Below are positions 1 to 64,000 of a stretch of DNA of 64,000 nucleotides, in pieces (positions within the stretch are counted from its first letter, which is position 1; every line of letters starts with the position of its first letter). This stretch comes from Lentisphaerota bacterium (GTDB taxonomy: Bacteria; Verrucomicrobiota; Kiritimatiellia; UBA8416; JAIOPI01). The stretch lies in assembly GCA_021413965.1 (NCBI GenBank), contig JAIOPI010000004.1, positions 62,001-126,000 on the forward strand, written 5' to 3'. The notes below the pieces were generated by a model. That model was not told where the DNA came from and did no database searches. It saw only the letters and a list, made by a program, of their open reading frames with translations. The translations under genes and the position numbers were made by a program.

Positions 1-774
1 CAGGCTGTTGGTGGTGAGGGTGAAGTCGCGCAGGTACGGCGTGGCATCCAGCGGGTCCTGATGCACCCAGAGGCTCTGACCGGTCCGGCAGTCTCCGACG
101 AAGGGCTCCACGGCCTGGCCATTCACGCGCGTTTCAAAGTGCAGGTGCGGCCCCGTGCTGATGCCGCTGCTGCCCATCAGCCCGAGCTGGTGCCCCGCCC
201 GCACCACCTCGCCGGTACTCACCGCGACACTATCTTTGCGCAGATGCCAGTACCACGACTGATGCCCGCCGCCATGGTCGAGGATCACGTAGTTCGCCGG
301 CTGGTTGGCCCACGTCGTGTTGCGGTCGAATTCGCCGTCGTGGCACGCGATGACGGTCCCATCGAGCGCGGCGAAGACCGGCACGCCGCCATCCTGAAAC
401 GCGAATGTGATGTAGTCGGTGTCGAGGCCGCTGTGCCCATCGTAGGAACGGGTGCCGCAGAAGGGATCCCGCACGCCCCCGCCGGGATCCCGGTCCGTGG
501 TGTTGACGAGAAACACGTCCTCGCCCACGTTGCCGCCCAGGGGATAGAACGGGTAGCGCAGAATTGACGCCCCATCGCGCCGGCGCGGCACGTCCACGGC
601 CGACGGAGCGGGCGCCGCGTCCGGCGAGGTGCAGGTCCACGGTGCGGGCGGGGTCGCCTGGAGTTCGCCGCCGCCGGAGGCATCGCGGGCATCCGCCGGC
701 GCGGCGAGCCCGCCCTGGAGGCCCGACAGGAGGCAGACGATCGCGAACATTCCGCAACGCAGGCGCCCGTGCAT
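1..774 (-). CDS. Exported M23 (LytM-type) metallopeptidase, C-terminus cut by the window edge
   Basis: The frame reads from ATG 774 off the left edge without a stop, so the protein is partial (258 codons visible). Residues 1-25 look like a signal peptide (MHGRLRCGMFAIVCLL, ending near GLAA). A low-complexity linker follows, then an M23 peptidase domain from about residue 110. The zinc-ligand motifs are visible: H114 and D118 in GHSGLD, H177 in WYWHL, and the HLH pair at 210-212 followed by FE. The family cuts peptide cross-links in peptidoglycan or acts as an amidase activator in the periplasm. It lies 112 bp downstream of the MFS gene on the same strand, so co-transcription is possible. Met9 is an alternative start. 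Confidence 0.85.
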   Translation of the reverse strand, partial: MHGRLRCGMFAIVCLLSGLQGGLAAPADARDASGGGELQATPPAPWTCTSPDAAPAPSAVDVPRRRDGASILRYPFYPLGGNVGEDVFLVNTTDRDPGGGVRDPFCGTRSYDGHSGLDTDYITFAFQDGGVPVFAALDGTVIACHDGEFDRNTTWANQPANYVILDHGGGHQSWYWHLRKDSVAVSTGEVVRAGHQLGLMGSSGISTGPHLHFETRVNGQAVEPFVGDCRTGQSLWVHQDPLDATPYLRDFTLTTNSL

Positions 775-886
775 GGCGCAGAGTATGGGCCAGGGGCTGA
801 CGGTCAGTCAATGAGGCACGCGGATCACTCGCCCTGCGCAGGCGGCTCGGCCGGGGCGCCCCGCCGTCCCGCCGCGCACGTGCGGT

Positions 887-2323
887 TCACGCCCCCTCGC
901 GCCCGGGAGGCGACGAGTCGGAGCCGCGCACGATCGAGGCAAACACGCCAAGCACACACAGGGCGGCGAACCCGGCAAAGGCCAGCCGGACGCTGTGCAG
1001 CACCGCCGCATGCGCCGACGGACTGAGCGGCACGCGCCCGACGCACACCGCCAGGATCACCATGACCACGCCCATGCTGAGCATCTGCCCCACGACGCGC
1101 ATCGTCGAGAGAATGCCCGAGGCCGCGCCATAGTGGGAGCGCGGCACCGCGCTCATCACGGCATTCGTGTTGGGCGACGAGAAGAGGCCGAAGCCGAGGC
1201 CCAGCACGGCCAGCCCGCCCACGACATAGCCGAGGCTGGTGCCCTCCTCCAGGAAACAGAAGACCAGCAAGCCCAGCGCCGAGAAGGCCATGCCGGTGGA
1301 TGCCAGCTTGCGCGGCTCGATCCGGTCCGACAGCCGGCCCGCGATCGGCGAGAAGACCGCCATGACGATGGGCTGCGCCACCAGCACGAGCCCGGCCTGC
1401 GACGGCGTCAGATCCTTGACGTACTGCAGGTACAGGCTCAGCAGGAACGAGACGGCGGCGGTGGCGGAGTAGTTCACCAGCGCGGCCGCATTGGCGAAGG
1501 CAAACACCCGATTGCCGCGGAGGGCGGCGACGTCGAAAATCGGGCTGGCGCACCGTGACTCCCAGCGCACGAACGCCGCCAGGCACAAGACTCCCACCCC
1601 GCTCAGCGCCACGCCCTCCAGGTGGGGCAGCCACGAGAGCCCGCCCATGAAGGCGAGCAGGGCCAGCGCGTAGTTCACCGAGCCCCAGATGTCCAGCCGC
1701 GCACCCGGAGCACCCGCCGCATCGCGCGGCACCTTCCAGGCCGTCAGGGCCGTGGCGATCACGCCGGCGGCAATATTGATGATGAAGATCCAGCGCCATC
1801 CCAGCCCTTGCGCGATCAGGCCGCCCAGAAACGGACCGAGGGAAAGTCCGCTGTACACGGCCGCCACGTTCCAGCCCAGGGCGCGCCCGCGCCCCGCCGG
1901 GGGCACAACGGACACGAGGATGGCCATGCCCGAAGCGAAGCCCATGGCCGAACCCGCGCCATGCACAATGCGGCCCGCAATCAGCCACGGCGCGCTCGGC
2001 GCCACCGCGGAGAGCAGCGACCCCGCCGTGTACACCACCATGCCCCAGAGAAACACCTGGCGCCGCCCGCGTATGTCGCCCAACCGGCCGCTGGGCAGCA
2101 GAAACACGGCCGTGGAGAGACTGTAGGCCGTGACCACCCAGCCGAGCACCACCGCGTTGATCGTGAACTCGCGCCCAATGGGCGGCAACGCCACGTTCAA
2201 TGCGGACCCCATGAAGGGCGCCAGAAAGGAGGACAGGATCACCACCGCGATGGTGGCCGCCGCCGGATGTGGAGCCGCGCGACTCGATGGATGCACCTCG
2301 GTCATGTGGGCCGAAGTATGCAT
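887..2323 (-). CDS. MFS transporter, DHA2-like drug exporter family
   Basis: The 478-residue protein has many hydrophobic segments. The MFS loop 2-3 signature is visible (GRLGDIRGRRQVF, about residue 99), and the family motif at the end of helix 5 appears as GLSLGPFLGGLIAQ. 'GWRWIFIINIAAG' is typical of the 14-helix DHA2 group, proton-driven exporters of drugs or small metabolites at the inner membrane. The start ATG 2323 follows a weak GGGG-type ribosome site; Met7 (2305) is an alternative. The gene is divergent from the glycogen synthase at 2465. The substrate cannot be read from sequence. Confidence 0.85.
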   Translation of the reverse strand: MHTSAHMTEVHPSSRAAPHPAAATIAVVILSSFLAPFMGSALNVALPPIGREFTINAVVLGWVVTAYSLSTAVFLLPSGRLGDIRGRRQVFLWGMVVYTAGSLLSAVAPSAPWLIAGRIVHGAGSAMGFASGMAILVSVVPPAGRGRALGWNVAAVYSGLSLGPFLGGLIAQGLGWRWIFIINIAAGVIATALTAWKVPRDAAGAPGARLDIWGSVNYALALLAFMGGLSWLPHLEGVALSGVGVLCLAAFVRWESRCASPIFDVAALRGNRVFAFANAAALVNYSATAAVSFLLSLYLQYVKDLTPSQAGLVLVAQPIVMAVFSPIAGRLSDRIEPRKLASTGMAFSALGLLVFCFLEEGTSLGYVVGGLAVLGLGFGLFSSPNTNAVMSAVPRSHYGAASGILSTMRVVGQMLSMGVVMVILAVCVGRVPLSPSAHAAVLHSVRLAFAGFAALCVLGVFASIVRGSDSSPPGREGA

Positions 2324-2464
2324 GATCAGCCCCGGACGACAAGCGGGATCCCGGCGAGCCGGCCCTCCACACGACGCCCTCCTTCGTGGTATGGATTCGC
2401 GGCCGCTTTGTGTATCATGCGGCCCGTGACTTCAGCCCTTTGCTCAGAGAGGTGGATCTAAACT

Positions 2465-4474
2465 ATGGCCAAGACACGTAAGAAACGCTCCTCGGAATCG
2501 CCCTTGGACCGCCCCACCCACGCGGCCCTTAACCTCGAAGCCCCCGCCGCCGTGGGCCCCAATACCCCCGGCCAGGAAGCCACCTGGACCGCCCCCGACG
2601 TCCCGGATTGGATTTCGAATCCGCCCAGCCCGGGCCCCGGCATCCAGGACCAGCCCGTCCCCGCCACACCCGCTGATATTCCCACCCGCCCGTTCCTGTT
2701 CGAAGTTGCCTGGGAAGTCTGCTGGCAGCTCGGCGGCATCTATACCGTCCTGCGCAGCAAGGTGCCGCAAATGACGCGCACGTGGGACGACCGCTACTGC
2801 CTGCTGGGGCCCTATAATGGCAACACGGCGTCCGTCGAGCTGGAACCGCTGCCCCTGCCGGACACACCCGTCGGCTATGCCGTCCAGAAGATGCGCGACA
2901 TGGGCGTCGAGGTGCACTATGGCCGCTGGCTCGTCACCGGCAAACCGCAGTGCGTGCTGTTTGACATCGGCAGCGCCTGGTCGCGCCTGGCCGAATTCAA
3001 ATACTTCATGTGGGTCGATCACCAGATCGCCTGCCCAGACGGCGACACCGAAGTGAACAACGTGGTCGTGCTCGGCTTCTTGGTCAGCATGTACCTGCAG
3101 CATGTCTGCAATGCCCCCCGCGCCACCCTGCCGGTCCTTGCACACTACCACGAGTGGATGGGCGGCCTCGCCGTGCTGCGCGTCCGGCATCTCGGCCTGC
3201 CCGTGGCCCAGGTCTTCACCACCCACGCCACGCTGCTCGGCCGCTACCTCTGCACCGACAACGAGGACTTCTACGCCAAGCTGCCCTGGATCAATCCCGA
3301 CCAGGCGGCCGGGCACTACAACATCTACGCCCGCTACTGCATCGAACGCGGTGCGGCCCACGGCGCGGACGTGTTCACGACGGTCTCCGACATCACCGGC
3401 ATCGAGGCCGAGAAACTGCTCGGCCGCAAGCCCGACGTGCTGACGCCCAACGGCCTGAACATCCAGAAGTTCGCCGCCCTGCACGAGTTCCAGAACCTGC
3501 ACAAGGAGTACAAGCAGGAGATCCACCGCTTCGTGTCCGGCCACTTCTTCCCGAGCTATCACTTCGATCTCGATCACACCATCTACCTGTTCACCTCGGG
3601 CCGCTACGAGTACAACAACAAGGGCTACAACCTTTTCATCGAGAGCCTCGCCCGCCTCAACCACTGGCTCAAGGCCGGCAACGTTCCCGTCACCGTCGTG
3701 GCCTTTCTCATCACGCGCGCCCCCTGCCGCAGCATCAACGTGGACGTGTTGAAGAACCAGTCCATGTACAGCGAACTCGAGCAGGCCTGCCGCGAAGTGA
3801 AGGAGGGGCTCTACGAGAACCTCGTCAACACGGTCAGCGAGGGGCGCGTGCCGGACGGTCGCGAGTTGCTGACCGAGGACATGCTCACCAAGATCAAGCG
3901 CTCCATGCACGCCTGGCGCACGCGGCGGCAGCCCATCATCGTCACGCACGACCTGCTGGACGATGCCGGCGATCCCGTCCTCAGGCAGGTGCGCACCTGC
4001 GGTCTGCTCAATGCCAAGGACGATCCCGTGAAGATCGTCTTCCATCCGGACTTCCTGAGTGCCACCAGCCCGCTCATCGGCTTGGACTACGACCAGTTCG
4101 TGCGCGGCTGCCACCTGGGCGTGTTTCCCAGCTACTACGAGCCGTGGGGCTACACGCCCATGGAAGCCGTTGCCAGCGGCACCCCGGCGATCACCAGCGA
4201 TCTCGCCGGCTTCGGGTCCTACGTGACCAAGAGCATCGAAGACCCCGCCGGAAACGGGCTCTTCATTGTCGGGCGGCGCCACGCCAGCTTCGACCAGGCG
4301 GCGCATCAGCTCACGGAGATCCTCTACAACTTTGCCACGAAGGACCGCCGCGCCCGCATCGAACTGCGCAACCGCACCGAGCGACTCTCCGAACACTTCG
4401 ACTGGTCGCGCCTGATCGGCCACTACGCGGAGGCGCACCGCCTCGCCCTGAGCCGACGCACGCAGGCACGGTGA
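2465..4474 (+). CDS. Glycogen synthase, GT3 (eukaryote-like) family
   Basis: The protein has 669 residues. A Pro/Ala-rich, probably disordered tail of about 75 residues precedes the catalytic domain. The GT3 opening motif is clear (FEVAWEVCWQLGGIYTVL), as is the family block VFTTHATLLGRYLC. The GT-B C-terminal E-x7-E motif lies at E559-E567 in YEPWGYTPMEA. GT3 enzymes transfer glucose from UDP-glucose to the non-reducing end of alpha-1,4-glucan in the cytoplasm. This differs from the ADP-glucose GT5 type (GlgA) of most bacteria. ATG 2465 follows a GAGAGGTGG ribosome site. The catalytic body is about normal length for the family. No other glycogen genes are nearby. Confidence 0.9.
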   Translation: MAKTRKKRSSESPLDRPTHAALNLEAPAAVGPNTPGQEATWTAPDVPDWISNPPSPGPGIQDQPVPATPADIPTRPFLFEVAWEVCWQLGGIYTVLRSKVPQMTRTWDDRYCLLGPYNGNTASVELEPLPLPDTPVGYAVQKMRDMGVEVHYGRWLVTGKPQCVLFDIGSAWSRLAEFKYFMWVDHQIACPDGDTEVNNVVVLGFLVSMYLQHVCNAPRATLPVLAHYHEWMGGLAVLRVRHLGLPVAQVFTTHATLLGRYLCTDNEDFYAKLPWINPDQAAGHYNIYARYCIERGAAHGADVFTTVSDITGIEAEKLLGRKPDVLTPNGLNIQKFAALHEFQNLHKEYKQEIHRFVSGHFFPSYHFDLDHTIYLFTSGRYEYNNKGYNLFIESLARLNHWLKAGNVPVTVVAFLITRAPCRSINVDVLKNQSMYSELEQACREVKEGLYENLVNTVSEGRVPDGRELLTEDMLTKIKRSMHAWRTRRQPIIVTHDLLDDAGDPVLRQVRTCGLLNAKDDPVKIVFHPDFLSATSPLIGLDYDQFVRGCHLGVFPSYYEPWGYTPMEAVASGTPAITSDLAGFGSYVTKSIEDPAGNGLFIVGRRHASFDQAAHQLTEILYNFATKDRRARIELRNRTERLSEHFDWSRLIGHYAEAHRLALSRRTQAR

Positions 4475-4479
4475 GCACA

Positions 4480-4494
4480 GCCTGCCGGGCAGGC
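4480..4494. terminator. GC hairpin between convergent genes
   Basis: GCCTGC and GCAGGC form a perfect 6-bp stem with a CGG loop, just after the glycogen synthase stop and before the converging esterase gene. There is no T-tract on either side, so intrinsic terminator function is only suggested by position. Confidence 0.3.
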
Positions 4495-4536
4495 GGGCGA
4501 TTGGCGGTCCCGGCGGACGCAACGCGCCGAACGACG

Positions 4537-5493
4537 TCACGCCCACGCGGGCGCATCCGGCCAGAGCACGCGCTCCGCACAGCGCGCGTGCATGGCGTTT
4601 TCCGCCACGGCCCCCGGATGGTTGAAATGCCCCGCCGTGAGCGCCAGCAACTCCGTCGGGCCCGCAAGGGCATTGCAGACGGCGAACTGCCCGGGGGGCG
4701 GCACGGCGGGATCAAACCGCGCCGGGACGGCCAGCATCGGGATGCGTATGCGGCGCGCGGCGGACGCCGCGTCAAAATACGCCAGCACCTCCCGGGCCGC
4801 CGGATGGTCCTGCACGTGCCGCCGGACGCATTCGCCACTGCCCACGCAAGGCATCGTGAGCCGCAGCGGATGGTGGCCGAAGGTGGGAACCACCAGGTGG
4901 CCGCGGCGGTAGCGTGGCTCCCACGGGAGCGCCAGCGCGCCCAGCCCGCCGCCAAAACTTTCCCCGGAGTAGAGCATGCGCCCACGCGTGGCGGGCACGA
5001 GGTCCTCGAGCGCGCGGGCCGCGCTCCAGAGCGCCGCCACGCAATGGCGCAGGATGTAGGTGTCGCGCCGGGCGATGCCGTGCACCACGTGCCGCTCGTA
5101 GCCATCGGGGATCCCGGGATCGGCAGACAGCGAAAACCCCGGCGCGCACACGAACAGGAATGCCGCCGCCCGGCGCGGATACTCCGGGCTCAGCCGCGGC
5201 GCATAACCGTGCCCAACGATGGCGCCAACCGCCACCGGGCGGTCGCGCGGCTCCACCAGCCAGGCGCCCACGCGCACGCCGTCGAGCGTCTGAAAACGCA
5301 GCACGCGCAGGCGATGCTCCTCACTCGCCGACTCGCGCTCCTCGACGTCCAGCCCCAGCGGGTGCGCCATGGTCGCGGCATACGTCTCGCGCCAGAAGGC
5401 ATCAAAATCCGCGGGCTCGGGCGGCGGCTGAATCGCCCGCAGGGCCTCTTCGGAATAGCCGTAGCTCGGATCGAACGCAAAAGGGTGTTGCAT
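4537..5493 (-). CDS. Acetyl xylan esterase (AXE1)-family alpha/beta hydrolase
   Basis: The 318-residue protein from ATG 5493 has no obvious signal peptide. The nucleophile elbow GESFGGG and a late Asp (ARFDPAVPP) and His (TAGHFNHPG) supply a Ser-Asp-His triad in AXE1/cephalosporin-C-deacetylase order. The N-terminal segment (PPPEPADFDAFWRETYA) is typical of the family. These enzymes remove O-acetyl groups from sugars, usually in the cytoplasm. The frame stays open upstream to 5772, but that would overlap the divergent gene at 5618, so 5493 was chosen. The divergent 124-bp gap shows no clear operator. Confidence 0.75.
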   Translation of the reverse strand: MQHPFAFDPSYGYSEEALRAIQPPPEPADFDAFWRETYAATMAHPLGLDVEERESASEEHRLRVLRFQTLDGVRVGAWLVEPRDRPVAVGAIVGHGYAPRLSPEYPRRAAAFLFVCAPGFSLSADPGIPDGYERHVVHGIARRDTYILRHCVAALWSAARALEDLVPATRGRMLYSGESFGGGLGALALPWEPRYRRGHLVVPTFGHHPLRLTMPCVGSGECVRRHVQDHPAAREVLAYFDAASAARRIRIPMLAVPARFDPAVPPPGQFAVCNALAGPTELLALTAGHFNHPGAVAENAMHARCAERVLWPDAPAWA

Positions 5494-5617
5494 GATGGCG
5501 GGGTATGGTAGCGGCTGCCATCGCGCGGGGGAAGCGGCATCATGCGTCCGCCGCATGCAGGGATTGCGTCTCGGCGTGTAAGGAGTAGCATGCTGGGTGT
5601 CTATTGAAGGAGGAGCC

Positions 5618-6145
5618 ATGCCACGCCAACCCATCGGGATCGACGACCTCACGGTCCACTCGCACCAGCTCTGGAACCAGCAGTGGCTGCTCCTGACCGG
5701 CGGCGACTTCGCCGCCGGCCGGTACAACACCATGACCGTCTCCTGGGGCAGTCTGGGGACGATCTGGAACAAGCCCTTCGCCCAGGTCGTCGTGCGCCCC
5801 AGCCGTTACACACGCGAGTTCCTGGAGCAGTTCCCGACGTTCACGCTGTCCGCCTTCCCCTCCCAGCATCGCGAGGCCCTCAAACTGCTCGGCACCAAGT
5901 CCGGCCGTGACGGCGATAAGATCGCCGAATCCGGACTCACGCCCTGCGCGTCCCAATCCGTCGCGGCACCCTCCTTCGAAGAAGCCAGCCTCGTGATCGA
6001 GTGCCGCAAGATGTACTGGCAGGATATGGACGCCACCCATTTCATCGATCCTGCCATCGCCACCAATTACCCGCGCAACGACTACCACCGCATCTACTGG
6101 GGCGAGATCCTGGCCGTCAGCGGAACCAACGACTACCGCCCCTGA
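5618..6145 (+). CDS. Flavin-reductase-like (FMN-binding) protein
   Basis: The 175-residue protein resembles the flavin reductase-like domain of split-barrel flavoproteins: 'NTMTVSWGSLGTIWNKP' near the N-terminus, 'RYTREFLEQFPTFTLSAF', and a C-terminal strand 'DYHRIYWGEILAV'. The family binds FMN; its physiological partner is not evident. ATG 5618 was chosen because a strong AAGGAGGAG ribosome site sits directly before it. The in-frame GTG at 5597 would place that site inside the coding region. The gene is followed 32 bp later by the converging histidine kinase. Confidence 0.75.
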   Translation: MPRQPIGIDDLTVHSHQLWNQQWLLLTGGDFAAGRYNTMTVSWGSLGTIWNKPFAQVVVRPSRYTREFLEQFPTFTLSAFPSQHREALKLLGTKSGRDGDKIAESGLTPCASQSVAAPSFEEASLVIECRKMYWQDMDATHFIDPAIATNYPRNDYHRIYWGEILAVSGTNDYRP

Positions 6146-6177
6146 GCCGGCATGGCCCCCCCGAGCGCGCCACGCGC

Positions 6178-6888
6178 TCACGGCACCGGAAACTCACAGA
6201 CAACCATGGTCCCGCCCCCGTCATGGGGACTGATGCACAGCCGCCCGGCGATCGCATCGGCCCGGTAGCGCATGATCGTAAGCCCCATGCCGGCGCCCCC
6301 GCCGCCGCTCGCGGGCATGCCGGACCCATCGTCGCGGATGGACAATCGCCCGCGCGTTCTGCCCGCCGACAGATTCACCTCGATGCGCGACGCCCGGCCG
6401 TGCCGCACCGCATTGCACACACTCTCCCGTGCGATTCCGTGCAGGTGACTGGCCACCTCATCCCGCCACGGAATCCGGTGCACTCGTGAACGGCAGCGGC
6501 AGACCACGGCATATCGCCAGGCGGTGTCCGTGCACAGCTGTCGCAGCGCCCCGGGGAGTTCGTCCTGGGTCACATTCAGGCAGGCCGTGCGCTGCAGCAT
6601 CGCGCGCAAGTGCCCGAGTGCCCCGGAGAGGCACGACTCAATGCGCGCCACGTCCGAGACGTCCTTGAGCCCCCGGTGCCGGAACCGTCGCTCCAGCATG
6701 CGGACCAGCAGCGCCGCACCCGACAGTTCCTGGGCCACCGAATCGTGCAGCTCCCGACTGATGCGATGTCGTTCGCACAGGACGGCCTGCGCCACGCGCG
6801 CCTCCACGCCATCCCCACCCCGCCCTCCCGCGCGCCTCGCCTCGCCTGCGGCGCGCCGATGGATCGAACGCTTCTGTTTCGTCTGCAT
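6178..6888 (-). CDS. Soluble NarL-type sensor histidine kinase (HisKA_3 plus HATPase_c)
   Basis: The 236-residue protein has an Arg-rich N-terminus, then the HisKA_3 H-box (RISRELHDSVAQELSG) with the phospho-acceptor His. An HATPase_c domain follows: N-box 'ARESVCNAVRHG', G1 box 'DDGSGMP', and a Gly-rich lid ending in GMGLTIMRYRA. No sensor domain or membrane segment is present, so it is likely cytoplasmic and dependent on a partner. No response regulator lies beside it. ATG 6888 follows AGGAGTAGGGCC, a good ribosome site; the longer in-frame start at 7017 would run through the palindrome at 6977. It is divergent from the WYL regulator. Confidence 0.8.
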   Translation of the reverse strand: MQTKQKRSIHRRAAGEARRAGGRGGDGVEARVAQAVLCERHRISRELHDSVAQELSGAALLVRMLERRFRHRGLKDVSDVARIESCLSGALGHLRAMLQRTACLNVTQDELPGALRQLCTDTAWRYAVVCRCRSRVHRIPWRDEVASHLHGIARESVCNAVRHGRASRIEVNLSAGRTRGRLSIRDDGSGMPASGGGGAGMGLTIMRYRADAIAGRLCISPHDGGGTMVVCEFPVP

Positions 6889-6976
6889 GGCCCTACTCCT
6901 GCCCGATGGCTGGACATAAACCGAAGCCAGCGTATCCGGGCGCTTGTATTTCCGTGGGCGCCATGTTACCTGAGAT

Positions 6977-6999
6977 AGACGGACATCATGAGTCCGTCT
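6977..6999. promoter_or_regulatory. Palindrome 1 in the kinase/WYL divergent region (candidate operator)
   Basis: AGACGGAC and GTCCGTCT form perfect 8-bp arms around a 7-base centre. The core GACGGAC-n7-GTCCGYC recurs at 7022-7042. It lies about 89 bp upstream of the kinase start and 73 bp upstream of the WYL start. WYL proteins often control their own divergent promoters, so autoregulation is a reasonable inference. Confidence 0.55.
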
Positions 7000-7021
7000 G
7001 CTCTCAGGCATCACCATTCGT

Positions 7022-7042
7022 GACGGACACTCTGTGTCCGCC
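7022..7042. promoter_or_regulatory. Palindrome 2 in the kinase/WYL divergent region (candidate operator)
   Basis: CGGACAC and GTGTCCG face each other around TCT, inside the same GACGGAC-n7-GTCCGCC frame as the site at 6977. The two centres are 44 bp apart, close to four helical turns. The site ends about 30 bp before the WYL start, where a repressor could block transcription. Confidence 0.55.
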
Positions 7043-7072
7043 TACACCGTTCAAGGGGGAGGACGCGACGAC

Positions 7073-8047
7073 ATGGAACGCAGCAAATCCCAATTTTCCC
7101 GGCTGATGGAACTGGATCGTCGCATCCGCGCCGGGGAATACCCCAATTGCCTGACGTTTGCCCGGAAGTGGGAGGTTTCCCAGAAGACCGTGCAGCGCGA
7201 CGTCGATTTCCTGCGCGACCAGCTCGACGCCCCTGTGGTCTACGACAAGGCGAAAAAGGGATTCTGTTACACAAATCGCAACTGGTTCCTGCCGTCCCTG
7301 AGCCTGGGCGAAGGCGATCTATTTGATCTCCTGGTGGCCAGCCGGGCCCTTGACCAGTACCGCGGCACGCCCGTCGCCAAGCAGTTGGGCCGGATTTTTG
7401 CGCGGCTATCCGAACTGATGCCGGAGCAAGTCACGGTGCGCCCCGAACTGGTCTACTCCCAGTTCAGCTTCACCAGCCCGCCGGCCCGGCCGGTCGACGA
7501 GGCAATCTGGGTGTCCGTCGTGCGGGGCCTGCAATACCGGCTGAAGCTGCGCATGCGGTACCGGACGATCCGTGCGCCGGAGTCCAGGGAGCGCGAGCTG
7601 TCTCCTTTTCATATCGCGAACCTCCAGGGCGACTGGTACGTCTTCGGCTGGGACAGCCTGCGGGAAAGCGTCCGTCAGTTCGCCATGTCGCGCATCCAAT
7701 CCTGCACGGTAACGACCACGCCTTTTGATGTCCCGGTGGATTTCGATCCCCAAAAACTGCTCGCCCACACGTTCTCGCGCTTCTCCATGGGCCCCACCAA
7801 CCACAAGGTGAAGCTGCTCTTCGACGCCGAGGTCGCCGAGTCCGTCCTCGACCGACAATGGCATGCGGACCAGCAGTTGCGCATCCGCAAGGATGGACGC
7901 ATTCAGATCACCTTTCATCTCGCCGGCTTGTGGGAGGTGTATCGCTGGGTCCTCGCCTGGGGGCGCCACGTCCGCGTTCTCGCGCCGGCAGAGCTTCAAG
8001 GCATGGTCGCGCGCGAGATCCGTGCCATGCACCGGCAACTGCGCTGA
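7073..8047 (+). CDS. WYL-domain transcriptional regulator with N-terminal HTH
   Basis: The 324-residue protein begins with a DeoR/HTH_11-like helix-turn-helix (FSRLMELDRRI ... FARKWEVSQKTVQRDVDFLR). A middle region typical of YafY-like regulators follows, then a WYL domain with the 'GDWYVFGWDS' strand near residue 195. A WYL C-terminal extension ends the protein (GLWEVYRWVLAWGRHVRVLAP). WYL domains bind ligands, in known cases nucleic acids or nucleotides. ATG 7073 was chosen because GGGGGAGGA lies 11-18 bases upstream; an in-frame start at 7034 exists. Two matching palindromes lie upstream. Confidence 0.85.
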   Translation: MERSKSQFSRLMELDRRIRAGEYPNCLTFARKWEVSQKTVQRDVDFLRDQLDAPVVYDKAKKGFCYTNRNWFLPSLSLGEGDLFDLLVASRALDQYRGTPVAKQLGRIFARLSELMPEQVTVRPELVYSQFSFTSPPARPVDEAIWVSVVRGLQYRLKLRMRYRTIRAPESRERELSPFHIANLQGDWYVFGWDSLRESVRQFAMSRIQSCTVTTTPFDVPVDFDPQKLLAHTFSRFSMGPTNHKVKLLFDAEVAESVLDRQWHADQQLRIRKDGRIQITFHLAGLWEVYRWVLAWGRHVRVLAPAELQGMVAREIRAMHRQLR

Positions 8048-8164
8048 ACGCCCCGCGCCATCACGCCGCCGCCATCGCCACCTGCGTGATCCGGTCCTCT
8101 GGCCGCCGGGCCGCTCGTCACCGCGCTTGCCGCCTTGGCCATGGTCTGTCATGCTCCGCCCCCT

Positions 8165-8611
8165 ATGGCTGACCGTCGCACACCGCTGCGCAAAACGCCC
8201 GTCGAGATCCTTGGCGATCTCATGGACGGTCACCGGGAGGCCCTGATCAGCGGCGTCGAAACGGGCAAGAAATACCTGCTCAACTTCGCGGAGCGCAACG
8301 AGTCGCTCCCCAACGCCGTTAAGTTCTTTCTCCACGATCTGCTCGTCGAAGACGCCTATGCGACCGACGACCTCGGGACGTGCCGCGCGGCGGTGGCCTC
8401 GGCCACGGCCTACCTGCCGGCCGCACAGGCCGACATGCTCCAGCGCTTTCGCGAATACAGCCCGTCAATCCGTATGTTCGAACGGGGCATCGCCCTTGCC
8501 ATGGATGAGGGGGAGCTCGAACAGGCGCTGGCTCTCTGCGAGCAGGCCATGGCCCTCGGCATGGGGCCAGCCTACGCGGCCAAGCGCGCGTCCATTGAGC
8601 GGATGCTGTAG
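8165..8611 (+). CDS. Hypothetical helical protein
   Basis: This is a 148-residue product not recognised as a known family. It is rich in Ala, Leu and Glu. The C-terminal half (ALAMDEGELEQALALCEQAM ... AYAAKRASIERML) looks like one or two TPR-type helical hairpins. No signal peptide or membrane segment is visible. It follows the WYL regulator on the same strand after a 117-bp gap and may be co-transcribed. The start is uncertain: neither ATG 8165 nor the earlier TTG 8135 or ATG 8141 has a convincing ribosome site. Confidence 0.55.
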   Translation: MADRRTPLRKTPVEILGDLMDGHREALISGVETGKKYLLNFAERNESLPNAVKFFLHDLLVEDAYATDDLGTCRAAVASATAYLPAAQADMLQRFREYSPSIRMFERGIALAMDEGELEQALALCEQAMALGMGPAYAAKRASIERML

Positions 8612-8676
8612 CACACAGCCTGCCTGGTCTGGCAAACGGCCACCACCATCCACCCTCGACGCGCCAGCAGCGTCGC

Positions 8677-8847
8677 TCACGGGCGCCGCGCCACCGCGGG
8701 CGACCGATCGGGGTGGGCTCGGACCCTGGCCTCAACCAGCACGATCAACTTGGGGGCGATCTGGTCCAACGGCAGGATGAAATCCACATGGCCGGTCTGA
8801 ATCGACGTCAGCGGCATGCTGAAATCCTGCGCAGACGGGTGGACGCG
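8677..8847 (-). pseudogene. Remnant of a CheB-type methylesterase domain C-terminus
   Basis: The 355-bp gap 8612-8966 holds no intact gene. On the minus strand one short frame reads RVHPSAQDFSMPLTSIQTGH, then VDFILPLDQIAPKLI, and stops at 8677. This resembles the end of the CheB methylesterase domain (usual pattern: QDP..A.f.gMP..AI.tG.vDfvLPl..IA..L). Everything N-terminal to it, including the nucleophile serine region, is absent upstream. A longer CheB or CheB/CheR-type gene was probably lost to deletion. The rest of the gap shows nothing else recognisable. Confidence 0.5.
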
Positions 8848-8966
8848 CGTACGAGGACACCTTGATTCTACGCCCCGGTCGTGCCATCGTGTCCGCTCCG
8901 TGTGACACGCACGAGCAGGCCCGGATGCGCTCCATACTGAGCAGGCATGGCCGAACAGGTATACCT

Positions 8967-10706
8967 ATGATGATGCTGACGCGTTGCTCTCCCCCCCTCC
9001 TCGCCCTTGCCGCGGTATGCGCGTTCGGCGCACGGGCGGCGATCGCCGCCGTTGATTCTCCGCGCCTGACCACGGACCGGTGGCCGTCGATGTATACCAT
9101 CGAAGACTTCGCACAGGACATCGTGCGGCTGGAAAACGCCAGGACCGGCGAAGAGAAACTGATCGCGCTCTTCACGTGGAATCATCGCGTCATGCGGCAT
9201 GGGTATGGCTACAGCGAAGGGCCGACACGGAAGGCGATCCTGGATAGCTTCGCGCTCGCCACGACCGATCGGTACCGCTACGACGTCATCGATCCCGTCA
9301 AGATTCTGCACGTCTATGGCGAAGGCTGGTGCGATACGCGCTCGCGCCTGTTCAATGCGCTCTGCAACGGCGCGGGCCTGAAGGCCGAGACGATTAGCAT
9401 CTTCGACCCCAAGGTGCGGGTCTGGTATCGCGACCGCGACGGCGTCGAACGCTGGCACCTCGTGGATCCGTTCCGGTCATGGTACGTCTACACGCGCGAC
9501 GGGTCCCACATCGCGAGCTACGAAGAGATCGTGGCGGATCCGACCCTGCTGACAAGCCCGCGCAAAACCTCGCAGCCGTTTGCGTACTGGACGAACACGT
9601 CCGGCTTCGCGGTCGCACAGGACCCCACCTCCCTGTTCATGCCGGACGGGTCCATCTACCCGATGCTGCCGCACACGTCGTTCAAGCTGCTGCCGCACGA
9701 CTACCACAGTATGGACGTGCCGCTGCGCAAGGGAACCCGTCTTCAACTCAAGTGGAGCGCGGCGGGCAAGTATTACGGGTTCTACGAAGACCTCGGCGAG
9801 GCGCATCGCTGCCCCAACGGGCCGCACAGCCATCGTTTCGACGGACCGGGCACGGAGCACACCACGTTCGCCAGCGGCAAGGAGACGGTGATCGACCCCG
9901 CCAACTGGCCCTACGTTAAGAGTTACTACAAGCCCTGCGACAACACGAACTGCCCGTTCTACAACCTGCCGGTGAAATGGTACGGCAATGGACAGCTCAC
10001 CTACACGCCCAACCTCGACCGGCTGGAGAACTTCCGCGACGGCCTCTACTCGTGGGGCTCGTACCGCAATCTGACCGTCGGCAACAACCCGGGCGGCGAG
10101 CCACGGGTACGCCCGTCGCGCCCCCAGGCAGACGCCTGGCTGACGTTCCGCGTGGATTCGCCCTACGTCATGGTGGACGCCAACATCGACGCGCAATTCC
10201 GGCTGGGGAACACCAGCGACGCCTGCACCGTCAGCCTGTCGACCGACAGGGGGGACACCTGGCGGGAAGTCTGGCGCAGCACGGGAAGCGGCGCGCAACG
10301 GGCGAACATCAACATCGGGCAGCACCCGTGGAAGGCTGACGCCACGTCTGCCGTGGGCCAGTACACGTACCTCGTGCGGATCCAGATGACGGCAACTGAC
10401 CCCTCGCAGACCGGCCTTGACGCGCTGCAGCTCTCGAATGATCTCGAACTGAACATGTTCACGCTGCCGATGCTCCAGCCCGGCAGGAATCGGATCCGGT
10501 ACGCCGCCCATCGCACTGAACCGGGCGATGCCATGCGCGTCACCTTCTGCTGGGATGACCGGGATGGGAAAGCGCGCCAGGACGTGCGTGTCTTCCCGGG
10601 CCTGACAGCCGACTACACCATCCGGACCGCGGCGCAGTCGCCTGACGACATTACGATGCGCTGGCTCATGCTGGAGAATCCGGCTCCGGGACAACCGACC
10701 GAGTGA
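8967..10706 (+). CDS. Exported transglutaminase-fold protein
   Basis: The 579-residue protein begins with a signal peptide (MMMLTRCSPPLLALAAVCAF, cleavage near AIA). A transglutaminase-like core follows, with Cys122 in GEGWCDTRSRLFNALC and Asp167 in WHLVDPF. The histidine normally found about 15 residues before that Asp is not obvious in 'KVRVWYRDRDG', so peptidase activity is uncertain. The remaining 370 residues look beta-rich and include an 'LNMFTLPMLQPGRNRIRY' segment. The function is unknown. The gene lies 10 bp upstream of the GH78 rhamnosidase, so it is probably co-expressed and may act on the same extracellular material. The start could also be ATG 8925. Confidence 0.7.
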   Translation: MMMLTRCSPPLLALAAVCAFGARAAIAAVDSPRLTTDRWPSMYTIEDFAQDIVRLENARTGEEKLIALFTWNHRVMRHGYGYSEGPTRKAILDSFALATTDRYRYDVIDPVKILHVYGEGWCDTRSRLFNALCNGAGLKAETISIFDPKVRVWYRDRDGVERWHLVDPFRSWYVYTRDGSHIASYEEIVADPTLLTSPRKTSQPFAYWTNTSGFAVAQDPTSLFMPDGSIYPMLPHTSFKLLPHDYHSMDVPLRKGTRLQLKWSAAGKYYGFYEDLGEAHRCPNGPHSHRFDGPGTEHTTFASGKETVIDPANWPYVKSYYKPCDNTNCPFYNLPVKWYGNGQLTYTPNLDRLENFRDGLYSWGSYRNLTVGNNPGGEPRVRPSRPQADAWLTFRVDSPYVMVDANIDAQFRLGNTSDACTVSLSTDRGDTWREVWRSTGSGAQRANINIGQHPWKADATSAVGQYTYLVRIQMTATDPSQTGLDALQLSNDLELNMFTLPMLQPGRNRIRYAAHRTEPGDAMRVTFCWDDRDGKARQDVRVFPGLTADYTIRTAAQSPDDITMRWLMLENPAPGQPTE

Positions 10707-10716
10707 AGGGCGCACG

Positions 10717-13476
10717 ATGACTCCAACCAAGGCGGCTTCGAAAACATGGTTTTCACAGGAAGCGCATTGGATCTGGAGGCGCGGAGGCGATCGGCGGGCT
10801 TACCACGAATACGTCCGATTTAGGCGCGTCTTCACGCTCTCGCCAGGCGAGGCCGAACGTGCCCGGGAGCATGGTCCCGCCGCGCTGCACATCACCGCCG
10901 ACGCGCTCTATCAACTCTGGCTGAACGGTCACATGGTCGGGCATGGACCAGCCAAGTCCGCCGAAGGGCGACGGTCGGTGGACACTTATGCAGTGGCCAC
11001 CCTGTTGCGTGCCGGGGAAAACGCCATCGAGGTGCTGGTGCTCAGCAGCGGCGTGGGGACCATGACCTACTGCCCCGGCGATGCCGGCCTGATCTTTGAA
11101 CTGGACCTCGGCAAACGCCGGATTGCCAGCAATGCCGCCACCCAGGCGCAGGTCGATCCCCAGCGCCGGAAGCCCACCGTGCGGCGGTGGATGCTGCCCT
11201 GCCTCGAGGATGTCGACGGCGCCGCCCGACCCGCCCGCTGGACGGCAGCCGAGGTCGTGTCGAGCACGGCCATGCTCTATGCGCGACGCGTGCCGCTCCC
11301 CAGTCGCGAAGCGCTGCATCCCCAGCGCCTGGTGGCCGCCGAGATGGTGCAGCTTCCCAATTTCTCCATCTCGTTCCGCTCCAAACCGTATCTGACCCAC
11401 GGAGAGACAAGGCTCCGAAACAACACCTACATTCCGAATGCCGTCCTGGTCACCGACCTGGTCTCGCCAATCGCCCAGGACCTCGTGCTGACCCCCACCA
11501 TGGGCGCCGTGACGTGGGTCTTCCGCGGCCGCGAGGTGATCGCCGGCGGCTCGTGGATGCCGTGGCAAGCCATGGGCGATGCACCGCCGACGCTGCGACT
11601 GCGCAAGGGCAAGAACCGGCTCGTCGGCATTTGCACCCGCAGCCATCATGAGGACATCAACCTTTGCGGCTTCGTGCGGCAACCCATCCTCGCCGTCAAC
11701 CCCGCCGGCGCCGGTATGTTCCAAGTCGTGCCGGCCGATGCCGACCTGGTGGCCACGGTGCAGCGCGGACGGGGACTGGCCGCGGCGGGTGCGAACGCCT
11801 GGCCCACCGCTCTCCCCTCCATGGATCCCGCGGATTCCATGCGGGAGGGCAACGCGCATGACCGCGTGGTGGGCGCACGCGTCCGGCATGCCGTGCCCAT
11901 GCCCTGGGGCGAGTCGATGGTCCTGCCCCCCGCGCGTGGCGACGACGCGTCCCGGGTGATCCTGGATCTCGGCGTGCTGCACAGCGGCTGGGTGAGCGTC
12001 GAGGCAACGGGACGGCGCGGGAGCCGCCTCATCATCTCCTGCTTCGAGGCCCTGGCGGAGGGGCCGCCGCGGCGGGTTCAGTGGCCGGCCGGCTGCAACA
12101 ACGCGCTGACCGTGCACCTTCGCGATGGCGTGCAGCGCTTCGAGAGCTTCCTGCACTACGGCGCGCGCTTCTTGGCCGTGCACCACACCGGCGAACACCC
12201 CGTCCGGATAACGGACTTGCGGCTCGTCACCGCCAACTGTGGCAGTCATCGCCGCGGCCATTTCCACTGCCCGGATGAACTGCTGAACCGCATCTATTCC
12301 ATCTGCGTGCAGAGCGCAATCTCCGCCACGGACGACACGTTCACCGATTGCCCGACGTTCGAGCAGGTGAATTGGAACTACGATAACCGCATGACCGCCC
12401 TCTGCGATCGGCTGAGCTGCGCGAACACCGCCGTCAGCCGCAACAGCATCGAACTGCTGGCCGAGGATCCACGCATGCCCGGGCTCGTGCGCAGCCAATA
12501 CCCCAGCACCTGGGACAGCCGCATCCCCCTGTGGAGTTTTCACTGGATCCAGTACGTGTGGGATCACTACTGGGCGACCGGCGACCGCGCCTTTGCCCAC
12601 CAGCTGCTGCCACGCGTGACCGCCGGGATTGAAGAGGCCCTCTCGAAGATCAATGCACTGGGGCTCATGGCGTGGGATGGCGGCGAGGAGGTCTGGCACT
12701 TCGTCGATTGGGCACACGGGCGCGACGACAAGCACGCCATCTGCACGGCCGAGCAGGCGGCACTGGCCGGGGCGCTGCAGGCGGCAGAGAAACTGGCGAC
12801 GGTGGCCGGCGCGCCACAGGCCCTGTCCGCCCGCTGGCGCCAGGCCCGCCGGTCGCTCGCGACCGCGACGCGCCGACACCTCTGGGATCCGGTCCGCGCG
12901 GCGTACGTCGACAGCCTGCACGCGGATGGCACACGCTCCACGGTGGCGTCCCAGGTCAGCAACGCCGCCATGGCCATTTACGGCCTCGGGTCTCCCGCCT
13001 GGTCGCGGCGCCTGGCACGCGCACTGGCCGATGAAACCACCGCCCTTCTGCCATGCGGCAGCCCCTGCGGGTTGTACTACATCATGGAGTTGCTCGACGC
13101 CCACGACCAACGCGAGGCGCTGTGGCGCATTATCCGGCGCCGCTGGGGCGATATGGTGCGTGCCGGCGACACCACCACGTGGGAAGTCTTCGCCGAGTTC
13201 GGACATGCGGGCTTCCCCACCCGCAGCCGCTGCCACCCGTTTTCCTCCTACGTGGTCAAATACATCGTGAAAGATTTGCTGGGCATCGACGCACGGGCGC
13301 CCGCGTTCGCCCGCGTGCACATTCGCCCTTGCCCGCCACCCGAACTGAAGTCCGCATCGGGCGCCATTCCGACCCCGCACGGTCTGATGCGAGTCTCCTG
13401 GACGCGGGACCATGGCCGCCTGCTCCTGCGCCACGAACTGCCCGCCGGCATCCGCCTGTCCACATCCAGCCGGTGA
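10717..13476 (+). CDS. Alpha-L-rhamnosidase, GH78-like
   Basis: This 919-residue protein has no clear signal peptide. Its N-terminal jelly-roll contains an 'ADALYQLWLNGHMVGHGPA' motif, as in GH78 N-terminal domains. Further beta modules follow to about residue 500. An (alpha/alpha)6 catalytic barrel then starts near HCPDELLNRIYSICVQSA, with the acidic block DDTFTDCPTFEQVNW at about 538-552. 'SSYVVKYIVKDLLGI' and the C-terminal beta domain complete the order. GH78 enzymes release terminal alpha-L-rhamnose, by inversion, from pectic side chains or glycosides. The absence of a signal suggests cytoplasmic use of imported oligosaccharides. It follows the transglutaminase-fold gene by 10 bp. Confidence 0.8.
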   Translation: MTPTKAASKTWFSQEAHWIWRRGGDRRAYHEYVRFRRVFTLSPGEAERAREHGPAALHITADALYQLWLNGHMVGHGPAKSAEGRRSVDTYAVATLLRAGENAIEVLVLSSGVGTMTYCPGDAGLIFELDLGKRRIASNAATQAQVDPQRRKPTVRRWMLPCLEDVDGAARPARWTAAEVVSSTAMLYARRVPLPSREALHPQRLVAAEMVQLPNFSISFRSKPYLTHGETRLRNNTYIPNAVLVTDLVSPIAQDLVLTPTMGAVTWVFRGREVIAGGSWMPWQAMGDAPPTLRLRKGKNRLVGICTRSHHEDINLCGFVRQPILAVNPAGAGMFQVVPADADLVATVQRGRGLAAAGANAWPTALPSMDPADSMREGNAHDRVVGARVRHAVPMPWGESMVLPPARGDDASRVILDLGVLHSGWVSVEATGRRGSRLIISCFEALAEGPPRRVQWPAGCNNALTVHLRDGVQRFESFLHYGARFLAVHHTGEHPVRITDLRLVTANCGSHRRGHFHCPDELLNRIYSICVQSAISATDDTFTDCPTFEQVNWNYDNRMTALCDRLSCANTAVSRNSIELLAEDPRMPGLVRSQYPSTWDSRIPLWSFHWIQYVWDHYWATGDRAFAHQLLPRVTAGIEEALSKINALGLMAWDGGEEVWHFVDWAHGRDDKHAICTAEQAALAGALQAAEKLATVAGAPQALSARWRQARRSLATATRRHLWDPVRAAYVDSLHADGTRSTVASQVSNAAMAIYGLGSPAWSRRLARALADETTALLPCGSPCGLYYIMELLDAHDQREALWRIIRRRWGDMVRAGDTTTWEVFAEFGHAGFPTRSRCHPFSSYVVKYIVKDLLGIDARAPAFARVHIRPCPPPELKSASGAIPTPHGLMRVSWTRDHGRLLLRHELPAGIRLSTSSR

Positions 13477-13632
13477 CGTACGCAGGCCGGGTGTTCAGGA
13501 ACCCGGGCAGCCGGGAACCCGCGTCGCGTACGGACTGCCCGCCGACGGCCCGCACGGTGGCGCTGATACCATCCTGGGTCCAGCCTGCTTTCCTCTTGCC
13601 GCCCCCCCCTGGCGGGCGTAGGGTTTTTCTTC

Positions 13633-14700
13633 ATGGAAAATCTTCGGCTCGGCATCATCGGGTGCGGCTGGGTCCGCCCCGCCCACATGTCCGGCATCTT
13701 TGATGAAACGCCCGACATCGAGGTGGTCGCAGCGTGCGATCCCCATCCGCCGGCGCTGGCCGCCTTCAGCAGCCGCTACCGCGTGCCGCACGCCTACGCC
13801 GATCCCGCCCAACTGCTGGCCCATCCCGGGCTCGACGCCGTCAGCATCGCGGTCAAGCCGGAGCCCGAAAAAGTGCGCCTGGCCATTCGCGCACTGGAGC
13901 GCGGGCTGCACGTGCTCGCGGAGAAGCCCATGGCCCTGACCATACCCGAAGCGGAGTCCATGGCGGCCGCAGCGCGCCGGTCGGGCCGCGTCCTGCAGAT
14001 CGGGTTCAACCGGCGCTTCGAGCCCGTCTACCAGGCCGCCCACGCACTGCTCCACGATCGCGACACGTTCGGCACGCTGGTGACGTGTCACGCCAGTTAT
14101 GCAGGCGCGCAAAATGAGTTTCCCTACGTCACCTTCATGGCGCAGAATCCGCACACCTTTGACGGGCTGCAGTACTTGGCCGGGCCCGTCCGCTGCATCC
14201 GCTCCGTCGTCCACCGGCAGATGAATCCCGCACGATTTGATAGCATCCAGGACAAGCTCGGGCATCCCTCCGAGCGGGAGTACAACCGCACCGAGCCCGG
14301 ACTGGTCGGCATCAGCGTCGCCTCCACGCTTTCCTTCGCGTCCGGCGCCGTGGGCACCTTTGCGCTGAGCACGGCCGCGCCGGCGGGACGGCTCACCGGA
14401 GACCGCGCCGAGTTTCTCGGCACGCGCGGCACCGCCCTCGTCATCGAAGGCATGGACCGCGCCGTGATCATCCGCCCCGGCGGCGCCGAGGACATCCTGT
14501 CTTCCTCCTCCTGGTCGCGCAAGGCATCGTCGTTCGGGCTGGAATACCGGCATTTCGTGGAATGGATTCGCACGGGACGCCCCACGCGCATCACGCTGGC
14601 CGACGGTCTGCGCTCCGTCTATCTCTACGACGCGTTTCTGCGTTCGTTGCGGACGGACGCGCCGTGCGACGTGCCGCAGGTGACGGAGGCGGCTTCGTAA
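13633..14700 (+). CDS. Gfo/Idh/MocA-family oxidoreductase
   Basis: The 355-residue protein has an N-terminal Rossmann fold with GIIGCGWVRPAHMSG for NAD(P) binding and the family EKP motif at residues 97-99 (LAEKPMALT). A C-terminal alpha/beta substrate domain follows. The family oxidises or reduces hydroxyls of sugars and inositols. Its stop TAA overlaps the next gene's ATG by one base (TAATG), so the two are probably translated together on one substrate. The substrate is not evident. The preceding 156-bp gap shows no recognisable signal. Confidence 0.85.
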   Translation: MENLRLGIIGCGWVRPAHMSGIFDETPDIEVVAACDPHPPALAAFSSRYRVPHAYADPAQLLAHPGLDAVSIAVKPEPEKVRLAIRALERGLHVLAEKPMALTIPEAESMAAAARRSGRVLQIGFNRRFEPVYQAAHALLHDRDTFGTLVTCHASYAGAQNEFPYVTFMAQNPHTFDGLQYLAGPVRCIRSVVHRQMNPARFDSIQDKLGHPSEREYNRTEPGLVGISVASTLSFASGAVGTFALSTAAPAGRLTGDRAEFLGTRGTALVIEGMDRAVIIRPGGAEDILSSSSWSRKASSFGLEYRHFVEWIRTGRPTRITLADGLRSVYLYDAFLRSLRTDAPCDVPQVTEAAS

Positions 14701-15452
14701 TGCGCACCGGCTTCTCCTGCTGGCAGCTTGATCCCCTGCGCGTCGTGGCACAAGTCGGCGCCGCCGCACAGGCGCTGGAGTTGCTCGTGCCCGCCGACGG
14801 CAAGGCGACCGCGCAGCGCTGGCGCGATGAACTCGTCGTGGCCCGCGGCATCGAACCCATTCTCACCATCCTGTGCCTGCCCGACCGCGTGGCCTTCGAT
14901 AGCGAACGCGCGCCCCTGCCATGGCCCGACGGCCTGCCTTTTGTTGACGTGCTCGGCGTCCGGCGCCTGCGCGTTGTCGGCGTCCCCGGCCAGGATTCGC
15001 CCGACGCCTTTGCGGCGCGTGTCATCCGGCAACTGCGCGGCCTGATTCCGGACGTGAACGCGCGCGGCCTGACGCTGAACTACGAAAACCACGGCGAGGC
15101 CACCGCCACGGTGACGCGTATTCTCGATGGCATCGGCACACCTCCCCTTTTCGCCCTGCTCGATCCGCTCAACGCCTACCTTGCAGGCGAAGCACCGGAG
15201 GCCGTCATCGCCACCCTTCTGGAAAGGCGAGGCTACATCCACGTCAAGGACGTCACGGCGGGAGCCGACGGGCGCCCGTCGCCGACCTGCTGTCCCGTGG
15301 GTGAAGGGGTGGCGGACTGGGCCGCCCTGCTCCCACGGTTGCGCGCGCGCGGCGATGACTTCCTCGCCGTCTTCGAACTTCCCGGATGCGGCGATGACGG
15401 CTATGCGGGCTATCCGCGCAGCCTGGCGGCCTTTCGCGCCCTGACGGCTTGA
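14700..15452 (+). CDS. Sugar phosphate isomerase/epimerase-like TIM barrel
   Basis: This 250-residue protein resembles AP-endonuclease-2-type xylose isomerase-like barrels: 'LNYENHGEATATVTRILDGI' carries a metal-ligand Glu, 'FALLDPLNAYLAGE' has the Asp-Pro-x-Asn pattern, 'GYIHVKDVT' gives the His-Val-Lys-Asp motif, and 'FLAVFELPG' gives the last Glu. ATG 14700 sits inside the preceding stop (TAATG), showing translational coupling to the Gfo/Idh/MocA oxidoreductase. That pairing is common in catabolism of unusual sugars or inositols. The longer frame from 14562 would overlap the upstream gene heavily and was not used. Confidence 0.8.
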   Translation: MRTGFSCWQLDPLRVVAQVGAAAQALELLVPADGKATAQRWRDELVVARGIEPILTILCLPDRVAFDSERAPLPWPDGLPFVDVLGVRRLRVVGVPGQDSPDAFAARVIRQLRGLIPDVNARGLTLNYENHGEATATVTRILDGIGTPPLFALLDPLNAYLAGEAPEAVIATLLERRGYIHVKDVTAGADGRPSPTCCPVGEGVADWAALLPRLRARGDDFLAVFELPGCGDDGYAGYPRSLAAFRALTA

Positions 15453-15458
15453 AACCAC

Positions 15459-15480
15459 GGACCGGGCGCGAGGCCGGTCC
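15459..15480. terminator. Hairpin between convergent genes
   Basis: GGACCGG and CCGGTCC form a perfect 7-bp stem with an 8-base loop. It starts 7 bp after the isomerase stop and faces the converging sensor kinase. There is no T-tract, so termination is inferred from position only. Confidence 0.35.
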
Positions 15481-15522
15481 TCATGAAGGCCTGGCCCCAT
15501 TCTTGGCCGCCGCGTCCCCGCC

Positions 15523-17928
15523 TCACCGACCGCAGCAGGCATGAATGGTCGCCACCAGGACTTCCGCCGCTTCGCTCTTGGAGACGTACGCGGCCGCTCC
15601 GGCGTGTCGCATCTCTTCCTCCCGATGCGGTTCGGCATACATGGACAGGCCAATCACCACCACCGCCGGATACTCCGAATGAATGACGCGCGTGGCATCA
15701 ATGCCGTTCATATTCGGCATGCTGACATCCATCAGCACGACTTCCGGACGCAGCGACCGTACCACCTGTATGGCCGCTTCCCCATCCGACGCCTCCCCAA
15801 CCACTTCAATGGCGGGGTCCCGTGCAAGATAATCCATCAAGCCCTGCCGCAAAATCATGTGATCATCCACCAGCAACACCCGGATCTTGCCGCCGACAAC
15901 GGGCGCGCCCTCCTCGCCCGCCGGTCGACCGCCGGGATCCCGGACTGGCGCCGTCCGGCCATCCGGCGATCCCGAAGCGAAGGCCGCGCGGGGAGCGGTC
16001 ATCGGGGCGGTCAGCGTCACGCGACACCCGGCCCCGGGCGCACTGTCCACCGTCATGCGGCCCCCGAGTGCTTCGAAACGCTCGCGCACCGCCAACTGAC
16101 CGAAGCCGAGTTCGAGATCCTCCGGATGCCCCTGTTCGAGCGGTGCGTACCCCCGCCCACGGTCCCCCACCACCACCTGCACCTGGTCATCCTGCAGCAC
16201 CGTGATGGTCACCTCGGCGGTGGAGACGCCGGAATGTTTGACCACGTTCAGAAGCAATTCGCGCACGGCATGGAAGATGGCAATCCGCAGATCCTCGCCC
16301 GCGGCCTGCACCCGCTCATCGACTTCAGCCGCCACCCGCAGCTTGTGCTTTTCCAGCATGCGCATCTGAATCCACTTCATGGCCAGCGCCAAGCCCCCTT
16401 CCCGCAGGATGGGCGGGCTCAGCTCCAGCACGAGCGATCGGGACTCCTGGATGGCCTCGCTGACGGCCATGCCGGCGGCCCGCGCGGCGCTGAGCTGGCC
16501 ACCGTCAGTCAGCCCCCGCTCCAGCGCGGAGATGCTGAAATTGGCGGCGACAAGCAACTGCTGGAGCTGGTCGTGCAGAATGTGGGCAATGCGCTTGCGT
16601 TCAAGGTCTTCTACCTGTGCCAGCTTGGCGCCCAATTGCCGGAGAAGCGCCGTGGTCCGTTCCAGCGCGACGTTGCGCTTGGCCAGCTCGGATGTGCGCT
16701 CCTGAACCCGGCGCTCGAGGTCTAGGTTTGATTGCCGAAGCAGGTCCTCTCGGAGCGCGCGCATGGTGATGTCATCGAACATCACCAGAACCTTGTCCGC
16801 CACCACAATGCCGAAAATGGTGACCGTCTTCACCGCGCCGTCCTTGCACGTCACGCGGTAATCATCCCTCGCGATTTCCCGCCGCTCCGTCATGGCCACT
16901 TTCACGTGGCGCATCCAGCGAGCCGTGACCTCGCTCCGGTAGTCGGGGTCCGGGTACGCTTTCACCCACCACTGGTCCATCGTGGGAATGTCGTCCGGGC
17001 GATAGCCGAAGGTCTCGATCGCTTTCTGATTGATGTACTCAATGGTCCCGGTATGGCCGACAATGGCCATGCTCAACGGAGCGAGTTCCAACAGCTTCCG
17101 CTGGAGGTCTTCGCTTTGCTTGCGAGCCTCCTCCGCCCGCGTGTGCTCTACCACCTCACGCTGCAGGCGGTCGTTGATTGACGTGACCTGGCTAAGTGAC
17201 GCGGCCAGTTCCTCGGTGCGCTGCCGGACTTGCGTTTCGAGGCTCTCCTGGTTTGCCAGGAGCTGCGACTTGACCGTGCGCAAGCGCCCCAGCGCCACGG
17301 CCATGTCGGCACGCGTCGCCCGGTCGGTGCTGAGCAGTTGCTCGATTTCGTTTTCGACCATGCGGGTCGAGGGCGCCACGGTGAACGCGTCGCATGCATC
17401 CCCCCTGGCAATGAACGAGGTCTGCGTGGCCCAGCAGTTGGTTCCGAAACGCTTGGTGCAGTAGCCGGCGAGCTTGCCAGCCAGCATGGCGCTGCCCCAA
17501 CACGTGTTCAACGTCTTCTGATACAGACCTTCCCACGTGTTGTGCGCCTCGAACCGGCACTCACGCTTCTCGGGATCGTCCGCCACCAGCCGCCATTGGC
17601 CCCAGCCGGCGACGGCCGCCACGACGCCGATGGCCGCAAATCCTTCCGGGAAGGAGGGGTAGCGAATCATCAGCAACCAGTCCGACTCGACGCTCTTGCG
17701 CCCCTCCGACTGCAGGGCCAGTGAGAAGCGCTCCGGACCGACCATGGTGGCCAGGCCCGACATCAGGCCCGCCAGTGTTGAGTTTACCCACAACATGGCC
17801 GCGGGCAGTCCCAGGAAATCAAACGTCCCGGCGGCGGCATTCCACGTGAGCGCGATCCCGTCGACCACGATGCGGTCCTGCGACGGTCCGGTGCGCAGCG
17901 GCTCCGGTGCTTTCCTGGCTCTGGTCAT
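15523..17928 (-). CDS. Hybrid sensor kinase: V4R-like, PAS, HisKA_3, HATPase, receiver
   Basis: The 801-residue protein reads in order: an N-terminal region (1-190) with a V4R-like end (AGKLAGYCTKRFGTNC ... GDACDAFTV); coiled coil (about 200-275); a PAS domain (about 275-400); a second coiled coil; a HisKA_3 H-box near 450 (RKRIAHILHDQLQQLL); HATPase_c with 'HAVRELLLNVVKHSG'; and a receiver domain from about 678 (RVLLVDDHMILRQG) with phospho-Asp near 729 (VVLMDVSMPNMNG). There is no membrane helix and no DNA-binding output. The closing receiver is NarL-like, so a separate HTH protein elsewhere is the likely target. The V4R-like part may bind a small ligand or metal. Confidence 0.8.
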   Translation of the reverse strand: MTRARKAPEPLRTGPSQDRIVVDGIALTWNAAAGTFDFLGLPAAMLWVNSTLAGLMSGLATMVGPERFSLALQSEGRKSVESDWLLMIRYPSFPEGFAAIGVVAAVAGWGQWRLVADDPEKRECRFEAHNTWEGLYQKTLNTCWGSAMLAGKLAGYCTKRFGTNCWATQTSFIARGDACDAFTVAPSTRMVENEIEQLLSTDRATRADMAVALGRLRTVKSQLLANQESLETQVRQRTEELAASLSQVTSINDRLQREVVEHTRAEEARKQSEDLQRKLLELAPLSMAIVGHTGTIEYINQKAIETFGYRPDDIPTMDQWWVKAYPDPDYRSEVTARWMRHVKVAMTERREIARDDYRVTCKDGAVKTVTIFGIVVADKVLVMFDDITMRALREDLLRQSNLDLERRVQERTSELAKRNVALERTTALLRQLGAKLAQVEDLERKRIAHILHDQLQQLLVAANFSISALERGLTDGGQLSAARAAGMAVSEAIQESRSLVLELSPPILREGGLALAMKWIQMRMLEKHKLRVAAEVDERVQAAGEDLRIAIFHAVRELLLNVVKHSGVSTAEVTITVLQDDQVQVVVGDRGRGYAPLEQGHPEDLELGFGQLAVRERFEALGGRMTVDSAPGAGCRVTLTAPMTAPRAAFASGSPDGRTAPVRDPGGRPAGEEGAPVVGGKIRVLLVDDHMILRQGLMDYLARDPAIEVVGEASDGEAAIQVVRSLRPEVVLMDVSMPNMNGIDATRVIHSEYPAVVVIGLSMYAEPHREEEMRHAGAAAYVSKSEAAEVLVATIHACCGR

Positions 17929-18441
17929 ACCCCTACCCCATACCCTTTACCCATGACCCGCGGCCCCTGGTCGAGGCAGGCGCACCAACACCCCCCCCGC
18001 GACCGAGGCACACCCTAGGATGGCGGATTCCAAGCCCATTCGGCAAGTTTATGATGTCAGCATGATGACGGCAGGCACGCCCCCTGCACCTCCGTCGGGA
18101 TCGCACGGGACCACCCCGACCTTGCCAGCCGCTGGGAGAGGCCCAACTGACCCATCTACCATGCCGGGGATGGCGACTCGGCATGGCCGCCGGCCGGCAT
18201 CACAGTCAGCCGCTCGCGGGCGCGCCTCCCGCGCCCCGGGGCTTGACCGCAACCGGCGGGAGGCCTAGTGTATATTATTATATCTATCTGTTCCATATTA
18301 TGGAACAGCCAAGGCCACCGCCCGACCGGTTTGGATGCGAAAGGAGCACAGCCCGACATGACGTCGCAAGCCAGGATGGGTCGCGTCCTGCTGTCGCCAC
18401 GCCAGCGGCTTGCCCAGGCCGAACACACCGGCGCGGCCCGG
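17929..18441. promoter_or_regulatory. 513-bp gap with AT-rich promoter-like patch and a perfect palindrome
   Basis: No intact gene is seen here. Positions 18271-18284 are almost pure A/T (TATATTATTATAT) in otherwise GC-rich DNA and contain a minus-strand TATAAT at 18277-18282. At 18289-18307 lies TGTTCCATATTATGGAACA, with 9-bp arms and a single central T, the geometry of many IclR-family operators. A good ribosome site and an ATG (18358) follow on the plus strand, but the frame runs antisense into the epimerase gene. The signals may drive the sensor kinase or be left from a lost gene. Confidence 0.5.
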
Positions 18442-19185
18442 CTATCCGTTCTGCGTCTGGTCGGACGGCAAGGCATCAAAATCAAACCGAGGCGTCCAGC
18501 TGAGCGTGTCAACGGTAACGCGAACACCCCATTCGAAAAACGACTCCCGCGTACTCATGACTGGCAACACCCGCAATCCAGCATGATTCTGTTCCAGGCA
18601 CAAACGCGCCACCTCGCCAATGTCGCGCCGGTCCACGTCGAGCGCGTTCCGCTCGCCCACCGCCCGGCCGTACTTGTCCTTCATCACGTCCGCGTCCACG
18701 ATGTATCCCACGCGCAGCAGCGCGATCTGCATGCCGTGCTCGCGGGCATAGTGCTGACCCAGCACTTCCTGGCATTCCTTGGTGGCGCCGTAAAGCCCCT
18801 CCCCTTGAATCGGCAGGGTCGCCAACCACGCGGCCGCATCGCCCGGCTTGCGCCCGGTCGAGGAAATGATGACGACCTTCTTCACACCCAACTCCTGAGC
18901 CGCAAAGAGGATGTTGGCCGTTCCTGTCACGTTGATGCGAAAGCACGCGTCGGGCGTGGCATAGGCGTTCGGTTCGCGCGGCGCCATGTGGCTGATCACC
19001 ACCCCGTCCATGCCGGCGGCTGCGCGGCGCACATCGTCCAGCACGGCAACGTCGCCCGCAACGCATTCGTGCGGCGTTTCAAACACCGCGCGGTCCATCA
19101 GCCGCAGCGTGTGGCCGCCTGCGGCGAGTGGCCCAGCCATGCCGCGCGCGAGAAATCCGCCGCCCCCGGTAACCAGAATCCTCAT
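18442..19185 (-). CDS. NAD-dependent epimerase/dehydratase (extended SDR)
   Basis: The 247-residue protein has the TGGGGFLARG nucleotide-binding motif at 6-15, an Ser/Thr cluster (ISSTGRK) and the catalytic YxxxK pair Y132/K136 (LYGATK). It is shorter than typical 310-330-residue sugar-nucleotide epimerases. Such proteins oxidise or epimerise sugars or sugar acids using NAD(P). ATG 19185 follows GAAGGGGGCG. It is divergent from the MttB operon with a 70-bp shared promoter region, so joint control with that operon is likely. Confidence 0.8.
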   Translation of the reverse strand: MRILVTGGGGFLARGMAGPLAAGGHTLRLMDRAVFETPHECVAGDVAVLDDVRRAAAGMDGVVISHMAPREPNAYATPDACFRINVTGTANILFAAQELGVKKVVIISSTGRKPGDAAAWLATLPIQGEGLYGATKECQEVLGQHYAREHGMQIALLRVGYIVDADVMKDKYGRAVGERNALDVDRRDIGEVARLCLEQNHAGLRVLPVMSTRESFFEWGVRVTVDTLSWTPRFDFDALPSDQTQNG

Positions 19186-19255
19186 GTAAACGCCCCCTTC
19201 TGTGCGTGAACCGACGTTCCATTACATCACCCGGCGCATACACACACCAGCAGAT
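19186..19255. promoter_or_regulatory. Divergent promoter region with a half-site of the 18289 palindrome
   Basis: GTTCCATTA at 19216-19224 matches one arm of the palindrome at 18289 (GTTCCATAT) in eight of nine positions. It is preceded by a complementary GAAC (TGAACCGACGTTCCA, imperfect inverted repeat). An IclR gene sits in the operon that starts here, so this could be its operator. The link is inference. Confidence 0.35.
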
Positions 19256-20689
19256 ATGACGATGACAACGACGCGGCATCCATCGGCACCGGCGGCCTGG
19301 GCACCACGGGACGCAGGGGGATCGGCGGAGCAGATCCATGCGGCCTCGCTGGACCTGCTTGCAGACCCCGGTGTGCGCATGGAACACGCGGGGGTGGTGG
19401 CGCGTTTGCTCAAGGCCGGCGCGCGTCCCGGCCATGGCGCGGATGTCGTCCGGCTGCCGCGCGAGATGGTGGATGAGTATGTCCGCCGGTGCCCGCGCAC
19501 GGTCACACTCACCGACCGGAGCGGGCGGGCGGCCGTTCTGGCGGATCGCGCCTGGCCGGCCATCTGGTCCTGCCCGGGCCTGAACCTCTGGGACGATGGC
19601 GCCGTGCGCCCCTTCACCGCGTCGGACATGGCGCGCGCCGCGCGCCTGCTGGATCGGTTGGATAACGTGCAGGGCGTGTTCGGCATGGCGATGGCCGACG
19701 TTTCGCCCGCCGCCGCCGATGTGGCGGGCCTGGCCATCATCGCGCGGAACACGGCCAAGCACGTCCGCGTCTTCTGCTTCACGCCCGAAGGCGGACGCAC
19801 GCTGACCGAGATGAAAGCGGTGGTGGGCCATCATCCATGGTTCAGCATGGGATTCACGGCGCACGGCCCCTTGCGATGGACCAACCTGGCGCTTTCAATT
19901 TTCGAAGCCACGTCCGGACACGGCATCCCCGTCACCGTGAATGGCGAGCCCATGGCCGGCACATCTGCGCCTGTCACCCTGGCTGGCGCGGCAGCCGTCG
20001 GTAATGCCGAAATCCTGGCCGGCCTTGTCGCGCTCCAGCTGATGGAGCCCGGCCGCCCCTGCATCTACAACCTGGGGTTGGCGCACATCTTCGACATGCG
20101 CACGATGATCGCCGTGACGGGGGGCCCCGAGAATGCGCTGCTGGCAACCCTGTCCGCGGAAATGGGGCGATTCTACGGCTTGCCGGCCGCATCCTGGGTG
20201 TCGACGGAGGCCATGGTCCCCGACGCGCAGGCGGCGCTGGAGAAAATGTTCGGGTTCCACACGCACATGGCCGCCGGCATCGCCAACATCTGGGGCGTGG
20301 GGCAGCTGGAATCCGAACTCACGTTCTCGCCCGCTCAGGCCGTCATCGACGATGAGATGATCGCCTATGCCGCCCGATTCCAACGGGGCATTGCCGTCAA
20401 CGAGACAACCTTGGCGACGGAACTCGTCCGCGCCGTCGGGATCGGCGGACAGTTTCTCGACCAGGAACACACCCTGCAACACTTCAGGGAGGAGCTCTTC
20501 ATGCCGGCGCTGCTCGGCCGACGCAAGCGCGACGCCTGGCAGGCGCAGGGCGGAAAGCGGTTGGATGAGGTGGCCACGGACCGCGCCCGGGAGCTGATGC
20601 AGGCCGCGCCCCGCAGCGGGCTGACGGACGATCAGATGGCAACGCTGGATCAACTCGCCGCGACGCGTGGCTGGAACATGGACCGTTAG
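19256..20689 (+). CDS. MttB-family (COG5598) corrinoid methyltransferase homologue
   Basis: The 477-residue protein resembles trimethylamine methyltransferase MttB: an N-terminal helical region (IHAASLDLLADPGVRMEH), then a TIM-barrel core with 'VNGEPMAGTSAPVTLAGA' and 'YNLGLAHIFDMRT'. MttB proper has an in-frame amber codon for pyrrolysine. None occurs here, so this is the non-Pyl branch, some members of which demethylate quaternary amines such as glycine betaine. Neither a corrinoid protein nor a MtbA-type partner is in the window. It heads an operon with sugar genes and an IclR regulator. ATG 19256 has only a weak ribosome site; ATG 19262 is equally possible. Confidence 0.8.
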   Translation: MTMTTTRHPSAPAAWAPRDAGGSAEQIHAASLDLLADPGVRMEHAGVVARLLKAGARPGHGADVVRLPREMVDEYVRRCPRTVTLTDRSGRAAVLADRAWPAIWSCPGLNLWDDGAVRPFTASDMARAARLLDRLDNVQGVFGMAMADVSPAAADVAGLAIIARNTAKHVRVFCFTPEGGRTLTEMKAVVGHHPWFSMGFTAHGPLRWTNLALSIFEATSGHGIPVTVNGEPMAGTSAPVTLAGAAAVGNAEILAGLVALQLMEPGRPCIYNLGLAHIFDMRTMIAVTGGPENALLATLSAEMGRFYGLPAASWVSTEAMVPDAQAALEKMFGFHTHMAAGIANIWGVGQLESELTFSPAQAVIDDEMIAYAARFQRGIAVNETTLATELVRAVGIGGQFLDQEHTLQHFREELFMPALLGRRKRDAWQAQGGKRLDEVATDRARELMQAAPRSGLTDDQMATLDQLAATRGWNMDR

Positions 20690-20706
20690 CAAGCAAGGAG
20701 AGACGG

Positions 20707-22026
20707 ATGCCTTTCATGCACGTGCCCGGAATACGGCTGTCGCTCGCCATGCTGCTCGGAAGCGCGCTGGCGATGGAGAGCGGCGCGGCCTTGTCCGTAA
20801 CCCGCTTTGGAATCACCTGGACCTTCGACCGCGACGCGACGGTGGGCACCTACGCCAACGGCGATCCCTGGGTGGTGGGACCCGTGGCCATCACCAACAT
20901 CCTGCCCGTCAGCACAACCGTCGACGGCTGGACGCGAAACGGGACCATGGTGAATCCCGCGCCGAGCACCTTGCGCCAGGACCAGGGCTTCGACAGTTCG
21001 GTCACGCGCATTGCTTGGTGGAATCCCATCCTCAATGTGGCCCCGGGGTTCACGGGAGCGCCCCTTGTGGTCCAGCCCGGGTCGTCGGTCATCTCCACCA
21101 TTTCGAAAAGCGAGCCCAACACCAATCCCTCTTACTCGCAACTGGAGGCGGGCTCCGTGCTGACGGTGGTCGCGGAGGCTCCGCCCGCCGGTTCCTTTCG
21201 GCCCCCTGCCGTAGGCGATGACAAGGCCCATCGCTGGAACAAGGCCGATCTGGATTTTGGAGTTCTGAAGAAGCTGACGCCGGTGCCCTCCACCCCGCCG
21301 CTCGAAACCGTCGAAGCGTACTTCGAACGCCCGTGGCTCATGCAAAACGAAGGATCCTCCATTCAAGCCATGTCGCCCGCCTGCAACATGCCCCATTACG
21401 GCCGCGATCAGGCGCATCTCATCTCCGATGGCATGCTGTCTCTGCATCTGAACTACACCGACGCCCAGAAAGAAACCCTTTACATACGCCTGGTGCAGAT
21501 GGGGATCGACGTCTATGGCGCGACGAAGGCCGGACAGATCTGGAAGGGCGCCGGCGGGGAGAATTGCGGCCGCAAGGCACCCATGCTGCTCGCCGGCCTC
21601 GCGTTGCATGATACCAACATTCTCGAATGGGCCGACGCCCAGCGGCATTATGTCTTCCAGGAGGATCAGCAGACCTTCTTTGTGACGCAAGCCGATGTCG
21701 GACGCGTGGTGACCACGGCAGACAACCGCCCGCGGGAAACCTACCGGCAGGAGCACGTCGGCATGCCGGAGTGGGGCGAATACCACACCCGATGCCCCGA
21801 AAACGACGGCAGCAATTGGAACTCCTTCTACCGCTGGGTCGGCGGCGCCTGGCAGGGCAACATCCTGGCCATCAAGCTGATTCCCGGCGGCGAGGCGGCC
21901 TGGAACTGGCCCGCCGTGTTCGCTTACGCCGACCGCTACTGGCGCATCGAATCCCCCGCCCAGACCTACGGGCCGCCTAATGCCATCACGCCATTCGTTT
22001 GCGATATGTGGGAGGCTTACCGATGA
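20707..22026 (+). CDS. Exported FGITWTF-family protein of unknown function (paralogue 1)
   Basis: The 439-residue product has a signal peptide (LSLAMLLGSALAMESGAA). It carries the block shared by five proteins in this window: 'VTRFGITWTF' followed by 'YANGDPWVVGPVAIT'. Later shared blocks include 'SVISTISK', 'VLTVVAEAPPAGSFRPP', 'YFERPWLM', 'HYGRD', 'LYIRLVQMGIDVYG' and 'FQEDQQTFF'. The helical middle resembles an alpha/alpha toroid, common in lyases and glycosidases, but no known catalytic motif was recognised. AAGGAGA lies just upstream of ATG 20707. Its stop overlaps the IclR start (ATGA), placing it inside a sugar operon. Confidence 0.7.
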   Translation: MPFMHVPGIRLSLAMLLGSALAMESGAALSVTRFGITWTFDRDATVGTYANGDPWVVGPVAITNILPVSTTVDGWTRNGTMVNPAPSTLRQDQGFDSSVTRIAWWNPILNVAPGFTGAPLVVQPGSSVISTISKSEPNTNPSYSQLEAGSVLTVVAEAPPAGSFRPPAVGDDKAHRWNKADLDFGVLKKLTPVPSTPPLETVEAYFERPWLMQNEGSSIQAMSPACNMPHYGRDQAHLISDGMLSLHLNYTDAQKETLYIRLVQMGIDVYGATKAGQIWKGAGGENCGRKAPMLLAGLALHDTNILEWADAQRHYVFQEDQQTFFVTQADVGRVVTTADNRPRETYRQEHVGMPEWGEYHTRCPENDGSNWNSFYRWVGGAWQGNILAIKLIPGGEAAWNWPAVFAYADRYWRIESPAQTYGPPNAITPFVCDMWEAYR

Positions 22027-22769
22027 TCCAATCCATTGAACGGGCGGCAAAGTTGCTGCATCTCGTGGCCACCTACCCCGCTGGCGCCGGCGTGCGCGAG
22101 CTCGCGCGGGCCGCGCAACTCAAGGTGCCGACCGCCCAGAACATCCTCAAGACGCTGGCCGCGCTCGAGTTTCTGGAGTTCGATCCGGACGCCCGCCGCT
22201 ACCGGATCGGCCTGACGCCCCTCCTGCTGGCCGAGAAGGTCGAGCCGCTGGCGCGGCTGCGCAGGCTCGCGCGTCCCGCCATGGAAGCGTTGCAGAACGA
22301 GTTGCACGAAACCATCACGGTGTGTGCGATGCTTGTCGATCGCGTGCTCGTGTTCGACTCGCTGATGTCCAACAACGCCCTGGCCGTGGTGGACGCCAGC
22401 CACGTGGTCCCGCATCCACACTGCATGGCGTCTGGTCTTGTGCTGCTGGCCCACCGGGACCGCGAATTCCAGCAGCGCTACGCGCGCAGCCAGCCGCTGG
22501 CCACACTGCAGCCCAATGCGCCATCGACACCAGAGCGCCTGCTGAAGGCGTTGGCCGCCGTGAAGGCGCAGGGGTATGCCGAAGCCATCGACGTCTGCTC
22601 GTCGGGCGTGGGCGCCGTGGCCGTCCCCGTGTGGGGGCCCGGCGGGACCGTCGCCATGACAATCGGCTGCAGCGCACCGCTGACACGGTTCGACGCCAGG
22701 CAACGTCAGGCGGTCCGGCGGACGCTCCTCAAAACGGCACAGGACTTGAGCAAAGAGCTGGGCGCATGA
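22023..22769 (+). CDS. IclR-family transcriptional regulator
   Basis: The 248-residue protein has an N-terminal winged HTH (SIERAAKLLHLVATYPAGAG ... VPTAQNILKTLAALEFLE) and a C-terminal IclR effector domain with 'PHCMASGLVLLA' and the typical end 'VPVWGPGGTVAMTIGCSAP'. IclR proteins usually control sugar or aromatic catabolism and bind a pathway intermediate. Start and stop overlap both neighbours by 4 bp (ATGA), so it is translationally coupled within the operon that it probably regulates. Candidate sites are the half-site at 19216 and the palindrome at 18289. Confidence 0.9.
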   Translation: MIQSIERAAKLLHLVATYPAGAGVRELARAAQLKVPTAQNILKTLAALEFLEFDPDARRYRIGLTPLLLAEKVEPLARLRRLARPAMEALQNELHETITVCAMLVDRVLVFDSLMSNNALAVVDASHVVPHPHCMASGLVLLAHRDREFQQRYARSQPLATLQPNAPSTPERLLKALAAVKAQGYAEAIDVCSSGVGAVAVPVWGPGGTVAMTIGCSAPLTRFDARQRQAVRRTLLKTAQDLSKELGA

Positions 22770-25378
22770 GCGCCACAGGCAGAACGGCTTCCATGAACGA
22801 CACGATGCGCACTCCGGCGACCATCCGGGCTGGAGCCGGCGGTCCCCGCCGGCCCCCCCACATGCGGCCAACTGACGCCCCGCTCTGCCAGCGCTTCGTG
22901 ATGGAGCTGAGCCCGAAGCCGTTTCGTCAATTGGATCGCGCCGCCGTGCAGGCAACGGCCGAGCACCTCATGACAATCTGGGCCCCCCTGGCCGCCCATG
23001 CCGCCGACGTGGCCGTGCTGCTGTGGGTTGGCGACGGCAGCGAAATTCTCGACTGGCACGGCAACCTGGATGAACCCATCGCGTGGGCCAAGTACACCGG
23101 GTTCTGCAATTATACTGAGCCCGGCGCCTACGACGCGAAGGTGCGGCACTACCGGATCAATCAGGCCGTACCCTACATGCGGAACCCGCCCGTCCTGCGG
23201 TATCGCGACCTGCGGCTGATCATCCAATGCCTGCGCCGCGCCGCCCGCCGGATCCTGGGCAATCCGCTGCGCGTGGGCGCGACCATCGATCCCGGCCCCG
23301 AATTCACCGACAGCGGCTTCAAGTTCCGGACGCACCCGGAAATCCTCACGCCCGACCTGATGCCGAGCATGCCGATGCGCTTCATCACGCACCAAGCCCG
23401 GCTGCACGCCGACCCGCGACCCTATGGCGGCTTCCCGGCGGGCGTGCCCGCGGACACCAGCCTGGGCACCTTCCTGGGGCGGCAGTTTGGCACGCTCCGC
23501 CTGGCGCTCGGATTTGACTACATCTGGTTCTCAAATGGGTTCGGCTATTCGCACTATCCCTGGGGCCCCCGCGGTGAACTCTTCCGCGGCCCGACCTTCG
23601 ACACCGCGCGTGCCGCCATGCAGCACGAGAAGTCCAACGCCTTCTGGAACGACTTTCGCACGGCCTGCCCCGACACGGCTATCGAGGTTCGAGGCACAAA
23701 TTACAGCGTCGGCATGGACCTGGCCTCCGACGGCTGCTCGCACGCCGACATCGCCGCCATCGGCCGCCTCGATCGCCCCCCCTGCAATCCGCCGTGGGGC
23801 TCGCGCGCCTTGGGACTGGAGATTGTCTCCTACCTCTCGCGCATCGCCAAGACGCGTACCAGCCGCCTCCCCTTCCGGTTCTATCTCAACGACCCCTGGT
23901 TTGTGACCAACCCCTGGTACGACTACTACAACCGCGAACCCTTTGACCTCTTCGTGCCGCTGTCCTTGTCGCGGATTAACAACACCGGCGGCGTGGACGC
24001 CCCCTCGGACGTCAGCCTGCTGACCGTGAACACCGAATCGGGCGACCTGCCGCGTGACGAGGCGCTGGACGTCACGCCGCAACTTCTCCGCGCGCTCGCC
24101 GAACGCGCCGACGCCGCGGGCCCCATCGTATGGGTCTATCCGTTCGATGAGTACGACGCCGTGCTCAAGCGCACCCCGGCCGAGTTGCCCCATCTCTTCC
24201 ACCAGGACTGGTTCTTCTGCCAGGCCGTCAACGCCGGATTCCCTGCGTGCACCGTCTGCAGCAGCGACCGATTCACCGCGCTGGAACAAGCGCGCAAGCT
24301 TCCCGACGCCATTTACGTGGCGCCCGTGGCGCGCGGCGACGCCGCCTGTCAGCGCGCCCTGCTGCGGCACGTAAGGCGCGGCGGCAAGGTCCTGCTGTAC
24401 GGATCCCTGGATGGCGCCCCGCCGGCCCTGCGCAACGCCCTGGGCGTGACGCGGGCAGAGGCGGGCCTCGAGGGCGACTTTGCGGCCGAGGTGCGGCTGC
24501 TAACCGACCACTTCGTACAGCCCCCACGGCCGCCGGGAACCGACGGCGTCGCCGCTTCGCTCGGGCTGGACGCGGCCGTGCGCCAGACGGCGCTGCCGGC
24601 GGTCAAGCGCCGGCCGTTGCGACACCGGGCCGCGGTCGACGGCGGCGGGCTGAGCGCGGGGGTCGCGGATTGGGCGGATCCCGCCGTACGCCTTGTCGCG
24701 CGCCGCGGCCGCCACAAGCGCGCGTACGCCATCCATCGCGCGCGGCCCGCGTGGCACGGCGGACGCCTGGCCTGGATCTGGGGCAGCACCGGCTTCGACC
24801 ATACGGACACCGACGTCGCTGAAGGACGGTTCGATCATCCCTGGGAGGCACGCCGCGCGGCGGAGTGGCTGCGCGGGCTGCTGGCGGAGATGGGATTCGA
24901 GATCCGGCAGGAGCGGCACGACGAATCCGTGCCGCCGGCCTGCCTCATCATCAAGCGCCACCGCGGCGCCTGGTTCTTCGTGGGCCACAAGCCCAACACG
25001 TCCGTGCGATTCGCCGTCCGCACGCCCGACGGCGCGCCAGTCTACGCCGAATCGGAAACCCCAATCCGAGCCGGTTTCGCCGGCGAGTCCTTCCACAAAA
25101 CGATTTACACCGAAGTGCGCGCCTTCGTGCAGATGCCGGATGGAACGGTCAGCAGCAAGGAACTGGGCCGACCCATCGGCAAGCAGCGGCACTTCTGTAT
25201 CGGCGGATTGGTCAGCGCTCGCGTCGTCATCTACCCGGATCCGCAGGCGCTGACGAGCGGATCGCTGCACGTCAGCCGCCTCATCGCCGGTGAGGAATCG
25301 GTGCCGTACCGAGTCGATGCCAGGCGCCAAGCGGTCACCGTCAGCCGCTACACGGGCGACCTTTATGTGTCGTGGTAG
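22766..25378 (+). CDS. Large protein of unknown function, possible glycosidase-like
   Basis: The 870-residue cytoplasmic-looking protein has no signal peptide. The first 560 residues are rich in Trp, Tyr, Asp and Arg with TIM-barrel-like strands (GFDYIWFSNGFGYSHYPWGP; WVYPFDEYDAVL). Residues of about 505-570 (YVAPVARGDAACQRALL, VRRGGKVLLYGS) resemble the Rossmann-like trimerisation/GATase-like domain found after GH42-type barrels. The end is beta-rich. By analogy it may be a glycoside hydrolase, but no catalytic pair could be assigned. ATG 22766 overlaps the IclR stop (ATGA). The frame stays open further upstream, but that region lies inside the IclR gene. Confidence 0.65.
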   Translation: MSATGRTASMNDTMRTPATIRAGAGGPRRPPHMRPTDAPLCQRFVMELSPKPFRQLDRAAVQATAEHLMTIWAPLAAHAADVAVLLWVGDGSEILDWHGNLDEPIAWAKYTGFCNYTEPGAYDAKVRHYRINQAVPYMRNPPVLRYRDLRLIIQCLRRAARRILGNPLRVGATIDPGPEFTDSGFKFRTHPEILTPDLMPSMPMRFITHQARLHADPRPYGGFPAGVPADTSLGTFLGRQFGTLRLALGFDYIWFSNGFGYSHYPWGPRGELFRGPTFDTARAAMQHEKSNAFWNDFRTACPDTAIEVRGTNYSVGMDLASDGCSHADIAAIGRLDRPPCNPPWGSRALGLEIVSYLSRIAKTRTSRLPFRFYLNDPWFVTNPWYDYYNREPFDLFVPLSLSRINNTGGVDAPSDVSLLTVNTESGDLPRDEALDVTPQLLRALAERADAAGPIVWVYPFDEYDAVLKRTPAELPHLFHQDWFFCQAVNAGFPACTVCSSDRFTALEQARKLPDAIYVAPVARGDAACQRALLRHVRRGGKVLLYGSLDGAPPALRNALGVTRAEAGLEGDFAAEVRLLTDHFVQPPRPPGTDGVAASLGLDAAVRQTALPAVKRRPLRHRAAVDGGGLSAGVADWADPAVRLVARRGRHKRAYAIHRARPAWHGGRLAWIWGSTGFDHTDTDVAEGRFDHPWEARRAAEWLRGLLAEMGFEIRQERHDESVPPACLIIKRHRGAWFFVGHKPNTSVRFAVRTPDGAPVYAESETPIRAGFAGESFHKTIYTEVRAFVQMPDGTVSSKELGRPIGKQRHFCIGGLVSARVVIYPDPQALTSGSLHVSRLIAGEESVPYRVDARRQAVTVSRYTGDLYVSW

Positions 25379-25423
25379 CCGCGCCCGCCGCGCTGGAACA
25401 TTTGAACAACGGAGGATCATGAC

Positions 25424-26893
25424 ATGCCAACGCAACCCGTGCCGCGCCGCAAACCGCTGACCGCCAAGGTGGGCCTCATCAGCATGGGCCACCACACCTA
25501 CTGGGGCCAGTTCCCGGGCCTGCTGGCGGAGATGAACCGCAAGACCGCCATACTGAAAGACAAGCTGCAGCGCCATGGCGTCGATGTCATCGACTTTGGC
25601 CTGCTCGATCAGGCCGCGTCCGCCTACGCCGCCGTCCCGCGCCTCAAGGCCGCCGACCTCGATCTACTCGTCGTGGACATGGTGACCTACGCCACCTCCG
25701 CCACCTTTGGGCCCCTCCTCCATCACCTCAAGGGACTGCCCATGGTCCTGGCGGCGCTGCAGCCGCGGGCGGCCATGGACTACACCCAGGCCAGCACGTT
25801 CATGCAACTGGCCAACGACGACATCTGCTCGGTCCCCGAGTTCTGCGGCGTCGCGCAGCGCATGGGCGCGCCCGTGCCGCCGGTCGTCATCGGCATGCTC
25901 GAGGGCGACGCGCAGGCCGATGACGAGCTGGCGGCGTGGTGTGGCATTGCCCGCGTCCTGCACGACCTGCGCCGCGCCCGCATCGGGCATCTCGGCCACG
26001 TGCTTGAAAACATGTACGACATGCAGACCGACACCGTGGCCCTCACGCGCACGTTCGGCCTCCACGCCGTGCAGTGCGAGCCCGATGAAATCCTGCGGCA
26101 CTATCGCCAACCGGACCCGGCGGCGGTGGCGGACATGAAGGCTCGCATCCTCGCGTTCTTCGACACGCCGGCCCCGCAGTCCGATCCCATTACCGAGACG
26201 CTGCGCCCCGCGCACCTGGAGATCGCGGCCGCGGCCGCTGTGGCCCTCGAGCAGTTCATTGCGGCGAAGTCACTCGACGGGCTGGCCTACTACTACGAGG
26301 CGGAGGCCGGCTCGGCGATGCAGGAGCTCATGACGAACCTGGCCGTCGGCAATTCCCTGCTGACGGGCGCCGGGTTTCCGATGTGCGGCGAGTACGACAT
26401 CAAGACCTGCGTCGCCATGTTGATCATGGACCGGCTGGAGATCGGCGGCAGCTTCGCGGAGTTCCACCCGCTGGATTTTGAGCACGACACCGTGCTGGTG
26501 GGCCACGATGGCCCGCACCACGTCAACATCGCAGACCGGAAGCCTGTGCTGCGCAGCTTGAAGGTTTTCCATGGCAAGCCCGGCTCCGGCGCAGGCGTGG
26601 AGTTCAGCATTCGCACCGGGCCGATCACCATGCTGAGCATCGGCGTCAAGGCCGACGGGGCGTTCCGCTTCGTCATTGCCGAGGGGGAGTCCGAGCATGG
26701 CCCGATTCCGCCCACCGGCAACACGAACACGCACGGCCGCTTCAAGCCCGATCTGCGGACTTTTCTGAAGCGCTGGATGGCGGCCGGGCCGACCCATCAC
26801 TTTGCGCTGGGCGTGGGCCATCACGCGCAAACGCTGGTGAAGCTGGCCGACGTGCTCGGCGTGGAGGCCGTGGTTACGACCCCGGGCGGCTAG
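25424..26893 (+). CDS. L-arabinose/L-fucose isomerase-family protein
   Basis: The 489-residue protein fits the AraA/FucI-like fold: an N-terminal Rossmann-like half (VGLISMGHHTYWGQFPGLL), the AraA-like turn 'IGHLGHVLENMYDMQTD', and a C-terminal half with 'MCGEYDIKTCVAMLIM', 'FAEFHPLDFEHDTVLVGHDG' and a closing 'HHFALGVGHHAQTL'. Glu and His metal ligands are present in these blocks. The family interconverts aldoses and ketoses with Mn2+. Similar proteins of unknown sugar specificity occur in PVC bacteria. CGGAGGATC precedes ATG 25424. It is the last gene of the MttB/IclR operon. Confidence 0.75.
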   Translation: MPTQPVPRRKPLTAKVGLISMGHHTYWGQFPGLLAEMNRKTAILKDKLQRHGVDVIDFGLLDQAASAYAAVPRLKAADLDLLVVDMVTYATSATFGPLLHHLKGLPMVLAALQPRAAMDYTQASTFMQLANDDICSVPEFCGVAQRMGAPVPPVVIGMLEGDAQADDELAAWCGIARVLHDLRRARIGHLGHVLENMYDMQTDTVALTRTFGLHAVQCEPDEILRHYRQPDPAAVADMKARILAFFDTPAPQSDPITETLRPAHLEIAAAAAVALEQFIAAKSLDGLAYYYEAEAGSAMQELMTNLAVGNSLLTGAGFPMCGEYDIKTCVAMLIMDRLEIGGSFAEFHPLDFEHDTVLVGHDGPHHVNIADRKPVLRSLKVFHGKPGSGAGVEFSIRTGPITMLSIGVKADGAFRFVIAEGESEHGPIPPTGNTNTHGRFKPDLRTFLKRWMAAGPTHHFALGVGHHAQTLVKLADVLGVEAVVTTPGG

Positions 26894-27251
26894 CCCCCCA
26901 CAGCTTCCGCATGTGGTGGACGTACTGCGGAAAAACCCGCTCCGGCGGCTCGAGCGCGGGAATCCACTTCTTCTCCCACTCGAAGCTGAAGCAGCTCGCG
27001 TAGCCGTCCGCCTTGAAGCGGGCCACGATGTCGCCCAGGGGAAGATCGCCCGCGAAGGTTCTGACGTAAGGCGCGCGGAAGGCCGCGGCCACTTCGACAA
27101 GTTTCGCGAGCAGGGCCACGTGCGTGCGCAACTCCACGCCTTCGTAGCCATAGGCGCGCCCATGGCGGAAACTTTCTTCCATGAACCAGTCGGGACAACC
27201 GAGCGTTGAGATCGACAATTTCACAGTGGGCCATTGATCGTCTGCGCTCAC
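26874..27251 (-). pseudogene. Internally deleted sugar phosphate isomerase/epimerase
   Basis: Only 125 residues are encoded, yet both ends of a TIM-barrel isomerase are present. The N-terminal 'VKLSISTLGCPDW ... YGYEGVELR' and a middle piece 'FRAPYVRTFAGDL' join abruptly to the usual C-terminal end 'CFSFEWEKKW ... PPERVFPQYV'. Full-length relatives have about 260-290 residues, so more than half is missing, probably in two in-frame deletions, including most barrel strands. It is unlikely to be an active enzyme. Its 3' end overlaps the converging isomerase gene by 20 bp. The start is GTG 27251 or GTG 27224. Confidence 0.55.
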
Positions 27252-27267
27252 TCGCAGATGCGCCCCC

Positions 27268-29064
27268 TCACGTAGGGTTCCAGGCGATGGCGACGGTCTT
27301 GCCGGGCGCCCCGAGGATACGCAACACGCCCCCCGCAGGCAGGGGGGTCCAGGAAGCCTGTCCGGGGGCGGGACGGGCCCCCACTGTCAGCGCTTGCCCG
27401 TCGACCAGCACGCGGGCGGGTTGCGCCGTCAGCCGGAAGACGAGATCGGCATTCGCGTCGAACGTGGTGAGGGTGATGGAATCCGCGGCGTAGCGGATCT
27501 GCTGCACAACGGAACTGGAGCGCAGCAGGTGGTTCTCGCTGGCCGGCGCCCATTCGGGAACGGCGCCCATCGCGTCGATGAAGTGCCGCACGTAGTCGGT
27601 ATAGCCGTCGCTCCACCACGCGCCGGGCCAGTTGGGGCCGACGGCGACAAAACCGTCTTCCAGCGTCATGTAGGTGGCGTAGTTGAGAAAGCGAGTGGCC
27701 TGCTCCTTGTAGTAGGGATCGCCGGTGCGCTCGAAGAACAGGGCGCAGGCCGCGCCATAGCGCGCCGTGTGGCTGCCCATCGGTTCATAGCACCAGAGCT
27801 GCTCCTTGATGGCGTCCCAGCCGTCAGCCTTGAACACCGTCGCGATCCAGCGGATCAGCGTCGCGACGTTGGCGTCGACGTTCGGGTCCAGCCCGGGATG
27901 CCGGATCAGGTATTTGGCGAGTTCGCCGGGCGTCGTCTGCACGCGGTTGGCGCAGGACGGATCATTCGGAATGTCCTCGAAGTACCCATTCCAGACGAAC
28001 GTTTTCATGGGCCCGTTGCGCGAGTAGAGCCAGGCCCAGGCCAGGTCGCGGGCGGCCTGGTAGGCAGCCTTGCGCTCGGCCTGCAGCGCAACGCGATCAG
28101 CAATCCGGATGAGTTCATCAAAGAGCATGACCGGCGCGAGCACGTTCGACGTGTAGTCCGATATCACCACGCCCGTGCGCGCGTTGACCCGGAATGGCCA
28201 CGGCGATTGGTCCGCCGTCGAAAACCGCAGCGTCGACTTCTCCAGCTTCACCTCGCGCGCGTGGGCAGCCAGCACATCGGCGCACTGCAGAGCCGCCTGG
28301 AGATAGTTCGTGTTCTGCGTGATCTCGTAGAAACGCACGTAGCCATACCCGAGTTCGCCGACCTTATCGGGCTCGATGCCGTGCAGCCCGTCGCCGCGGC
28401 TCCCGTCGTGCTCGAACATCATCCCGCCCTCGTAGGTGGCCGCAAAGGGATCCGCGCTCGCATAGGGCACGCCGGGCCAGGCAAAGTTCGTCGGCGTCGT
28501 GCCATGCGCCATCTGGTGGTCCAGCATCTTCCCCACCACCCCCAGACAGGCGGGGTCGCCCGTGTAGCCGTAGTACCCCACGGCGAATGACTCGACGGCA
28601 CCCGCGTGCACGCAGGCAGGCGTGCTCGGCCAGACGTCGCCCGTGTAGGTGAGGGCCTTCAGATCGGGCTTGGAGAAGCTGGAGGTGACCAGGTAGAGCG
28701 GCAGACCGGTGCGAGGATCGACCGGGCAACGCTTCAGGAAAAATTCCGCGGCGAGTCGCACGACGTGATCGTACCCCGCACCGGGCACCTCCGGCTGATG
28801 CCAGGAAAGCACATGCCCCGCGGAGTCGAACGTGATGGGATGCCCGAGGATGGATGTTCGGTCAGACATTTTTGCCAGTTGGGCGCTGGCAAGCAGGGGT
28901 AGCATGAAGCACAAGGCCACAAGTCCGCACGGTCCGGAGAGCGGAACGCCTTTGCGTTCCGGCCGGCCCGCGAAGGCGGGCCGCTCCAGGGGGCCGCGGA
29001 CATCGGACGTTGGGTTTGGCGCGTCGGACAGAAACGATAGCAGCCGTCGAGTTACAGGGGGCAT
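27268..29064 (-). CDS. Exported alpha/alpha-toroid protein, putative glycan-active enzyme
   Basis: The 598-residue protein has a hydrophobic export signal unusually far in (GLVALCFMLPLLASAQ, about residues 48-63), after an Arg/Pro-rich stretch encoded by two perfect DNA hairpins. The body is helical and repetitive (YVRFYEITQNTNYLQAALQ; AACALFFERTGDPYYKEQA; AWWSDGYTDYVRHFIDAM), like (alpha/alpha)6 glycosidases, lyases or epimerases. The last 80 residues form a small beta domain. No catalytic motif is assigned. ATG 29064 has a strong GGAGGAT ribosome site and lies 13 bp inside the GH5 gene end, so the two are coupled. It belongs to the minus-strand operon starting at 32209. Confidence 0.6.
   Translation of the reverse strand: MPPVTRRLLSFLSDAPNPTSDVRGPLERPAFAGRPERKGVPLSGPCGLVALCFMLPLLASAQLAKMSDRTSILGHPITFDSAGHVLSWHQPEVPGAGYDHVVRLAAEFFLKRCPVDPRTGLPLYLVTSSFSKPDLKALTYTGDVWPSTPACVHAGAVESFAVGYYGYTGDPACLGVVGKMLDHQMAHGTTPTNFAWPGVPYASADPFAATYEGGMMFEHDGSRGDGLHGIEPDKVGELGYGYVRFYEITQNTNYLQAALQCADVLAAHAREVKLEKSTLRFSTADQSPWPFRVNARTGVVISDYTSNVLAPVMLFDELIRIADRVALQAERKAAYQAARDLAWAWLYSRNGPMKTFVWNGYFEDIPNDPSCANRVQTTPGELAKYLIRHPGLDPNVDANVATLIRWIATVFKADGWDAIKEQLWCYEPMGSHTARYGAACALFFERTGDPYYKEQATRFLNYATYMTLEDGFVAVGPNWPGAWWSDGYTDYVRHFIDAMGAVPEWAPASENHLLRSSSVVQQIRYAADSITLTTFDANADLVFRLTAQPARVLVDGQALTVGARPAPGQASWTPLPAGGVLRILGAPGKTVAIAWNPT
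28943..28982. repeat. Two adjacent perfect hairpins inside a signal-peptide coding region
   Basis: GGAACGC-CTTT-GCGTTCC (28943-28960) is followed by GGCCCGC-GAAG-GCGGGCC (28965-28982). Both are perfect 7-bp stems with 4-base loops, like REP-type elements. They encode the odd segment 'FAGRPERKGVPL' between the start codon and the hydrophobic core of the 27268-29064 protein. Confidence 0.5.
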
Positions 29065-30065
29065 GACGATCCTCCAGAGGGTTGAGTGCTGGTGTCCGGT
29101 GGCCACCAATAGCCCTTCGCCCTGGCATCCGCGATCAGCGGATCCCAGGTCCAGGCTTCCGCCTGCGGCTTGTAGTTGGCGTCCCAACAGTTCCATGAAA
29201 TGCGCATCCGCTCGCAGAACTCCGACTGCCACGCCAGCCCGTCAAAGCGCACATTCGATCCGGGGAACTCGCCGGGCTTCATGAACTCGGTATTGATCGC
29301 CGGGAAGCTGCGTTTGAGCGTACTGATGGGCGCGCCGTTGGTGACCCAGTAGCCGTGGAATCCGACCGAGGCGTTGCGCCAGTCCACGCGCAGTTGTTCG
29401 GCAACCTTCTCCATGCCCGCTTCCGGAATGGCAAACGACAGCAGGATGATGTGAGTTTCAGGGGCTTGCGCGCGGATCAGATCGTAGATCTCCTGCTGGT
29501 CGGCGATGTCCTGGGCGGTGTAGTCCGACACGTGCCACCCCACCGGCTCGTTGGCAATCTCGTAGAGCACATGCGGGCGGTCCCGGTAGCGCGCCGCCGC
29601 CCAGCCCCAGAACGCCCGCAAATGCGCCTGGGAGTGCTCGCCGACTTCATGATGATCCAGAATGACGTAGATGCCGAGCTGTTCCCCCCAGTCAACCCAC
29701 TGATCGATCTGGGCCGTCCACTCCGCATCGGTGAACGGGAAGGGATCCTTGAACTTGTCGGGGTCCCAGTTGTTGAGAGCAAGGCGCACGGAGTTGAAAC
29801 CCTTCGCGGGGATGCGCTGCCAGCTTTCGAAATCGCGCGCATACCGGATCGCCCAGGCATGCGCGCTGATCGCCCAGAACGCGGTGCCGCGCAGCCGCGT
29901 GCCCTGGTCGGTCACCACCGTTCGTCCCGACGACTGGGGATCGTACGTGTTGCGGGCGTAATCCCAGGAACCGTTGGCGATCACCTGCACCCGTCCGCGG
30001 GCCCCAGCCGAGCCGGCAAGACCGCAGAGCAGCAGCGCGGCCATGGCTCGGCGGGAAAGGCGCAT
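29052..30065 (-). CDS. Exported GH5-family glycoside hydrolase (cellulase-like)
   Basis: The 337-residue protein has a signal peptide (MRLSRRAMAALLLCGLAGSA). A TIM barrel follows with the GH5 acid/base Glu173 in LYEIANEP, the conserved HGY at 237-239 and the nucleophile Glu260 in AINTEFMKPGE. 'YVILDHHEV' matches the family's beta-4 strand. GH5 hydrolyses beta-linked glucans, mannans or related polymers with retention. It begins 3 bp after the upstream gene's stop and overlaps the downstream gene by 13 bp, so it is the middle of a coupled operon. Confidence 0.85.
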   Translation of the reverse strand: MRLSRRAMAALLLCGLAGSAGARGRVQVIANGSWDYARNTYDPQSSGRTVVTDQGTRLRGTAFWAISAHAWAIRYARDFESWQRIPAKGFNSVRLALNNWDPDKFKDPFPFTDAEWTAQIDQWVDWGEQLGIYVILDHHEVGEHSQAHLRAFWGWAAARYRDRPHVLYEIANEPVGWHVSDYTAQDIADQQEIYDLIRAQAPETHIILLSFAIPEAGMEKVAEQLRVDWRNASVGFHGYWVTNGAPISTLKRSFPAINTEFMKPGEFPGSNVRFDGLAWQSEFCERMRISWNCWDANYKPQAEAWTWDPLIADARAKGYWWPPDTSTQPSGGSSCPL

Positions 30066-30067
30066 AC

Positions 30068-32209
30068 TCAGTTCTCGAGCGTGGCGGTGGTGAGGTCCAG
30101 GAACGGCGCCGCGACGACCAGGTAGTCCAGATTGACGCCCCCGCCACTGACGTTTTCGACGCGCAAGGTGTGGGCGCCGGCACGTAGTTTCACCAGGCAG
30201 GGCTTGTCCCGGTATTCCGGCCAGCGCAGCCGATGCATCTGCCAGTTGTTCCAGCCGCCGGTGTTGGGGATGGCGATGGCGCGCGCCTCGTCGCAGGGGA
30301 ATTCGCCGTCAATCCGCAGCGTGCGGATGCCGGGTTCGCCGCCTTCCCCGCGGGCGCATTTCCACGCGATCTGATAGAGGCCGTTCTGCGGCACGTCGAC
30401 CGCGTACTCGAGCCAGTGCCCAGGCGCATCCCAGCCCCAGATCGCGTCGCCATGGGCGCCGGGCCTCCGGGCCGGCTTCACGGCGCCGCCGCCCTGTGCC
30501 GTCGGGTTCTCGGCTTCGATCAGCGCCGCAAACGTCTCGGGCACGCCGGCCGCCTTCGCGTCCGCAACCTGCTGCGCCACGGCCGCACCGTATGTCGCCT
30601 GCGCGCGCCCTTCCTGCTCCCGCTCGCGCGCCTCCTGTTCCCGCACGGCGCGCTCCCGCTCGGCCCGAATGCCGGCCGCGTGGGCGGCGACGTCCGCGGG
30701 CGACGGCTTTGGGTTGGGGACCCACTTCGATGCGCCGCCTTCATGCACCCACATGCGCGGATTGCCGGCCATCGGCTGCTCCGGCGCGGCATCGCGGTAG
30801 GTGCGCCACATGGCGTCCACGAACGGATCGAATGTCGAGGTCTCATCCGCCGGTCGCGCATGCGGGGCGCGGTTCGCGCCGTACGGCTCGCTCACCAGCA
30901 TCCAACGATCGCAGTAATCGAAAAAGGCATCGTGGTTCCAACTCGCAATGGCACCCATCAGGCGCGCGGCGAGGGCTTCGCCCACCCAGGCCCTCGCGTT
31001 GCAGCAGATGCGATAGGATTCCGTATTCTGATCCCACTCGGACCACTGCTCCGGCGGCTTCTCCTCGTAATGTTCGCGCGGCCCGTGATGCTGGACCATC
31101 CAGTAGAGCGCCGTCTGACCAAACCAGCCCGTGCCGTAGTAGGTCTGCGCGTCCTCCTGGAAGACCGTGCGCTCGGCCTGCGCCCGCAGCTCGGGCGCGT
31201 CGAGCATCAGGCTCGCGAACACGACGGGCCACTTGCGCCCGCTGCTGTGGCCGCCGCCCTCGTTCCAGTAGCCGCCGACGTCGGCGACGCCGGCGATGTC
31301 GATCCCGTATTGGACGAGCCCGACAAGCAGCTTCTGCTTGCGCGCCTGCGGCACGTCAAGCTGCAGCATCAGGCTCGCCAGCGAAACCAGGCGACCGTGC
31401 TCGCGCCCATAGTTGGGCTGGTTCTCGTTGGGGTTGATCTGCTGCTGCGTCCAGGACATGAGGTGCTCAAGCCAGGGGCGCTGAAAGTACCGCTCCATCT
31501 GGTCCCAGTCCTGGGGCAGCCGCAGCGTGTACGCGTGGGCATGCGCCTGATCGTCCACGACGGGCGGCGTGAGCCTTTGCAGCAAGGTCCATTTCAGCTG
31601 CGAGGCCCGGTACAGGGGTTTGTTCGTGCCCGCGTAAGGGGGGCGAAACGCGTCCGCGGGCGGCGCCTCTGGCAGGACCGTGAGCACCGCCGCGGTCTTC
31701 AGCACGCACTGGCACGACTTCTCCGACGGCCACATGATCTTGCTGGGAAAATTCTCCACGGGCAGCGTGGGGTTGCTGATGGAAGAAATCAGGGAGCGGT
31801 TGGGCTCCAACATGCAGGGGAACGTCACGCTCAGCGCGGGGTCATAGCTGCTGCGGGAGTCGTAGCCTTGTGTACCGCCAGCCGCCAGGACGATCATCGA
31901 CCCATTCCGCATGCGGTCGTCATTGCCGAGGCTGGTGTCGCCCCATTGATTCTTGGGCGTGTCGATGCGCTGATTGGCAGGCGCAGGCCCGGGGGCAGGC
32001 GTCACGCCCGTCACGGTGACCGGCCCCACCACCCACCAGTCGCCATTCACGAACTGACCGGCCGGCACCGGCTGGTCAAACGTCCACGTGATGCCGTACT
32101 GCGAGAGCTGCGTGACGCGCGTCTCGGCGGCTTGAAGACTGGCTGGCATGCCGACGACCATGGTGAATCCGGCGGCCAACACGCCTGCGGTTCGGGCTGA
32201 CTGTCGCAT
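30068..32209 (-). CDS. Exported FGITWTF-family protein with C-terminal CBM-like domain (paralogue 2)
   Basis: The 713-residue protein has a signal peptide, then 'LSQYGITWTF' and 'GQFVNGDWWVVGPVTVTGV'. The family's core blocks follow: 'SLISSISNP', 'AVLTVLPEAPP', 'RPPYAGTNKPLY', 'YFQRPWLEH', 'LLVGLVQYGIDIAG', 'FQEDAQTYY' and 'WNHDAFFDYCDRWM'. A charged helical linker (about 500-560, 'RAERERAVREQEARERE') leads to a C-terminal beta-sandwich resembling CBM6/35 (HWLEYAVDVPQNGLYQIAWK ... 'AGAHTLRVENVSGGGVNLDYL'). ATG 32209 follows GAAGGAGTAGCC. An extended -10 (32252) and the 14-bp operator variant (32290) lie upstream. It heads a minus-strand operon with GH5. Confidence 0.7.
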   Translation of the reverse strand: MRQSARTAGVLAAGFTMVVGMPASLQAAETRVTQLSQYGITWTFDQPVPAGQFVNGDWWVVGPVTVTGVTPAPGPAPANQRIDTPKNQWGDTSLGNDDRMRNGSMIVLAAGGTQGYDSRSSYDPALSVTFPCMLEPNRSLISSISNPTLPVENFPSKIMWPSEKSCQCVLKTAAVLTVLPEAPPADAFRPPYAGTNKPLYRASQLKWTLLQRLTPPVVDDQAHAHAYTLRLPQDWDQMERYFQRPWLEHLMSWTQQQINPNENQPNYGREHGRLVSLASLMLQLDVPQARKQKLLVGLVQYGIDIAGVADVGGYWNEGGGHSSGRKWPVVFASLMLDAPELRAQAERTVFQEDAQTYYGTGWFGQTALYWMVQHHGPREHYEEKPPEQWSEWDQNTESYRICCNARAWVGEALAARLMGAIASWNHDAFFDYCDRWMLVSEPYGANRAPHARPADETSTFDPFVDAMWRTYRDAAPEQPMAGNPRMWVHEGGASKWVPNPKPSPADVAAHAAGIRAERERAVREQEAREREQEGRAQATYGAAVAQQVADAKAAGVPETFAALIEAENPTAQGGGAVKPARRPGAHGDAIWGWDAPGHWLEYAVDVPQNGLYQIAWKCARGEGGEPGIRTLRIDGEFPCDEARAIAIPNTGGWNNWQMHRLRWPEYRDKPCLVKLRAGAHTLRVENVSGGGVNLDYLVVAAPFLDLTTATLEN

Positions 32210-32251
32210 GGCTACTCCTTCGTCGATCACCCTTGAGAGTGCGATCGTGTA

Positions 32252-32260
32252 ACTATAGCA
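32252..32260 (-). promoter_or_regulatory. Extended -10 promoter element for the 32209 operon
   Basis: On the minus strand TGCTATAGT is an extended -10 (TG-n-TATAGT), 43 bases before the start codon at 32209. No good -35 is seen at 17 bp, as expected for extended -10 promoters. The operator variant at 32290-32303 lies about 30 bp further upstream. Confidence 0.45.
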
Positions 32261-32289
32261 TTGACTGGAATTGCGGCTATGTCAACATC

Positions 32290-32303
32290 ATCAAGCGTTT
32301 GAT
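32290..32303. promoter_or_regulatory. 14-bp operator, variant copy (ATCAAGCGTTTGAT)
   Basis: This differs from the identical 14-mers at 49478, 54959 and 62182 in two central positions, keeping the ATCAA and TTGAT arms. It lies in the divergent region between the FGITWTF/GH5 operon (32209, minus) and the beta-helix/nitrilase operon (32338, plus), 35 bp before the latter's start. The CG centre resembles LacI-family operators; the regulator is not identified. Confidence 0.55.
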
Positions 32304-32337
32304 TGCTGATTTCCAATTCCCGCAACGGGGGGCGCCG

Positions 32338-33375
32338 ATGAAACGTTGGACCTGGCTGTTACTCGTGAATGCAGCGCTGCTGGCAGCGACCGGGCTCGCC
32401 GAGCTCGCCCCTCCCGCCGCGACTGGAAAGGCCGCCGTGCCAGCCCGCCCGACGCTCGCGACCACGGGCCCGCAACCGGCCAACGCCACGAACATCGTCT
32501 ATCGGCGCGTGGCCGACGGCGACTGGCGCGTCGGCGACAGCGAGACGCGCGCGCCGTTCCGGTTCGGCGTCAACGGGCGTGACATCATGGTGGAGCCCGG
32601 CGACAACCTGGTCTTCCAGCGCATCACCTTCGACGCGGGGAACGTCAACGTCGGCCCCGTCTGGAACTATTACAACGACAACACCAACGCGACCGAGGTC
32701 ACGTTTGAGGACTGCATCTTCAACGGTGGCTTGTGTGTGACGACGGTGGGCCGCATGCGGGTGAACATCCGGCGCTCGCGGACCAACGGCTACACGGGGT
32801 TCACGCCCAGCCCCGACGCGCTCGTCACGGTGAGCCAGACGTCCATGATCGCCGCGCACGGCGGAGATGCCGCCCGCGTTGGGCGGGCGCGCCACAATGA
32901 CGGGTTCCCCTATGGGCCGGACTCGCGCACGCCGGTGATCATGCGTGACTGCCTGATCCGGACCACGGGCCCCAGCAACCCCGGGGATCATCGCGACGCC
33001 ATACAGGTGTTCGGCGGCTCGGGGATCCTGTTCTCGAACGTGGTATTCGATCTGAACTTCGGCGAGTTCACGACTGTTGCGCCGGGGCAAAACGTCGCCC
33101 TGTTCATCGAGGACGCCAGCAACGGCAGCGTCAGCGATATCGACGTTGTCGACTGCTGGATCGAGGCCTCCGGATCGTACTTCCTGATGGGCATCCAGCA
33201 TCGCTCCGGCGAGAAGAGCCGGAACATCAACCTGATCCGCCCGCGCCTGTCGAAGTATCCGGCGGCGAACTATGCGGACAGCTTCCCCGCCTTCCGGGAA
33301 GGCATCTACACGGTGGTCGACCCGGTCTACAGCGACGACTTCAGCCCGGTTCCGCTGAGTGCCTTCGGGCTGTGA
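32338..33375 (+). CDS. Exported right-handed beta-helix protein
   Basis: The 345-residue protein has a signal peptide (MKRWTWLLLVNAALLAATGL) and repeating short strands typical of parallel beta-helices: 'VTFEDCIFNGG', 'VNIRRSRTNGYTG', 'VIMRDCLIRTTGP', 'ILFSNVVFDL', 'VSDIDVVDCWIEAS'. Beta-helices in this setting are polysaccharide lyases, hydrolases or binding proteins; no catalytic motif is assigned. The conserved-looking 'HRDAIQVFGGSG' could be functional. It is the first gene of a plus-strand operon with a nitrilase-fold protein and a second beta-helix protein, under the operator at 32290. Confidence 0.7.
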   Translation: MKRWTWLLLVNAALLAATGLAELAPPAATGKAAVPARPTLATTGPQPANATNIVYRRVADGDWRVGDSETRAPFRFGVNGRDIMVEPGDNLVFQRITFDAGNVNVGPVWNYYNDNTNATEVTFEDCIFNGGLCVTTVGRMRVNIRRSRTNGYTGFTPSPDALVTVSQTSMIAAHGGDAARVGRARHNDGFPYGPDSRTPVIMRDCLIRTTGPSNPGDHRDAIQVFGGSGILFSNVVFDLNFGEFTTVAPGQNVALFIEDASNGSVSDIDVVDCWIEASGSYFLMGIQHRSGEKSRNINLIRPRLSKYPAANYADSFPAFREGIYTVVDPVYSDDFSPVPLSAFGL

Positions 33376-33412
33376 GCGCGAGGCGGCGCGAGGAGATGAA
33401 AAGTCTGGGGCC

Positions 33413-34444
33413 ATGAAGACGCGAACCACCCTGCTGGCATTGATGACAACGCTCAAGGTACATGCCACATTGCCGGAAGCGGCCGCCGAACCCGGGCCGC
33501 GCAAGGTCATCGTTGCCACCGTCGTCGGCGGCTATGCGTTGCTCGGCGCGTCGCTGGCGCTCGAACAGCGCGTCGCCATGCTCGCGGGATATCTCGCCTT
33601 CGCCGGCGAGCAGGCGCAGCGCCACTACGGCCGCGGCCCGGATCTGATGGTATTTCCGGAGTATGCCATCGCGCGTCTCGGACCGCAGCCGCGCGACCGG
33701 GCGGTCAAACTCGAGGACGTGGCGCCGCTGCTCGCGGCACTGGCTAGGCAGAGCGGAACTCACCTCGTGATTCCCATGCTCCTCGCCGAAGGTGAACGCC
33801 TCAGCAACGCGGCGGTCCTGTTCGACCGGCAGGGCGCGGTGCTCGGAATCTATCGCAAAGTCCACCCGATGGACGAACCCGGTTCGGCGGGATTCGAAAA
33901 CGGCGTCACTCCCGGCGATGCCTTCCCGGTGTTCCCTTGCGACTTCGGGACACTCGGCGTGCTGATCTGCGCGGACATGACGTACCCCGACGGATGGGCC
34001 GCGCTGAAGGCAGGCGGTGCGGAAATCGTGGCGCTGCCCTCCGCGTCGCCGCAGACGGCGAGGCCTGCAGCGTATGCGTTGTTGCATCGCCTCTACGTGG
34101 TGACCGCGACGCCGCGCGACAACGCCTCGATCCTGAATCCGATCGGCGGGATAGAGGCCCAGGTCACAACGGCGGGACAATCCCTGGTGCACCAGGTCGA
34201 CTTGTCTTACCGCGTACTGCACTGGACCGCCGCGCTGCAGAACGGCGCCGCGTTCACGAAGGCCTATGGCGACCGGTGCGGGTTCCGCTACGACGCGCGC
34301 GAGGATTGCGGTCTCTTCTGGTCCAACGACCCGGCGAAGCCGATCGGCGCAATGGTGGACGAACTCGGGCTTGAACCCATGGACGCGCAGTTCAATCGCC
34401 TGCGCGCGCTGCAGGACAAGCTCCGGTCCGCACCTCCTCCATGA
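33413..34444 (+). CDS. Nitrilase-superfamily (carbon-nitrogen) hydrolase
   Basis: The 343-residue protein shows the nitrilase triad Glu83 (FPEYA), Lys149 (YRKVHP) and Cys186 (LICADMTYPDGW). The family hydrolyses nitriles or amides, including N-acyl groups. The N-terminal 25 residues (MKTRTTLLALMTTLKVHATL) could be a weak export signal, which would be unusual. Between two beta-helix proteins and ending in an ATGA overlap with the next start, it is probably functionally tied to them, for example deamidating or de-N-acylating a glycan product. AGGAG lies rather far (17 bases) before ATG 33413. Confidence 0.8.
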   Translation: MKTRTTLLALMTTLKVHATLPEAAAEPGPRKVIVATVVGGYALLGASLALEQRVAMLAGYLAFAGEQAQRHYGRGPDLMVFPEYAIARLGPQPRDRAVKLEDVAPLLAALARQSGTHLVIPMLLAEGERLSNAAVLFDRQGAVLGIYRKVHPMDEPGSAGFENGVTPGDAFPVFPCDFGTLGVLICADMTYPDGWAALKAGGAEIVALPSASPQTARPAAYALLHRLYVVTATPRDNASILNPIGGIEAQVTTAGQSLVHQVDLSYRVLHWTAALQNGAAFTKAYGDRCGFRYDAREDCGLFWSNDPAKPIGAMVDELGLEPMDAQFNRLRALQDKLRSAPPP

Positions 34445-35259
34445 TGGGAGCGCGTTCTATGAGAGCTGGGATGTTGTATCGGATCATGCTGGCGGCGCTG
34501 GTCGGCTGGGGTGCGAGTACCTGGGCGGGCGGGGCGCCGCCGGCGGCCACCAACGTAGGCCCGCGCGTGGCGCTCACGCCAAGCAGCGGAGGCCAACTTG
34601 CGCCGGGCAACTATACGGGACTGCAGTTCACCAACACGATCAGTCTGCAGGCCTCAGGTGTGTACACCTTTGCCGATTGCGTCGTCCAGTTCGACGCAAT
34701 CGCGGGGATCACGCCGCGCACCGTGCTGCTCGATCATTGTCGAACATCCGCCCTCTGGTTCAGCGATGGGGGCCAGGCGGGCTGGACGCTCCGTTTCACC
34801 TATGTGCTCGACGGGCCCATGGGATTGCGGCCCTCGTCCGGCAGGAATGGGTGGGATTGGACGACTCCGACGCCGTTCGTCGTCGAGGATTCCATCGTCG
34901 AGATCACCTTCCTCGGTTCACCGGTGCAGCATGTGGAAGCGATGCAGGCGCTGGGCGGCAATTCCATGCGCTTCACGCGCGTGCGCTTCATCGTGCACGG
35001 GCCGAAGCAAGACGGCATCACGGGCCAAACCGCGTCGGTCAACCTGCTCGCGGGCGATTCGCTGTTCGAAGATTGTGATTTTCTGGATGCAGGCGCCTAC
35101 TATTTCACCGTCTATTCCGACGGCCCGAACAACGTCTTCCGGCGCTGTCGCTTCGGGCGTGGCGCCGCCAGCTACTTCTATCCCACGACTGGGACGCGCA
35201 CCGCGCCCATCGTCGAAGCCTGCACGGATCTGGCAACCGGTGAACCCGTTACGCCGTGA
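34441..35259 (+). CDS. Exported small right-handed beta-helix protein
   Basis: The 272-residue protein has a signal peptide (MLYRIMLAALVGWGASTWAG) and beta-helix-like repeats: 'YTFADCVVQFD', 'VLLDHCRTSALWF', 'FVVEDSIVEITFLG', 'MRFTRVRFIVHGP', 'SLFEDCDFLDAG', 'NVFRRCRFGRG'. It resembles the neighbour at 32338 in style (short strands ending in Cys-x-Phe), suggesting shared ancestry. ATG 34441 overlaps the nitrilase stop (ATGA); ATG 34459 is an alternative. It is the last gene of its operon and converges on the SGNH gene ending at 35353. Confidence 0.65.
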   Translation: MMGARSMRAGMLYRIMLAALVGWGASTWAGGAPPAATNVGPRVALTPSSGGQLAPGNYTGLQFTNTISLQASGVYTFADCVVQFDAIAGITPRTVLLDHCRTSALWFSDGGQAGWTLRFTYVLDGPMGLRPSSGRNGWDWTTPTPFVVEDSIVEITFLGSPVQHVEAMQALGGNSMRFTRVRFIVHGPKQDGITGQTASVNLLAGDSLFEDCDFLDAGAYYFTVYSDGPNNVFRRCRFGRGAASYFYPTTGTRTAPIVEACTDLATGEPVTP

Positions 35260-35352
35260 ACGACAGGCGGTCCGAGAGGAGCCAGATCGCAAACGAGACT
35301 TTTGCCGCGTCGCCATTGAGCGCCTGGGTGGCGTCAAGCGTAGCCCTTCCTG

Positions 35353-36960
35353 TCAGCGGAACATGATGATCAACCCCTGGTCAACAAGCACGTAGGCGGC
35401 CGCGACGATGCCGCTGTCCTTCAGCCCGGTCTTAAAGGCCACCGCGCGGATGGTTGCCGGGCTGAGCAGGCGGATCGGGCCCGTGTACGGCAGGCCATCC
35501 TCGGCGCTGGGAAAGGTGCCGTCCACGGTGTAGCGGATGCTGGCGCCGTCCGTCGCCGCCGAAATGCCTACGATGAGCGGATGCGCATACGTCCCCGCCG
35601 GCTGCGAGAAGGCGGGCATCGCCACCGCCGCACCGCCGTCCACGAGGATATCGTCGAGCATGCCATCGCAGCTGAAACTGTTGACGCCCGTCGTCTGGTC
35701 GGTGAACCGGATCTCAACCGACGCGGCGTGCGGCACGAACGCGAGCGCCCGCTCCTGAAAGGTCGTGCTCTCCGGCAGAAAACTTCCCGTGCCGAGAGCC
35801 GTCGCCACCAGGCTCGTGGTCACGCTCCCCTCTTCGAACACTTCCACCAGCAGACGCTGCTGCCGGGCGCCCAGGCCAAATGCGCCGTAGTCGAACTGCA
35901 GCGTGTACGTGACACCCGTGGCGGTGGTCAGCGTCTGCGCGAAAACCGCATTGCCCGCGTTGTTGACGCTGCCCAGGGCCAGCGCCTGCCCGCCATCCGT
36001 GTGCCCCTGGTTGGTCACCACACCATATGCGGGCGGGCTTGCGTTCGCCGCGAGCACCGTCCATCCGTTCGTCCCCTCCTCGAAACTTCCGTTCCGCAAC
36101 CCGACCCGTGGCAGGGCGCGTATCGTGTAGGTGCCCGCCGCCACCGCGCTGTCCGCCAGGCCGCTCTTCGAGGCCATCGCCAAAAGCGTCGTGGTGACGG
36201 TAATGGGAATGGGCTGGCGGTACGGGGTGCCATGGCCGGCGGTAGGCGGGCTGCCATCGGTTGTGAAGCGAATGCTCCCGCCCTCGGTGGGCGTGCTCAG
36301 CGTGACCATTTGTGCCGTGGCAAAGGTTCCCGCCACGGGACTGAAGGCCGGAAACTCCACCACCGGCGTCGCCTGATCCGCGAGGATGGCCTGGCGAAAG
36401 AGCTCCGCAATGGCCGCGGCGCCTTCCGCGTTCGGGTGCACGCCGTCGGGAAACAGCGCACTGCTGGCAAGGAACGGCGTATGGGCGTCGATCACCGGCA
36501 AATTCCGTTCCAGCGCGATCGCGTCGATGATGCCCAAAATGTCCTGCATCACGACGTCGCTGATGCCCAGCGTGTTGGCCCATGACGGCACGGGCCGCAC
36601 GAGAACAATGCGCGGCCGGGATGCCAAGGCCTGGAGCCAGTCGATCAGTGCCAGGGCATCGGCCTTGAAGTCCGAACCGTGGGCGGCCCAGTTCTGCGGC
36701 TTGGTGTCGTTGGTGCCCAGCTTGATCGTGACGATATCAGGCTGGAAGGCCGCGACGGACGGGAGCTTGCCGACCGACCAGTAGGAGAAGTCGCCCTGCT
36801 TGAGCATCGTTGTCCCGCTGACGCCGTCGTTTTCCACCTGGTACGCGGCGCCCAGCAGCGTTTGCAGCAGCCCCGGGTAGGCGCCCGCCGTGATGCTGTC
36901 GCCGATGCAGGCCACCTTGATGGGCGGATCCGCCCAGCCCGTGACGCAGACACCGAACAA
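35353..36960 (-). CDS. SGNH-family esterase with chitobiase-C-like and DUF642-like modules; start codon damaged
   Basis: Residues 1-195 form an SGNH/GDSL hydrolase: 'CIGDSITAG' (Ser), 'LGTNDTK' (block III) and 'DGVHPNAEG' (Asp-His). Then come a CHB_HEX_C-like module (about 200-280), a DUF642-like beta-sandwich (about 283-450) and a second CHB_HEX_C-like module that ends in GLIIMFR. SGNH proteins here often deacetylate pectins. The listed start is TTG 36960, but the true signal peptide (KRSRIAAAGAAIALFGVC) lies further upstream in the same frame. There an ideal AAGGAGG (37008-37014) is followed at 5 bases by GTC (37002-37000) instead of GTG or ATG. It is the last gene of the operon from 49271. 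Confidence 0.75.
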   Translation of the reverse strand: MFGVCVTGWADPPIKVACIGDSITAGAYPGLLQTLLGAAYQVENDGVSGTTMLKQGDFSYWSVGKLPSVAAFQPDIVTIKLGTNDTKPQNWAAHGSDFKADALALIDWLQALASRPRIVLVRPVPSWANTLGISDVVMQDILGIIDAIALERNLPVIDAHTPFLASSALFPDGVHPNAEGAAAIAELFRQAILADQATPVVEFPAFSPVAGTFATAQMVTLSTPTEGGSIRFTTDGSPPTAGHGTPYRQPIPITVTTTLLAMASKSGLADSAVAAGTYTIRALPRVGLRNGSFEEGTNGWTVLAANASPPAYGVVTNQGHTDGGQALALGSVNNAGNAVFAQTLTTATGVTYTLQFDYGAFGLGARQQRLLVEVFEEGSVTTSLVATALGTGSFLPESTTFQERALAFVPHAASVEIRFTDQTTGVNSFSCDGMLDDILVDGGAAVAMPAFSQPAGTYAHPLIVGISAATDGASIRYTVDGTFPSAEDGLPYTGPIRLLSPATIRAVAFKTGLKDSGIVAAAYVLVDQGLIIMFR

Positions 36961-37029
36961 TGCGATGGCCGCGCCTGCGGCTGCTATGCGTGATCGTTTG
37001 ACAACATCCTCCTTTGCCCCGCACCGCCG

Positions 37030-39750
37030 TCAGGGCACGACACCACCCGCGCCGCCGCTGGCACGCCGCACCGCGAACGCGGACGCTCCAAAGGGCGCCG
37101 GCCCGGCCCGCCACGTCCAGGTGTCCGCGAATCCCGGGCCACGCACGGTCACCGCTGCGGAATCGGGACCGTTTGTTTCCATGGCCACCGACACGTAGCC
37201 ACGCTGCCACGGATCGTAGACGCTGGCGTACCGCACGGCCGCACCATGGGTGCGGACGCGCAATTGCTGCCACCCCAACGGCGTTCCGGCATTGTCGGCC
37301 GGCGAGGGCGCGATGGTGTGTTCGAACGCGGCGTCGGAAACCAGTTGGAATGAGCAGACGGCGGCATCCTGGGCGAGGCGGAACCGCCCGGAGGCGGCCT
37401 CGGTTGCGGCGAGCGTGGGCCCCTGCATCAGCCAGTCGATGTCCACCGGCTCGGGCGCGCGCACGTCGTCGAGCACGAGCACATACGCGCCCTTCACCCA
37501 GATCAGGAGGCGGCGAAAGCGCTCGAGCGCCGGCCGCTGGCCCGCGCGCGCCGGATACGCGCCCGCCGCTTCACCCTCGATGGCGCAGAAGTCGCCGGCA
37601 TTCGTCCAAGCCGTGACCACCGCCATCCGGGTCATGTCGCCGCTGCCCGGCTGGCTCCACGGCCCCCCGGGATCACGGCCGTCAACCGTCTGCCCGATGC
37701 CGTTGATGAGGATCGTGTTGTGGTTGGCCGACGTCTTGTTGTTCGAGTAGCGGCATGTTTCGGCGAGCAGCGTGCCGCGCGCGCACAGGACGAAACTGTT
37801 GGCGTCCGGGTTGTCGTGCGCCACGTTGATGTAGGTGGGGGGCTGCGTGGCGTTGCGAAAGGCATTCAGGCGGTAGCCCCCAAAGGGCCCGCACTTGAAC
37901 AGGAGGGCGACGTCCCCGGTGTCCCAGCCATCACGCAGGGTGGCCAGTCCCAGGTCGTCGAAAAACGCGGCCATGGGCAGGGCGCTCAGCGAGCCCCCCT
38001 TCAGCCCGGGGTCGTACCAAAGCAGCGCGAACCAGACAAACTCCTGAAAGGGCACGGGCAGGCGCGCGCGCACGGCATCCAGCGCCGCCTGCATGTTCGC
38101 GTCGCCGTGAACGGCCGCGCCCTTGTACAGGAACGCCGCATAGCTGCCGACACCGCCCCCATCGCCGAATGGCAGGAAGGTCTGCAGGCCGGGCTGCAAG
38201 GTGTGCATGAAGAATGCCGGTGCGTTCCTAAAGTAGGGCTGCTGCAGGTAGGATGTGCCGAAGCAGCGATCCATGGCTTGGGCCGCCAGCGTCAGGTGCG
38301 AGCCGCCGAAGATGGCGTAGGTCGATCCCTCGTGGCACGTGCCATCGGCGGGCAGCCACGCGCTGACATAGTCCATCTCGGGACGCAGCCGCGCGAGAAT
38401 CCAGCGCTCGTCGGGCGAATCGTTGGCGACCGCCAGCGCGGCGAGCACCAGGCCCGCGTTACGGTGCCAGCGGTGATTGTTGGCGGGATCGCTCTGCCAG
38501 TAATGGACGCCGCCGTTCTTGGCCAGATGCCCGCCGTGGTACATCGCGCGCGCGTGGTAGAGCAACTTCTGGCGGAATTGCTCCCGCAGCGCGGGATCCA
38601 GCTCGTTGTACAGCCAGTCGTAGGCCAGGGCGGCGCCCGCCATGATGTTGGCCGCGCTCATCCCGCTGTCCTGCTCATCCCCCGTCTCCCAATGCTCCTG
38701 CGCCAGGAGGAATCGCATGAACCCGACCGTGCGATCAAAGGACGCGCGGTCGCCGGTCAGGACGTAGTGCAGGGCGACGGTGGGGATGCGCCAGTAACCC
38801 TGACGCTGGGCATCGGTGGCGTCTTCCAGGAAGGCCGGCGCGGCGGGCGCGGTGCAGCACGGCAGATAGTCGAGCAGCCCCTGGCGAAAGGCCACCCCGG
38901 CTTCGCTCTGATAAAACGCGCGCAGGCGTTCGACGTCGCCGGGACCGAAGAGCAGGCGCGGATGCGTGTCGCGCACGGCGTCCAGCAGCCGCGCGGGTGG
39001 ACCGTCGAGCGGCGGGTCGGCGGCTGGAACCACCGGCGGGGGCGGCGGCGGCGGCGCGGGGACGACCTGCATGGGGCCGCCCAGCGTCGCCGCCACGTCA
39101 TCCACCCAGATGGTCTGGGCGCCCTCACCGGGCTCGTCCCCATACAGCACCACGCCCACAAAGCCGGGAACCTGGCTGCGATTCCAGTCGAATCGCAGCG
39201 TCGCCGCGTTCACATCCCTATCGTCGCAGCTGACATGCAACCCCTTGTCGGCATCAAAATCAAATGTCCAGCGATGCCAGCCGGCCTGGCGCGCCACGCC
39301 GAGGTAGGCCACCTGGAAATAGGGCTGTTCCTTTTTGGCGGGCGTGTATTCGCCTAGCGCGTATGAACCGGCACCGTCCAGGTACGGCGCATAGATGCAG
39401 CCGGCGGTGAGCACGCGGCCCGCTTCTGACGCAAGGCCCCAGCGCGGCCCAGCCCGGCGCTGCTTGGGGTCTGAGGGCGCCGCGCCGTCGTCGAAGACCC
39501 ACACGTTGACCGTGCCGGACCCGTCGTGATCCCGCAGCCTGAGCTCCGCGGTCGCGCGCGGCGGCACGCGCAGGGCCCCGCCGCCGTCCGCGCGTCCGTG
39601 CCCGAATTCCATGGCCGCGCCATTTTGCAGGACCCACCCCGCGGTGTCCGCCGCCGTGTCAAAGCCAAAGACGCGTTCCTCGCCGCGGACGGTCGCGGCC
39701 GAAGCCAGCAGCACCAGCGCCAACATCAGGCGGAATGCCTGCCGGTTCAA
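37030..39750 (-). CDS. Exported heparinase II/III-like polysaccharide lyase with N-terminal lectin-like domain
   Basis: The 906-residue protein has a signal peptide (MNRQAFRLMLALVLLASAAT), a beta-sandwich (about 25-215) and a proline linker (about 220-250). An alpha/alpha toroid follows (about 255-570: 'HPRLLFGPGDVERL', 'LAYDWLYNELD', 'RWHRNAGLVLAALAVAND', 'DGTCHEGSTYAIFGGSHL'). A heparinase II/III-type beta-sandwich completes it ('ANSFVLCARGTLLAETCRY', 'ANHNTILING'). This layout matches PL families that cleave uronic-acid-containing polymers by beta-elimination. The substrate is not readable. Its ATG overlaps the preceding beta-helix gene's stop by 4 bp. Confidence 0.75.
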   Translation of the reverse strand: MNRQAFRLMLALVLLASAATVRGEERVFGFDTAADTAGWVLQNGAAMEFGHGRADGGGALRVPPRATAELRLRDHDGSGTVNVWVFDDGAAPSDPKQRRAGPRWGLASEAGRVLTAGCIYAPYLDGAGSYALGEYTPAKKEQPYFQVAYLGVARQAGWHRWTFDFDADKGLHVSCDDRDVNAATLRFDWNRSQVPGFVGVVLYGDEPGEGAQTIWVDDVAATLGGPMQVVPAPPPPPPPVVPAADPPLDGPPARLLDAVRDTHPRLLFGPGDVERLRAFYQSEAGVAFRQGLLDYLPCCTAPAAPAFLEDATDAQRQGYWRIPTVALHYVLTGDRASFDRTVGFMRFLLAQEHWETGDEQDSGMSAANIMAGAALAYDWLYNELDPALREQFRQKLLYHARAMYHGGHLAKNGGVHYWQSDPANNHRWHRNAGLVLAALAVANDSPDERWILARLRPEMDYVSAWLPADGTCHEGSTYAIFGGSHLTLAAQAMDRCFGTSYLQQPYFRNAPAFFMHTLQPGLQTFLPFGDGGGVGSYAAFLYKGAAVHGDANMQAALDAVRARLPVPFQEFVWFALLWYDPGLKGGSLSALPMAAFFDDLGLATLRDGWDTGDVALLFKCGPFGGYRLNAFRNATQPPTYINVAHDNPDANSFVLCARGTLLAETCRYSNNKTSANHNTILINGIGQTVDGRDPGGPWSQPGSGDMTRMAVVTAWTNAGDFCAIEGEAAGAYPARAGQRPALERFRRLLIWVKGAYVLVLDDVRAPEPVDIDWLMQGPTLAATEAASGRFRLAQDAAVCSFQLVSDAAFEHTIAPSPADNAGTPLGWQQLRVRTHGAAVRYASVYDPWQRGYVSVAMETNGPDSAAVTVRGPGFADTWTWRAGPAPFGASAFAVRRASGGAGGVVP

Positions 39751-41288
39751 GGTGCCCCCTGGCTGGCCGGGGCATCCGCGAAGCAGCCGCGGTTGCGACC
39801 GGCCGCGGGATGGGGCACGCCGTCGATGTCAGCGGGCACGCATTGCAGAGGGTGCCCCGATTCATGCGCGGGCGAGTCGGGAAGCAGCCGGTAGTCGTGC
39901 GCGGTCGGATCGCGGAAGCGCGGATCGCCCGTGGTGATGCCGTGGCCCATGACGTTTGCCGCGTCGACGAAGTGATTGTCCGCGACGAGCAACTCCGGAT
40001 GTTCGTCGTCGTTCGACATGTCCATGCTCCGGAAGATGCCGTTGGCCACCACCACATTCGTGGGCGCGAAGTGATCGCGCCACAGCCATGACTGGTTGAC
40101 GATCGTCAGATGCAGGAAGAGCACGTTCTGCATTTGATCGTCGTACTGGCTGAGCAACTGCCAGTCCCCGCGCTCAAAGAGCACGTTGACGAAGGCGGAA
40201 TCGCACAACCGCTGGCCGAAGAGTCCCTGGCTGTTGCAGGCGAGGCCGCGCACGTTGTAGAGAATCACATCGCCGGTCCAGCCGTCGCCGGCGTAGGCTT
40301 GGTGAAAGTCGGGGTGCGCCTCGGTCTGGCCCGCGTTAATGTCATGGCACCGGCTGTTGACCACCAGTTTTCCGCCGCCGCTCCAGGCGTCGGAGGTGAT
40401 CTTCTCGATCGTGTGGTCGCGAACCAGCACCGCGCCGCGCGGGCCATCGCACATCTCGGTGGTAAGCCCGCCGGTGACGTAGGCGACGTAGCGGTTGCCG
40501 AAGGTCAGGCTTTCGGCGGCCCAGCGGCCCTGCTTGTTCCAGGCCTTGCAGTCGTCGAGCCAGACGAGGTGATTCCCGTTTTCGCCGTTAAGGATCGTCA
40601 TATACGCATTGCCCGCGTAGTCGCAATAGAGGGTCACGTGGTGCCAGCGCAGGCGCTGCGTGCTGGGCCGGCCGGGGCCAACCTCGACCGCGTCGCGGTC
40701 GACGCCGGGCGCCGCCTGGATGGTGGTCCAGTAGGGCCGGTTGTCGCCGCCATCCAGCGCCTCGCTGGAGTAGGTGCCGGGCTGCAGGTTGATGGTGCCG
40801 CCGGCGGGTGTGCTCTGAACGGCTTTCGCGAGCGACCGGAATGGCGCCGCGGGGGTGCCGGCATTCCCGTCATCGCCCTTGACCGCGTCCACCCAGTTGG
40901 TCTGGCCGACCGTCAGGCTGCCGCGGCTGTTGGCGTACAGCGTGAGAGGCGGCAGGTCGTAGCTCGCGTGACCGTCCGCCAGCGGAATCGCGCGGGCCGC
41001 CAATTCCACGGGACCGTCGGGAAAATCCGCGGCGCTCAGGGGACACCAGAACTCCCAGACGCCGGACTGGCGGTTCAGCGTGGGTTGCGCGGCCGTGTGC
41101 ACAACGTTCCCGCCGACGCGGAACTCCACCTTCACCCCTGCCGTGTGAAACGCACACACGCCGGCCTGGAAGCGGCCCGCAAAGAGCTGGTCCGGCACCA
41201 CGTCCCAGAGCGCCACCGGCCGCGCGGCCAGCGCCGCAGACACCAGCATGCACCACGTTGTCGCCATGACTCCCGTTAATGTTCGCAT
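39747..41288 (-). CDS. Exported right-handed beta-helix protein (DUF1565-like start)
   Basis: The 513-residue protein has a signal peptide (MATTWCMLVSAALA) and a small beta domain (about 25-125). A right-handed beta-helix opens with the typical block 'NWVDAVKGDDGNAGTPAAPF' and 'SLAKAVQSTPAGGTINLQPG'. Helix rungs follow, including 'HLVWLDDCKAW' and 'NVLFERGDWQLLSQYD'. Such openings occur in many PL and GH beta-helix proteins. The end (GDPRFRDPTAHDYRLLPDSP) is a standard cap sequence. CGGAG precedes ATG 41288, and the stop overlaps the lyase start. It probably works on the same polymer as the lyase. Confidence 0.75.
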   Translation of the reverse strand: MRTLTGVMATTWCMLVSAALAARPVALWDVVPDQLFAGRFQAGVCAFHTAGVKVEFRVGGNVVHTAAQPTLNRQSGVWEFWCPLSAADFPDGPVELAARAIPLADGHASYDLPPLTLYANSRGSLTVGQTNWVDAVKGDDGNAGTPAAPFRSLAKAVQSTPAGGTINLQPGTYSSEALDGGDNRPYWTTIQAAPGVDRDAVEVGPGRPSTQRLRWHHVTLYCDYAGNAYMTILNGENGNHLVWLDDCKAWNKQGRWAAESLTFGNRYVAYVTGGLTTEMCDGPRGAVLVRDHTIEKITSDAWSGGGKLVVNSRCHDINAGQTEAHPDFHQAYAGDGWTGDVILYNVRGLACNSQGLFGQRLCDSAFVNVLFERGDWQLLSQYDDQMQNVLFLHLTIVNQSWLWRDHFAPTNVVVANGIFRSMDMSNDDEHPELLVADNHFVDAANVMGHGITTGDPRFRDPTAHDYRLLPDSPAHESGHPLQCVPADIDGVPHPAAGRNRGCFADAPASQGAP

Positions 41289-41305
41289 CTCCGTTGCTCC
41301 GGTGG

Positions 41306-42415
41306 TTAGGGCCCCAGACTGCAGAGCCAGGCGTCAAGCGACGCGGCATCCTGGTGCGACCAGATCGCCACGAGGTTGTCCATGGCCGTTTCCTTCAACG
41401 CCGTCTCTGGAAATTGGCTTACCCACTCGGCCGCGCGCAGCGGGTTCTGCTGGGTGCAGCGTTGCACAATCGCGATCAGTGCGTCGTCCTGTGCCCGTCC
41501 CGGGGACATGGCCTGCGTGACCATCTCGGCGGCCCCCAGCGGGTCCTGCTCGGCCCAGGAAGCCGCGATGCTGGCCATGACCGCCTCGCGCAGCGTGGAG
41601 TCGTCCAGCGCCGTGGCCCACGCCGCGGCGGCCGCGGGATCCTGCGCCGCCCACTGCAGTGCGGCGTGGCGGAGAAGCTCGTCGCGCGCCCTGTCCGCCG
41701 GCAGCGCCAAGGCGAGTTGCAACGCCTCGGCCGGCTGAGTTCGCGACACCTCGTAGGCCACCTGACGGACGGCCTGCTCGCGCTCCTGCCCCGCTGGCAG
41801 CTGACGGGCCCACGCCAAGGCGGCGCCGGCATCCTGGCCGACCCACGCGATGGCGACCTGGTCCATGCCCGCCTGCCGAGCCGCCCCACCGGGCATGCCA
41901 CTCACCCAGGCCGCCGCGTCCTCGACATCCTGCAGCGCCCAGCGACGCACCAGGCGGGCCTGAACGTCCAGGCTCACCGCCGACGTGACGCCCAGCTCAC
42001 GCAGGTCCTGGAGCACCCCCGCAATGTCCGTCGCGGCCACCGCATCCAGCAGTTCGAGTATCAGTATCTCACGCTGCATCGGGTCGCGCTCCGCCTCGAC
42101 CAGTTGCAGGGCCTCCGCGATGTCCGACCGGCGGGTGAACGAGACCGGATCGCTGATTCGCGGCACCGTCGCACGGCTCTCACGCCGGACGGCGGGCGCT
42201 TCTGCGGCGGCGCGCCGCCGCTCCGCCGCACGCATGACCGCCGTCGCCCGGGCGGGCGCCATGCCGCGACTCACAGGACGCGCATCCAGGTCGAAGGCCA
42301 GGAAATCCGCATCGGTGCGCGGTTCAGGAACCAGAACCGCGGCCGCGCGCGGTCGCAGTAGGACAGCGCCCAGCAGGAGCAGCAGCGCCGCACCGGGCAA
42401 CCCATACCTGCGCAT
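41306..42415 (-). CDS. Membrane-anchored or exported alpha-helical repeat protein
   Basis: The 369-residue protein begins with a strong hydrophobic segment (YGLPGAALLLLLGAVLL). An Arg/Ala-rich region follows, then about eight helical repeats of 25-30 residues with a recurring 'W..Q.P..A..W...LP' pattern: 'WVSGMPGGAARQAGMDQVAI', 'WARQLPAGQEREQAVRQVAY', 'WATALDDSTLREAVMASIAA', 'WVSQFPETALKETAMDNLVA'. Similar repeats are common in secreted proteins of Verrucomicrobiota; function unknown. AGGAGG lies 7 bases before ATG 42415, so that start was preferred over ATG 42433. It is 17 bp upstream of the beta-helix gene. Confidence 0.65.
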   Translation of the reverse strand: MRRYGLPGAALLLLLGAVLLRPRAAAVLVPEPRTDADFLAFDLDARPVSRGMAPARATAVMRAAERRRAAAEAPAVRRESRATVPRISDPVSFTRRSDIAEALQLVEAERDPMQREILILELLDAVAATDIAGVLQDLRELGVTSAVSLDVQARLVRRWALQDVEDAAAWVSGMPGGAARQAGMDQVAIAWVGQDAGAALAWARQLPAGQEREQAVRQVAYEVSRTQPAEALQLALALPADRARDELLRHAALQWAAQDPAAAAAWATALDDSTLREAVMASIAASWAEQDPLGAAEMVTQAMSPGRAQDDALIAIVQRCTQQNPLRAAEWVSQFPETALKETAMDNLVAIWSHQDAASLDAWLCSLGP

Positions 42416-42515
42416 CCATCGCCTCCTGTTCATCCGGCACAATCCCCCGCCAGAAGACGCGCGCGTCCCCTCCCCCAGAGCTTCAGTGGGGGGGGAGGGA
42501 GGGGACGCTGACGCA

Positions 42516-44642
42516 TCAATCATGTGTTGAGGCACTGTGGCTCACCTGCCGGGCCTCGGCCCGGGCCACCTTTCCGGAGTTTCGGCAACCCACATGGTCC
42601 AGAATCCCATCACAGGCGCCGCTGTTCGCGAGTGACGTCAGATCCCGGAATCGAAGGTGCGTGATGGCCGCGGCTGCCGTGAACGTGAGCGCGTACGACT
42701 GAAACGTCGTGTTGCCCGCGTCGTAGGTCCCGGGGCCATCGGCCGATACCGTCATGCCGGCAAGGACGTTGGTTCCATGGCGGGCCTCCACGCGCAGCAA
42801 CTGCGGCCGGCCGGTCGAACCAAACGCCCCAAAATCGAATGGAAGGGCGTAGCCGGTGCCGGCCGTGGTCGGCACCGCCTGCTCGAAGACCGCGTTGCCG
42901 CGTGCATCATGCGCACCAAGCACCAGGGCGCTCGCGCGATCCGTGCGGCCCTCATGGGCCCCGATCACAAACGCGGCCGCATTCGTATCGGTGGACGACA
43001 CCACCCACCCCGTCGTCCCGTCCTCGAAGCTGCCGTTGACTATCTCGACGGGAGTCACCCCGATGGTGTAGGCGCCACCGGCCACACGACTGCTGGTCAT
43101 GCCGCTCTTGCAGGCGATGGCCTGCAGCCGTCCGGTGGACGCGATTGTGACCGGCCCCACACAGACGGTGCCGGACGTGGACGTGGGCGTGCGGCCATCG
43201 AGGGTGTAGCGGATGCTCGCCCCGGGAGTGAGTGTGGCAAGGGTTACGGATTGTGAATCGGCGTACGTGCCGCCGGGCGGGTCAAAGGTCGGCGTCAGCA
43301 CCGTGCCCAACTCCGCTTCCTTGTACGTGTTGTAGAACTGCCTGAAGAACAGCGGCGTCTCGTTGTAGATGAACTCCCCCCGGTAGTCGATGCTCTGCTC
43401 GAAATCCACGTGGCGCTCGGCGTAGAGGAACAACGCTTCCCAGTTCATCGCCTTGCGCAGCCCCATCACCCGCGCCGCCATGGTCGGGCCGAGGTGGGTG
43501 GCCCCATTGATCGACCGATAGGCCGCCCCGAACCAGTTGTTATCCAGCGCGACCTGCCACGTGTGGCGAATGCCCCACTCCGGCAGGCCGACGTCCTCAG
43601 CGGTGTAATCGTAGACCGGATCGCCATTCACACCCGCCAGGCGCTGAAGCTGGGGGTCCCAAACGCCGTGCACCAGCGCCACGTCCGCCGTGGTAACCAG
43701 GAACGTGCTTTGATATTCCTGGAACTTCATGGCCGCCCCCTGGATCGCCGCCTTCAAGTCCGGGTCATTCAGCACGCCGGCTGCCATGACCAGCGGGGCG
43801 AGCCGGCCGACGTTGTGCCCGCCATCCGCGGCCCACAACCCGCCCTGCGTGATGAAGCCATAGTTGTCGAGCCCCACCTGGATCACGCCGATCAACAGGT
43901 CACGCTTCTCTGCATCCGAGTAGTCCAGGTTGAGGAGCAGCGCGGCAATCCCCGTCCGGTAGGCAATGTACTGGCCATATCCATTCTCCCCCATGTAGGG
44001 CGGATGCAGATAGCGCCCGGTCCAACTCGGGTTCAACTCAAGCCAGGCGTGACTGAAGTACCCGACGTAACTGGCCAGTGGTGGCGCAGCGGAGAGCGGC
44101 GCACGCGGCAACGCGTTGAGCCTTGCATAGTCAATCCCGGATGCGTTCCACACGCTGGCCCGGCTGCCGCTGCCAATGGCGCAAGGGCGAAAACTTCCGG
44201 CCGCCGGTGCCTCACGCACCACCGTGAGGATGGCAAAGGTCTCGATCGTGTAGAACGGCGTCCATCCATCCGCCGTAATGCTGGAGACAATCGAACAGTC
44301 GGGTGGAACGGTCAGCGGCAGGTTCGTCCCCACGTTGAGGGCGGGCACGTAATCGTTATAGCCCGGGGTGAAATCCTTGTCGAAGCCCTGCGTCGTCCCC
44401 ACCGGCGGATTCACCATCGTGCCGTTCCTGCCGTCGGCAGGTTCCGGCGAAATGGCCGTGATCGTCACCGGCCCCACCACCCACGGATCGCCGTTCACGT
44501 ACTGTCCCGTTGCGTAATCGCGACCGAATGTCCACGTGACGCCGTCCCGGCTGACGGACGTGGCGGCCAAGGCGGACGGCGCCAGCACCGCCGCCGCGCT
44601 GACGCCGACCCACAGGCAAAGCCTGGCGCTCGATATGCTCAT
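42516..44642 (-). CDS. Exported FGITWTF-family protein fused to chitobiase-C-like and DUF642-like modules (paralogue 3)
   Basis: The 708-residue protein has a signal peptide (ARLCLWVGVSAAAVLAPSAL) and a divergent family opening: 'VSRDGVTWTF', then 'GQYVNGDPWVVGPVTITAI'. Core blocks are kept: 'SIVSSITA', 'ILTVVREAPAAGSFRP', 'LLIGVIQVGLDNYG', 'FQEYQSTFLV' and 'MNWEALFLYAERHVDF'. From about 450 a CHB_HEX_C-like module (FDPPGGTYADSQSVTLATLT) and from about 530 a DUF642-like module (IVNGSFEDGTTGW ... CDGILDHV) follow. It is the second gene of the operon starting at 49271. ATG 44642 follows AGAGGGA. Confidence 0.7.
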   Translation of the reverse strand: MSISSARLCLWVGVSAAAVLAPSALAATSVSRDGVTWTFGRDYATGQYVNGDPWVVGPVTITAISPEPADGRNGTMVNPPVGTTQGFDKDFTPGYNDYVPALNVGTNLPLTVPPDCSIVSSITADGWTPFYTIETFAILTVVREAPAAGSFRPCAIGSGSRASVWNASGIDYARLNALPRAPLSAAPPLASYVGYFSHAWLELNPSWTGRYLHPPYMGENGYGQYIAYRTGIAALLLNLDYSDAEKRDLLIGVIQVGLDNYGFITQGGLWAADGGHNVGRLAPLVMAAGVLNDPDLKAAIQGAAMKFQEYQSTFLVTTADVALVHGVWDPQLQRLAGVNGDPVYDYTAEDVGLPEWGIRHTWQVALDNNWFGAAYRSINGATHLGPTMAARVMGLRKAMNWEALFLYAERHVDFEQSIDYRGEFIYNETPLFFRQFYNTYKEAELGTVLTPTFDPPGGTYADSQSVTLATLTPGASIRYTLDGRTPTSTSGTVCVGPVTIASTGRLQAIACKSGMTSSRVAGGAYTIGVTPVEIVNGSFEDGTTGWVVSSTDTNAAAFVIGAHEGRTDRASALVLGAHDARGNAVFEQAVPTTAGTGYALPFDFGAFGSTGRPQLLRVEARHGTNVLAGMTVSADGPGTYDAGNTTFQSYALTFTAAAAITHLRFRDLTSLANSGACDGILDHVGCRNSGKVARAEARQVSHSASTHD

Positions 44643-44708
44643 GTCCAACGTCCCTCTTCGCGCACGTCCCCCCCGCCGCCTCCGGCGGGGGGGCTCTCTT
44701 GTCATTTC

Positions 44709-47700
44709 TTACGGCACAGCCGTCACGTTGTCCAATGTCGACGTGTTCAGCGTAGCCGTTGTGTGTGACGTGAGGCACAGGCCGATGTACGTGCCCGCCC
44801 CCATGCTGATTGTTTGCGTCGCACCCACCTGCGTCCATGTCGCCCCATCGGGTGATATGTAGCTGGTGAAACTGTTGCCGCTGCGCACAACACGCACCCA
44901 GTATGGCGCGGTCTTCCCGGTGCTCTGCGCATAGCCACAGCTGCCACCGGTGCTCGTGCGATACATGAGGTTGGCGCCGTTGCTCGGCGTGATCACCGCC
45001 ATCGCGTAGGTCGCGTTTGCATTGAGTGATTCGCGCACCATGACGCCGACCTTCGCCCAGGGGTCCGTGTTCTGCACCGCCACGACCCGTGCCTTGATTT
45101 CGCAATCGCCACTGGCAGTCTGGTACACGAAGTGGAACGCATCCGCCGTGCCCCAGATATCCGCCCCGGCACCGATCACGGTAAACGTGCCACTGCTTGC
45201 CGAGGCGCTCCCAGCCAGGCCGACCGACCCGATATCCGCATTCGCCCACGGGCTCGGCAGGCTGCCGACGTCATTCGCGTTCAGACTGATGGCATCCAGC
45301 ATGCCATCACAGGCGAGGCTGTTGGCCGCCGTGGTCTGATCTGTGAACCGGATCGTCGTCGTGGTGGAGGACGCCGTGAAGACCAGCGTCCGCTCGGCGT
45401 AGGTTGTGCTCGAGGGCAGGAAGCTGCCCGTGCCGTAGGCCGTGATGGTGGTCCCCTGCAGCACCGTGCTGCCATCGAGTGCCTGTGCCAGCACGACCTG
45501 CGACTGGTTGGCGAGGCCGAATCCGCCGTACTGGAAGGTCAGCGTGTAGCTGGCGCCCGCCGTCGTGGCCACGTCCTGAGCGAAGACGGCGTTGCCGGCC
45601 AGGTTGCCACTGCCCAGCGCCAGCGCGTTGACGCCGTCGCGCACGCCCTGGTTGGTGACGATATTGTAGGCGGTGCCGCTCACCGTCCAACCCGTCACGC
45701 CCTGCTCGAAGCTGCCATTCACCAGGTCATTGGTGGCGGGCGGTGTGGTGGTGATCGTGTAGGTGGCCGACTTTACCGTGCTCTCGCTGGTGCCGACATA
45801 CGCCACCGCCTTCAGCGTGGTGGTCGCGCTGATCGCCACCGGGCTGCTGTATGGAGTGCCGATCGTGGCGGTCGGGGTGGTGGTGCCGTCTATCGTGTAG
45901 CGGATACTCGCGCCCGGCGCCGTGATGGTCACCGCTTGCGCCGCGGTAAACGTGCCGCCGTCCGGGGAGAATGACGGCTGGGCCACGGAGGCGCCGCCAT
46001 TCGCCGTGAGGGTCACGACATCCAGCATCCCGTCACAGGCCGCGCTGTTGGCCAGCGTCGTCTGATCCGTGAACCGGATCGTCGTCGACGCCGCCGTCGC
46101 GGTGAAGGTCAGCGACCGCTCGGCGTACGTCGTGCTCGAGGCCAGGAAGCTGCCCGTGCCGTAGGCCGTGATCGTCGCGCCTTGCAGCACCGTGGCGCCG
46201 TCCAGCGCCTGTGCCAACAGCACCTGGGGCTTGCTGGCGGCGCCGTACCCGCCGTACTGGAAGCTGAGCGTGTAGCTCGCCCCCGCCGTCGTCGCCACGT
46301 CCTGCGCAAACACGGCGTTGCCGGCGAGGTTGCCGCTGCCCAGCGCCAGGGCACTGACGCCGTCGCGCACGCCCTGGTTGGTCACGACGTTGTACGCCGT
46401 GCCGCTCACCGTCCAGCCCGTGGTCCCCTGCTCGAAACCGCCGTTGGTCATGCCGTTCGTCGACGGCGGAGGGGTGTTGATCGTGTAGAGGGCGGTCATC
46501 ACCGTGCTCACGTTGGTGCCGATATACGCCACGGCCTTGAGCGTGGTCGTCGCCGCGATCGTCACCGGGCTGGCGTATGGCGTGCCCACCGTGGCGGTCG
46601 GGGTCGTCGTGCCGTCCACGGTGTAGCGGATGCTCGCGCCCGGCGCCGTGATGGTCACCGCTTGCGCCGCGGTAAACGTGCCGCCATCCGGGGAGAAGGA
46701 CGGCGGGTCCACCACCGTCGCATTCGTCGAGGCGCCCTTCTGCAGGCTGCAGTCATCGACGTAGATCTCCGTCGCGTAGGTCCCGGTGTTGACGTAGAAC
46801 CGCGCGTCCGTCAGCGTGCCCGACCACGTCAGGGGCAGCGTGCCCGTGACCTTCGTCCAGCCGCTGGCGGTGATGCTCGTGGCGACCGTGGGGAAGGTCG
46901 TGTCCCCGCCCACCGTCAGCCCGATCTGAATGCGTCCGGTGTCCGTGCCCGTGGCAAGCTTCAGGTACGCAGACACCGTGTAGTCGCCCTGGCCGTTGGC
47001 GAGGAGCGCGCTCGTGATCGTCTGGTACGGCCCCATCCAGTTGGCGGTGCGCCCGGACACGCGGCACGAGGCGGCACCCGAGTTCTTGTCCGTCGTGATG
47101 CGCGTCAGGGTGATGGCGCCGTTGATGCCCCAGTTCGCGGTATCGGACTCAAAGCCCGTGTTGGCCAGCAACTCCGCGGGACCCGCCGGCGGCGGATTGG
47201 TCGTCACCGTACCCGCCAGCACGTTGACGACTTCGGCCTTCCAGCGGCCGGCGCAGTCCTCGTATCCCGCGACCGTGTAGTGCACGCTGTCGTTGGCCGC
47301 GCCCATCATGTCGACGGACGAGATGTGCTTCCCTTGCGCCTGGCGGGCGGCCACGATTTGGTCAATGCCCGCGCGGTAAATGTTCAGCGGCTGCATGGAG
47401 TTCGTCGGCGTCGCCGGCTTGCCCACAACGATGTGCATGCCGGGGCGGCGCGCGATCATGCTGTCCACCAGCGCCGCGAGTTGCGTGACCTTGGCGGCGG
47501 CCTCGGCATCGCTGATCGGCACGCGGTCTTCGACCGGGAACACGTTCACCCACATGTCGTTGCTGCCAATGAGCAACAGGAGGATGTCGGGCGTGAAGGA
47601 TTCCAGCATGTTCTGCGCGACGCGCGTCTCGATCTGGGCGAGGCCCTGGCCGGGATAGCCCTCATGCTGCGGGTCGGTGAGGCCCGAGCTGGTGCCCGCG

Positions 47701-49271
47701 CTCTGCGAGCCGACGAAGTCAATCGTCACCCCGGCCACGGACAGCAGTTCCTTGAGCTTCTTGCGGTAGCCGATGACGTAGGCGGAATCCGTGGTGCCGG
47801 TGGGGTTGCCCACGCCCATCGTGTTGGAGTCGCCCACCGCCATGATCCTGGGCGTCGCCGTGAGTACCAGCAGCGCGTCTTCCCAGCCGGCCGGAGGGGT
47901 CAGGCTGGCGCTCGCGCCCGCCGCCAGCGTCGAGCCGGCCACGGTGTTGCCATTGCGCGGGTCGAACCAACTCGTCGCCGCCGTGCACATCAGGATGTTC
48001 TGGATCGTGCCGGCGCTGTTGACCGGGAAGTACACGATCGCCTTGTCGCCCGCGCTGGAGCGCACCCCCACCTTGCGCGTGGCGCCGCTCCCGCCGTTGG
48101 CCGTGATCAGGCTGTTGTGGGGTTCCCACAGCCACCACTTGTGTGTGTTGGCGAAACTCGCGAACTGGGCCATGTGGCCCGCGGCGGTGTCGCCCAGGTA
48201 CGTCGTGTTGGCAATTTGCTGCCAGTTCTGGCAATGACCGTATGCGTAGCCGCAAACGCCCCCGAACAGGGATTGCCAGGCCTCGATCCGGACATACGCG
48301 GGTGTGATCGTCGTCCCCACACCAGCCCATTCGTAGTACCCATCCTCGTAGGACCCCTCCATCACGAACGAGGGCTTCACGCCGGTGGCCACGGTGTAGT
48401 CGCGATTCACGGTCCCGTAGCAGGACCCATAGTCAAAGAAGACTTCGGGGCCGTAGAAGTCGATCCAGCCGTTGCTGGCCGGCGGGAAAGCCACGGAGAT
48501 GTCAGAGTAGTCGGCGTTGGGAACGCGCTCGCAGCCGTGGTAGGTCATCAGCGTGGTGCTGTACGTGGCGTCGCCGTTGTAGTTGTTCACGCCGTTGACG
48601 CCGTCGGCAACGCCCTCGGCCATTGCCCGCCACCCGTTGGCGTCCATCCCGCCGGTGCTGTAGCTGGGATAGATGCGCCCGTCAGCCTGGCTGTCCTGAC
48701 CGATGGCAAAGATGATATTGGGCGCCGTGGCGAAGTAGCCGGACACCTGGCGGCCGTAGCTGTAAGCCCGGCCGTATTCCGTGGCATTGTTTCCCGCGAA
48801 ACGCCAGGGCACGTAGGTGTCGCAGAACCGGCCCGGTTCACCCATGACCAGAATCAGGTGCAGCCCGCGCGTGTTGGCCATGTCGCAGATCGTGCGCCAG
48901 CGCGCCCAGTACGCGCCATTCAACTGCGTGGGATCGTTGCTGACGAAGGGCAGGCGACCAGCGCTGTCCGTCGTCGCCGGGCTGCCATTGAAGGCATGCG
49001 TGGCAAAGACTTGAACCGCCGTAAACCCCTTGGCCGCGCGATCATCGAGAATCGCCCCGACCGCCGCATCGCTGCGCGCGTTGAGCAGCCACTCCGTATC
49101 GCTCAGCAGCAGGAACGGCGCCCCGTTGCTGACGCGCTCCAGGCGGTGCCCGTCGCTGCTGACACGCAAGTCCGTGGCGCCCCAGCTGGCGGCCACGGCC
49201 ATGGACACGATCGCGCACGCGAGCACGGTGGTCTTGAATCGACTCCAGCCATCAAACAGATCGAGCTTCAT
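44709..49271 (-). CDS. Giant exported apiosidase-like (DUF4038) / SGNH / multi-module protein
   Basis: The 1,520-residue protein reads: signal peptide (1-32); DUF4038 apiosidase-like TIM barrel (about 35-400, 'FLLLSDTEWLLNARSD', 'GFTAVQVFATHAFNG'); collagen-binding-like beta domain (about 405-475, 'VGVRSSAGDKAIVYF'); SGNH esterase (about 475-690, 'AVGDSNTMGVG', 'IGSNDMW', 'DSVHYTVAGY'); CBM4/9-like sandwich (about 700-845); two copies of a CHB_HEX_C-like plus DUF642-like unit (855-1096 and 1097-1338); and a DUF1349-like C-terminal sandwich. The known apiosidase relative (GH140) cleaves apiose side chains of rhamnogalacturonan II. Fusion to an esterase suggests combined deacetylation and debranching. 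GGAGGGGG precedes ATG 49271. It heads a six-gene operon reaching 35353. Confidence 0.75.
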   Translation of the reverse strand: MKLDLFDGWSRFKTTVLACAIVSMAVAASWGATDLRVSSDGHRLERVSNGAPFLLLSDTEWLLNARSDAAVGAILDDRAAKGFTAVQVFATHAFNGSPATTDSAGRLPFVSNDPTQLNGAYWARWRTICDMANTRGLHLILVMGEPGRFCDTYVPWRFAGNNATEYGRAYSYGRQVSGYFATAPNIIFAIGQDSQADGRIYPSYSTGGMDANGWRAMAEGVADGVNGVNNYNGDATYSTTLMTYHGCERVPNADYSDISVAFPPASNGWIDFYGPEVFFDYGSCYGTVNRDYTVATGVKPSFVMEGSYEDGYYEWAGVGTTITPAYVRIEAWQSLFGGVCGYAYGHCQNWQQIANTTYLGDTAAGHMAQFASFANTHKWWLWEPHNSLITANGGSGATRKVGVRSSAGDKAIVYFPVNSAGTIQNILMCTAATSWFDPRNGNTVAGSTLAAGASASLTPPAGWEDALLVLTATPRIMAVGDSNTMGVGNPTGTTDSAYVIGYRKKLKELLSVAGVTIDFVGSQSAGTSSGLTDPQHEGYPGQGLAQIETRVAQNMLESFTPDILLLLIGSNDMWVNVFPVEDRVPISDAEAAAKVTQLAALVDSMIARRPGMHIVVGKPATPTNSMQPLNIYRAGIDQIVAARQAQGKHISSVDMMGAANDSVHYTVAGYEDCAGRWKAEVVNVLAGTVTTNPPPAGPAELLANTGFESDTANWGINGAITLTRITTDKNSGAASCRVSGRTANWMGPYQTITSALLANGQGDYTVSAYLKLATGTDTGRIQIGLTVGGDTTFPTVATSITASGWTKVTGTLPLTWSGTLTDARFYVNTGTYATEIYVDDCSLQKGASTNATVVDPPSFSPDGGTFTAAQAVTITAPGASIRYTVDGTTTPTATVGTPYASPVTIAATTTLKAVAYIGTNVSTVMTALYTINTPPPSTNGMTNGGFEQGTTGWTVSGTAYNVVTNQGVRDGVSALALGSGNLAGNAVFAQDVATTAGASYTLSFQYGGYGAASKPQVLLAQALDGATVLQGATITAYGTGSFLASSTTYAERSLTFTATAASTTIRFTDQTTLANSAACDGMLDVVTLTANGGASVAQPSFSPDGGTFTAAQAVTITAPGASIRYTIDGTTTPTATIGTPYSSPVAISATTTLKAVAYVGTSESTVKSATYTITTTPPATNDLVNGSFEQGVTGWTVSGTAYNIVTNQGVRDGVNALALGSGNLAGNAVFAQDVATTAGASYTLTFQYGGFGLANQSQVVLAQALDGSTVLQGTTITAYGTGSFLPSSTTYAERTLVFTASSTTTTIRFTDQTTAANSLACDGMLDAISLNANDVGSLPSPWANADIGSVGLAGSASASSGTFTVIGAGADIWGTADAFHFVYQTASGDCEIKARVVAVQNTDPWAKVGVMVRESLNANATYAMAVITPSNGANLMYRTSTGGSCGYAQSTGKTAPYWVRVVRSGNSFTSYISPDGATWTQVGATQTISMGAGTYIGLCLTSHTTATLNTSTLDNVTAVP
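45256..46707 (-). repeat. Tandem 726-bp (242-codon) in-gene duplication
   Basis: Two consecutive units, 46707-45982 and 45981-about 45256, encode almost the same CHB_HEX_C-like plus DUF642-like pair. Both start 'SFSPDGGTFTAAQAVTITAP' and share 'GVRDGV.ALALGSGNLAGN'. The nucleotide sequences are also close, pointing to a recent or gene-converted duplication. Confidence 0.75.
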
Positions 49272-49477
49272 CGTTCATCCCCCTCCTTGCCACACCCCAC
49301 CCCTCCCTTGGGTCGCCCCGAGGGTCGCGATCTCCGGACGCGAATCACCGCGCTCCGACGCGCCAGCCGCGCCCTTGCCGGCCCTGTCATCGCCGGCCGC
49401 GGTCACCTCCATGTCCTCGGGGATTTCCCGCCGTTTGATACCTGTCGCCACTCCTGCCGCAGACCCATAATAGCCCC

Positions 49478-49491
49478 ATCAATGGTTTGAT
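49478..49491. promoter_or_regulatory. 14-bp operator ATCAATGGTTTGAT upstream of the 49271 operon
   Basis: ATCAA and TTGAT arms flank a 4-base centre. The same 14-mer occurs at 54959 (other strand) and 62182. On the minus strand a TATTAT box (49467-49472) starts 5 bp downstream, so a protein bound here would cover the -35/spacer region of the promoter for the six-gene operon. The site is 207 bp before the start codon. Apart from this site and the inverted repeat at 49594, the 442-bp gap 49272-49713 holds no gene. Confidence 0.65.
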
Positions 49492-49593
49492 TCTATCACC
49501 CGACTTCACCTGTGCAAGTTCCATGTTGTGATCGTGAACCTCGCCTCAGGCACCGCTATTCGGCTCGCACCGGCGTGCGGCGGGGCGTCGGCG

Positions 49594-49679
49594 CGGCTCG
49601 GCGGGACGCCTCGCCCCACCGGCGGAGATCGAATGTGGCGGCCGCGTCCGAGGTGGGGCGAGGCGTCCCGCCCGAGCCG
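49594..49679. repeat. Large near-perfect inverted repeat (27/28-bp arms)
   Basis: The left arm 49594-49620 and the right arm 49652-49679 are reverse complements except for one extra C, with a 31-base spacer. Core arm sequence: GGTGGGGCGAGGCGTCCCG. It lies 34 bp beyond the stop of the giant minus-strand gene ending at 49714. It could fold as a very stable terminator or mRNA-stabilising hairpin, or be a mobile REP/MITE-like element. There is no T-tract. Confidence 0.65.
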
Positions 49680-49713
49680 CTCCCGCGTCGTTCGCATCCA
49701 TGCGCCAGCCTCC

Positions 49714-52700
49714 CTACCGGATAATGAAGACCAAGCCGCCGCGTTCGAAGGCGTACGATGCACTCGCTGCGCCACTGTCGACCATGCCGTCCCGGTACGC
49801 GATCGCCCGCAGCGTGGCGGGGTTGGCAATCGTCACCGGCCCGTCATAGAGCCAGCCATGCTCAGCCGTCGGCAGGCTGCCGTCGAGCGTGTAGCGAATG
49901 CGCGCCCCGCTGGTCGCCGTGCTCATCGCCACGCGCGGCGCCGTCACATACGTGCCGGCGGGCGGCGTGAAGGTCGGCGCACCCACCACGTTGCCGCCGG
50001 TGAGGCGCACCTGGTCCAGCATGCCGTCGCAGCTGAAGCTGTTGTTGAGTGTGGTCTGGTCGGACAATCGAAGCAGCGTGTTGGACGACAGCGCCGTGAA
50101 CTCGAGCGCGCGCGCCTGGAACGTCGTGTCCTCCGGCAAAAAGCTCCCCGTTGCGTTCACGCTCATGGCCGCGCTCGCGAGCACGGTCCCGCCGTCAAGC
50201 ACCTCGACGAACACCTGCTGCGGCTTGCCGCCCAGACCAAAAGCGCCGTGGTCGAACTGCACCGTATAGACCGCCCCGGACACCGTGTTCAGCAGCTGTG
50301 ACAGCACCGTGTTGCCGACCTGGTTCAGGCGGCCCAGGGCCAGCGCGTGCGTGCCCGCCGTCCAGCCCTGGTTGGTCACCACCTCGCAGGCCGGAGCATT
50401 CAGGTTGCTGGACCCGATCGTCCACCCGGTCGTCCCCTCCTCGAAGCTGCCGTTCACCAGCCCCACGCGCGGCACAACCTCGATGACGTACGCACCGGTG
50501 GTGACCGCACTCGCCGTCATACCCTCCGCCGTGGCCACCGCCTTGAGGGTGCCTGAGGCCGCAATGAGCACCGGGCCGCTGTAAGACATGCCCGCGCCGC
50601 CCGACGGGTCGCTGCCGTCGGTCGTGTAGCGGATGCTCGCCGCGGCCGTCACGCTGGTGATGCTCACCCATTGGCCCGCTCCATAGGTGCCCGGCGCAGG
50701 GCTGAACGTCGGCGCCGCGACCGTGTTGCCGCCCTGCACCGTGATCGCCACGCGGAAGAACTTGTCGTTGATGCGGTCGGGGAAATAGAGGAAGAAATTG
50801 CTGCCGACCGTGCTGGAATCGTCGGACGCGCCCTCCAGCCCCGCAAAGAACGAATACGGGGTTTCGCCGTTGGCGGGCGGCGTGTAGACTTTGATGCGAT
50901 CGCCCCAGTTCACGCCGTCCGTGGAACTGTACATGTACACGCCGCGATTCGCCGGATCGATCGGGAAGGGTGCCACGTAGCTGTAGCCGATCTGCTCCCA
51001 GGCCGTGAGGAGATACTTGCCAAGTGGCGCGCAGTAGGTCGCATCGCTGTGTAAATCATACCGGTCCGGCGCCGGCGTGATGTTCGAGCCAACCCCGGTC
51101 AGCCCATCCTGGTTCCAACTGCCGTTGTTGTACTTCGTCCACGCCGTCACCGTCCCCAGCTTCGCGGCGGCCACCACATCCGCAACGCGGGCGCGCGCCA
51201 CCGCCGGGATGCGCGGGCCATTCAGCGGCACTTCGTTGAAGTACTGATAGAAATACTCGCCCACGATCACATAGGGGCAGCCCCCCAGATTGGAATACGC
51301 GTCGTTCTGGGCCTTGATGACGTCCCCGCAGTACTTCCAGTGATTCCCCTCGTCGGTGGAGATCGCAATGCCCTGCCGGAACCGGCAGTTGGTCGTGTCG
51401 TTGTATTCCGCCGTCTCGATGTGCACGAACCCGATCAGCGTCCCGTCGCCATCCTTGTAGATGTTCGCCAGCCAGGGGCGGTAGCCGGCCGGGAAGCCCG
51501 ACAGGTCCCAACGCCCCGCGTAGCCCGACCACTCGGTGGTCTGCTGCGGATTGTCCAATGGCCCGCTGAACTTCTTGAAGGACGACCACGCGTTCTCCGT
51601 CCACGTGTAAATCTCCGTCGCACTCTTGCGCAGCGTCGGGCAGGACATGTCGGCCGTATTGCCCGGGTCATAGTTGCTGTACACCAGCTCCGCCTGCCCC
51701 ACCGTCATGGTCGGCTCCTGGGGCAACTCACCGCCGTTGCTCGTGATGCTGACGTCATCGAGCATGCCGTCGCAGGTGATGCTGTTGGCCGCCAGCGTCT
51801 CGTCCATGAAGTACAGCGCCGTGGCCGCCGACGTGGCCGTGAAGGTCAGCGCATAGGGCTGAAACGTGGTGCTGCCAGCGAGGAAACTCCCCGTGCCGGT
51901 TGCCGACACCACGCGCCCGGTCACCACCGTGCTGCCATCGCGGGCTTCCACGCGCAGCTGCTGCGGCCGCGCCGCGGATCCGAACGCGCCATAGTCGAAA
52001 TTGACGGTGTAGCTGACGCCCGCCGTGGTGGACAGCAGTTGCGCGAACACGGCATTGCCCGCCCGGTTGTCGCTTCCCAGCGCCAGCGCGCGGACGCCGT
52101 CCGTGAAGCCCTGATTGGTGGCGACGGTGTAGGCGGCAACGGCCGCGTCGCTGGACGCCACCAGCCAGCCGTTCGTGCCATCCTCGAAGCTCCCGTTCAC
52201 CACGCCCGCGTGCGGCGCGCCCATCACCACGTACTCGCCCGCCGCAACGGCGCTGTCGCTCAGGCCGTCGAGATGCGCCACGGCCCGCAGCGTGGCGGAA
52301 GTGGCCACCGTGACCGGGACCGTGTAGAGGATGCCGCCGGCCGCCGTGGGGGTGCTGTCGTCGAGGGTGTAATAGAGACTCGCGCCAGGCGTGGCCGTCG
52401 TGATGGTGACGGCGGGCGCGGACGCGAACAGCCCGCCCGCCGGCGTCAGCGTCGGCAGCGCCGCCTGGCTGTCGGCATGGCGGACGACGCTCACGCTTTC
52501 CAGCGCGCCCGAATTGGGCGTGTACGTGTGCCCACTGCCGTCGATCTGGTGGTTGCGGCCCGCCGTGAACAGGAACGCCCCGTTCTTGAACTCGTCGGTG
52601 ATGCTGGCGTTGTTGCCCGGGCGCATCAGGTCGGTGGTCCAGTTGCCGGCAATCGGCGCCACCCCCGGCTGGCTCGTCGTCACCGACCAGCCGTTGCTCG

Positions 52701-54894
52701 TCAGCGTGACGGACACCGTCAGCGGGAACGTGGCCGTGAACACCACGCCGAGCCCGCCCGGCGACGTGCTGGTCTGCGTGGGGCGCAGGAAGCCGGACGT
52801 GCCTTCGACGCCCGAGAAATACCGGCTGGAAACGGCCACCCACAGTTCAACCGCGTTGGAGTTGTTCTTCTTGCCGATGCTGACATAAAACCCGCCGTTG
52901 GTGTTGGGGCCCGACATGTTCCACGCGCTGCCGGAGCGACTGGCGCTGGACGAAATGATGCCGAGCTCCCAGCAGTAGGCCAGGTAGTAGTTGTACGCAT
53001 GCGGCGTCTGGACCGTGATGTCTCGGATCACCCAGGTCGCCGTGGCGCCCGTTTGATCCCACAGCGTGAACAGGTCCTTGCCGTGAATCGCGCCGATGCC
53101 GTTCTCCGTCCCCATTGACGCGCGAAACGCCCCGTCGCTCTCCGTCGGCGTGGGCGCGCCGTTGAAGGTGCCGACATTCCAGCCGGTGCCGATGCCCCCC
53201 GTGTTCACCGCCAGGCTGCCGTCGTTGAATTCGTCCACCACCGCCGTGCCGGCGTTGACGATGCGCTGGAAGTCGGCCGTGGCGGTGTAACTGGCGGCCA
53301 GCCCGGCCTTGAACGCCTTGGCTCGCAGCGTGGCGTTGGACGTCAGCGCGAACGGCGCGGCATAGAGAGTCGAAGTCGCCGTTGGCTCGCGGCCGTCGAG
53401 GGCGTACCGAATCTCCGCTCCGCTGGTCGCGCAGGTCAGAGTCACGGACACCGCATCGGCAAACGTGCCGCCGTTGGGGATGGCCGTCGGCGTGGCGACC
53501 ACGCTCGCGCTGGGCGTCAGAAAGAGGAGCGCATCCTCCCAACCGGACGGCGGCGTCAGGCTGCGCGCCTGACCGGCCGCGAACAGGCCGCCGCCCGTCA
53601 TATTGCCGTTGCGCGGGTCGAACCAGGTGGCGGACGACTCCACCGCCAGCACGTTCTGGATCGTCCCCGCCGTGGCATTGGCGAAGTAGACCGCCGCCTT
53701 GTCGCCCGCGCTGGAGCGCACGCCCACCTTGCGGGCCGCACCGCTCCCGGCGCCCGCCGTGATCAAGGTGCTGTCGGGCACCCAGAGCCACCAAGCGTGC
53801 TGGTTCGCGAACGCCGCCAGGTGCGCCATCTGGCCCGCACCCACCGCGCTCAGGTAGGCGGTATTGCCGTTCTGCTGCCAGTTCTGGCAATGGCCGTAAG
53901 CGTAGCCGCACAGCCCGCCGAACAGCGAATGCCACGCCTGCACGCGCACTTGCGCCGGCGTCGTGGGCGCGCCAGTGCCCTGATACAACTCGCCCTCGTA
54001 GGCGCCTTCCATCACGAATGACGGCTTTACCGGCGCCGCATTCGTGTAGTCGCGATTCACCACGCCATACTCATACCCGATGTCGTGCCACACCTCGGGG
54101 CCGTAGAAATCGCACCACGCCTCCTGCCGGAAGTACTGCGACAAGTCGTCGGTGTAGCCGCCCGGGTAGCGCTCCAAGCCGTGGTACGTCATGAGCGTGT
54201 TCGAGAAGTCCGCGATGCCGTCGCGGTGGTTGACGCCGTTGACGCCATCCGCCACGCCTTCCGCCATCGCCAGCCAGCCCGCCGCATTGAAGCAGTTCCC
54301 CCACCCCGGCATCGTGCTGCCGTTGGCCTGGCTGTCCTGCCCCATCGCAAAGATCACGTTCGTCGTCGCGGCGAAGAGGGCGCCCACCTGGCGCGCGTAT
54401 TGGTAGGCGCGATCGAACTCCGCCTCGCTGTTGGCCGCAAAGCGCCACGGCACGTTGGTGTCCGTCAGCCGGCCGGGCTCGCCCATGACCAGGATGACAT
54501 GCAGATCGCGCGCGGCCGCCAGGTCGCAGATCGCCCGCCAGCGCTGCCAGTACGCCACGTTCAGCTGCGTGGGATTGTTGCCGACAAAGGGCAGATTGCC
54601 CGCGCTGTCCGTCAGCGTCGGGCTGCCGGCGTAGGCGTGCGTGGCGAACACCTGCACCGCCGTGAATTCCTTGGCCGCGCGGTCGTCCAGGATGGTGATC
54701 ACGCCGGCGTCCGGGTAGGTATTGAGCAGCCACTCGGTATCGCTCAACAGCAGAAATGGCGCGCCGCTGCGGCGCTCAAGATGGTGCCCGTCGCTGCTGA
54801 CCTGCAGGTCTGTCATGCCCCACCCCGGTGCCGTCGCCATGAGCAGCAGTGCCAGTCCAATCGCCGCTCGGCCCACGAACGGAGTCTGTCTCAT
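49714..54894 (-). CDS. Giant exported apiosidase-like (DUF4038) protein with beta-propeller and multiple binding modules
   Basis: The 1,726-residue protein reads: signal peptide (to about 27); DUF4038 barrel (about 28-390), closely similar to that of the 44709-49271 protein; collagen-binding-like domain (about 395-460); CHB_HEX_C-like module (about 466-545); concanavalin-like region (about 551-805); CHB_HEX_C-like (about 813-893); DUF642-like (about 896-1051); a beta-propeller resembling GH43 or sialidase-type folds (about 1063-1383, 'YRPWLANIYKDGDGTLIGFV', 'GIAISTDEGNHW', 'YMYSSTDGVNWG'); CHB_HEX_C-like; DUF642-like; and a final CHB_HEX_C-like module ending GLVFIIR. Two enzymatic modules on one chain are likely. 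ATG 54894 follows GGGAG; GTG 54900 is in frame just before. It is divergent from the 55022 gene across the operator at 54959. Confidence 0.75.
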   Translation of the reverse strand: MRQTPFVGRAAIGLALLLMATAPGWGMTDLQVSSDGHHLERRSGAPFLLLSDTEWLLNTYPDAGVITILDDRAAKEFTAVQVFATHAYAGSPTLTDSAGNLPFVGNNPTQLNVAYWQRWRAICDLAAARDLHVILVMGEPGRLTDTNVPWRFAANSEAEFDRAYQYARQVGALFAATTNVIFAMGQDSQANGSTMPGWGNCFNAAGWLAMAEGVADGVNGVNHRDGIADFSNTLMTYHGLERYPGGYTDDLSQYFRQEAWCDFYGPEVWHDIGYEYGVVNRDYTNAAPVKPSFVMEGAYEGELYQGTGAPTTPAQVRVQAWHSLFGGLCGYAYGHCQNWQQNGNTAYLSAVGAGQMAHLAAFANQHAWWLWVPDSTLITAGAGSGAARKVGVRSSAGDKAAVYFANATAGTIQNVLAVESSATWFDPRNGNMTGGGLFAAGQARSLTPPSGWEDALLFLTPSASVVATPTAIPNGGTFADAVSVTLTCATSGAEIRYALDGREPTATSTLYAAPFALTSNATLRAKAFKAGLAASYTATADFQRIVNAGTAVVDEFNDGSLAVNTGGIGTGWNVGTFNGAPTPTESDGAFRASMGTENGIGAIHGKDLFTLWDQTGATATWVIRDITVQTPHAYNYYLAYCWELGIISSSASRSGSAWNMSGPNTNGGFYVSIGKKNNSNAVELWVAVSSRYFSGVEGTSGFLRPTQTSTSPGGLGVVFTATFPLTVSVTLTSNGWSVTTSQPGVAPIAGNWTTDLMRPGNNASITDEFKNGAFLFTAGRNHQIDGSGHTYTPNSGALESVSVVRHADSQAALPTLTPAGGLFASAPAVTITTATPGASLYYTLDDSTPTAAGGILYTVPVTVATSATLRAVAHLDGLSDSAVAAGEYVVMGAPHAGVVNGSFEDGTNGWLVASSDAAVAAYTVATNQGFTDGVRALALGSDNRAGNAVFAQLLSTTAGVSYTVNFDYGAFGSAARPQQLRVEARDGSTVVTGRVVSATGTGSFLAGSTTFQPYALTFTATSAATALYFMDETLAANSITCDGMLDDVSITSNGGELPQEPTMTVGQAELVYSNYDPGNTADMSCPTLRKSATEIYTWTENAWSSFKKFSGPLDNPQQTTEWSGYAGRWDLSGFPAGYRPWLANIYKDGDGTLIGFVHIETAEYNDTTNCRFRQGIAISTDEGNHWKYCGDVIKAQNDAYSNLGGCPYVIVGEYFYQYFNEVPLNGPRIPAVARARVADVVAAAKLGTVTAWTKYNNGSWNQDGLTGVGSNITPAPDRYDLHSDATYCAPLGKYLLTAWEQIGYSYVAPFPIDPANRGVYMYSSTDGVNWGDRIKVYTPPANGETPYSFFAGLEGASDDSSTVGSNFFLYFPDRINDKFFRVAITVQGGNTVAAPTFSPAPGTYGAGQWVSITSVTAAASIRYTTDGSDPSGGAGMSYSGPVLIAASGTLKAVATAEGMTASAVTTGAYVIEVVPRVGLVNGSFEEGTTGWTIGSSNLNAPACEVVTNQGWTAGTHALALGRLNQVGNTVLSQLLNTVSGAVYTVQFDHGAFGLGGKPQQVFVEVLDGGTVLASAAMSVNATGSFLPEDTTFQARALEFTALSSNTLLRLSDQTTLNNSFSCDGMLDQVRLTGGNVVGAPTFTPPAGTYVTAPRVAMSTATSGARIRYTLDGSLPTAEHGWLYDGPVTIANPATLRAIAYRDGMVDSGAASASYAFERGGLVFIIR

Positions 54895-54958
54895 CGCCAC
54901 ACTCCCACGGCGCAGGAGCCATCGAATGCCCTTGCCCCGGAACGGCCATCATGCCATC

Positions 54959-54972
54959 ATCAAACCATTGAT
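54959..54972. promoter_or_regulatory. 14-bp operator (reverse orientation ATCAAACCATTGAT)
   Basis: On the minus strand this is exactly ATCAATGGTTTGAT, identical to the copies at 49478 and 62182. It lies between divergent starts, 65 bp from the giant DUF4038 gene and 50 bp from the beta-helix gene at 55022. One bound protein could control both. Confidence 0.65.
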
Positions 54973-55021
54973 TCACAATAATCGGATTGCCGCATGGCTG
55001 TCCAGAGGGAAGTTGCGAACC

Positions 55022-56833
55022 GTGCGCAGGACACCACATCGACACGGACGACGCCTCCTCAGCGCGGGCTTCTGGCTCGCCCCCGCCGCTGCCCTCGCCA
55101 CCGGCTACTGGGTGGACTTCACCGACGGCGACGACGCGCGCGACGGGCTGACCCCCGCCACCGCCCTGCAGCGTTGCCCGGGGGATGCCGCCGCCACTGG
55201 CGTCGCGGCCGCCACCCGCCTGCAGCCCGGCGACATGGTCCGATTCAAGGGCGGAGTGGTCTATCACGGGTCAATCTCGGTGACGGCCTCGGGCACGGCG
55301 GACCAACCCATCACCTTTGACGGCAACAGCGACGGGACGTGGGGGCTGAGGCGCGCGATCATCGACGGCGGCGAGGCCGTGACCGGCTGGCGCCGCTGCG
55401 CTTCGGCGGCCGCGGCTGGGGGCAACCCGCGCTGGGCGGAGCTCTTTACAGTCGACCTGCCGAAGCCGGCGCGCGGCAACACCCTCGCGCTCTGCGATGC
55501 CACGAACGCCCTGCCCACCGCCCAACACCCGAATCCCCGCGATCCCTTCTGGCAGGAGGACACGTCCCATTTCCTCGTCGCCCCGCGGCAGCTCGAATCC
55601 CTGGGCGCCTCCGGTATGCGGTTCAGCGATCCGGTAAATCTGAAGGAGTCCGACACCAACTACTACCTGGGCATGACCTTCGCGTTCCACGGCGGCAACA
55701 ACCGCATCTGCTACCTGCCCGTCACGGGCTATGACCCCGCCACGGGGACGCTCTCCTTGCCGCCCTTCCAGGATCGCCAGTATGGGCAGACGCGCTATTG
55801 CCTGCTCAACGCCGTCCGCCTCATCGACCAACCCGGCGAATACAGCGTCGAGGCCGCGGACGATCCCGCGAGCGTGCGCGCCTTTCTCTTCCCTCCCCGC
55901 CTCCTGCATGGGCAGCCCGCCGATATCGCCGCCTCGGTCCGCCCGCGCGGGTTCGCCCTGAACGGCGCCAGCCATGTCACCGTCCGGGGCTTTCTCCTGC
56001 GCCGGCAAGGCGGCGACGCCCTGAGCGCGAGCGGGCCCGCCGCCGGCATCGTCTTTCGCCACTGCGAGATCACCCTCGTGCGCGGTACGGCGGTCAGCGC
56101 CCATCGCATTAACGGCATCCGTGTCGAGGACTGCCACATCCACGACAATCCCGCCCACAGCAAGGGCATCGTCTTGCGCGCCTGCCAGGACGCCGTCACG
56201 CTCGGCTGCCGCCTGGTCAGGAACACCAGCACCGCCATTGACTACTACGCCTGCACCAACGGCCAGGTCATCGGCAACATCGTGCGCGAGCACCACGGCT
56301 CGCACGCCAACGGCCTGACCTTCTACCTCGGCTGCCGCAACATGCTCGTCGCCAGCAACGACGTGGCCGACAGCAACGTGGCCCTCACCTTCCAGGCCGG
56401 CGAGAAGTTCGTCTTCCGCGACAACGTCTTTGACGGCAGCTTGCGCAGCATGGTCGTCGGCATCTGGCCGTCGCAACCACTCAAAGACGTCCGCTTCGAT
56501 CACAACACCATCGTGCGAGGGAAGCCGGATTCCGCGTGGGAAATCGGCCTGTTCTCGAACAGCCGGCGCCTCGAGGGCCTGGTCGTCGAGCACAACATCA
56601 TCGACGGCCTCTGCAGCGATCACAATGTGTTCCGCAGCGGCACGTTTCGCAGTAACCTCTACACGCGCATCGGCAAGGACCAGGCGGGCGGTCTGCTGGG
56701 GGAGGCCGGGCGGGTGGAGCCGAATCTCGCGGCACTCTTCGTGGCGCCCGACGTGGGCGATTTCCGCCCGCGCGCCGAGGGACCGGCGGTCGGCTTCGGC
56801 GCACGCCTCAAACGGCTCGAATATACCCCTTGA
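55022..56833 (+). CDS. Exported right-handed beta-helix protein
   Basis: The 603-residue protein from GTG 55022 has a twin-Arg-containing N-terminus (RHGRRLLSAGFWLAPAAALA) followed by the beta-helix opening 'YWVDFTDGDDARDGLTPATA' and 'PGDMVRFKGGVVYHGSISVT'. Many rungs follow: 'VTVRGFLLRRQGGDALS', 'IVFRHCEITLVRG', 'IRVEDCHIHDNPAHSKG', 'KDVRFDHNTIVRG'. Such proteins are often pectate-lyase-like or GH enzymes; no catalytic set is assigned. No ATG starts the frame in a sensible place: the ribosome-like AGAGGGA favours GTG 55022, or TTG 55014. It is controlled from the divergent operator region at 54959. Confidence 0.7.
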   Translation: MRRTPHRHGRRLLSAGFWLAPAAALATGYWVDFTDGDDARDGLTPATALQRCPGDAAATGVAAATRLQPGDMVRFKGGVVYHGSISVTASGTADQPITFDGNSDGTWGLRRAIIDGGEAVTGWRRCASAAAAGGNPRWAELFTVDLPKPARGNTLALCDATNALPTAQHPNPRDPFWQEDTSHFLVAPRQLESLGASGMRFSDPVNLKESDTNYYLGMTFAFHGGNNRICYLPVTGYDPATGTLSLPPFQDRQYGQTRYCLLNAVRLIDQPGEYSVEAADDPASVRAFLFPPRLLHGQPADIAASVRPRGFALNGASHVTVRGFLLRRQGGDALSASGPAAGIVFRHCEITLVRGTAVSAHRINGIRVEDCHIHDNPAHSKGIVLRACQDAVTLGCRLVRNTSTAIDYYACTNGQVIGNIVREHHGSHANGLTFYLGCRNMLVASNDVADSNVALTFQAGEKFVFRDNVFDGSLRSMVVGIWPSQPLKDVRFDHNTIVRGKPDSAWEIGLFSNSRRLEGLVVEHNIIDGLCSDHNVFRSGTFRSNLYTRIGKDQAGGLLGEAGRVEPNLAALFVAPDVGDFRPRAEGPAVGFGARLKRLEYTP

Positions 56834-56844
56834 AGGGCATGCCT

Positions 56845-57209
56845 ATGTTTGAAATCCATGTGGTTGAACGCACCGGTGGCGCCATCCAGCGCGCGATCGA
56901 CGCGGTGGCCGAGGACGCCGACAAGAGCGAACGCGCCTTTGTTCCCGCCGATCCTGCGCCGCTCCGCCCCCGGCGCGGCGGTGGAGCATCTCACGGTCGA
57001 CGCACGCGTGGCGGATCCCGAGAACATCCTGGCAGGGCTGCGCTGCGATGTGGTCTATACCTGGCACAGCCCGAACGTCCGCTTGCGCGGGCTGACCGTG
57101 CGGCACGCGCTCGGATGGCATCTGCGTGTCGAAAGCCAGCGTGCAGGACAACTCGATCGAGGGCCACCCCGGCGAGCCCATCGTGGACCGGGAGCGAACG
57201 GTCAACTGA
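56845..57209 (+). pseudogene. Frameshifted remnant of a beta-helix (GH28/pectate-lyase superfamily) gene
   Basis: The 490-bp gap 56834-57323 has no intact gene. Frame 1 from ATG 56845 reads MFEIHVVERTGGAIQRAIDA, the classic pectate-lyase-superfamily opening. The sense then continues in frame 2 (VEHLTVDARVADPENILAGL, 'NVRLRGLTVRHALGWHLRVE', about 56980-57135) and frame 3 (SVQDNSIEGHPGEPIVDRER, stop 57207-57209). At least two frameshifts plus internal loss explain this. It follows the intact beta-helix gene by 11 bp and was probably its operon partner. Confidence 0.5.
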
Positions 57210-57323
57210 GCCGGGCTGCAGGCCGGCAACTGTAGATCCGGGACACGCCACGCGCGTCGCCCGGAGGTCGACGACCACCTTGCCTGCGCGTCCCCAAGGT
57301 GGCCCGCGACCTCCGGGCGCGGG

Positions 57324-59297
57324 CTAGCGCTTCGCCACGCCGCCGCCCGTGACGCCGGTCACATCCACCACGCCGCGATCCGGCACGACCTTCACCAGCA
57401 CGTACGAATTCCCCTCATGGGTGACGAGCGTCGCCTCAACCGGCTGGCCGTTCTGCACGGCGCGGCAGGCACCCCAGCCATTGTCCACGCGGACCTTGAC
57501 GGTCAGCGGGTAGTCGAACAGGAGGTCCGACAGCGTATCGGTCAGCGTGAAGGAAATCCGCGCCGGCGTGACGGCGTCGACGGCCAGCGCATGCGCGTCG
57601 CGCGACTGTGCGTACATGGCCACGTCACAGAACCGCCCAACCCAGATGGCGTCGCGGTTGTCGTACAACGGCTTGAGCACGTTGCTTTCAATGGCGGCGT
57701 TGGGCGCCTTCACGTAGTGATAGAACATCACCTGCCAGCCCCGGTAGGAACGATTCCATTCCGCGGGACCCGGCGTCAGCAGGCGCTCCGGCTCAAAGTG
57801 CCCGTGCTCGTCCGGCGTGTACGCCTTGATGCTGCTGTAGTTGATGGCGTTGGCCGGGTTGATCCCCCCCGTGACGCCCCGGTTGGCCAGGTAGTACTTG
57901 GCGAGGGTTGCGGCTGGCGGGTCGTTGCCCCACGGCGAGGCATACGTTCTGACCCAGAGGCCCGGGATGGCCGCCTCGATGTCTTCCTTGGACACGCCAA
58001 GTTCCTCGTCGTAGTTCGTCATGAACCGGTTGTGCGTCAGCGAGTGCGAGGCAATCTCGTGCCCCTCGGCATGCAGCGTCCGGAAGTCCGCCCAGGTGCC
58101 TTGCATGCCATTGGGGTCAAAACCCGGTAGCCCCTCGCTGTCCGGCCCCCCGGTCACCACCCACCAGGTGAAGTGGAACCCGTATTGCTTGCCCATGGCC
58201 AGCCACCACGCGTGATCGGGCCGGCTGTTGTCATCCACGCCGATGGACACCGCGGCGAGCTTGTCATCCGCCCACAGGCACACCTCCGCCTGCCCGACGT
58301 CGGCCGGCCACGTACGATCCGTGACGGTAAATGGCGTCCACGCGCGCAGCATCGGCTGCTGCCGCGGGTCCACGGCGGGGAGCGCGAGCGTCTGCCATGC
58401 ACTCACGCTTTCGAAGCCTTGCGCATTCTCCGCCCGCACCCGGTAGCGGCACGTGATCGTTCCCACCAGGCCGTTGATCCGCACCTCGTGCTGCGTGCCC
58501 AGTTCGGCCGGCCGGCGCGTGAAAATCGGGACCGAGTCCAGGGTGTATTCCACCTGGCGCCTGGCCCGCACGTCGGTCTGCCAGCGGATGGCGGCGCGGA
58601 AGTTCGGCAGCAGCTCCGCCGTGATCGCCGAAATCACCGGCGGGGTGCTGTCGCGCGTCGCGGTCATCAGGTCCGCAACTTCCTCGGATGACAGGGCGCG
58701 CGGGTAGTACACCATCTCGTCCAGCACGCCGGCGACCTTGCCGAAGCGGAGCGTGGCGGCGCTGGGCGCCATGCCGGCGGAGGGCGTGCTGCAGATGAGC
58801 TCGCCATTGCGGTACAGGCGCATGATCGCGCCGTCATAGACCGCAAGCACATGGGCCCATTGGTTCAGTTGCTCGCGTACCGGCTGGGTGTCGCGTGCGT
58901 CTTCCTTGTACTGGAATTTGAACATCCAGGCCCCGGGCCACTGGGCATGCTCCTGAAGGAGAAACCCGCCGGTCGAGTCGGACTTGTCCACGATGGACTG
59001 GTAGGCCGCGTCGGCCGTGACGAAAACCCAGCCGCCAATCGAAAACGCGCCGGCAAAGTCGAGCGCGGCGTCGTTGCCCACGTCCACGCACAGCGCGCGG
59101 CTGTTCAACTGAATGCCGCGTCCCCGGACGCCATCCACATAGACGGCGTCGCCGCCGCGCATGCGGCCAGGATGCTGTCCGGCGGCGTCTTCGAGCGTGC
59201 CGTCCATCCGCCAATGGCCGGCCACTCCCGCCGGCATGGCGGCCCAGAGCCGCGCGCTCACGAACAGGCCGGCCACCACCAAACCCCAGCGACTCAT
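57324..59297 (-). CDS. Exported polysaccharide deacetylase (NodB) with LamG-like and Fn3-like domains
   Basis: The 657-residue protein has a signal peptide (MSRWGLVVAGLFVSARLWA), a LamG/concanavalin-like lectin (about 25-215, 'GHWRMDGTLEDAAGQHPG' to 'LDEMVYYPRALSSEEVADLM'), an Fn3-like segment (about 225-310) and a NodB deacetylase domain with metal motifs VSIGVDDN (Asp-Asp) and SHSLTHN (His-x3-His). A small beta tail ends it. NodB enzymes remove N- or O-acetyl groups from glycans. CGGAGGAG precedes ATG 59297. It sits downstream of the two tandem FGITWTF genes, separated by a 213-bp gap with hairpin repeats. Confidence 0.75.
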   Translation of the reverse strand: MSRWGLVVAGLFVSARLWAAMPAGVAGHWRMDGTLEDAAGQHPGRMRGGDAVYVDGVRGRGIQLNSRALCVDVGNDAALDFAGAFSIGGWVFVTADAAYQSIVDKSDSTGGFLLQEHAQWPGAWMFKFQYKEDARDTQPVREQLNQWAHVLAVYDGAIMRLYRNGELICSTPSAGMAPSAATLRFGKVAGVLDEMVYYPRALSSEEVADLMTATRDSTPPVISAITAELLPNFRAAIRWQTDVRARRQVEYTLDSVPIFTRRPAELGTQHEVRINGLVGTITCRYRVRAENAQGFESVSAWQTLALPAVDPRQQPMLRAWTPFTVTDRTWPADVGQAEVCLWADDKLAAVSIGVDDNSRPDHAWWLAMGKQYGFHFTWWVVTGGPDSEGLPGFDPNGMQGTWADFRTLHAEGHEIASHSLTHNRFMTNYDEELGVSKEDIEAAIPGLWVRTYASPWGNDPPAATLAKYYLANRGVTGGINPANAINYSSIKAYTPDEHGHFEPERLLTPGPAEWNRSYRGWQVMFYHYVKAPNAAIESNVLKPLYDNRDAIWVGRFCDVAMYAQSRDAHALAVDAVTPARISFTLTDTLSDLLFDYPLTVKVRVDNGWGACRAVQNGQPVEATLVTHEGNSYVLVKVVPDRGVVDVTGVTGGGVAKR

Positions 59298-59373
59298 GGA
59301 ACTCCTCCGTGTCCAGCATCCATGGATTGGGCACATCCCCTGCCAGGTTCTAAACACCGCGTCTTGCGTCTCC

Positions 59374-59426
59374 TGTAGGGGCGTCGCACGTCGATGCCCG
59401 CGGGCTTCGCAAGCGAAGCCCCTACA
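59374..59426. repeat. REP-like nested inverted repeat
   Basis: Outer arms TGTAGGGGC (59374-59382) and GCCCCTACA (59418-59426) enclose an inner perfect hairpin GGGCTTCG-CAAG-CGAAGCCC (59402-59421). The 'TGTAGGGGC' edge resembles dispersed intergenic repeats seen in many GC-rich environmental genomes. Confidence 0.5.
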
Positions 59427-59464
59427 AGGAGCAGGACTCATCTCGTATGGATTACGGCCCCCGT

Positions 59465-59487
59465 AGCGCCAGGGCTACGACCTGGCG
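59465..59487. terminator. Hairpin downstream of the 59511-60806 gene
   Basis: GCGCCAGG and CCTGGCGC form a perfect 8-bp stem with a 7-base loop, 24 bp past the stop of the minus-strand gene. There is no T-tract. It could be a terminator or part of the same REP-like cluster as 59374. Confidence 0.35.
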
Positions 59488-59510
59488 CCTCCGACGCCTG
59501 CACCCTTTGC

Positions 59511-60806
59511 TCAATGCTCTGGCAATCTGCGATACGCCGCAAACATGTTCTCCGCGAAGGGGGAGCCCCACGTGCCGGGCTGCCTCGCCTGCCAGCACAC
59601 GTCCACCCACTCGAGGAACGCGTCGTGGTTCCAAAGCGCTTCGAGCTTCATCAGGCGCACGGCCAGCGCCGTGCCCATCGTGGAATGATAGGTGATGCCC
59701 AGGTACGCGATCTTGCCGGGCATGGCACTGGTCGCCGGCTTCGTCCGGAATCCCGCGTACCGCTCCCCCCACACCGGCGTCCCCAGGGGCACCTCGTCGA
59801 ACCAGCCCGGATGCCAGTACTCCTTGCTGCCGGGGCGGTTGACCGGCAGGCGCGTGGCGTCGCGGGCCTCCGGGGTCAGGTGGAACGTTTGCCCGTCCTC
59901 CAGAAACGTGGACACCGTGTCGAAATCCACGGCCACGCGCTGCATCGGAGCGTCGTCGAGCAGCACGCCCGCAACGAGGATGGGCATCTTGCGCCCCACG
60001 CCGAGCGTGCCGCCGATGTGCCCCCAGGAGGCGCCGTTGGTGACGAGCCCGTAGTTGTCGATGCCGAGCTGCACGTAGCGGATCAGCAGCGTGCGCTTCT
60101 CGGCGGGGGTGTGGTCGTTGAGCATCAGGCGCAGGATGCCAATGCTGGTGTCCCGCGCCATGCCGCCGCCGTAGTTGCACATGTTCTGCTGCGGGTGCAG
60201 GTGGTCGCCCTGCCACTCCAACCGGTGGTCGATCCACGGCTTCTCGAAAATCCCTTCCACGCTCGCCAGGGACGGGGTCTTCGGCACCGGCGCGAGCGCG
60301 GGCAGCAGCTCCGCGCGCAGCTTGCTGGCGCTGTGCAGCGGCTTATCCGTGCCTGCGTACGGCGGGCGGAAACTGCCGCTCGGGGGAGGAGCCGCCACCA
60401 CGGTCAGCACCGCTCCCACGTCCAGCACCGGGCGCGGTTTCGGCCCGCTGATGGTCGACACCAGTGACACGCCCGGCGGGATCACGAGGCTCGGCAGGTG
60501 CAGGGCCGCATTCAGCTCCGCCTTGTAGCCCGCCACCCGGCCGTCATAGCCGTGGTCAGCCATGGACGGCATGGGATTCAACATCGACCCGTCGCGGTCC
60601 GCCTGCGTGGCGGGACGCGTGATGGACGTCACAGTCACGGGGCCCAGGACCCACCAGTCGCCGTTGACGAATTGTCCCACGGGACGATCCGCCGAGAATG
60701 TCCAGGTGATGCCGAACTGCGACACGGAGGTAGCCGCGACGGCGGGAAGGACGCCGCAGCAGAGACTCACGCACAAGACGGATGCGAACGGGAGCAACGA
60801 TGGCAT
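59511..60806 (-). CDS. Exported FGITWTF-family protein (paralogue 4)
   Basis: The 431-residue protein has a signal peptide (MPSLLPFASVLCVSLCCGVL), then 'VSQFGITWTF' and 'GQFVNGDWWVLGPVTVTSI'. It is nearly collinear with its upstream neighbour (60829-62151). Shared exact blocks include 'SIGILRLMLNDHTPAEKRTL', 'LIRYVQLGIDNY', 'GTWGSPFAENMFAAYR' and 'YWHPGWFD'. These two single-domain copies define the family core: one N-terminal beta region and a helical toroid-like body. The function is unknown. ATG 60806 follows AAGGAG at about 12 bases, 22 bp after the upstream stop. Confidence 0.7.
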   Translation of the reverse strand: MPSLLPFASVLCVSLCCGVLPAVAATSVSQFGITWTFSADRPVGQFVNGDWWVLGPVTVTSITRPATQADRDGSMLNPMPSMADHGYDGRVAGYKAELNAALHLPSLVIPPGVSLVSTISGPKPRPVLDVGAVLTVVAAPPPSGSFRPPYAGTDKPLHSASKLRAELLPALAPVPKTPSLASVEGIFEKPWIDHRLEWQGDHLHPQQNMCNYGGGMARDTSIGILRLMLNDHTPAEKRTLLIRYVQLGIDNYGLVTNGASWGHIGGTLGVGRKMPILVAGVLLDDAPMQRVAVDFDTVSTFLEDGQTFHLTPEARDATRLPVNRPGSKEYWHPGWFDEVPLGTPVWGERYAGFRTKPATSAMPGKIAYLGITYHSTMGTALAVRLMKLEALWNHDAFLEWVDVCWQARQPGTWGSPFAENMFAAYRRLPEH

Positions 60807-60828
60807 GGCTGGCCGTTCTCCTTTGGAT

Positions 60829-62151
60829 TCAAGGCTTCGGCAGTTCGCGATACGCGGCAAACATGTTCTCGGCGAAGGGCGATCCCCACGTGCCTCCCAG
60901 CCTGGCCTGCCAGCAGCTATCCACCCAGTCGAGGTACACGTCATGATTCCAGAGCGGCTCGAGCTTCATGAGGCGCACGGCCAGCGCGCTGCCCAACGTT
61001 GAATGGTAAGTGAGGCCCTGGTACGCAATCTTGCCGGGCATGACACTCGTCTCGGGCGACGTCCGCCACCCCGCGTACCGCTCACCCCACACCGGCGTGC
61101 CCAGCGGCACGTCGTCGAACCAGCCCGGATGCCAGTACTCCTCGCTGCCAGGTTGGTTGATGGTGTGGCGCGTGGCGTCGCGCGCCGCCTGCGTCAGGGC
61201 AAACGTCTGGCCATCCTCCAGAAAGACGGACACCGTGTCGTGCGTCTTGGCCACGTCGCGCATCGGCTCGTCGCCGAGCAGCACGCCCGCCGCCAGGATG
61301 GGCATCTTGCGCCCCACGCCGATGGTGCCCCCGACATAGCCCCAGCAGGCGCCGTTGGCGACGAGCGCGTAGTTGTCGATGCCGAGTTGCACGTAGCGGA
61401 TCAGCAGCGTGCGCTTCTCGGCGGGCGTGTGATCATTCAGCATCAGCCGCAGAATGCCGATGCTGGTGTCCTTCGCCATGCCGCCGCCGTAGTGGCACAT
61501 GTTCTTCAGCGGGTGCAGATAGTCCCCTTCCCACTCCAGCCGGTGATCGATCCACGGCTTCTCGAAGAGGCCCTCCACCTCCGCGAGCGCCGGCGTCTCC
61601 GCCACGGGCGCGAACGTTGGCAGCAGGTCCGGACGCAGCTTGCTCACGTTGTGCAGCGGCTTGTCCGTGCCGGCATACGGCGGGCGAAAACTGCCCGCGG
61701 GAGGTGGGGCGCCCACGACCGTCAGCACCGCCGACACGTCCAGCACCGGCCGGCCCAACGGCCCGCTCAGCGTCGACACAAGCGACACGCCCGGCTCGAG
61801 CGACAGATTCGGCAAGCGGTTGGCAACGTTCAGCGCCTCCTGGTATCCCCCGACGCGACCATCGTAGCCGTGGTCCATGGACGGCACGGGGTTGGTCATC
61901 GATCCGTCGCGGTCCGCCTTATTCGCCGGGCGCGTGATGCCCGTCACCGTGACGGGCCCCACCACCCACCAGTCGCCGTTGGCGAACTGACCAGCCGGGC
62001 GATCCGACGCCAAAGTCCACGTGATGCCGAATTGCGTGAGCGACGTGGCCGCGCAGGCGGCTTCCCCCAGCAGCACCAGCGCCAGCACGGCGGAACCGCG
62101 GGCGGCGAGGGTCAACGGACGGCAGCAGGCGGTCCTCCAGCGAGTATTCAT
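60829..62151 (-). CDS. Exported FGITWTF-family protein (paralogue 5)
   Basis: The 440-residue protein has a signal peptide (GSAVLALVLLGEAACA), then 'LTQFGITWTL' and 'GQFANGDWWVVGPVTVTGI'. It matches paralogue 4 over its full length without large gaps, so the two arose by recent tandem duplication. Conserved residues likely to matter across the family include the 'PPYAGTDKPL' loop, 'FEKPWIDHRLEW', the 'HYGGGMAKD' His, 'GVGRKMPIL' and 'FLEDGQTF'. ATG 62151 follows GGTGGGGG. The operator at 62182 lies 31 bp upstream and is shared with the divergent GH94-like gene. Confidence 0.7.
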   Translation of the reverse strand: MNTRWRTACCRPLTLAARGSAVLALVLLGEAACAATSLTQFGITWTLASDRPAGQFANGDWWVVGPVTVTGITRPANKADRDGSMTNPVPSMDHGYDGRVGGYQEALNVANRLPNLSLEPGVSLVSTLSGPLGRPVLDVSAVLTVVGAPPPAGSFRPPYAGTDKPLHNVSKLRPDLLPTFAPVAETPALAEVEGLFEKPWIDHRLEWEGDYLHPLKNMCHYGGGMAKDTSIGILRLMLNDHTPAEKRTLLIRYVQLGIDNYALVANGACWGYVGGTIGVGRKMPILAAGVLLGDEPMRDVAKTHDTVSVFLEDGQTFALTQAARDATRHTINQPGSEEYWHPGWFDDVPLGTPVWGERYAGWRTSPETSVMPGKIAYQGLTYHSTLGSALAVRLMKLEPLWNHDVYLDWVDSCWQARLGGTWGSPFAENMFAAYRELPKP

Positions 62152-62181
62152 ACCCCCACCTTAGCGCACACCAAACAGAAT

Positions 62182-62195
62182 ATCAATGGTTTGAT
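62182..62195. promoter_or_regulatory. 14-bp operator ATCAATGGTTTGAT between divergent genes
   Basis: This is identical to the copies at 49478 and 54959. It is 31 bp from the FGITWTF gene (minus) and 61 bp from the GH94-like gene (plus). A TTGACA-like hexamer (62195-62200, plus) abuts it, and a minus-strand TTGATA overlaps it. The site therefore overlaps likely promoter elements in both directions. Confidence 0.65.
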
Positions 62196-62255
62196 TGACA
62201 AGTTTACGCGCTTATGCGACGAGTAAGCATGCCGCCAACCCCCAGGAGGTGCCGC

Positions 62256-64000
62256 ATGGGACGCTACGGACAATTTTCCCCCGATGGACTCGAGTACGTC
62301 ATCACGACGCCCCACACGCCTCGCGACTGGTTCAACTTCTTCTGGAACCCCACCTACTTGGCCTGCGTCGGCAACAGCCTGAACGGCTGCTCACTCTATC
62401 AGAACGAAGCCGGCGTGGTGACCAACCTCTTCGGCAAGCAGGACATGCGCGAGGACCCGCGCTGGGTCTACGTCCGCGACAACCGCACCGGCGAAGTCTG
62501 GTCCGCCGGCTATCTCCCCTGCCACACCGCGCACGAGGCGTACGAAGTCCGCAACGGCCTCGGCTACACCATCCTGCGCACGTTGAAGAACGGCATCCGG
62601 GTGACGTTCCGCGTCTTCGTGCCGCGCCATCACGCCGGCGAACTCTGGACCATCACGGTCGCCAACGAAGGCCGAACCGCGCGCGACCTGTCCGTCTTCA
62701 CCGTCGCCAACGTCATGCTGGATGGCGTCAACATGCCCTATGGCTACGTGGGAGGACTCAGCGCCGAGTTCCTGCCGCGGGACAACCTGCTCTTCTACAA
62801 GAACATGACCTTCACCGTCGTGAATGAAAAGTTCCGCGCCTTCATGTACGCGGACGCCCCCATCGCCCGCTGGGACGTCTCCCGCGACCACTTTCTCGGC
62901 CGCACCCGCAACTACGCCTGCCCCCAGCGCGTCGTGGACGGCAAACTGGGCAACTCCATCGCCGCCGCCGAATACCTCGTCGGCGCCATGCAGCACAATC
63001 TGAAGCTGGGCGCCGGCCGCGCGCGCACCATCAACGTCGTGCTCGGGATTGTGCTGAATCTCAAGGAGGCGCGGGCCATGGTCCGCGCCTTCAACAGCAC
63101 GGCAAAGATCGAGGCCGAGCAGGCCGCCATCCGGAAGGCCAACGTCCGCCGCCTCGGCGGGCTGAAACTGACGACGCCCGACGGCGATTTCAACCGCCTG
63201 TTCAGCGTCTGGCTCAAGCACGAGCTGTACCTGATGGCCGACTGGGCGCGGTTCTACTTCAAGGGCTTTCGCGATACCTGCCAGGATGCCGCGGGCATGA
63301 GCGTCATCAACCCGGACCGCGCGCTGCAGATGCTGAAGAAGGCCCTGCAGAACCAGCGCAGCGACGGCTTCGCCCCGCGCGCCTTCCGCGTGGCCAGCAT
63401 GGACATCGCCGCCGCGGACAAGCACTACTGCGACAGCCCGTCCTGGATCGCCCATGCCACTGACGCGATCCTGGCCGAGACCGGCAACCTCGCCCTGCTC
63501 GACGACGTCGTCCCCTATTCGGACCAGGGCCGCGGCAGCATCTGGGAGCACAACCTGCGCGCCCTGGAATTCCTCTGGAACGACCGCGGCGCCAACGGGC
63601 TGTCGCGAATTCATTACGGCGACTGGTGCGACCTCATCGACAAGGCCGGCTACAAGGGCAAAGGCGTCAGCATCTGGATGAGCTTCGCCCTGGCCCGCGT
63701 GCTGACACTGGTCGGCAACATCGCCGCCGCGCGCGGCGAGGCGCGGCTGGCCGCCACCTGCCGGCGGCGCTATGCCACCCTCGCCAAGGCCATCCGCCAA
63801 CACGGCTGGGATGGCGATCACTTTCTCTACGCCATCAACGACGACGGCCTCCGCATCGGCGCCGCGGACGCCGCGGAAGGCAAGTACTTCATCAACCCGC
63901 AGAGCTGGGCGATGCTGTCAGGCGTCATCAGCCCCGCGGTCTATCTGGCCATCACCCGCAAGTACGAGCCCAAGGTGGACACGCCCGTAGGCCCAGTCGC
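62256..64000 (+). CDS. GH94-like glycoside phosphorylase, 3' end beyond the window
   Basis: 581 codons are visible from ATG 62256, with AGGAGGT 6 bases upstream. The order matches GH94: an N-terminal beta-sandwich (MGRYGQFSPDGLEYVITTPH; 'LWTITVANEGRTARDLSVFT'), a helical linker and an (alpha/alpha)6 barrel with 'FRDTCQDAAG' and the 'YGDWCDLID' block. GH94 enzymes split beta-linked disaccharides or oligosaccharides with phosphate in the cytoplasm, or release sugar-1-phosphate from cyclic glucans. No signal peptide is present, which fits use of imported products of the secreted enzymes. It shares the operator at 62182 with the divergent FGITWTF pair. Confidence 0.75.
   Translation, partial: MGRYGQFSPDGLEYVITTPHTPRDWFNFFWNPTYLACVGNSLNGCSLYQNEAGVVTNLFGKQDMREDPRWVYVRDNRTGEVWSAGYLPCHTAHEAYEVRNGLGYTILRTLKNGIRVTFRVFVPRHHAGELWTITVANEGRTARDLSVFTVANVMLDGVNMPYGYVGGLSAEFLPRDNLLFYKNMTFTVVNEKFRAFMYADAPIARWDVSRDHFLGRTRNYACPQRVVDGKLGNSIAAAEYLVGAMQHNLKLGAGRARTINVVLGIVLNLKEARAMVRAFNSTAKIEAEQAAIRKANVRRLGGLKLTTPDGDFNRLFSVWLKHELYLMADWARFYFKGFRDTCQDAAGMSVINPDRALQMLKKALQNQRSDGFAPRAFRVASMDIAAADKHYCDSPSWIAHATDAILAETGNLALLDDVVPYSDQGRGSIWEHNLRALEFLWNDRGANGLSRIHYGDWCDLIDKAGYKGKGVSIWMSFALARVLTLVGNIAAARGEARLAATCRRRYATLAKAIRQHGWDGDHFLYAINDDGLRIGAADAAEGKYFINPQSWAMLSGVISPAVYLAITRKYEPKVDTPVGPV

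Follow-up and report, generated by a model that had tools for sequence, protein, structure and literature searches.

We identified five genes of one protein family in the window, the 64,000-nucleotide stretch of the Lentisphaerota bacterium contig that was analysed here (Table 1). The five reading frames are present where an earlier note on this DNA had placed them, one on the plus strand and four on the minus strand, and the shared family that it described consists of true homologues. Over the core of about 430 residues the other four copies are 75, 40, 38 and 37% identical to copy 4, and the alignment of the five contains 70 invariant columns, several of which fall within both sequence blocks quoted in that note. 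A sixth copy on the same contig (C29:143046-144356), 17 kb beyond the window, had been missed in its count of five. Export, which had been claimed for all copies, is predicted for each of the five by a signal-peptide-like hydrophobic N-terminus (hydropathy measure). Of the added modules, CBM6 on copy 2 and CHB_HEX_C_1 on copy 3 were confirmed in hmmscan searches of Pfam-A and NCBIfam; the DUF642-like end of copy 3 matched weakly (E 0.0042; TIGR04362, E 2e-7; both under curated cut-offs).

Table 1. Family copies, their modules and predicted domains, and neighbouring genes (positions in the window).
Feature	Position	Strand	Description
Family copy 1 (P0001)	20707..22026	+	439 aa, single domain
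Family copy 2 (P0004)	30068..32209	-	713 aa, family core then CBM6 at C-terminus
CBM6 module	30116..30517	-	copy 2 residues 565-698; PF03422, E 5.6e-10
Family copy 3 (P0005)	42516..44642	-	708 aa, long-branch variant
CHB_HEX_C_1 module	43083..43280	-	copy 3 residues 455-520; PF13290, E 2e-18
DUF642 / choice-of-anchor-C-like end	42591..43013	-	copy 3 residues 544-684; below curated cut-offs
Family copy 4 (P0002)	59511..60806	-	431 aa, single domain, structure predicted
Predicted N-terminal beta-strand domain	60396..60740	-	copy 4 residues 23-137; DSSP on AlphaFold model
Predicted all-helical C-terminal domain	59514..60395	-	copy 4 residues 138-431; AlphaFold model
Family copy 5 (P0003)	60829..62151	-	440 aa, in tandem with copy 4 and 75% identical to it
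Laminin_G_3 + polysaccharide deacetylase	57324..59441	-	downstream of copies 4 and 5
GH5-like protein	29052..30065	-	directly downstream of copy 2
DUF4962 / heparinase II/III-like protein	37030..39750	-	same-strand gene run with copy 3
Apiosidase-type multimodular protein	44709..49271	-	directly upstream of copy 3
Second apiosidase-type multimodular protein	49714..54900	-	upstream of copy 3

The placement of all copies in glycan operons did not hold for copy 1, which adjoins an MttB-type methyltransferase gene, with a sugar-isomerase-like gene nearby and no clear CAZyme operon. A GH88/105 enzyme, which could have partnered a lyase in this island, is absent from the contig. None of the seven exopolysaccharide markers described below was found around the copies of this genome, and the contig is without Bac_transf.

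The family is unclassified, with neither a Pfam model nor a solved structure in the searches made here. The core of the five copies gave no family match in Pfam-A and NCBIfam (hmmscan, E<=1), including models for PL5 (AlgL) and other described alginate lyases, and sequence searches of the PDB with one copy, a 110-row profile and a phage homologue returned no meaningful match. Literature on lyases and depolymerases, on exopolysaccharide clusters and on the phages concerned gave, in the openings of abstracts, no recognisable description of the family. Relatives are numerous: three sequence searches returned at least 911, at least 730 and at least 2423 of them. Among the matches listed, database relatives of copy 1 reach 67% identity and cellular relatives of copy 2 reach 82%. 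The family was found in none of 30 other genomes of the same order, a search of plasmid sequences with copy 1 gave no match, and a relative of copy 2 (P0250) found nothing in 395 genomes of the phylum of Kordia at E<=1e-60, in a search run without a positive control. We do not rank this genome first in copy number, because the phylum-wide count considered no more than four candidates in each genome, which makes it a lower bound with copy numbers that are not comparable; one other genome (G208) also shows four matches in it.

The six copies do not form one clade (AU p 2e-9); they are divergent, come from several old branches and belong to a single large family. The expression 'expanded five times' in the earlier note is thus misleading, as copies 4 and 5 are the only close tandem pair. 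In a 122-row tree the nearest row to copy 1 is an Akkermansiaceae protein (L075; 57% identity) whose gene lies inside an exopolysaccharide operon, and residues 34-503 of copy 2 share 40.8% identity with a protein from a mycobacteriophage.

Relatives elsewhere occur in two genomic contexts that are new for the family, namely exopolysaccharide-biosynthesis loci and phage tail/lysis regions. Exopolysaccharide-biosynthesis markers were detected at 36 of 79 loci of relatives and in 1 of 40 control stretches, with marker models built from proteins near family members, which biases them toward family loci. The control stretches were chosen by contig number and hence non-randomly, came from 20 genomes that each have a marker-bearing family locus, and were shorter on average (12 kb, compared to 16 kb for family loci). 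Linkage to exopolysaccharide genes is supported by this external control. The fraction of glycosyltransferases in the 10-kb flanks was 0.167, 0.151 and 0.186 with increasing distance and fell to 0.096 from the seventh gene on; this near-flat profile up to six genes fits long clusters and is not itself proof of linkage. Bac_transf matched seven times (68 of the 79 loci tested, 11 left out), and these matches are not independent events because all lie on one tree branch. A position inside an exopolysaccharide operon thus applies to part of the relatives and not to the copies of this genome. PEP-CTERM tails were not detected on relatives at the 79 loci with a simple pattern.

Phage relatives are present in 20 Mycobacterium-phage and two Microcystis-phage records. 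In all three phage records viewed, tail or lysis genes, as annotated by the depositors, are close by: in two Omegavirus mycobacteriophages the relative sits between minor-tail and lysin/holin genes, and in a Microcystis phage it adjoins a tail fiber gene. The annotations that depositors gave to the relatives themselves conflict (lysin A, minor tail protein, hypothetical protein, carbohydrate esterase). IMG/VR contributed 32 further loci, which include near-duplicates (L163-165, L169/L170 and L181-183) and one record of 108,297 bases that looks like a repeat of Redno2. Among the 27 of these 32 records tested, nine matched phrog_2, which we take to be the large terminase, one of them weakly and with a profile that also matches 11 of 14 control genomes, and two matched a portal model. 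For the remaining contigs, classification as viral thus relies on IMG/VR.

The AlphaFold model of copy 4 (pLDDT 94) predicts an N-terminal beta domain followed by an all-helical C-terminal domain, in line with the helical body expected by the earlier note; for the toroid-like character proposed there, an (alpha/alpha)5-6 toroid being the fold of PL5, the matches are weak ones to toroid lyases and hydrolases. Fold searches of the PDB gave no match at E<=0.001 with the whole model or with the helical domain alone, Foldseek with the helical domain alone returned no row below E 1, and the predicted fold may accommodate a plausible active site. The best weak alignments are to alpha-toroid polysaccharide lyases, which occupy the top two rows by Z; re-ranking gave middling Z values and covers the families among the matches listed. 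GH127, GH76, glucuronyl hydrolase and GH81 are also among the weak matches, with GH127 first in the helical-domain search.

Conservation singles out a small set of residues. D250 is conserved to 100% and D50 to 96-100% across four sequence groups, and Y368 and Y212 are conserved across the groups examined. N208, set against the Asn that (often with a His) acts as neutraliser next to the Tyr acid/base of the PL39, PL17 and PL8 toroid lyases, reaches 96% in cellular copies and fails the viral filter. E303/D304, set against the paired barrel acids of GH76 and other helical-barrel hydrolases, are conserved in cellular copies and replaced in some viral members. In the model, D250 lies midway along a long predicted helix. 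Copy 3 is without the near-invariant K273, D304 and W392. Polar residues as a group are very strongly conserved across bacteria and phages.

Because relatives lie among either slime-making genes or phage tail genes, the proteins likely cut sugar polymers. Our main reading, held tentatively at a probability of about 0.4, is that they are a family of glycan depolymerases, predicted to be exported, and putative lyases that cut by tyrosine-based beta-elimination. Such enzymes would serve the assembly of slime, would be employed by phages and would act, in this genome, in an island for glycan breakdown. The glycan chain would lie in a cleft of the helical C-terminal domain, the invariant Y368 together with Y212 would supply the base and the acid, and neutralisation of the uronate would fall to R147. 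The copies of this genome may feed the cell by breaking down extracellular or bacterial glycans, and copy 3, having lost residues kept almost everywhere else, may be a binding variant or one of altered specificity. The earlier suggestion of a new lyase or hydrolase family agrees with the unclassified status and with weak fold matches to both kinds of enzyme; catalysis itself is what we infer.

The same depolymerase role could be filled by hydrolysis, with the catalytic pair drawn from the invariant acids D50, D250 or E303/D304. The near-complete conservation of D50 and D250 and the glycosidase entries among the weak fold matches argue for a glycoside hydrolase, as does the order of the domains: in several hydrolase families, such as GH9, GH65 and GH94, a beta domain precedes the helical domain. 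We consider it unlikely nonetheless, as some viral members have other residues in place of E303 and D304, and copy 3 in place of D304, D250 could be structural in its mid-helix position, and lyases head the fold ranking by Z. A non-catalytic glycan-binding or matrix protein, which would retain or arrange exopolysaccharide on the cell surface and with which phages would bind their hosts, is rather improbable. It would suit a fold without a significant enzyme match, the Ig, PKD, LamG or InlB-repeat extensions of many members and the C-terminal membrane-anchor-like end seen at four of the 79 loci, but not the strict conservation of polar residues from bacteria to phages, the catabolic enzyme neighbours in the window or the members that bear dockerin or CBM modules.

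Less probable still is an enzyme for plant pectin (pectin or rhamnogalacturonan) whose biosynthesis-cluster neighbours are incidental. The pectin link drawn in the earlier note is local to the window, which has apiosidase-, rhamnosidase-, heparinase- and beta-helix-type neighbours; elsewhere, the surroundings of relatives show a strong enrichment of biosynthesis markers, and relatives lie near tail/lysis genes in phages, among them phages of Mycobacterium smegmatis and Microcystis, hosts that are not known to make pectin. The putative exported lyase of our main reading could be extended to a new lyase clan in which a half-size alpha toroid comes after a beta domain, catalysis is by Tyr/Arg and the PDB holds no relative, common to slime-assembly operons and phage tails, of which six copies from several lineages were gathered here into one locus to eat the exopolysaccharides of other microbes; in this full form we regard it as doubtful.

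Few enzymes that cleave bacterial exopolysaccharides are available, although they help in research on biofilms, and many slime clusters hold genes without an assigned role. Here a family of thousands with one conserved core is linked at the same time with the making of slime, with phage tails and with a degradation island. Should it prove active, a gap that recurs in the exopolysaccharide clusters of Planctomycetota and Verrucomicrobiota would be closed, and a tail-region gene in 20 mycobacteriophage records would gain an annotation. Among the toroid lyases closest to the family (PL39, PL17, PL8 and PL33), those of PL39, PL17 and PL8 have an N-terminal toroid and then a C-terminal antiparallel beta domain, the reverse of the order predicted here; the PL39 alginate lyase Dp0100 (PDB 6jp4) has its toroid at residues 1-355, followed by a beta domain, in the part of the source available (PMC12088678). 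The exopolysaccharide-cluster hydrolases PslG, PelA and PgaB are absent among the PDB sequence and fold matches listed. As far as the excerpts describe them, the family would work like them, as a chain-cutting enzyme kept in a chain-making cluster. Tail-associated depolymerases and lysins of phages are similarly encoded in tail or lysis regions, whereas the family model is without their beta-helix spike fold. A further likeness in setting and proposed chemistry is to AlgL (PL5), in the available part of its description an exported depolymerase with a helical domain encoded in an exopolysaccharide biosynthetic operon, where Y256 and R249 play the roles proposed here for Y368 and R147, so that Tyr and Arg belong to the proposed catalytic set of both (PMC8829089).

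The five reading frames of the FGITWTF family described in the earlier note are present and share a core, aligning over ~430 residues with 37-75% identity to copy 4 and 70 invariant columns. A Pfam/NCBIfam scan likewise recovered CBM_6 in copy 2 and CHB_HEX_C_1 in copy 3, and the core itself gave no match at E<=1 in the five copies except rows far under the curated cut-offs. A whole-genome search with a five-row profile identified six copies, all on contig C29 (JAIOPI010000004.1), among which only copies 4 and 5 form a close tandem pair.

Coordinates of family copies and other features (window positions unless a contig, locus or phage is named)
Feature	Position	Strand	Remark
Copy 1 (P0001)	20707-22026	+	
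Copy 2 (P0004)	30068-32209	-	CBM_6
Copy 3 (P0005)	42516-44642	-	CHB_HEX_C_1
Copy 4 (P0002)	59511-60806	-	AlphaFold-modelled
Copy 5 (P0003)	60829-62151	-	
Copy 6	C29:143046-144356		~17 kb beyond window end
MttB-type trimethylamine methyltransferase family gene	19202-20689		E 8.7e-61; 17 bases upstream of copy 1
Island protein	8862-10706		no Pfam match at E<=0.001
Island protein	22322-25378		no Pfam match at E<=0.001
Island protein	27268-29232		no Pfam match at E<=0.001
Island protein	32233-33375		no Pfam match at E<=0.001
Island protein	41306-42535		no Pfam match at E<=0.001
Three FGE-sulfatase-type (formylglycine-generating-like) proteins	L086:8107-16494		close together; past window, near copy 6
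411-aa companion	L080:97-1332		no Pfam match at E<=1e-6
Mwe-JY25 family-domain gene	L152:5911-9426		3516 bp; annotated carbohydrate esterase

The local expansion proposed earlier did not hold, as the tree and the AU test place the copies on several branches. In a tree of 122 rows, with copy 2 entered as residues 96-475, copies 4 and 5 group with an unnamed protein (branch support 99), copy 2 groups with Planctomycetota, and copies 1 and 6 adjoin two different Akkermansiaceae proteins (57% identity and support 99 in each case). A single clade of all six copies was rejected (p 2.4e-9, 6 rows vs 45), as was a clade of copies 1, 3 and 6 (p 1.5e-57, 3 rows vs 48), these p-values being indicative because a first tree had already been seen before testing. 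With its full core and viral rows, copy 2 grouped with mycobacteriophage proteins (97, 3 rows) in a tree that left out its closer cellular relatives (up to 82%). The tree and AU results therefore indicate several old lineages within one 62-kb stretch, which repeated acquisition would explain most simply.

Three protein searches at E<=0.001, with ~8000 candidates scored in each, returned at least 911, 730 and 2423 relatives, overlapping in part, and nearly all of the 120 matches listed per search are named 'hypothetical protein' by the source. Scanning species genomes yielded 338 coding stretches; the top 80 were kept and represent 79 loci. By their titles these are mostly Planctomycetota, with Verrucomicrobiota, Chloroflexota, Spirochaetota, Pseudomonadota, Bacteroidota, Myxococcota and others also represented. 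The family is rare in the window's own group: among 57 genomes searched (own included), full matches were found in its own genome alone, partial matches in two class mates and none in the 30 other genomes of the order. In the phylum at least 14 of 387 genomes, own genome included, have a match, a count that is a minimum since no more than four candidates per genome were scored. One family gene (L007, record titled Candidatus Pacearchaeota) comes from a short contig assigned to an archaeal bin, through either misbinning or transfer. One 13-kb Planctomycetota stretch (L045) holds six profile segments, which may be a further local cluster or result from broken frames.

Conserved residues were counted, without copy 3, in 369 sequences: groups of 117, 109 and 120 taken from the three protein searches, and a group of 23 viral sequences. 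R147, D250 and Y368 are 100% conserved in each group and Q246, Y212 and D50 95-100%; K273, E303 and D304 reach 93-100% in the cellular groups versus 74-78% in the viral group. Both K273 and D304 are kept in 362 of 370 proteins and both are lost in five, including copy 3; two have lost only K273 (both gapped there) and one only D304. The losses thus tend to coincide, among sequences that are related and hence not independent, which suggests that the two may be a coupled residue pair. Co-loss also occurs in a few viral members. Because copy 3 has lost K273 and D304 and carries Met in place of the near-invariant W392, it is probably a modified family member.

In 79 loci, 275 genes lie within two places of a family gene, and the 256 of up to 700 aa were scanned. 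Among the families listed were GT2 (23 genes), GT group 1 (12), Asn_synthase (5), GT28_C (at least 5) and DUF3485 (at least 4). Locus genes were also clustered; ten clusters were selected, and a scan of one representative apiece identified GT2, GT28/Alg14-like, hexapeptide transferase, flippase/pyruvyl transferase, GT4, amidotransferase/asparagine synthase, DegT and Bac_transf clusters and left two without a Pfam match. The conserved 411-aa companion has relatives near the family gene in 13 loci and stands two genes upstream of it in six.

Markers from a set of seven models of these exopolysaccharide-biosynthesis clusters were present in 36/79 family loci versus 1/40 control stretches, a comparison that favours the family loci, the models having been built from family-near proteins. 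The controls were chosen by contig number rather than randomly, from 20 genomes that each have a family locus with markers, and are shorter (mean 12 vs 16 kb). At least three marker types occurred in 23/79 loci, no control (0/40) had two, and marker density was 11.35 versus 0.21 per 100 kb. The 43 loci lacking markers comprise 25 with fewer than 10 called genes and 18 with at least 10, and the window with its three flanks has none of the seven. Bac_transf was observed in 7 of 68 loci versus 0.67 expected from genome counts. All seven loci lie on one branch, which also holds copies 1, 3 and 6, and this genome's own Bac_transf genes, six by the search, are all on contigs other than C29. The Akkermansiaceae locus L075 looks like an exopolysaccharide operon that encloses the family gene in its middle. 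The marker enrichment, Bac_transf and this operon therefore tie a large part of the family to exopolysaccharide biosynthesis.

The copies in the window stand among degradation-type genes, namely rhamnosidase, GH94, acetyl-xylan-esterase-like, GH5-like, two apiosidase-type giants, DUF4962/heparinase II/III-like, GDSL esterase, DUF1565, beta-helix protein and deacetylase, with GH2 in the flank. The island proteins without a Pfam match could hold further unclassified enzymes.

Phage relatives were also found: copy 4 matched 21 phage records and copy 1 matched 22, of which 20 are Mycobacterium-phage records (19 phages; the two viewed are Omegavirus) and one or two are Microcystis phages. Copy 2 also matches 20 Mycobacterium-phage records and one record named 'Bacteriophage'. 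The family gene of Redno2 (L151) sits between a minor tail gene, annotated with lysin activity and five places ahead of it, and a lysin gene two places behind it; the intervening genes are hypothetical. That of Halley (L185) carries the annotation minor tail protein; lysin A is the second gene after it, lysin B the fourth and holin the fifth. A homologous gene is called lysin A in the Redno2 record and minor tail protein in that of Halley, and one of these annotations is probably wrong. In the Microcystis phage Mwe-JY25 a tail fiber gene on the opposite strand adjoins the family-domain gene and a putative integrase gene lies two places upstream. Against predicted viral structures, the copy 4 model had just two matches at E<=0.001 (E 4e-28 and 8e-28). 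IMG/VR holds 32 contig loci with the family, duplicates included (a 108,297-base record looks like Redno2; L163-165, L169/L170 and L181-183 are near-duplicates). Among the 27 tested, phrog_2, which we take to be the large terminase, matched in nine (one weak), a profile that also matches 11/14 control genomes, and a portal model matched in two; the viral nature of the other contigs rests on IMG/VR.

Because one core occurs in the neighbourhood of slime-assembly genes, close to phage tail genes and within a degradation island, we read the family as a putative glycan depolymerase, inferring activity from context; this three-context pattern would be expected of such an enzyme and of few other functions. 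Lyase chemistry is only weakly preferred over hydrolysis, because a Tyr and an Arg are invariant and the fold matches highest in Z are lyases. The five copies did not match a PL5 (AlgL) sequence model, and the predicted structure does not show the domain order of PL39, PL17 and PL8. AlgL is likewise tied to alginate biosynthesis (PMC8829089). Keeping such likeness apart from membership in any existing CAZy family, we propose that the family works like AlgL-type and phage depolymerases.
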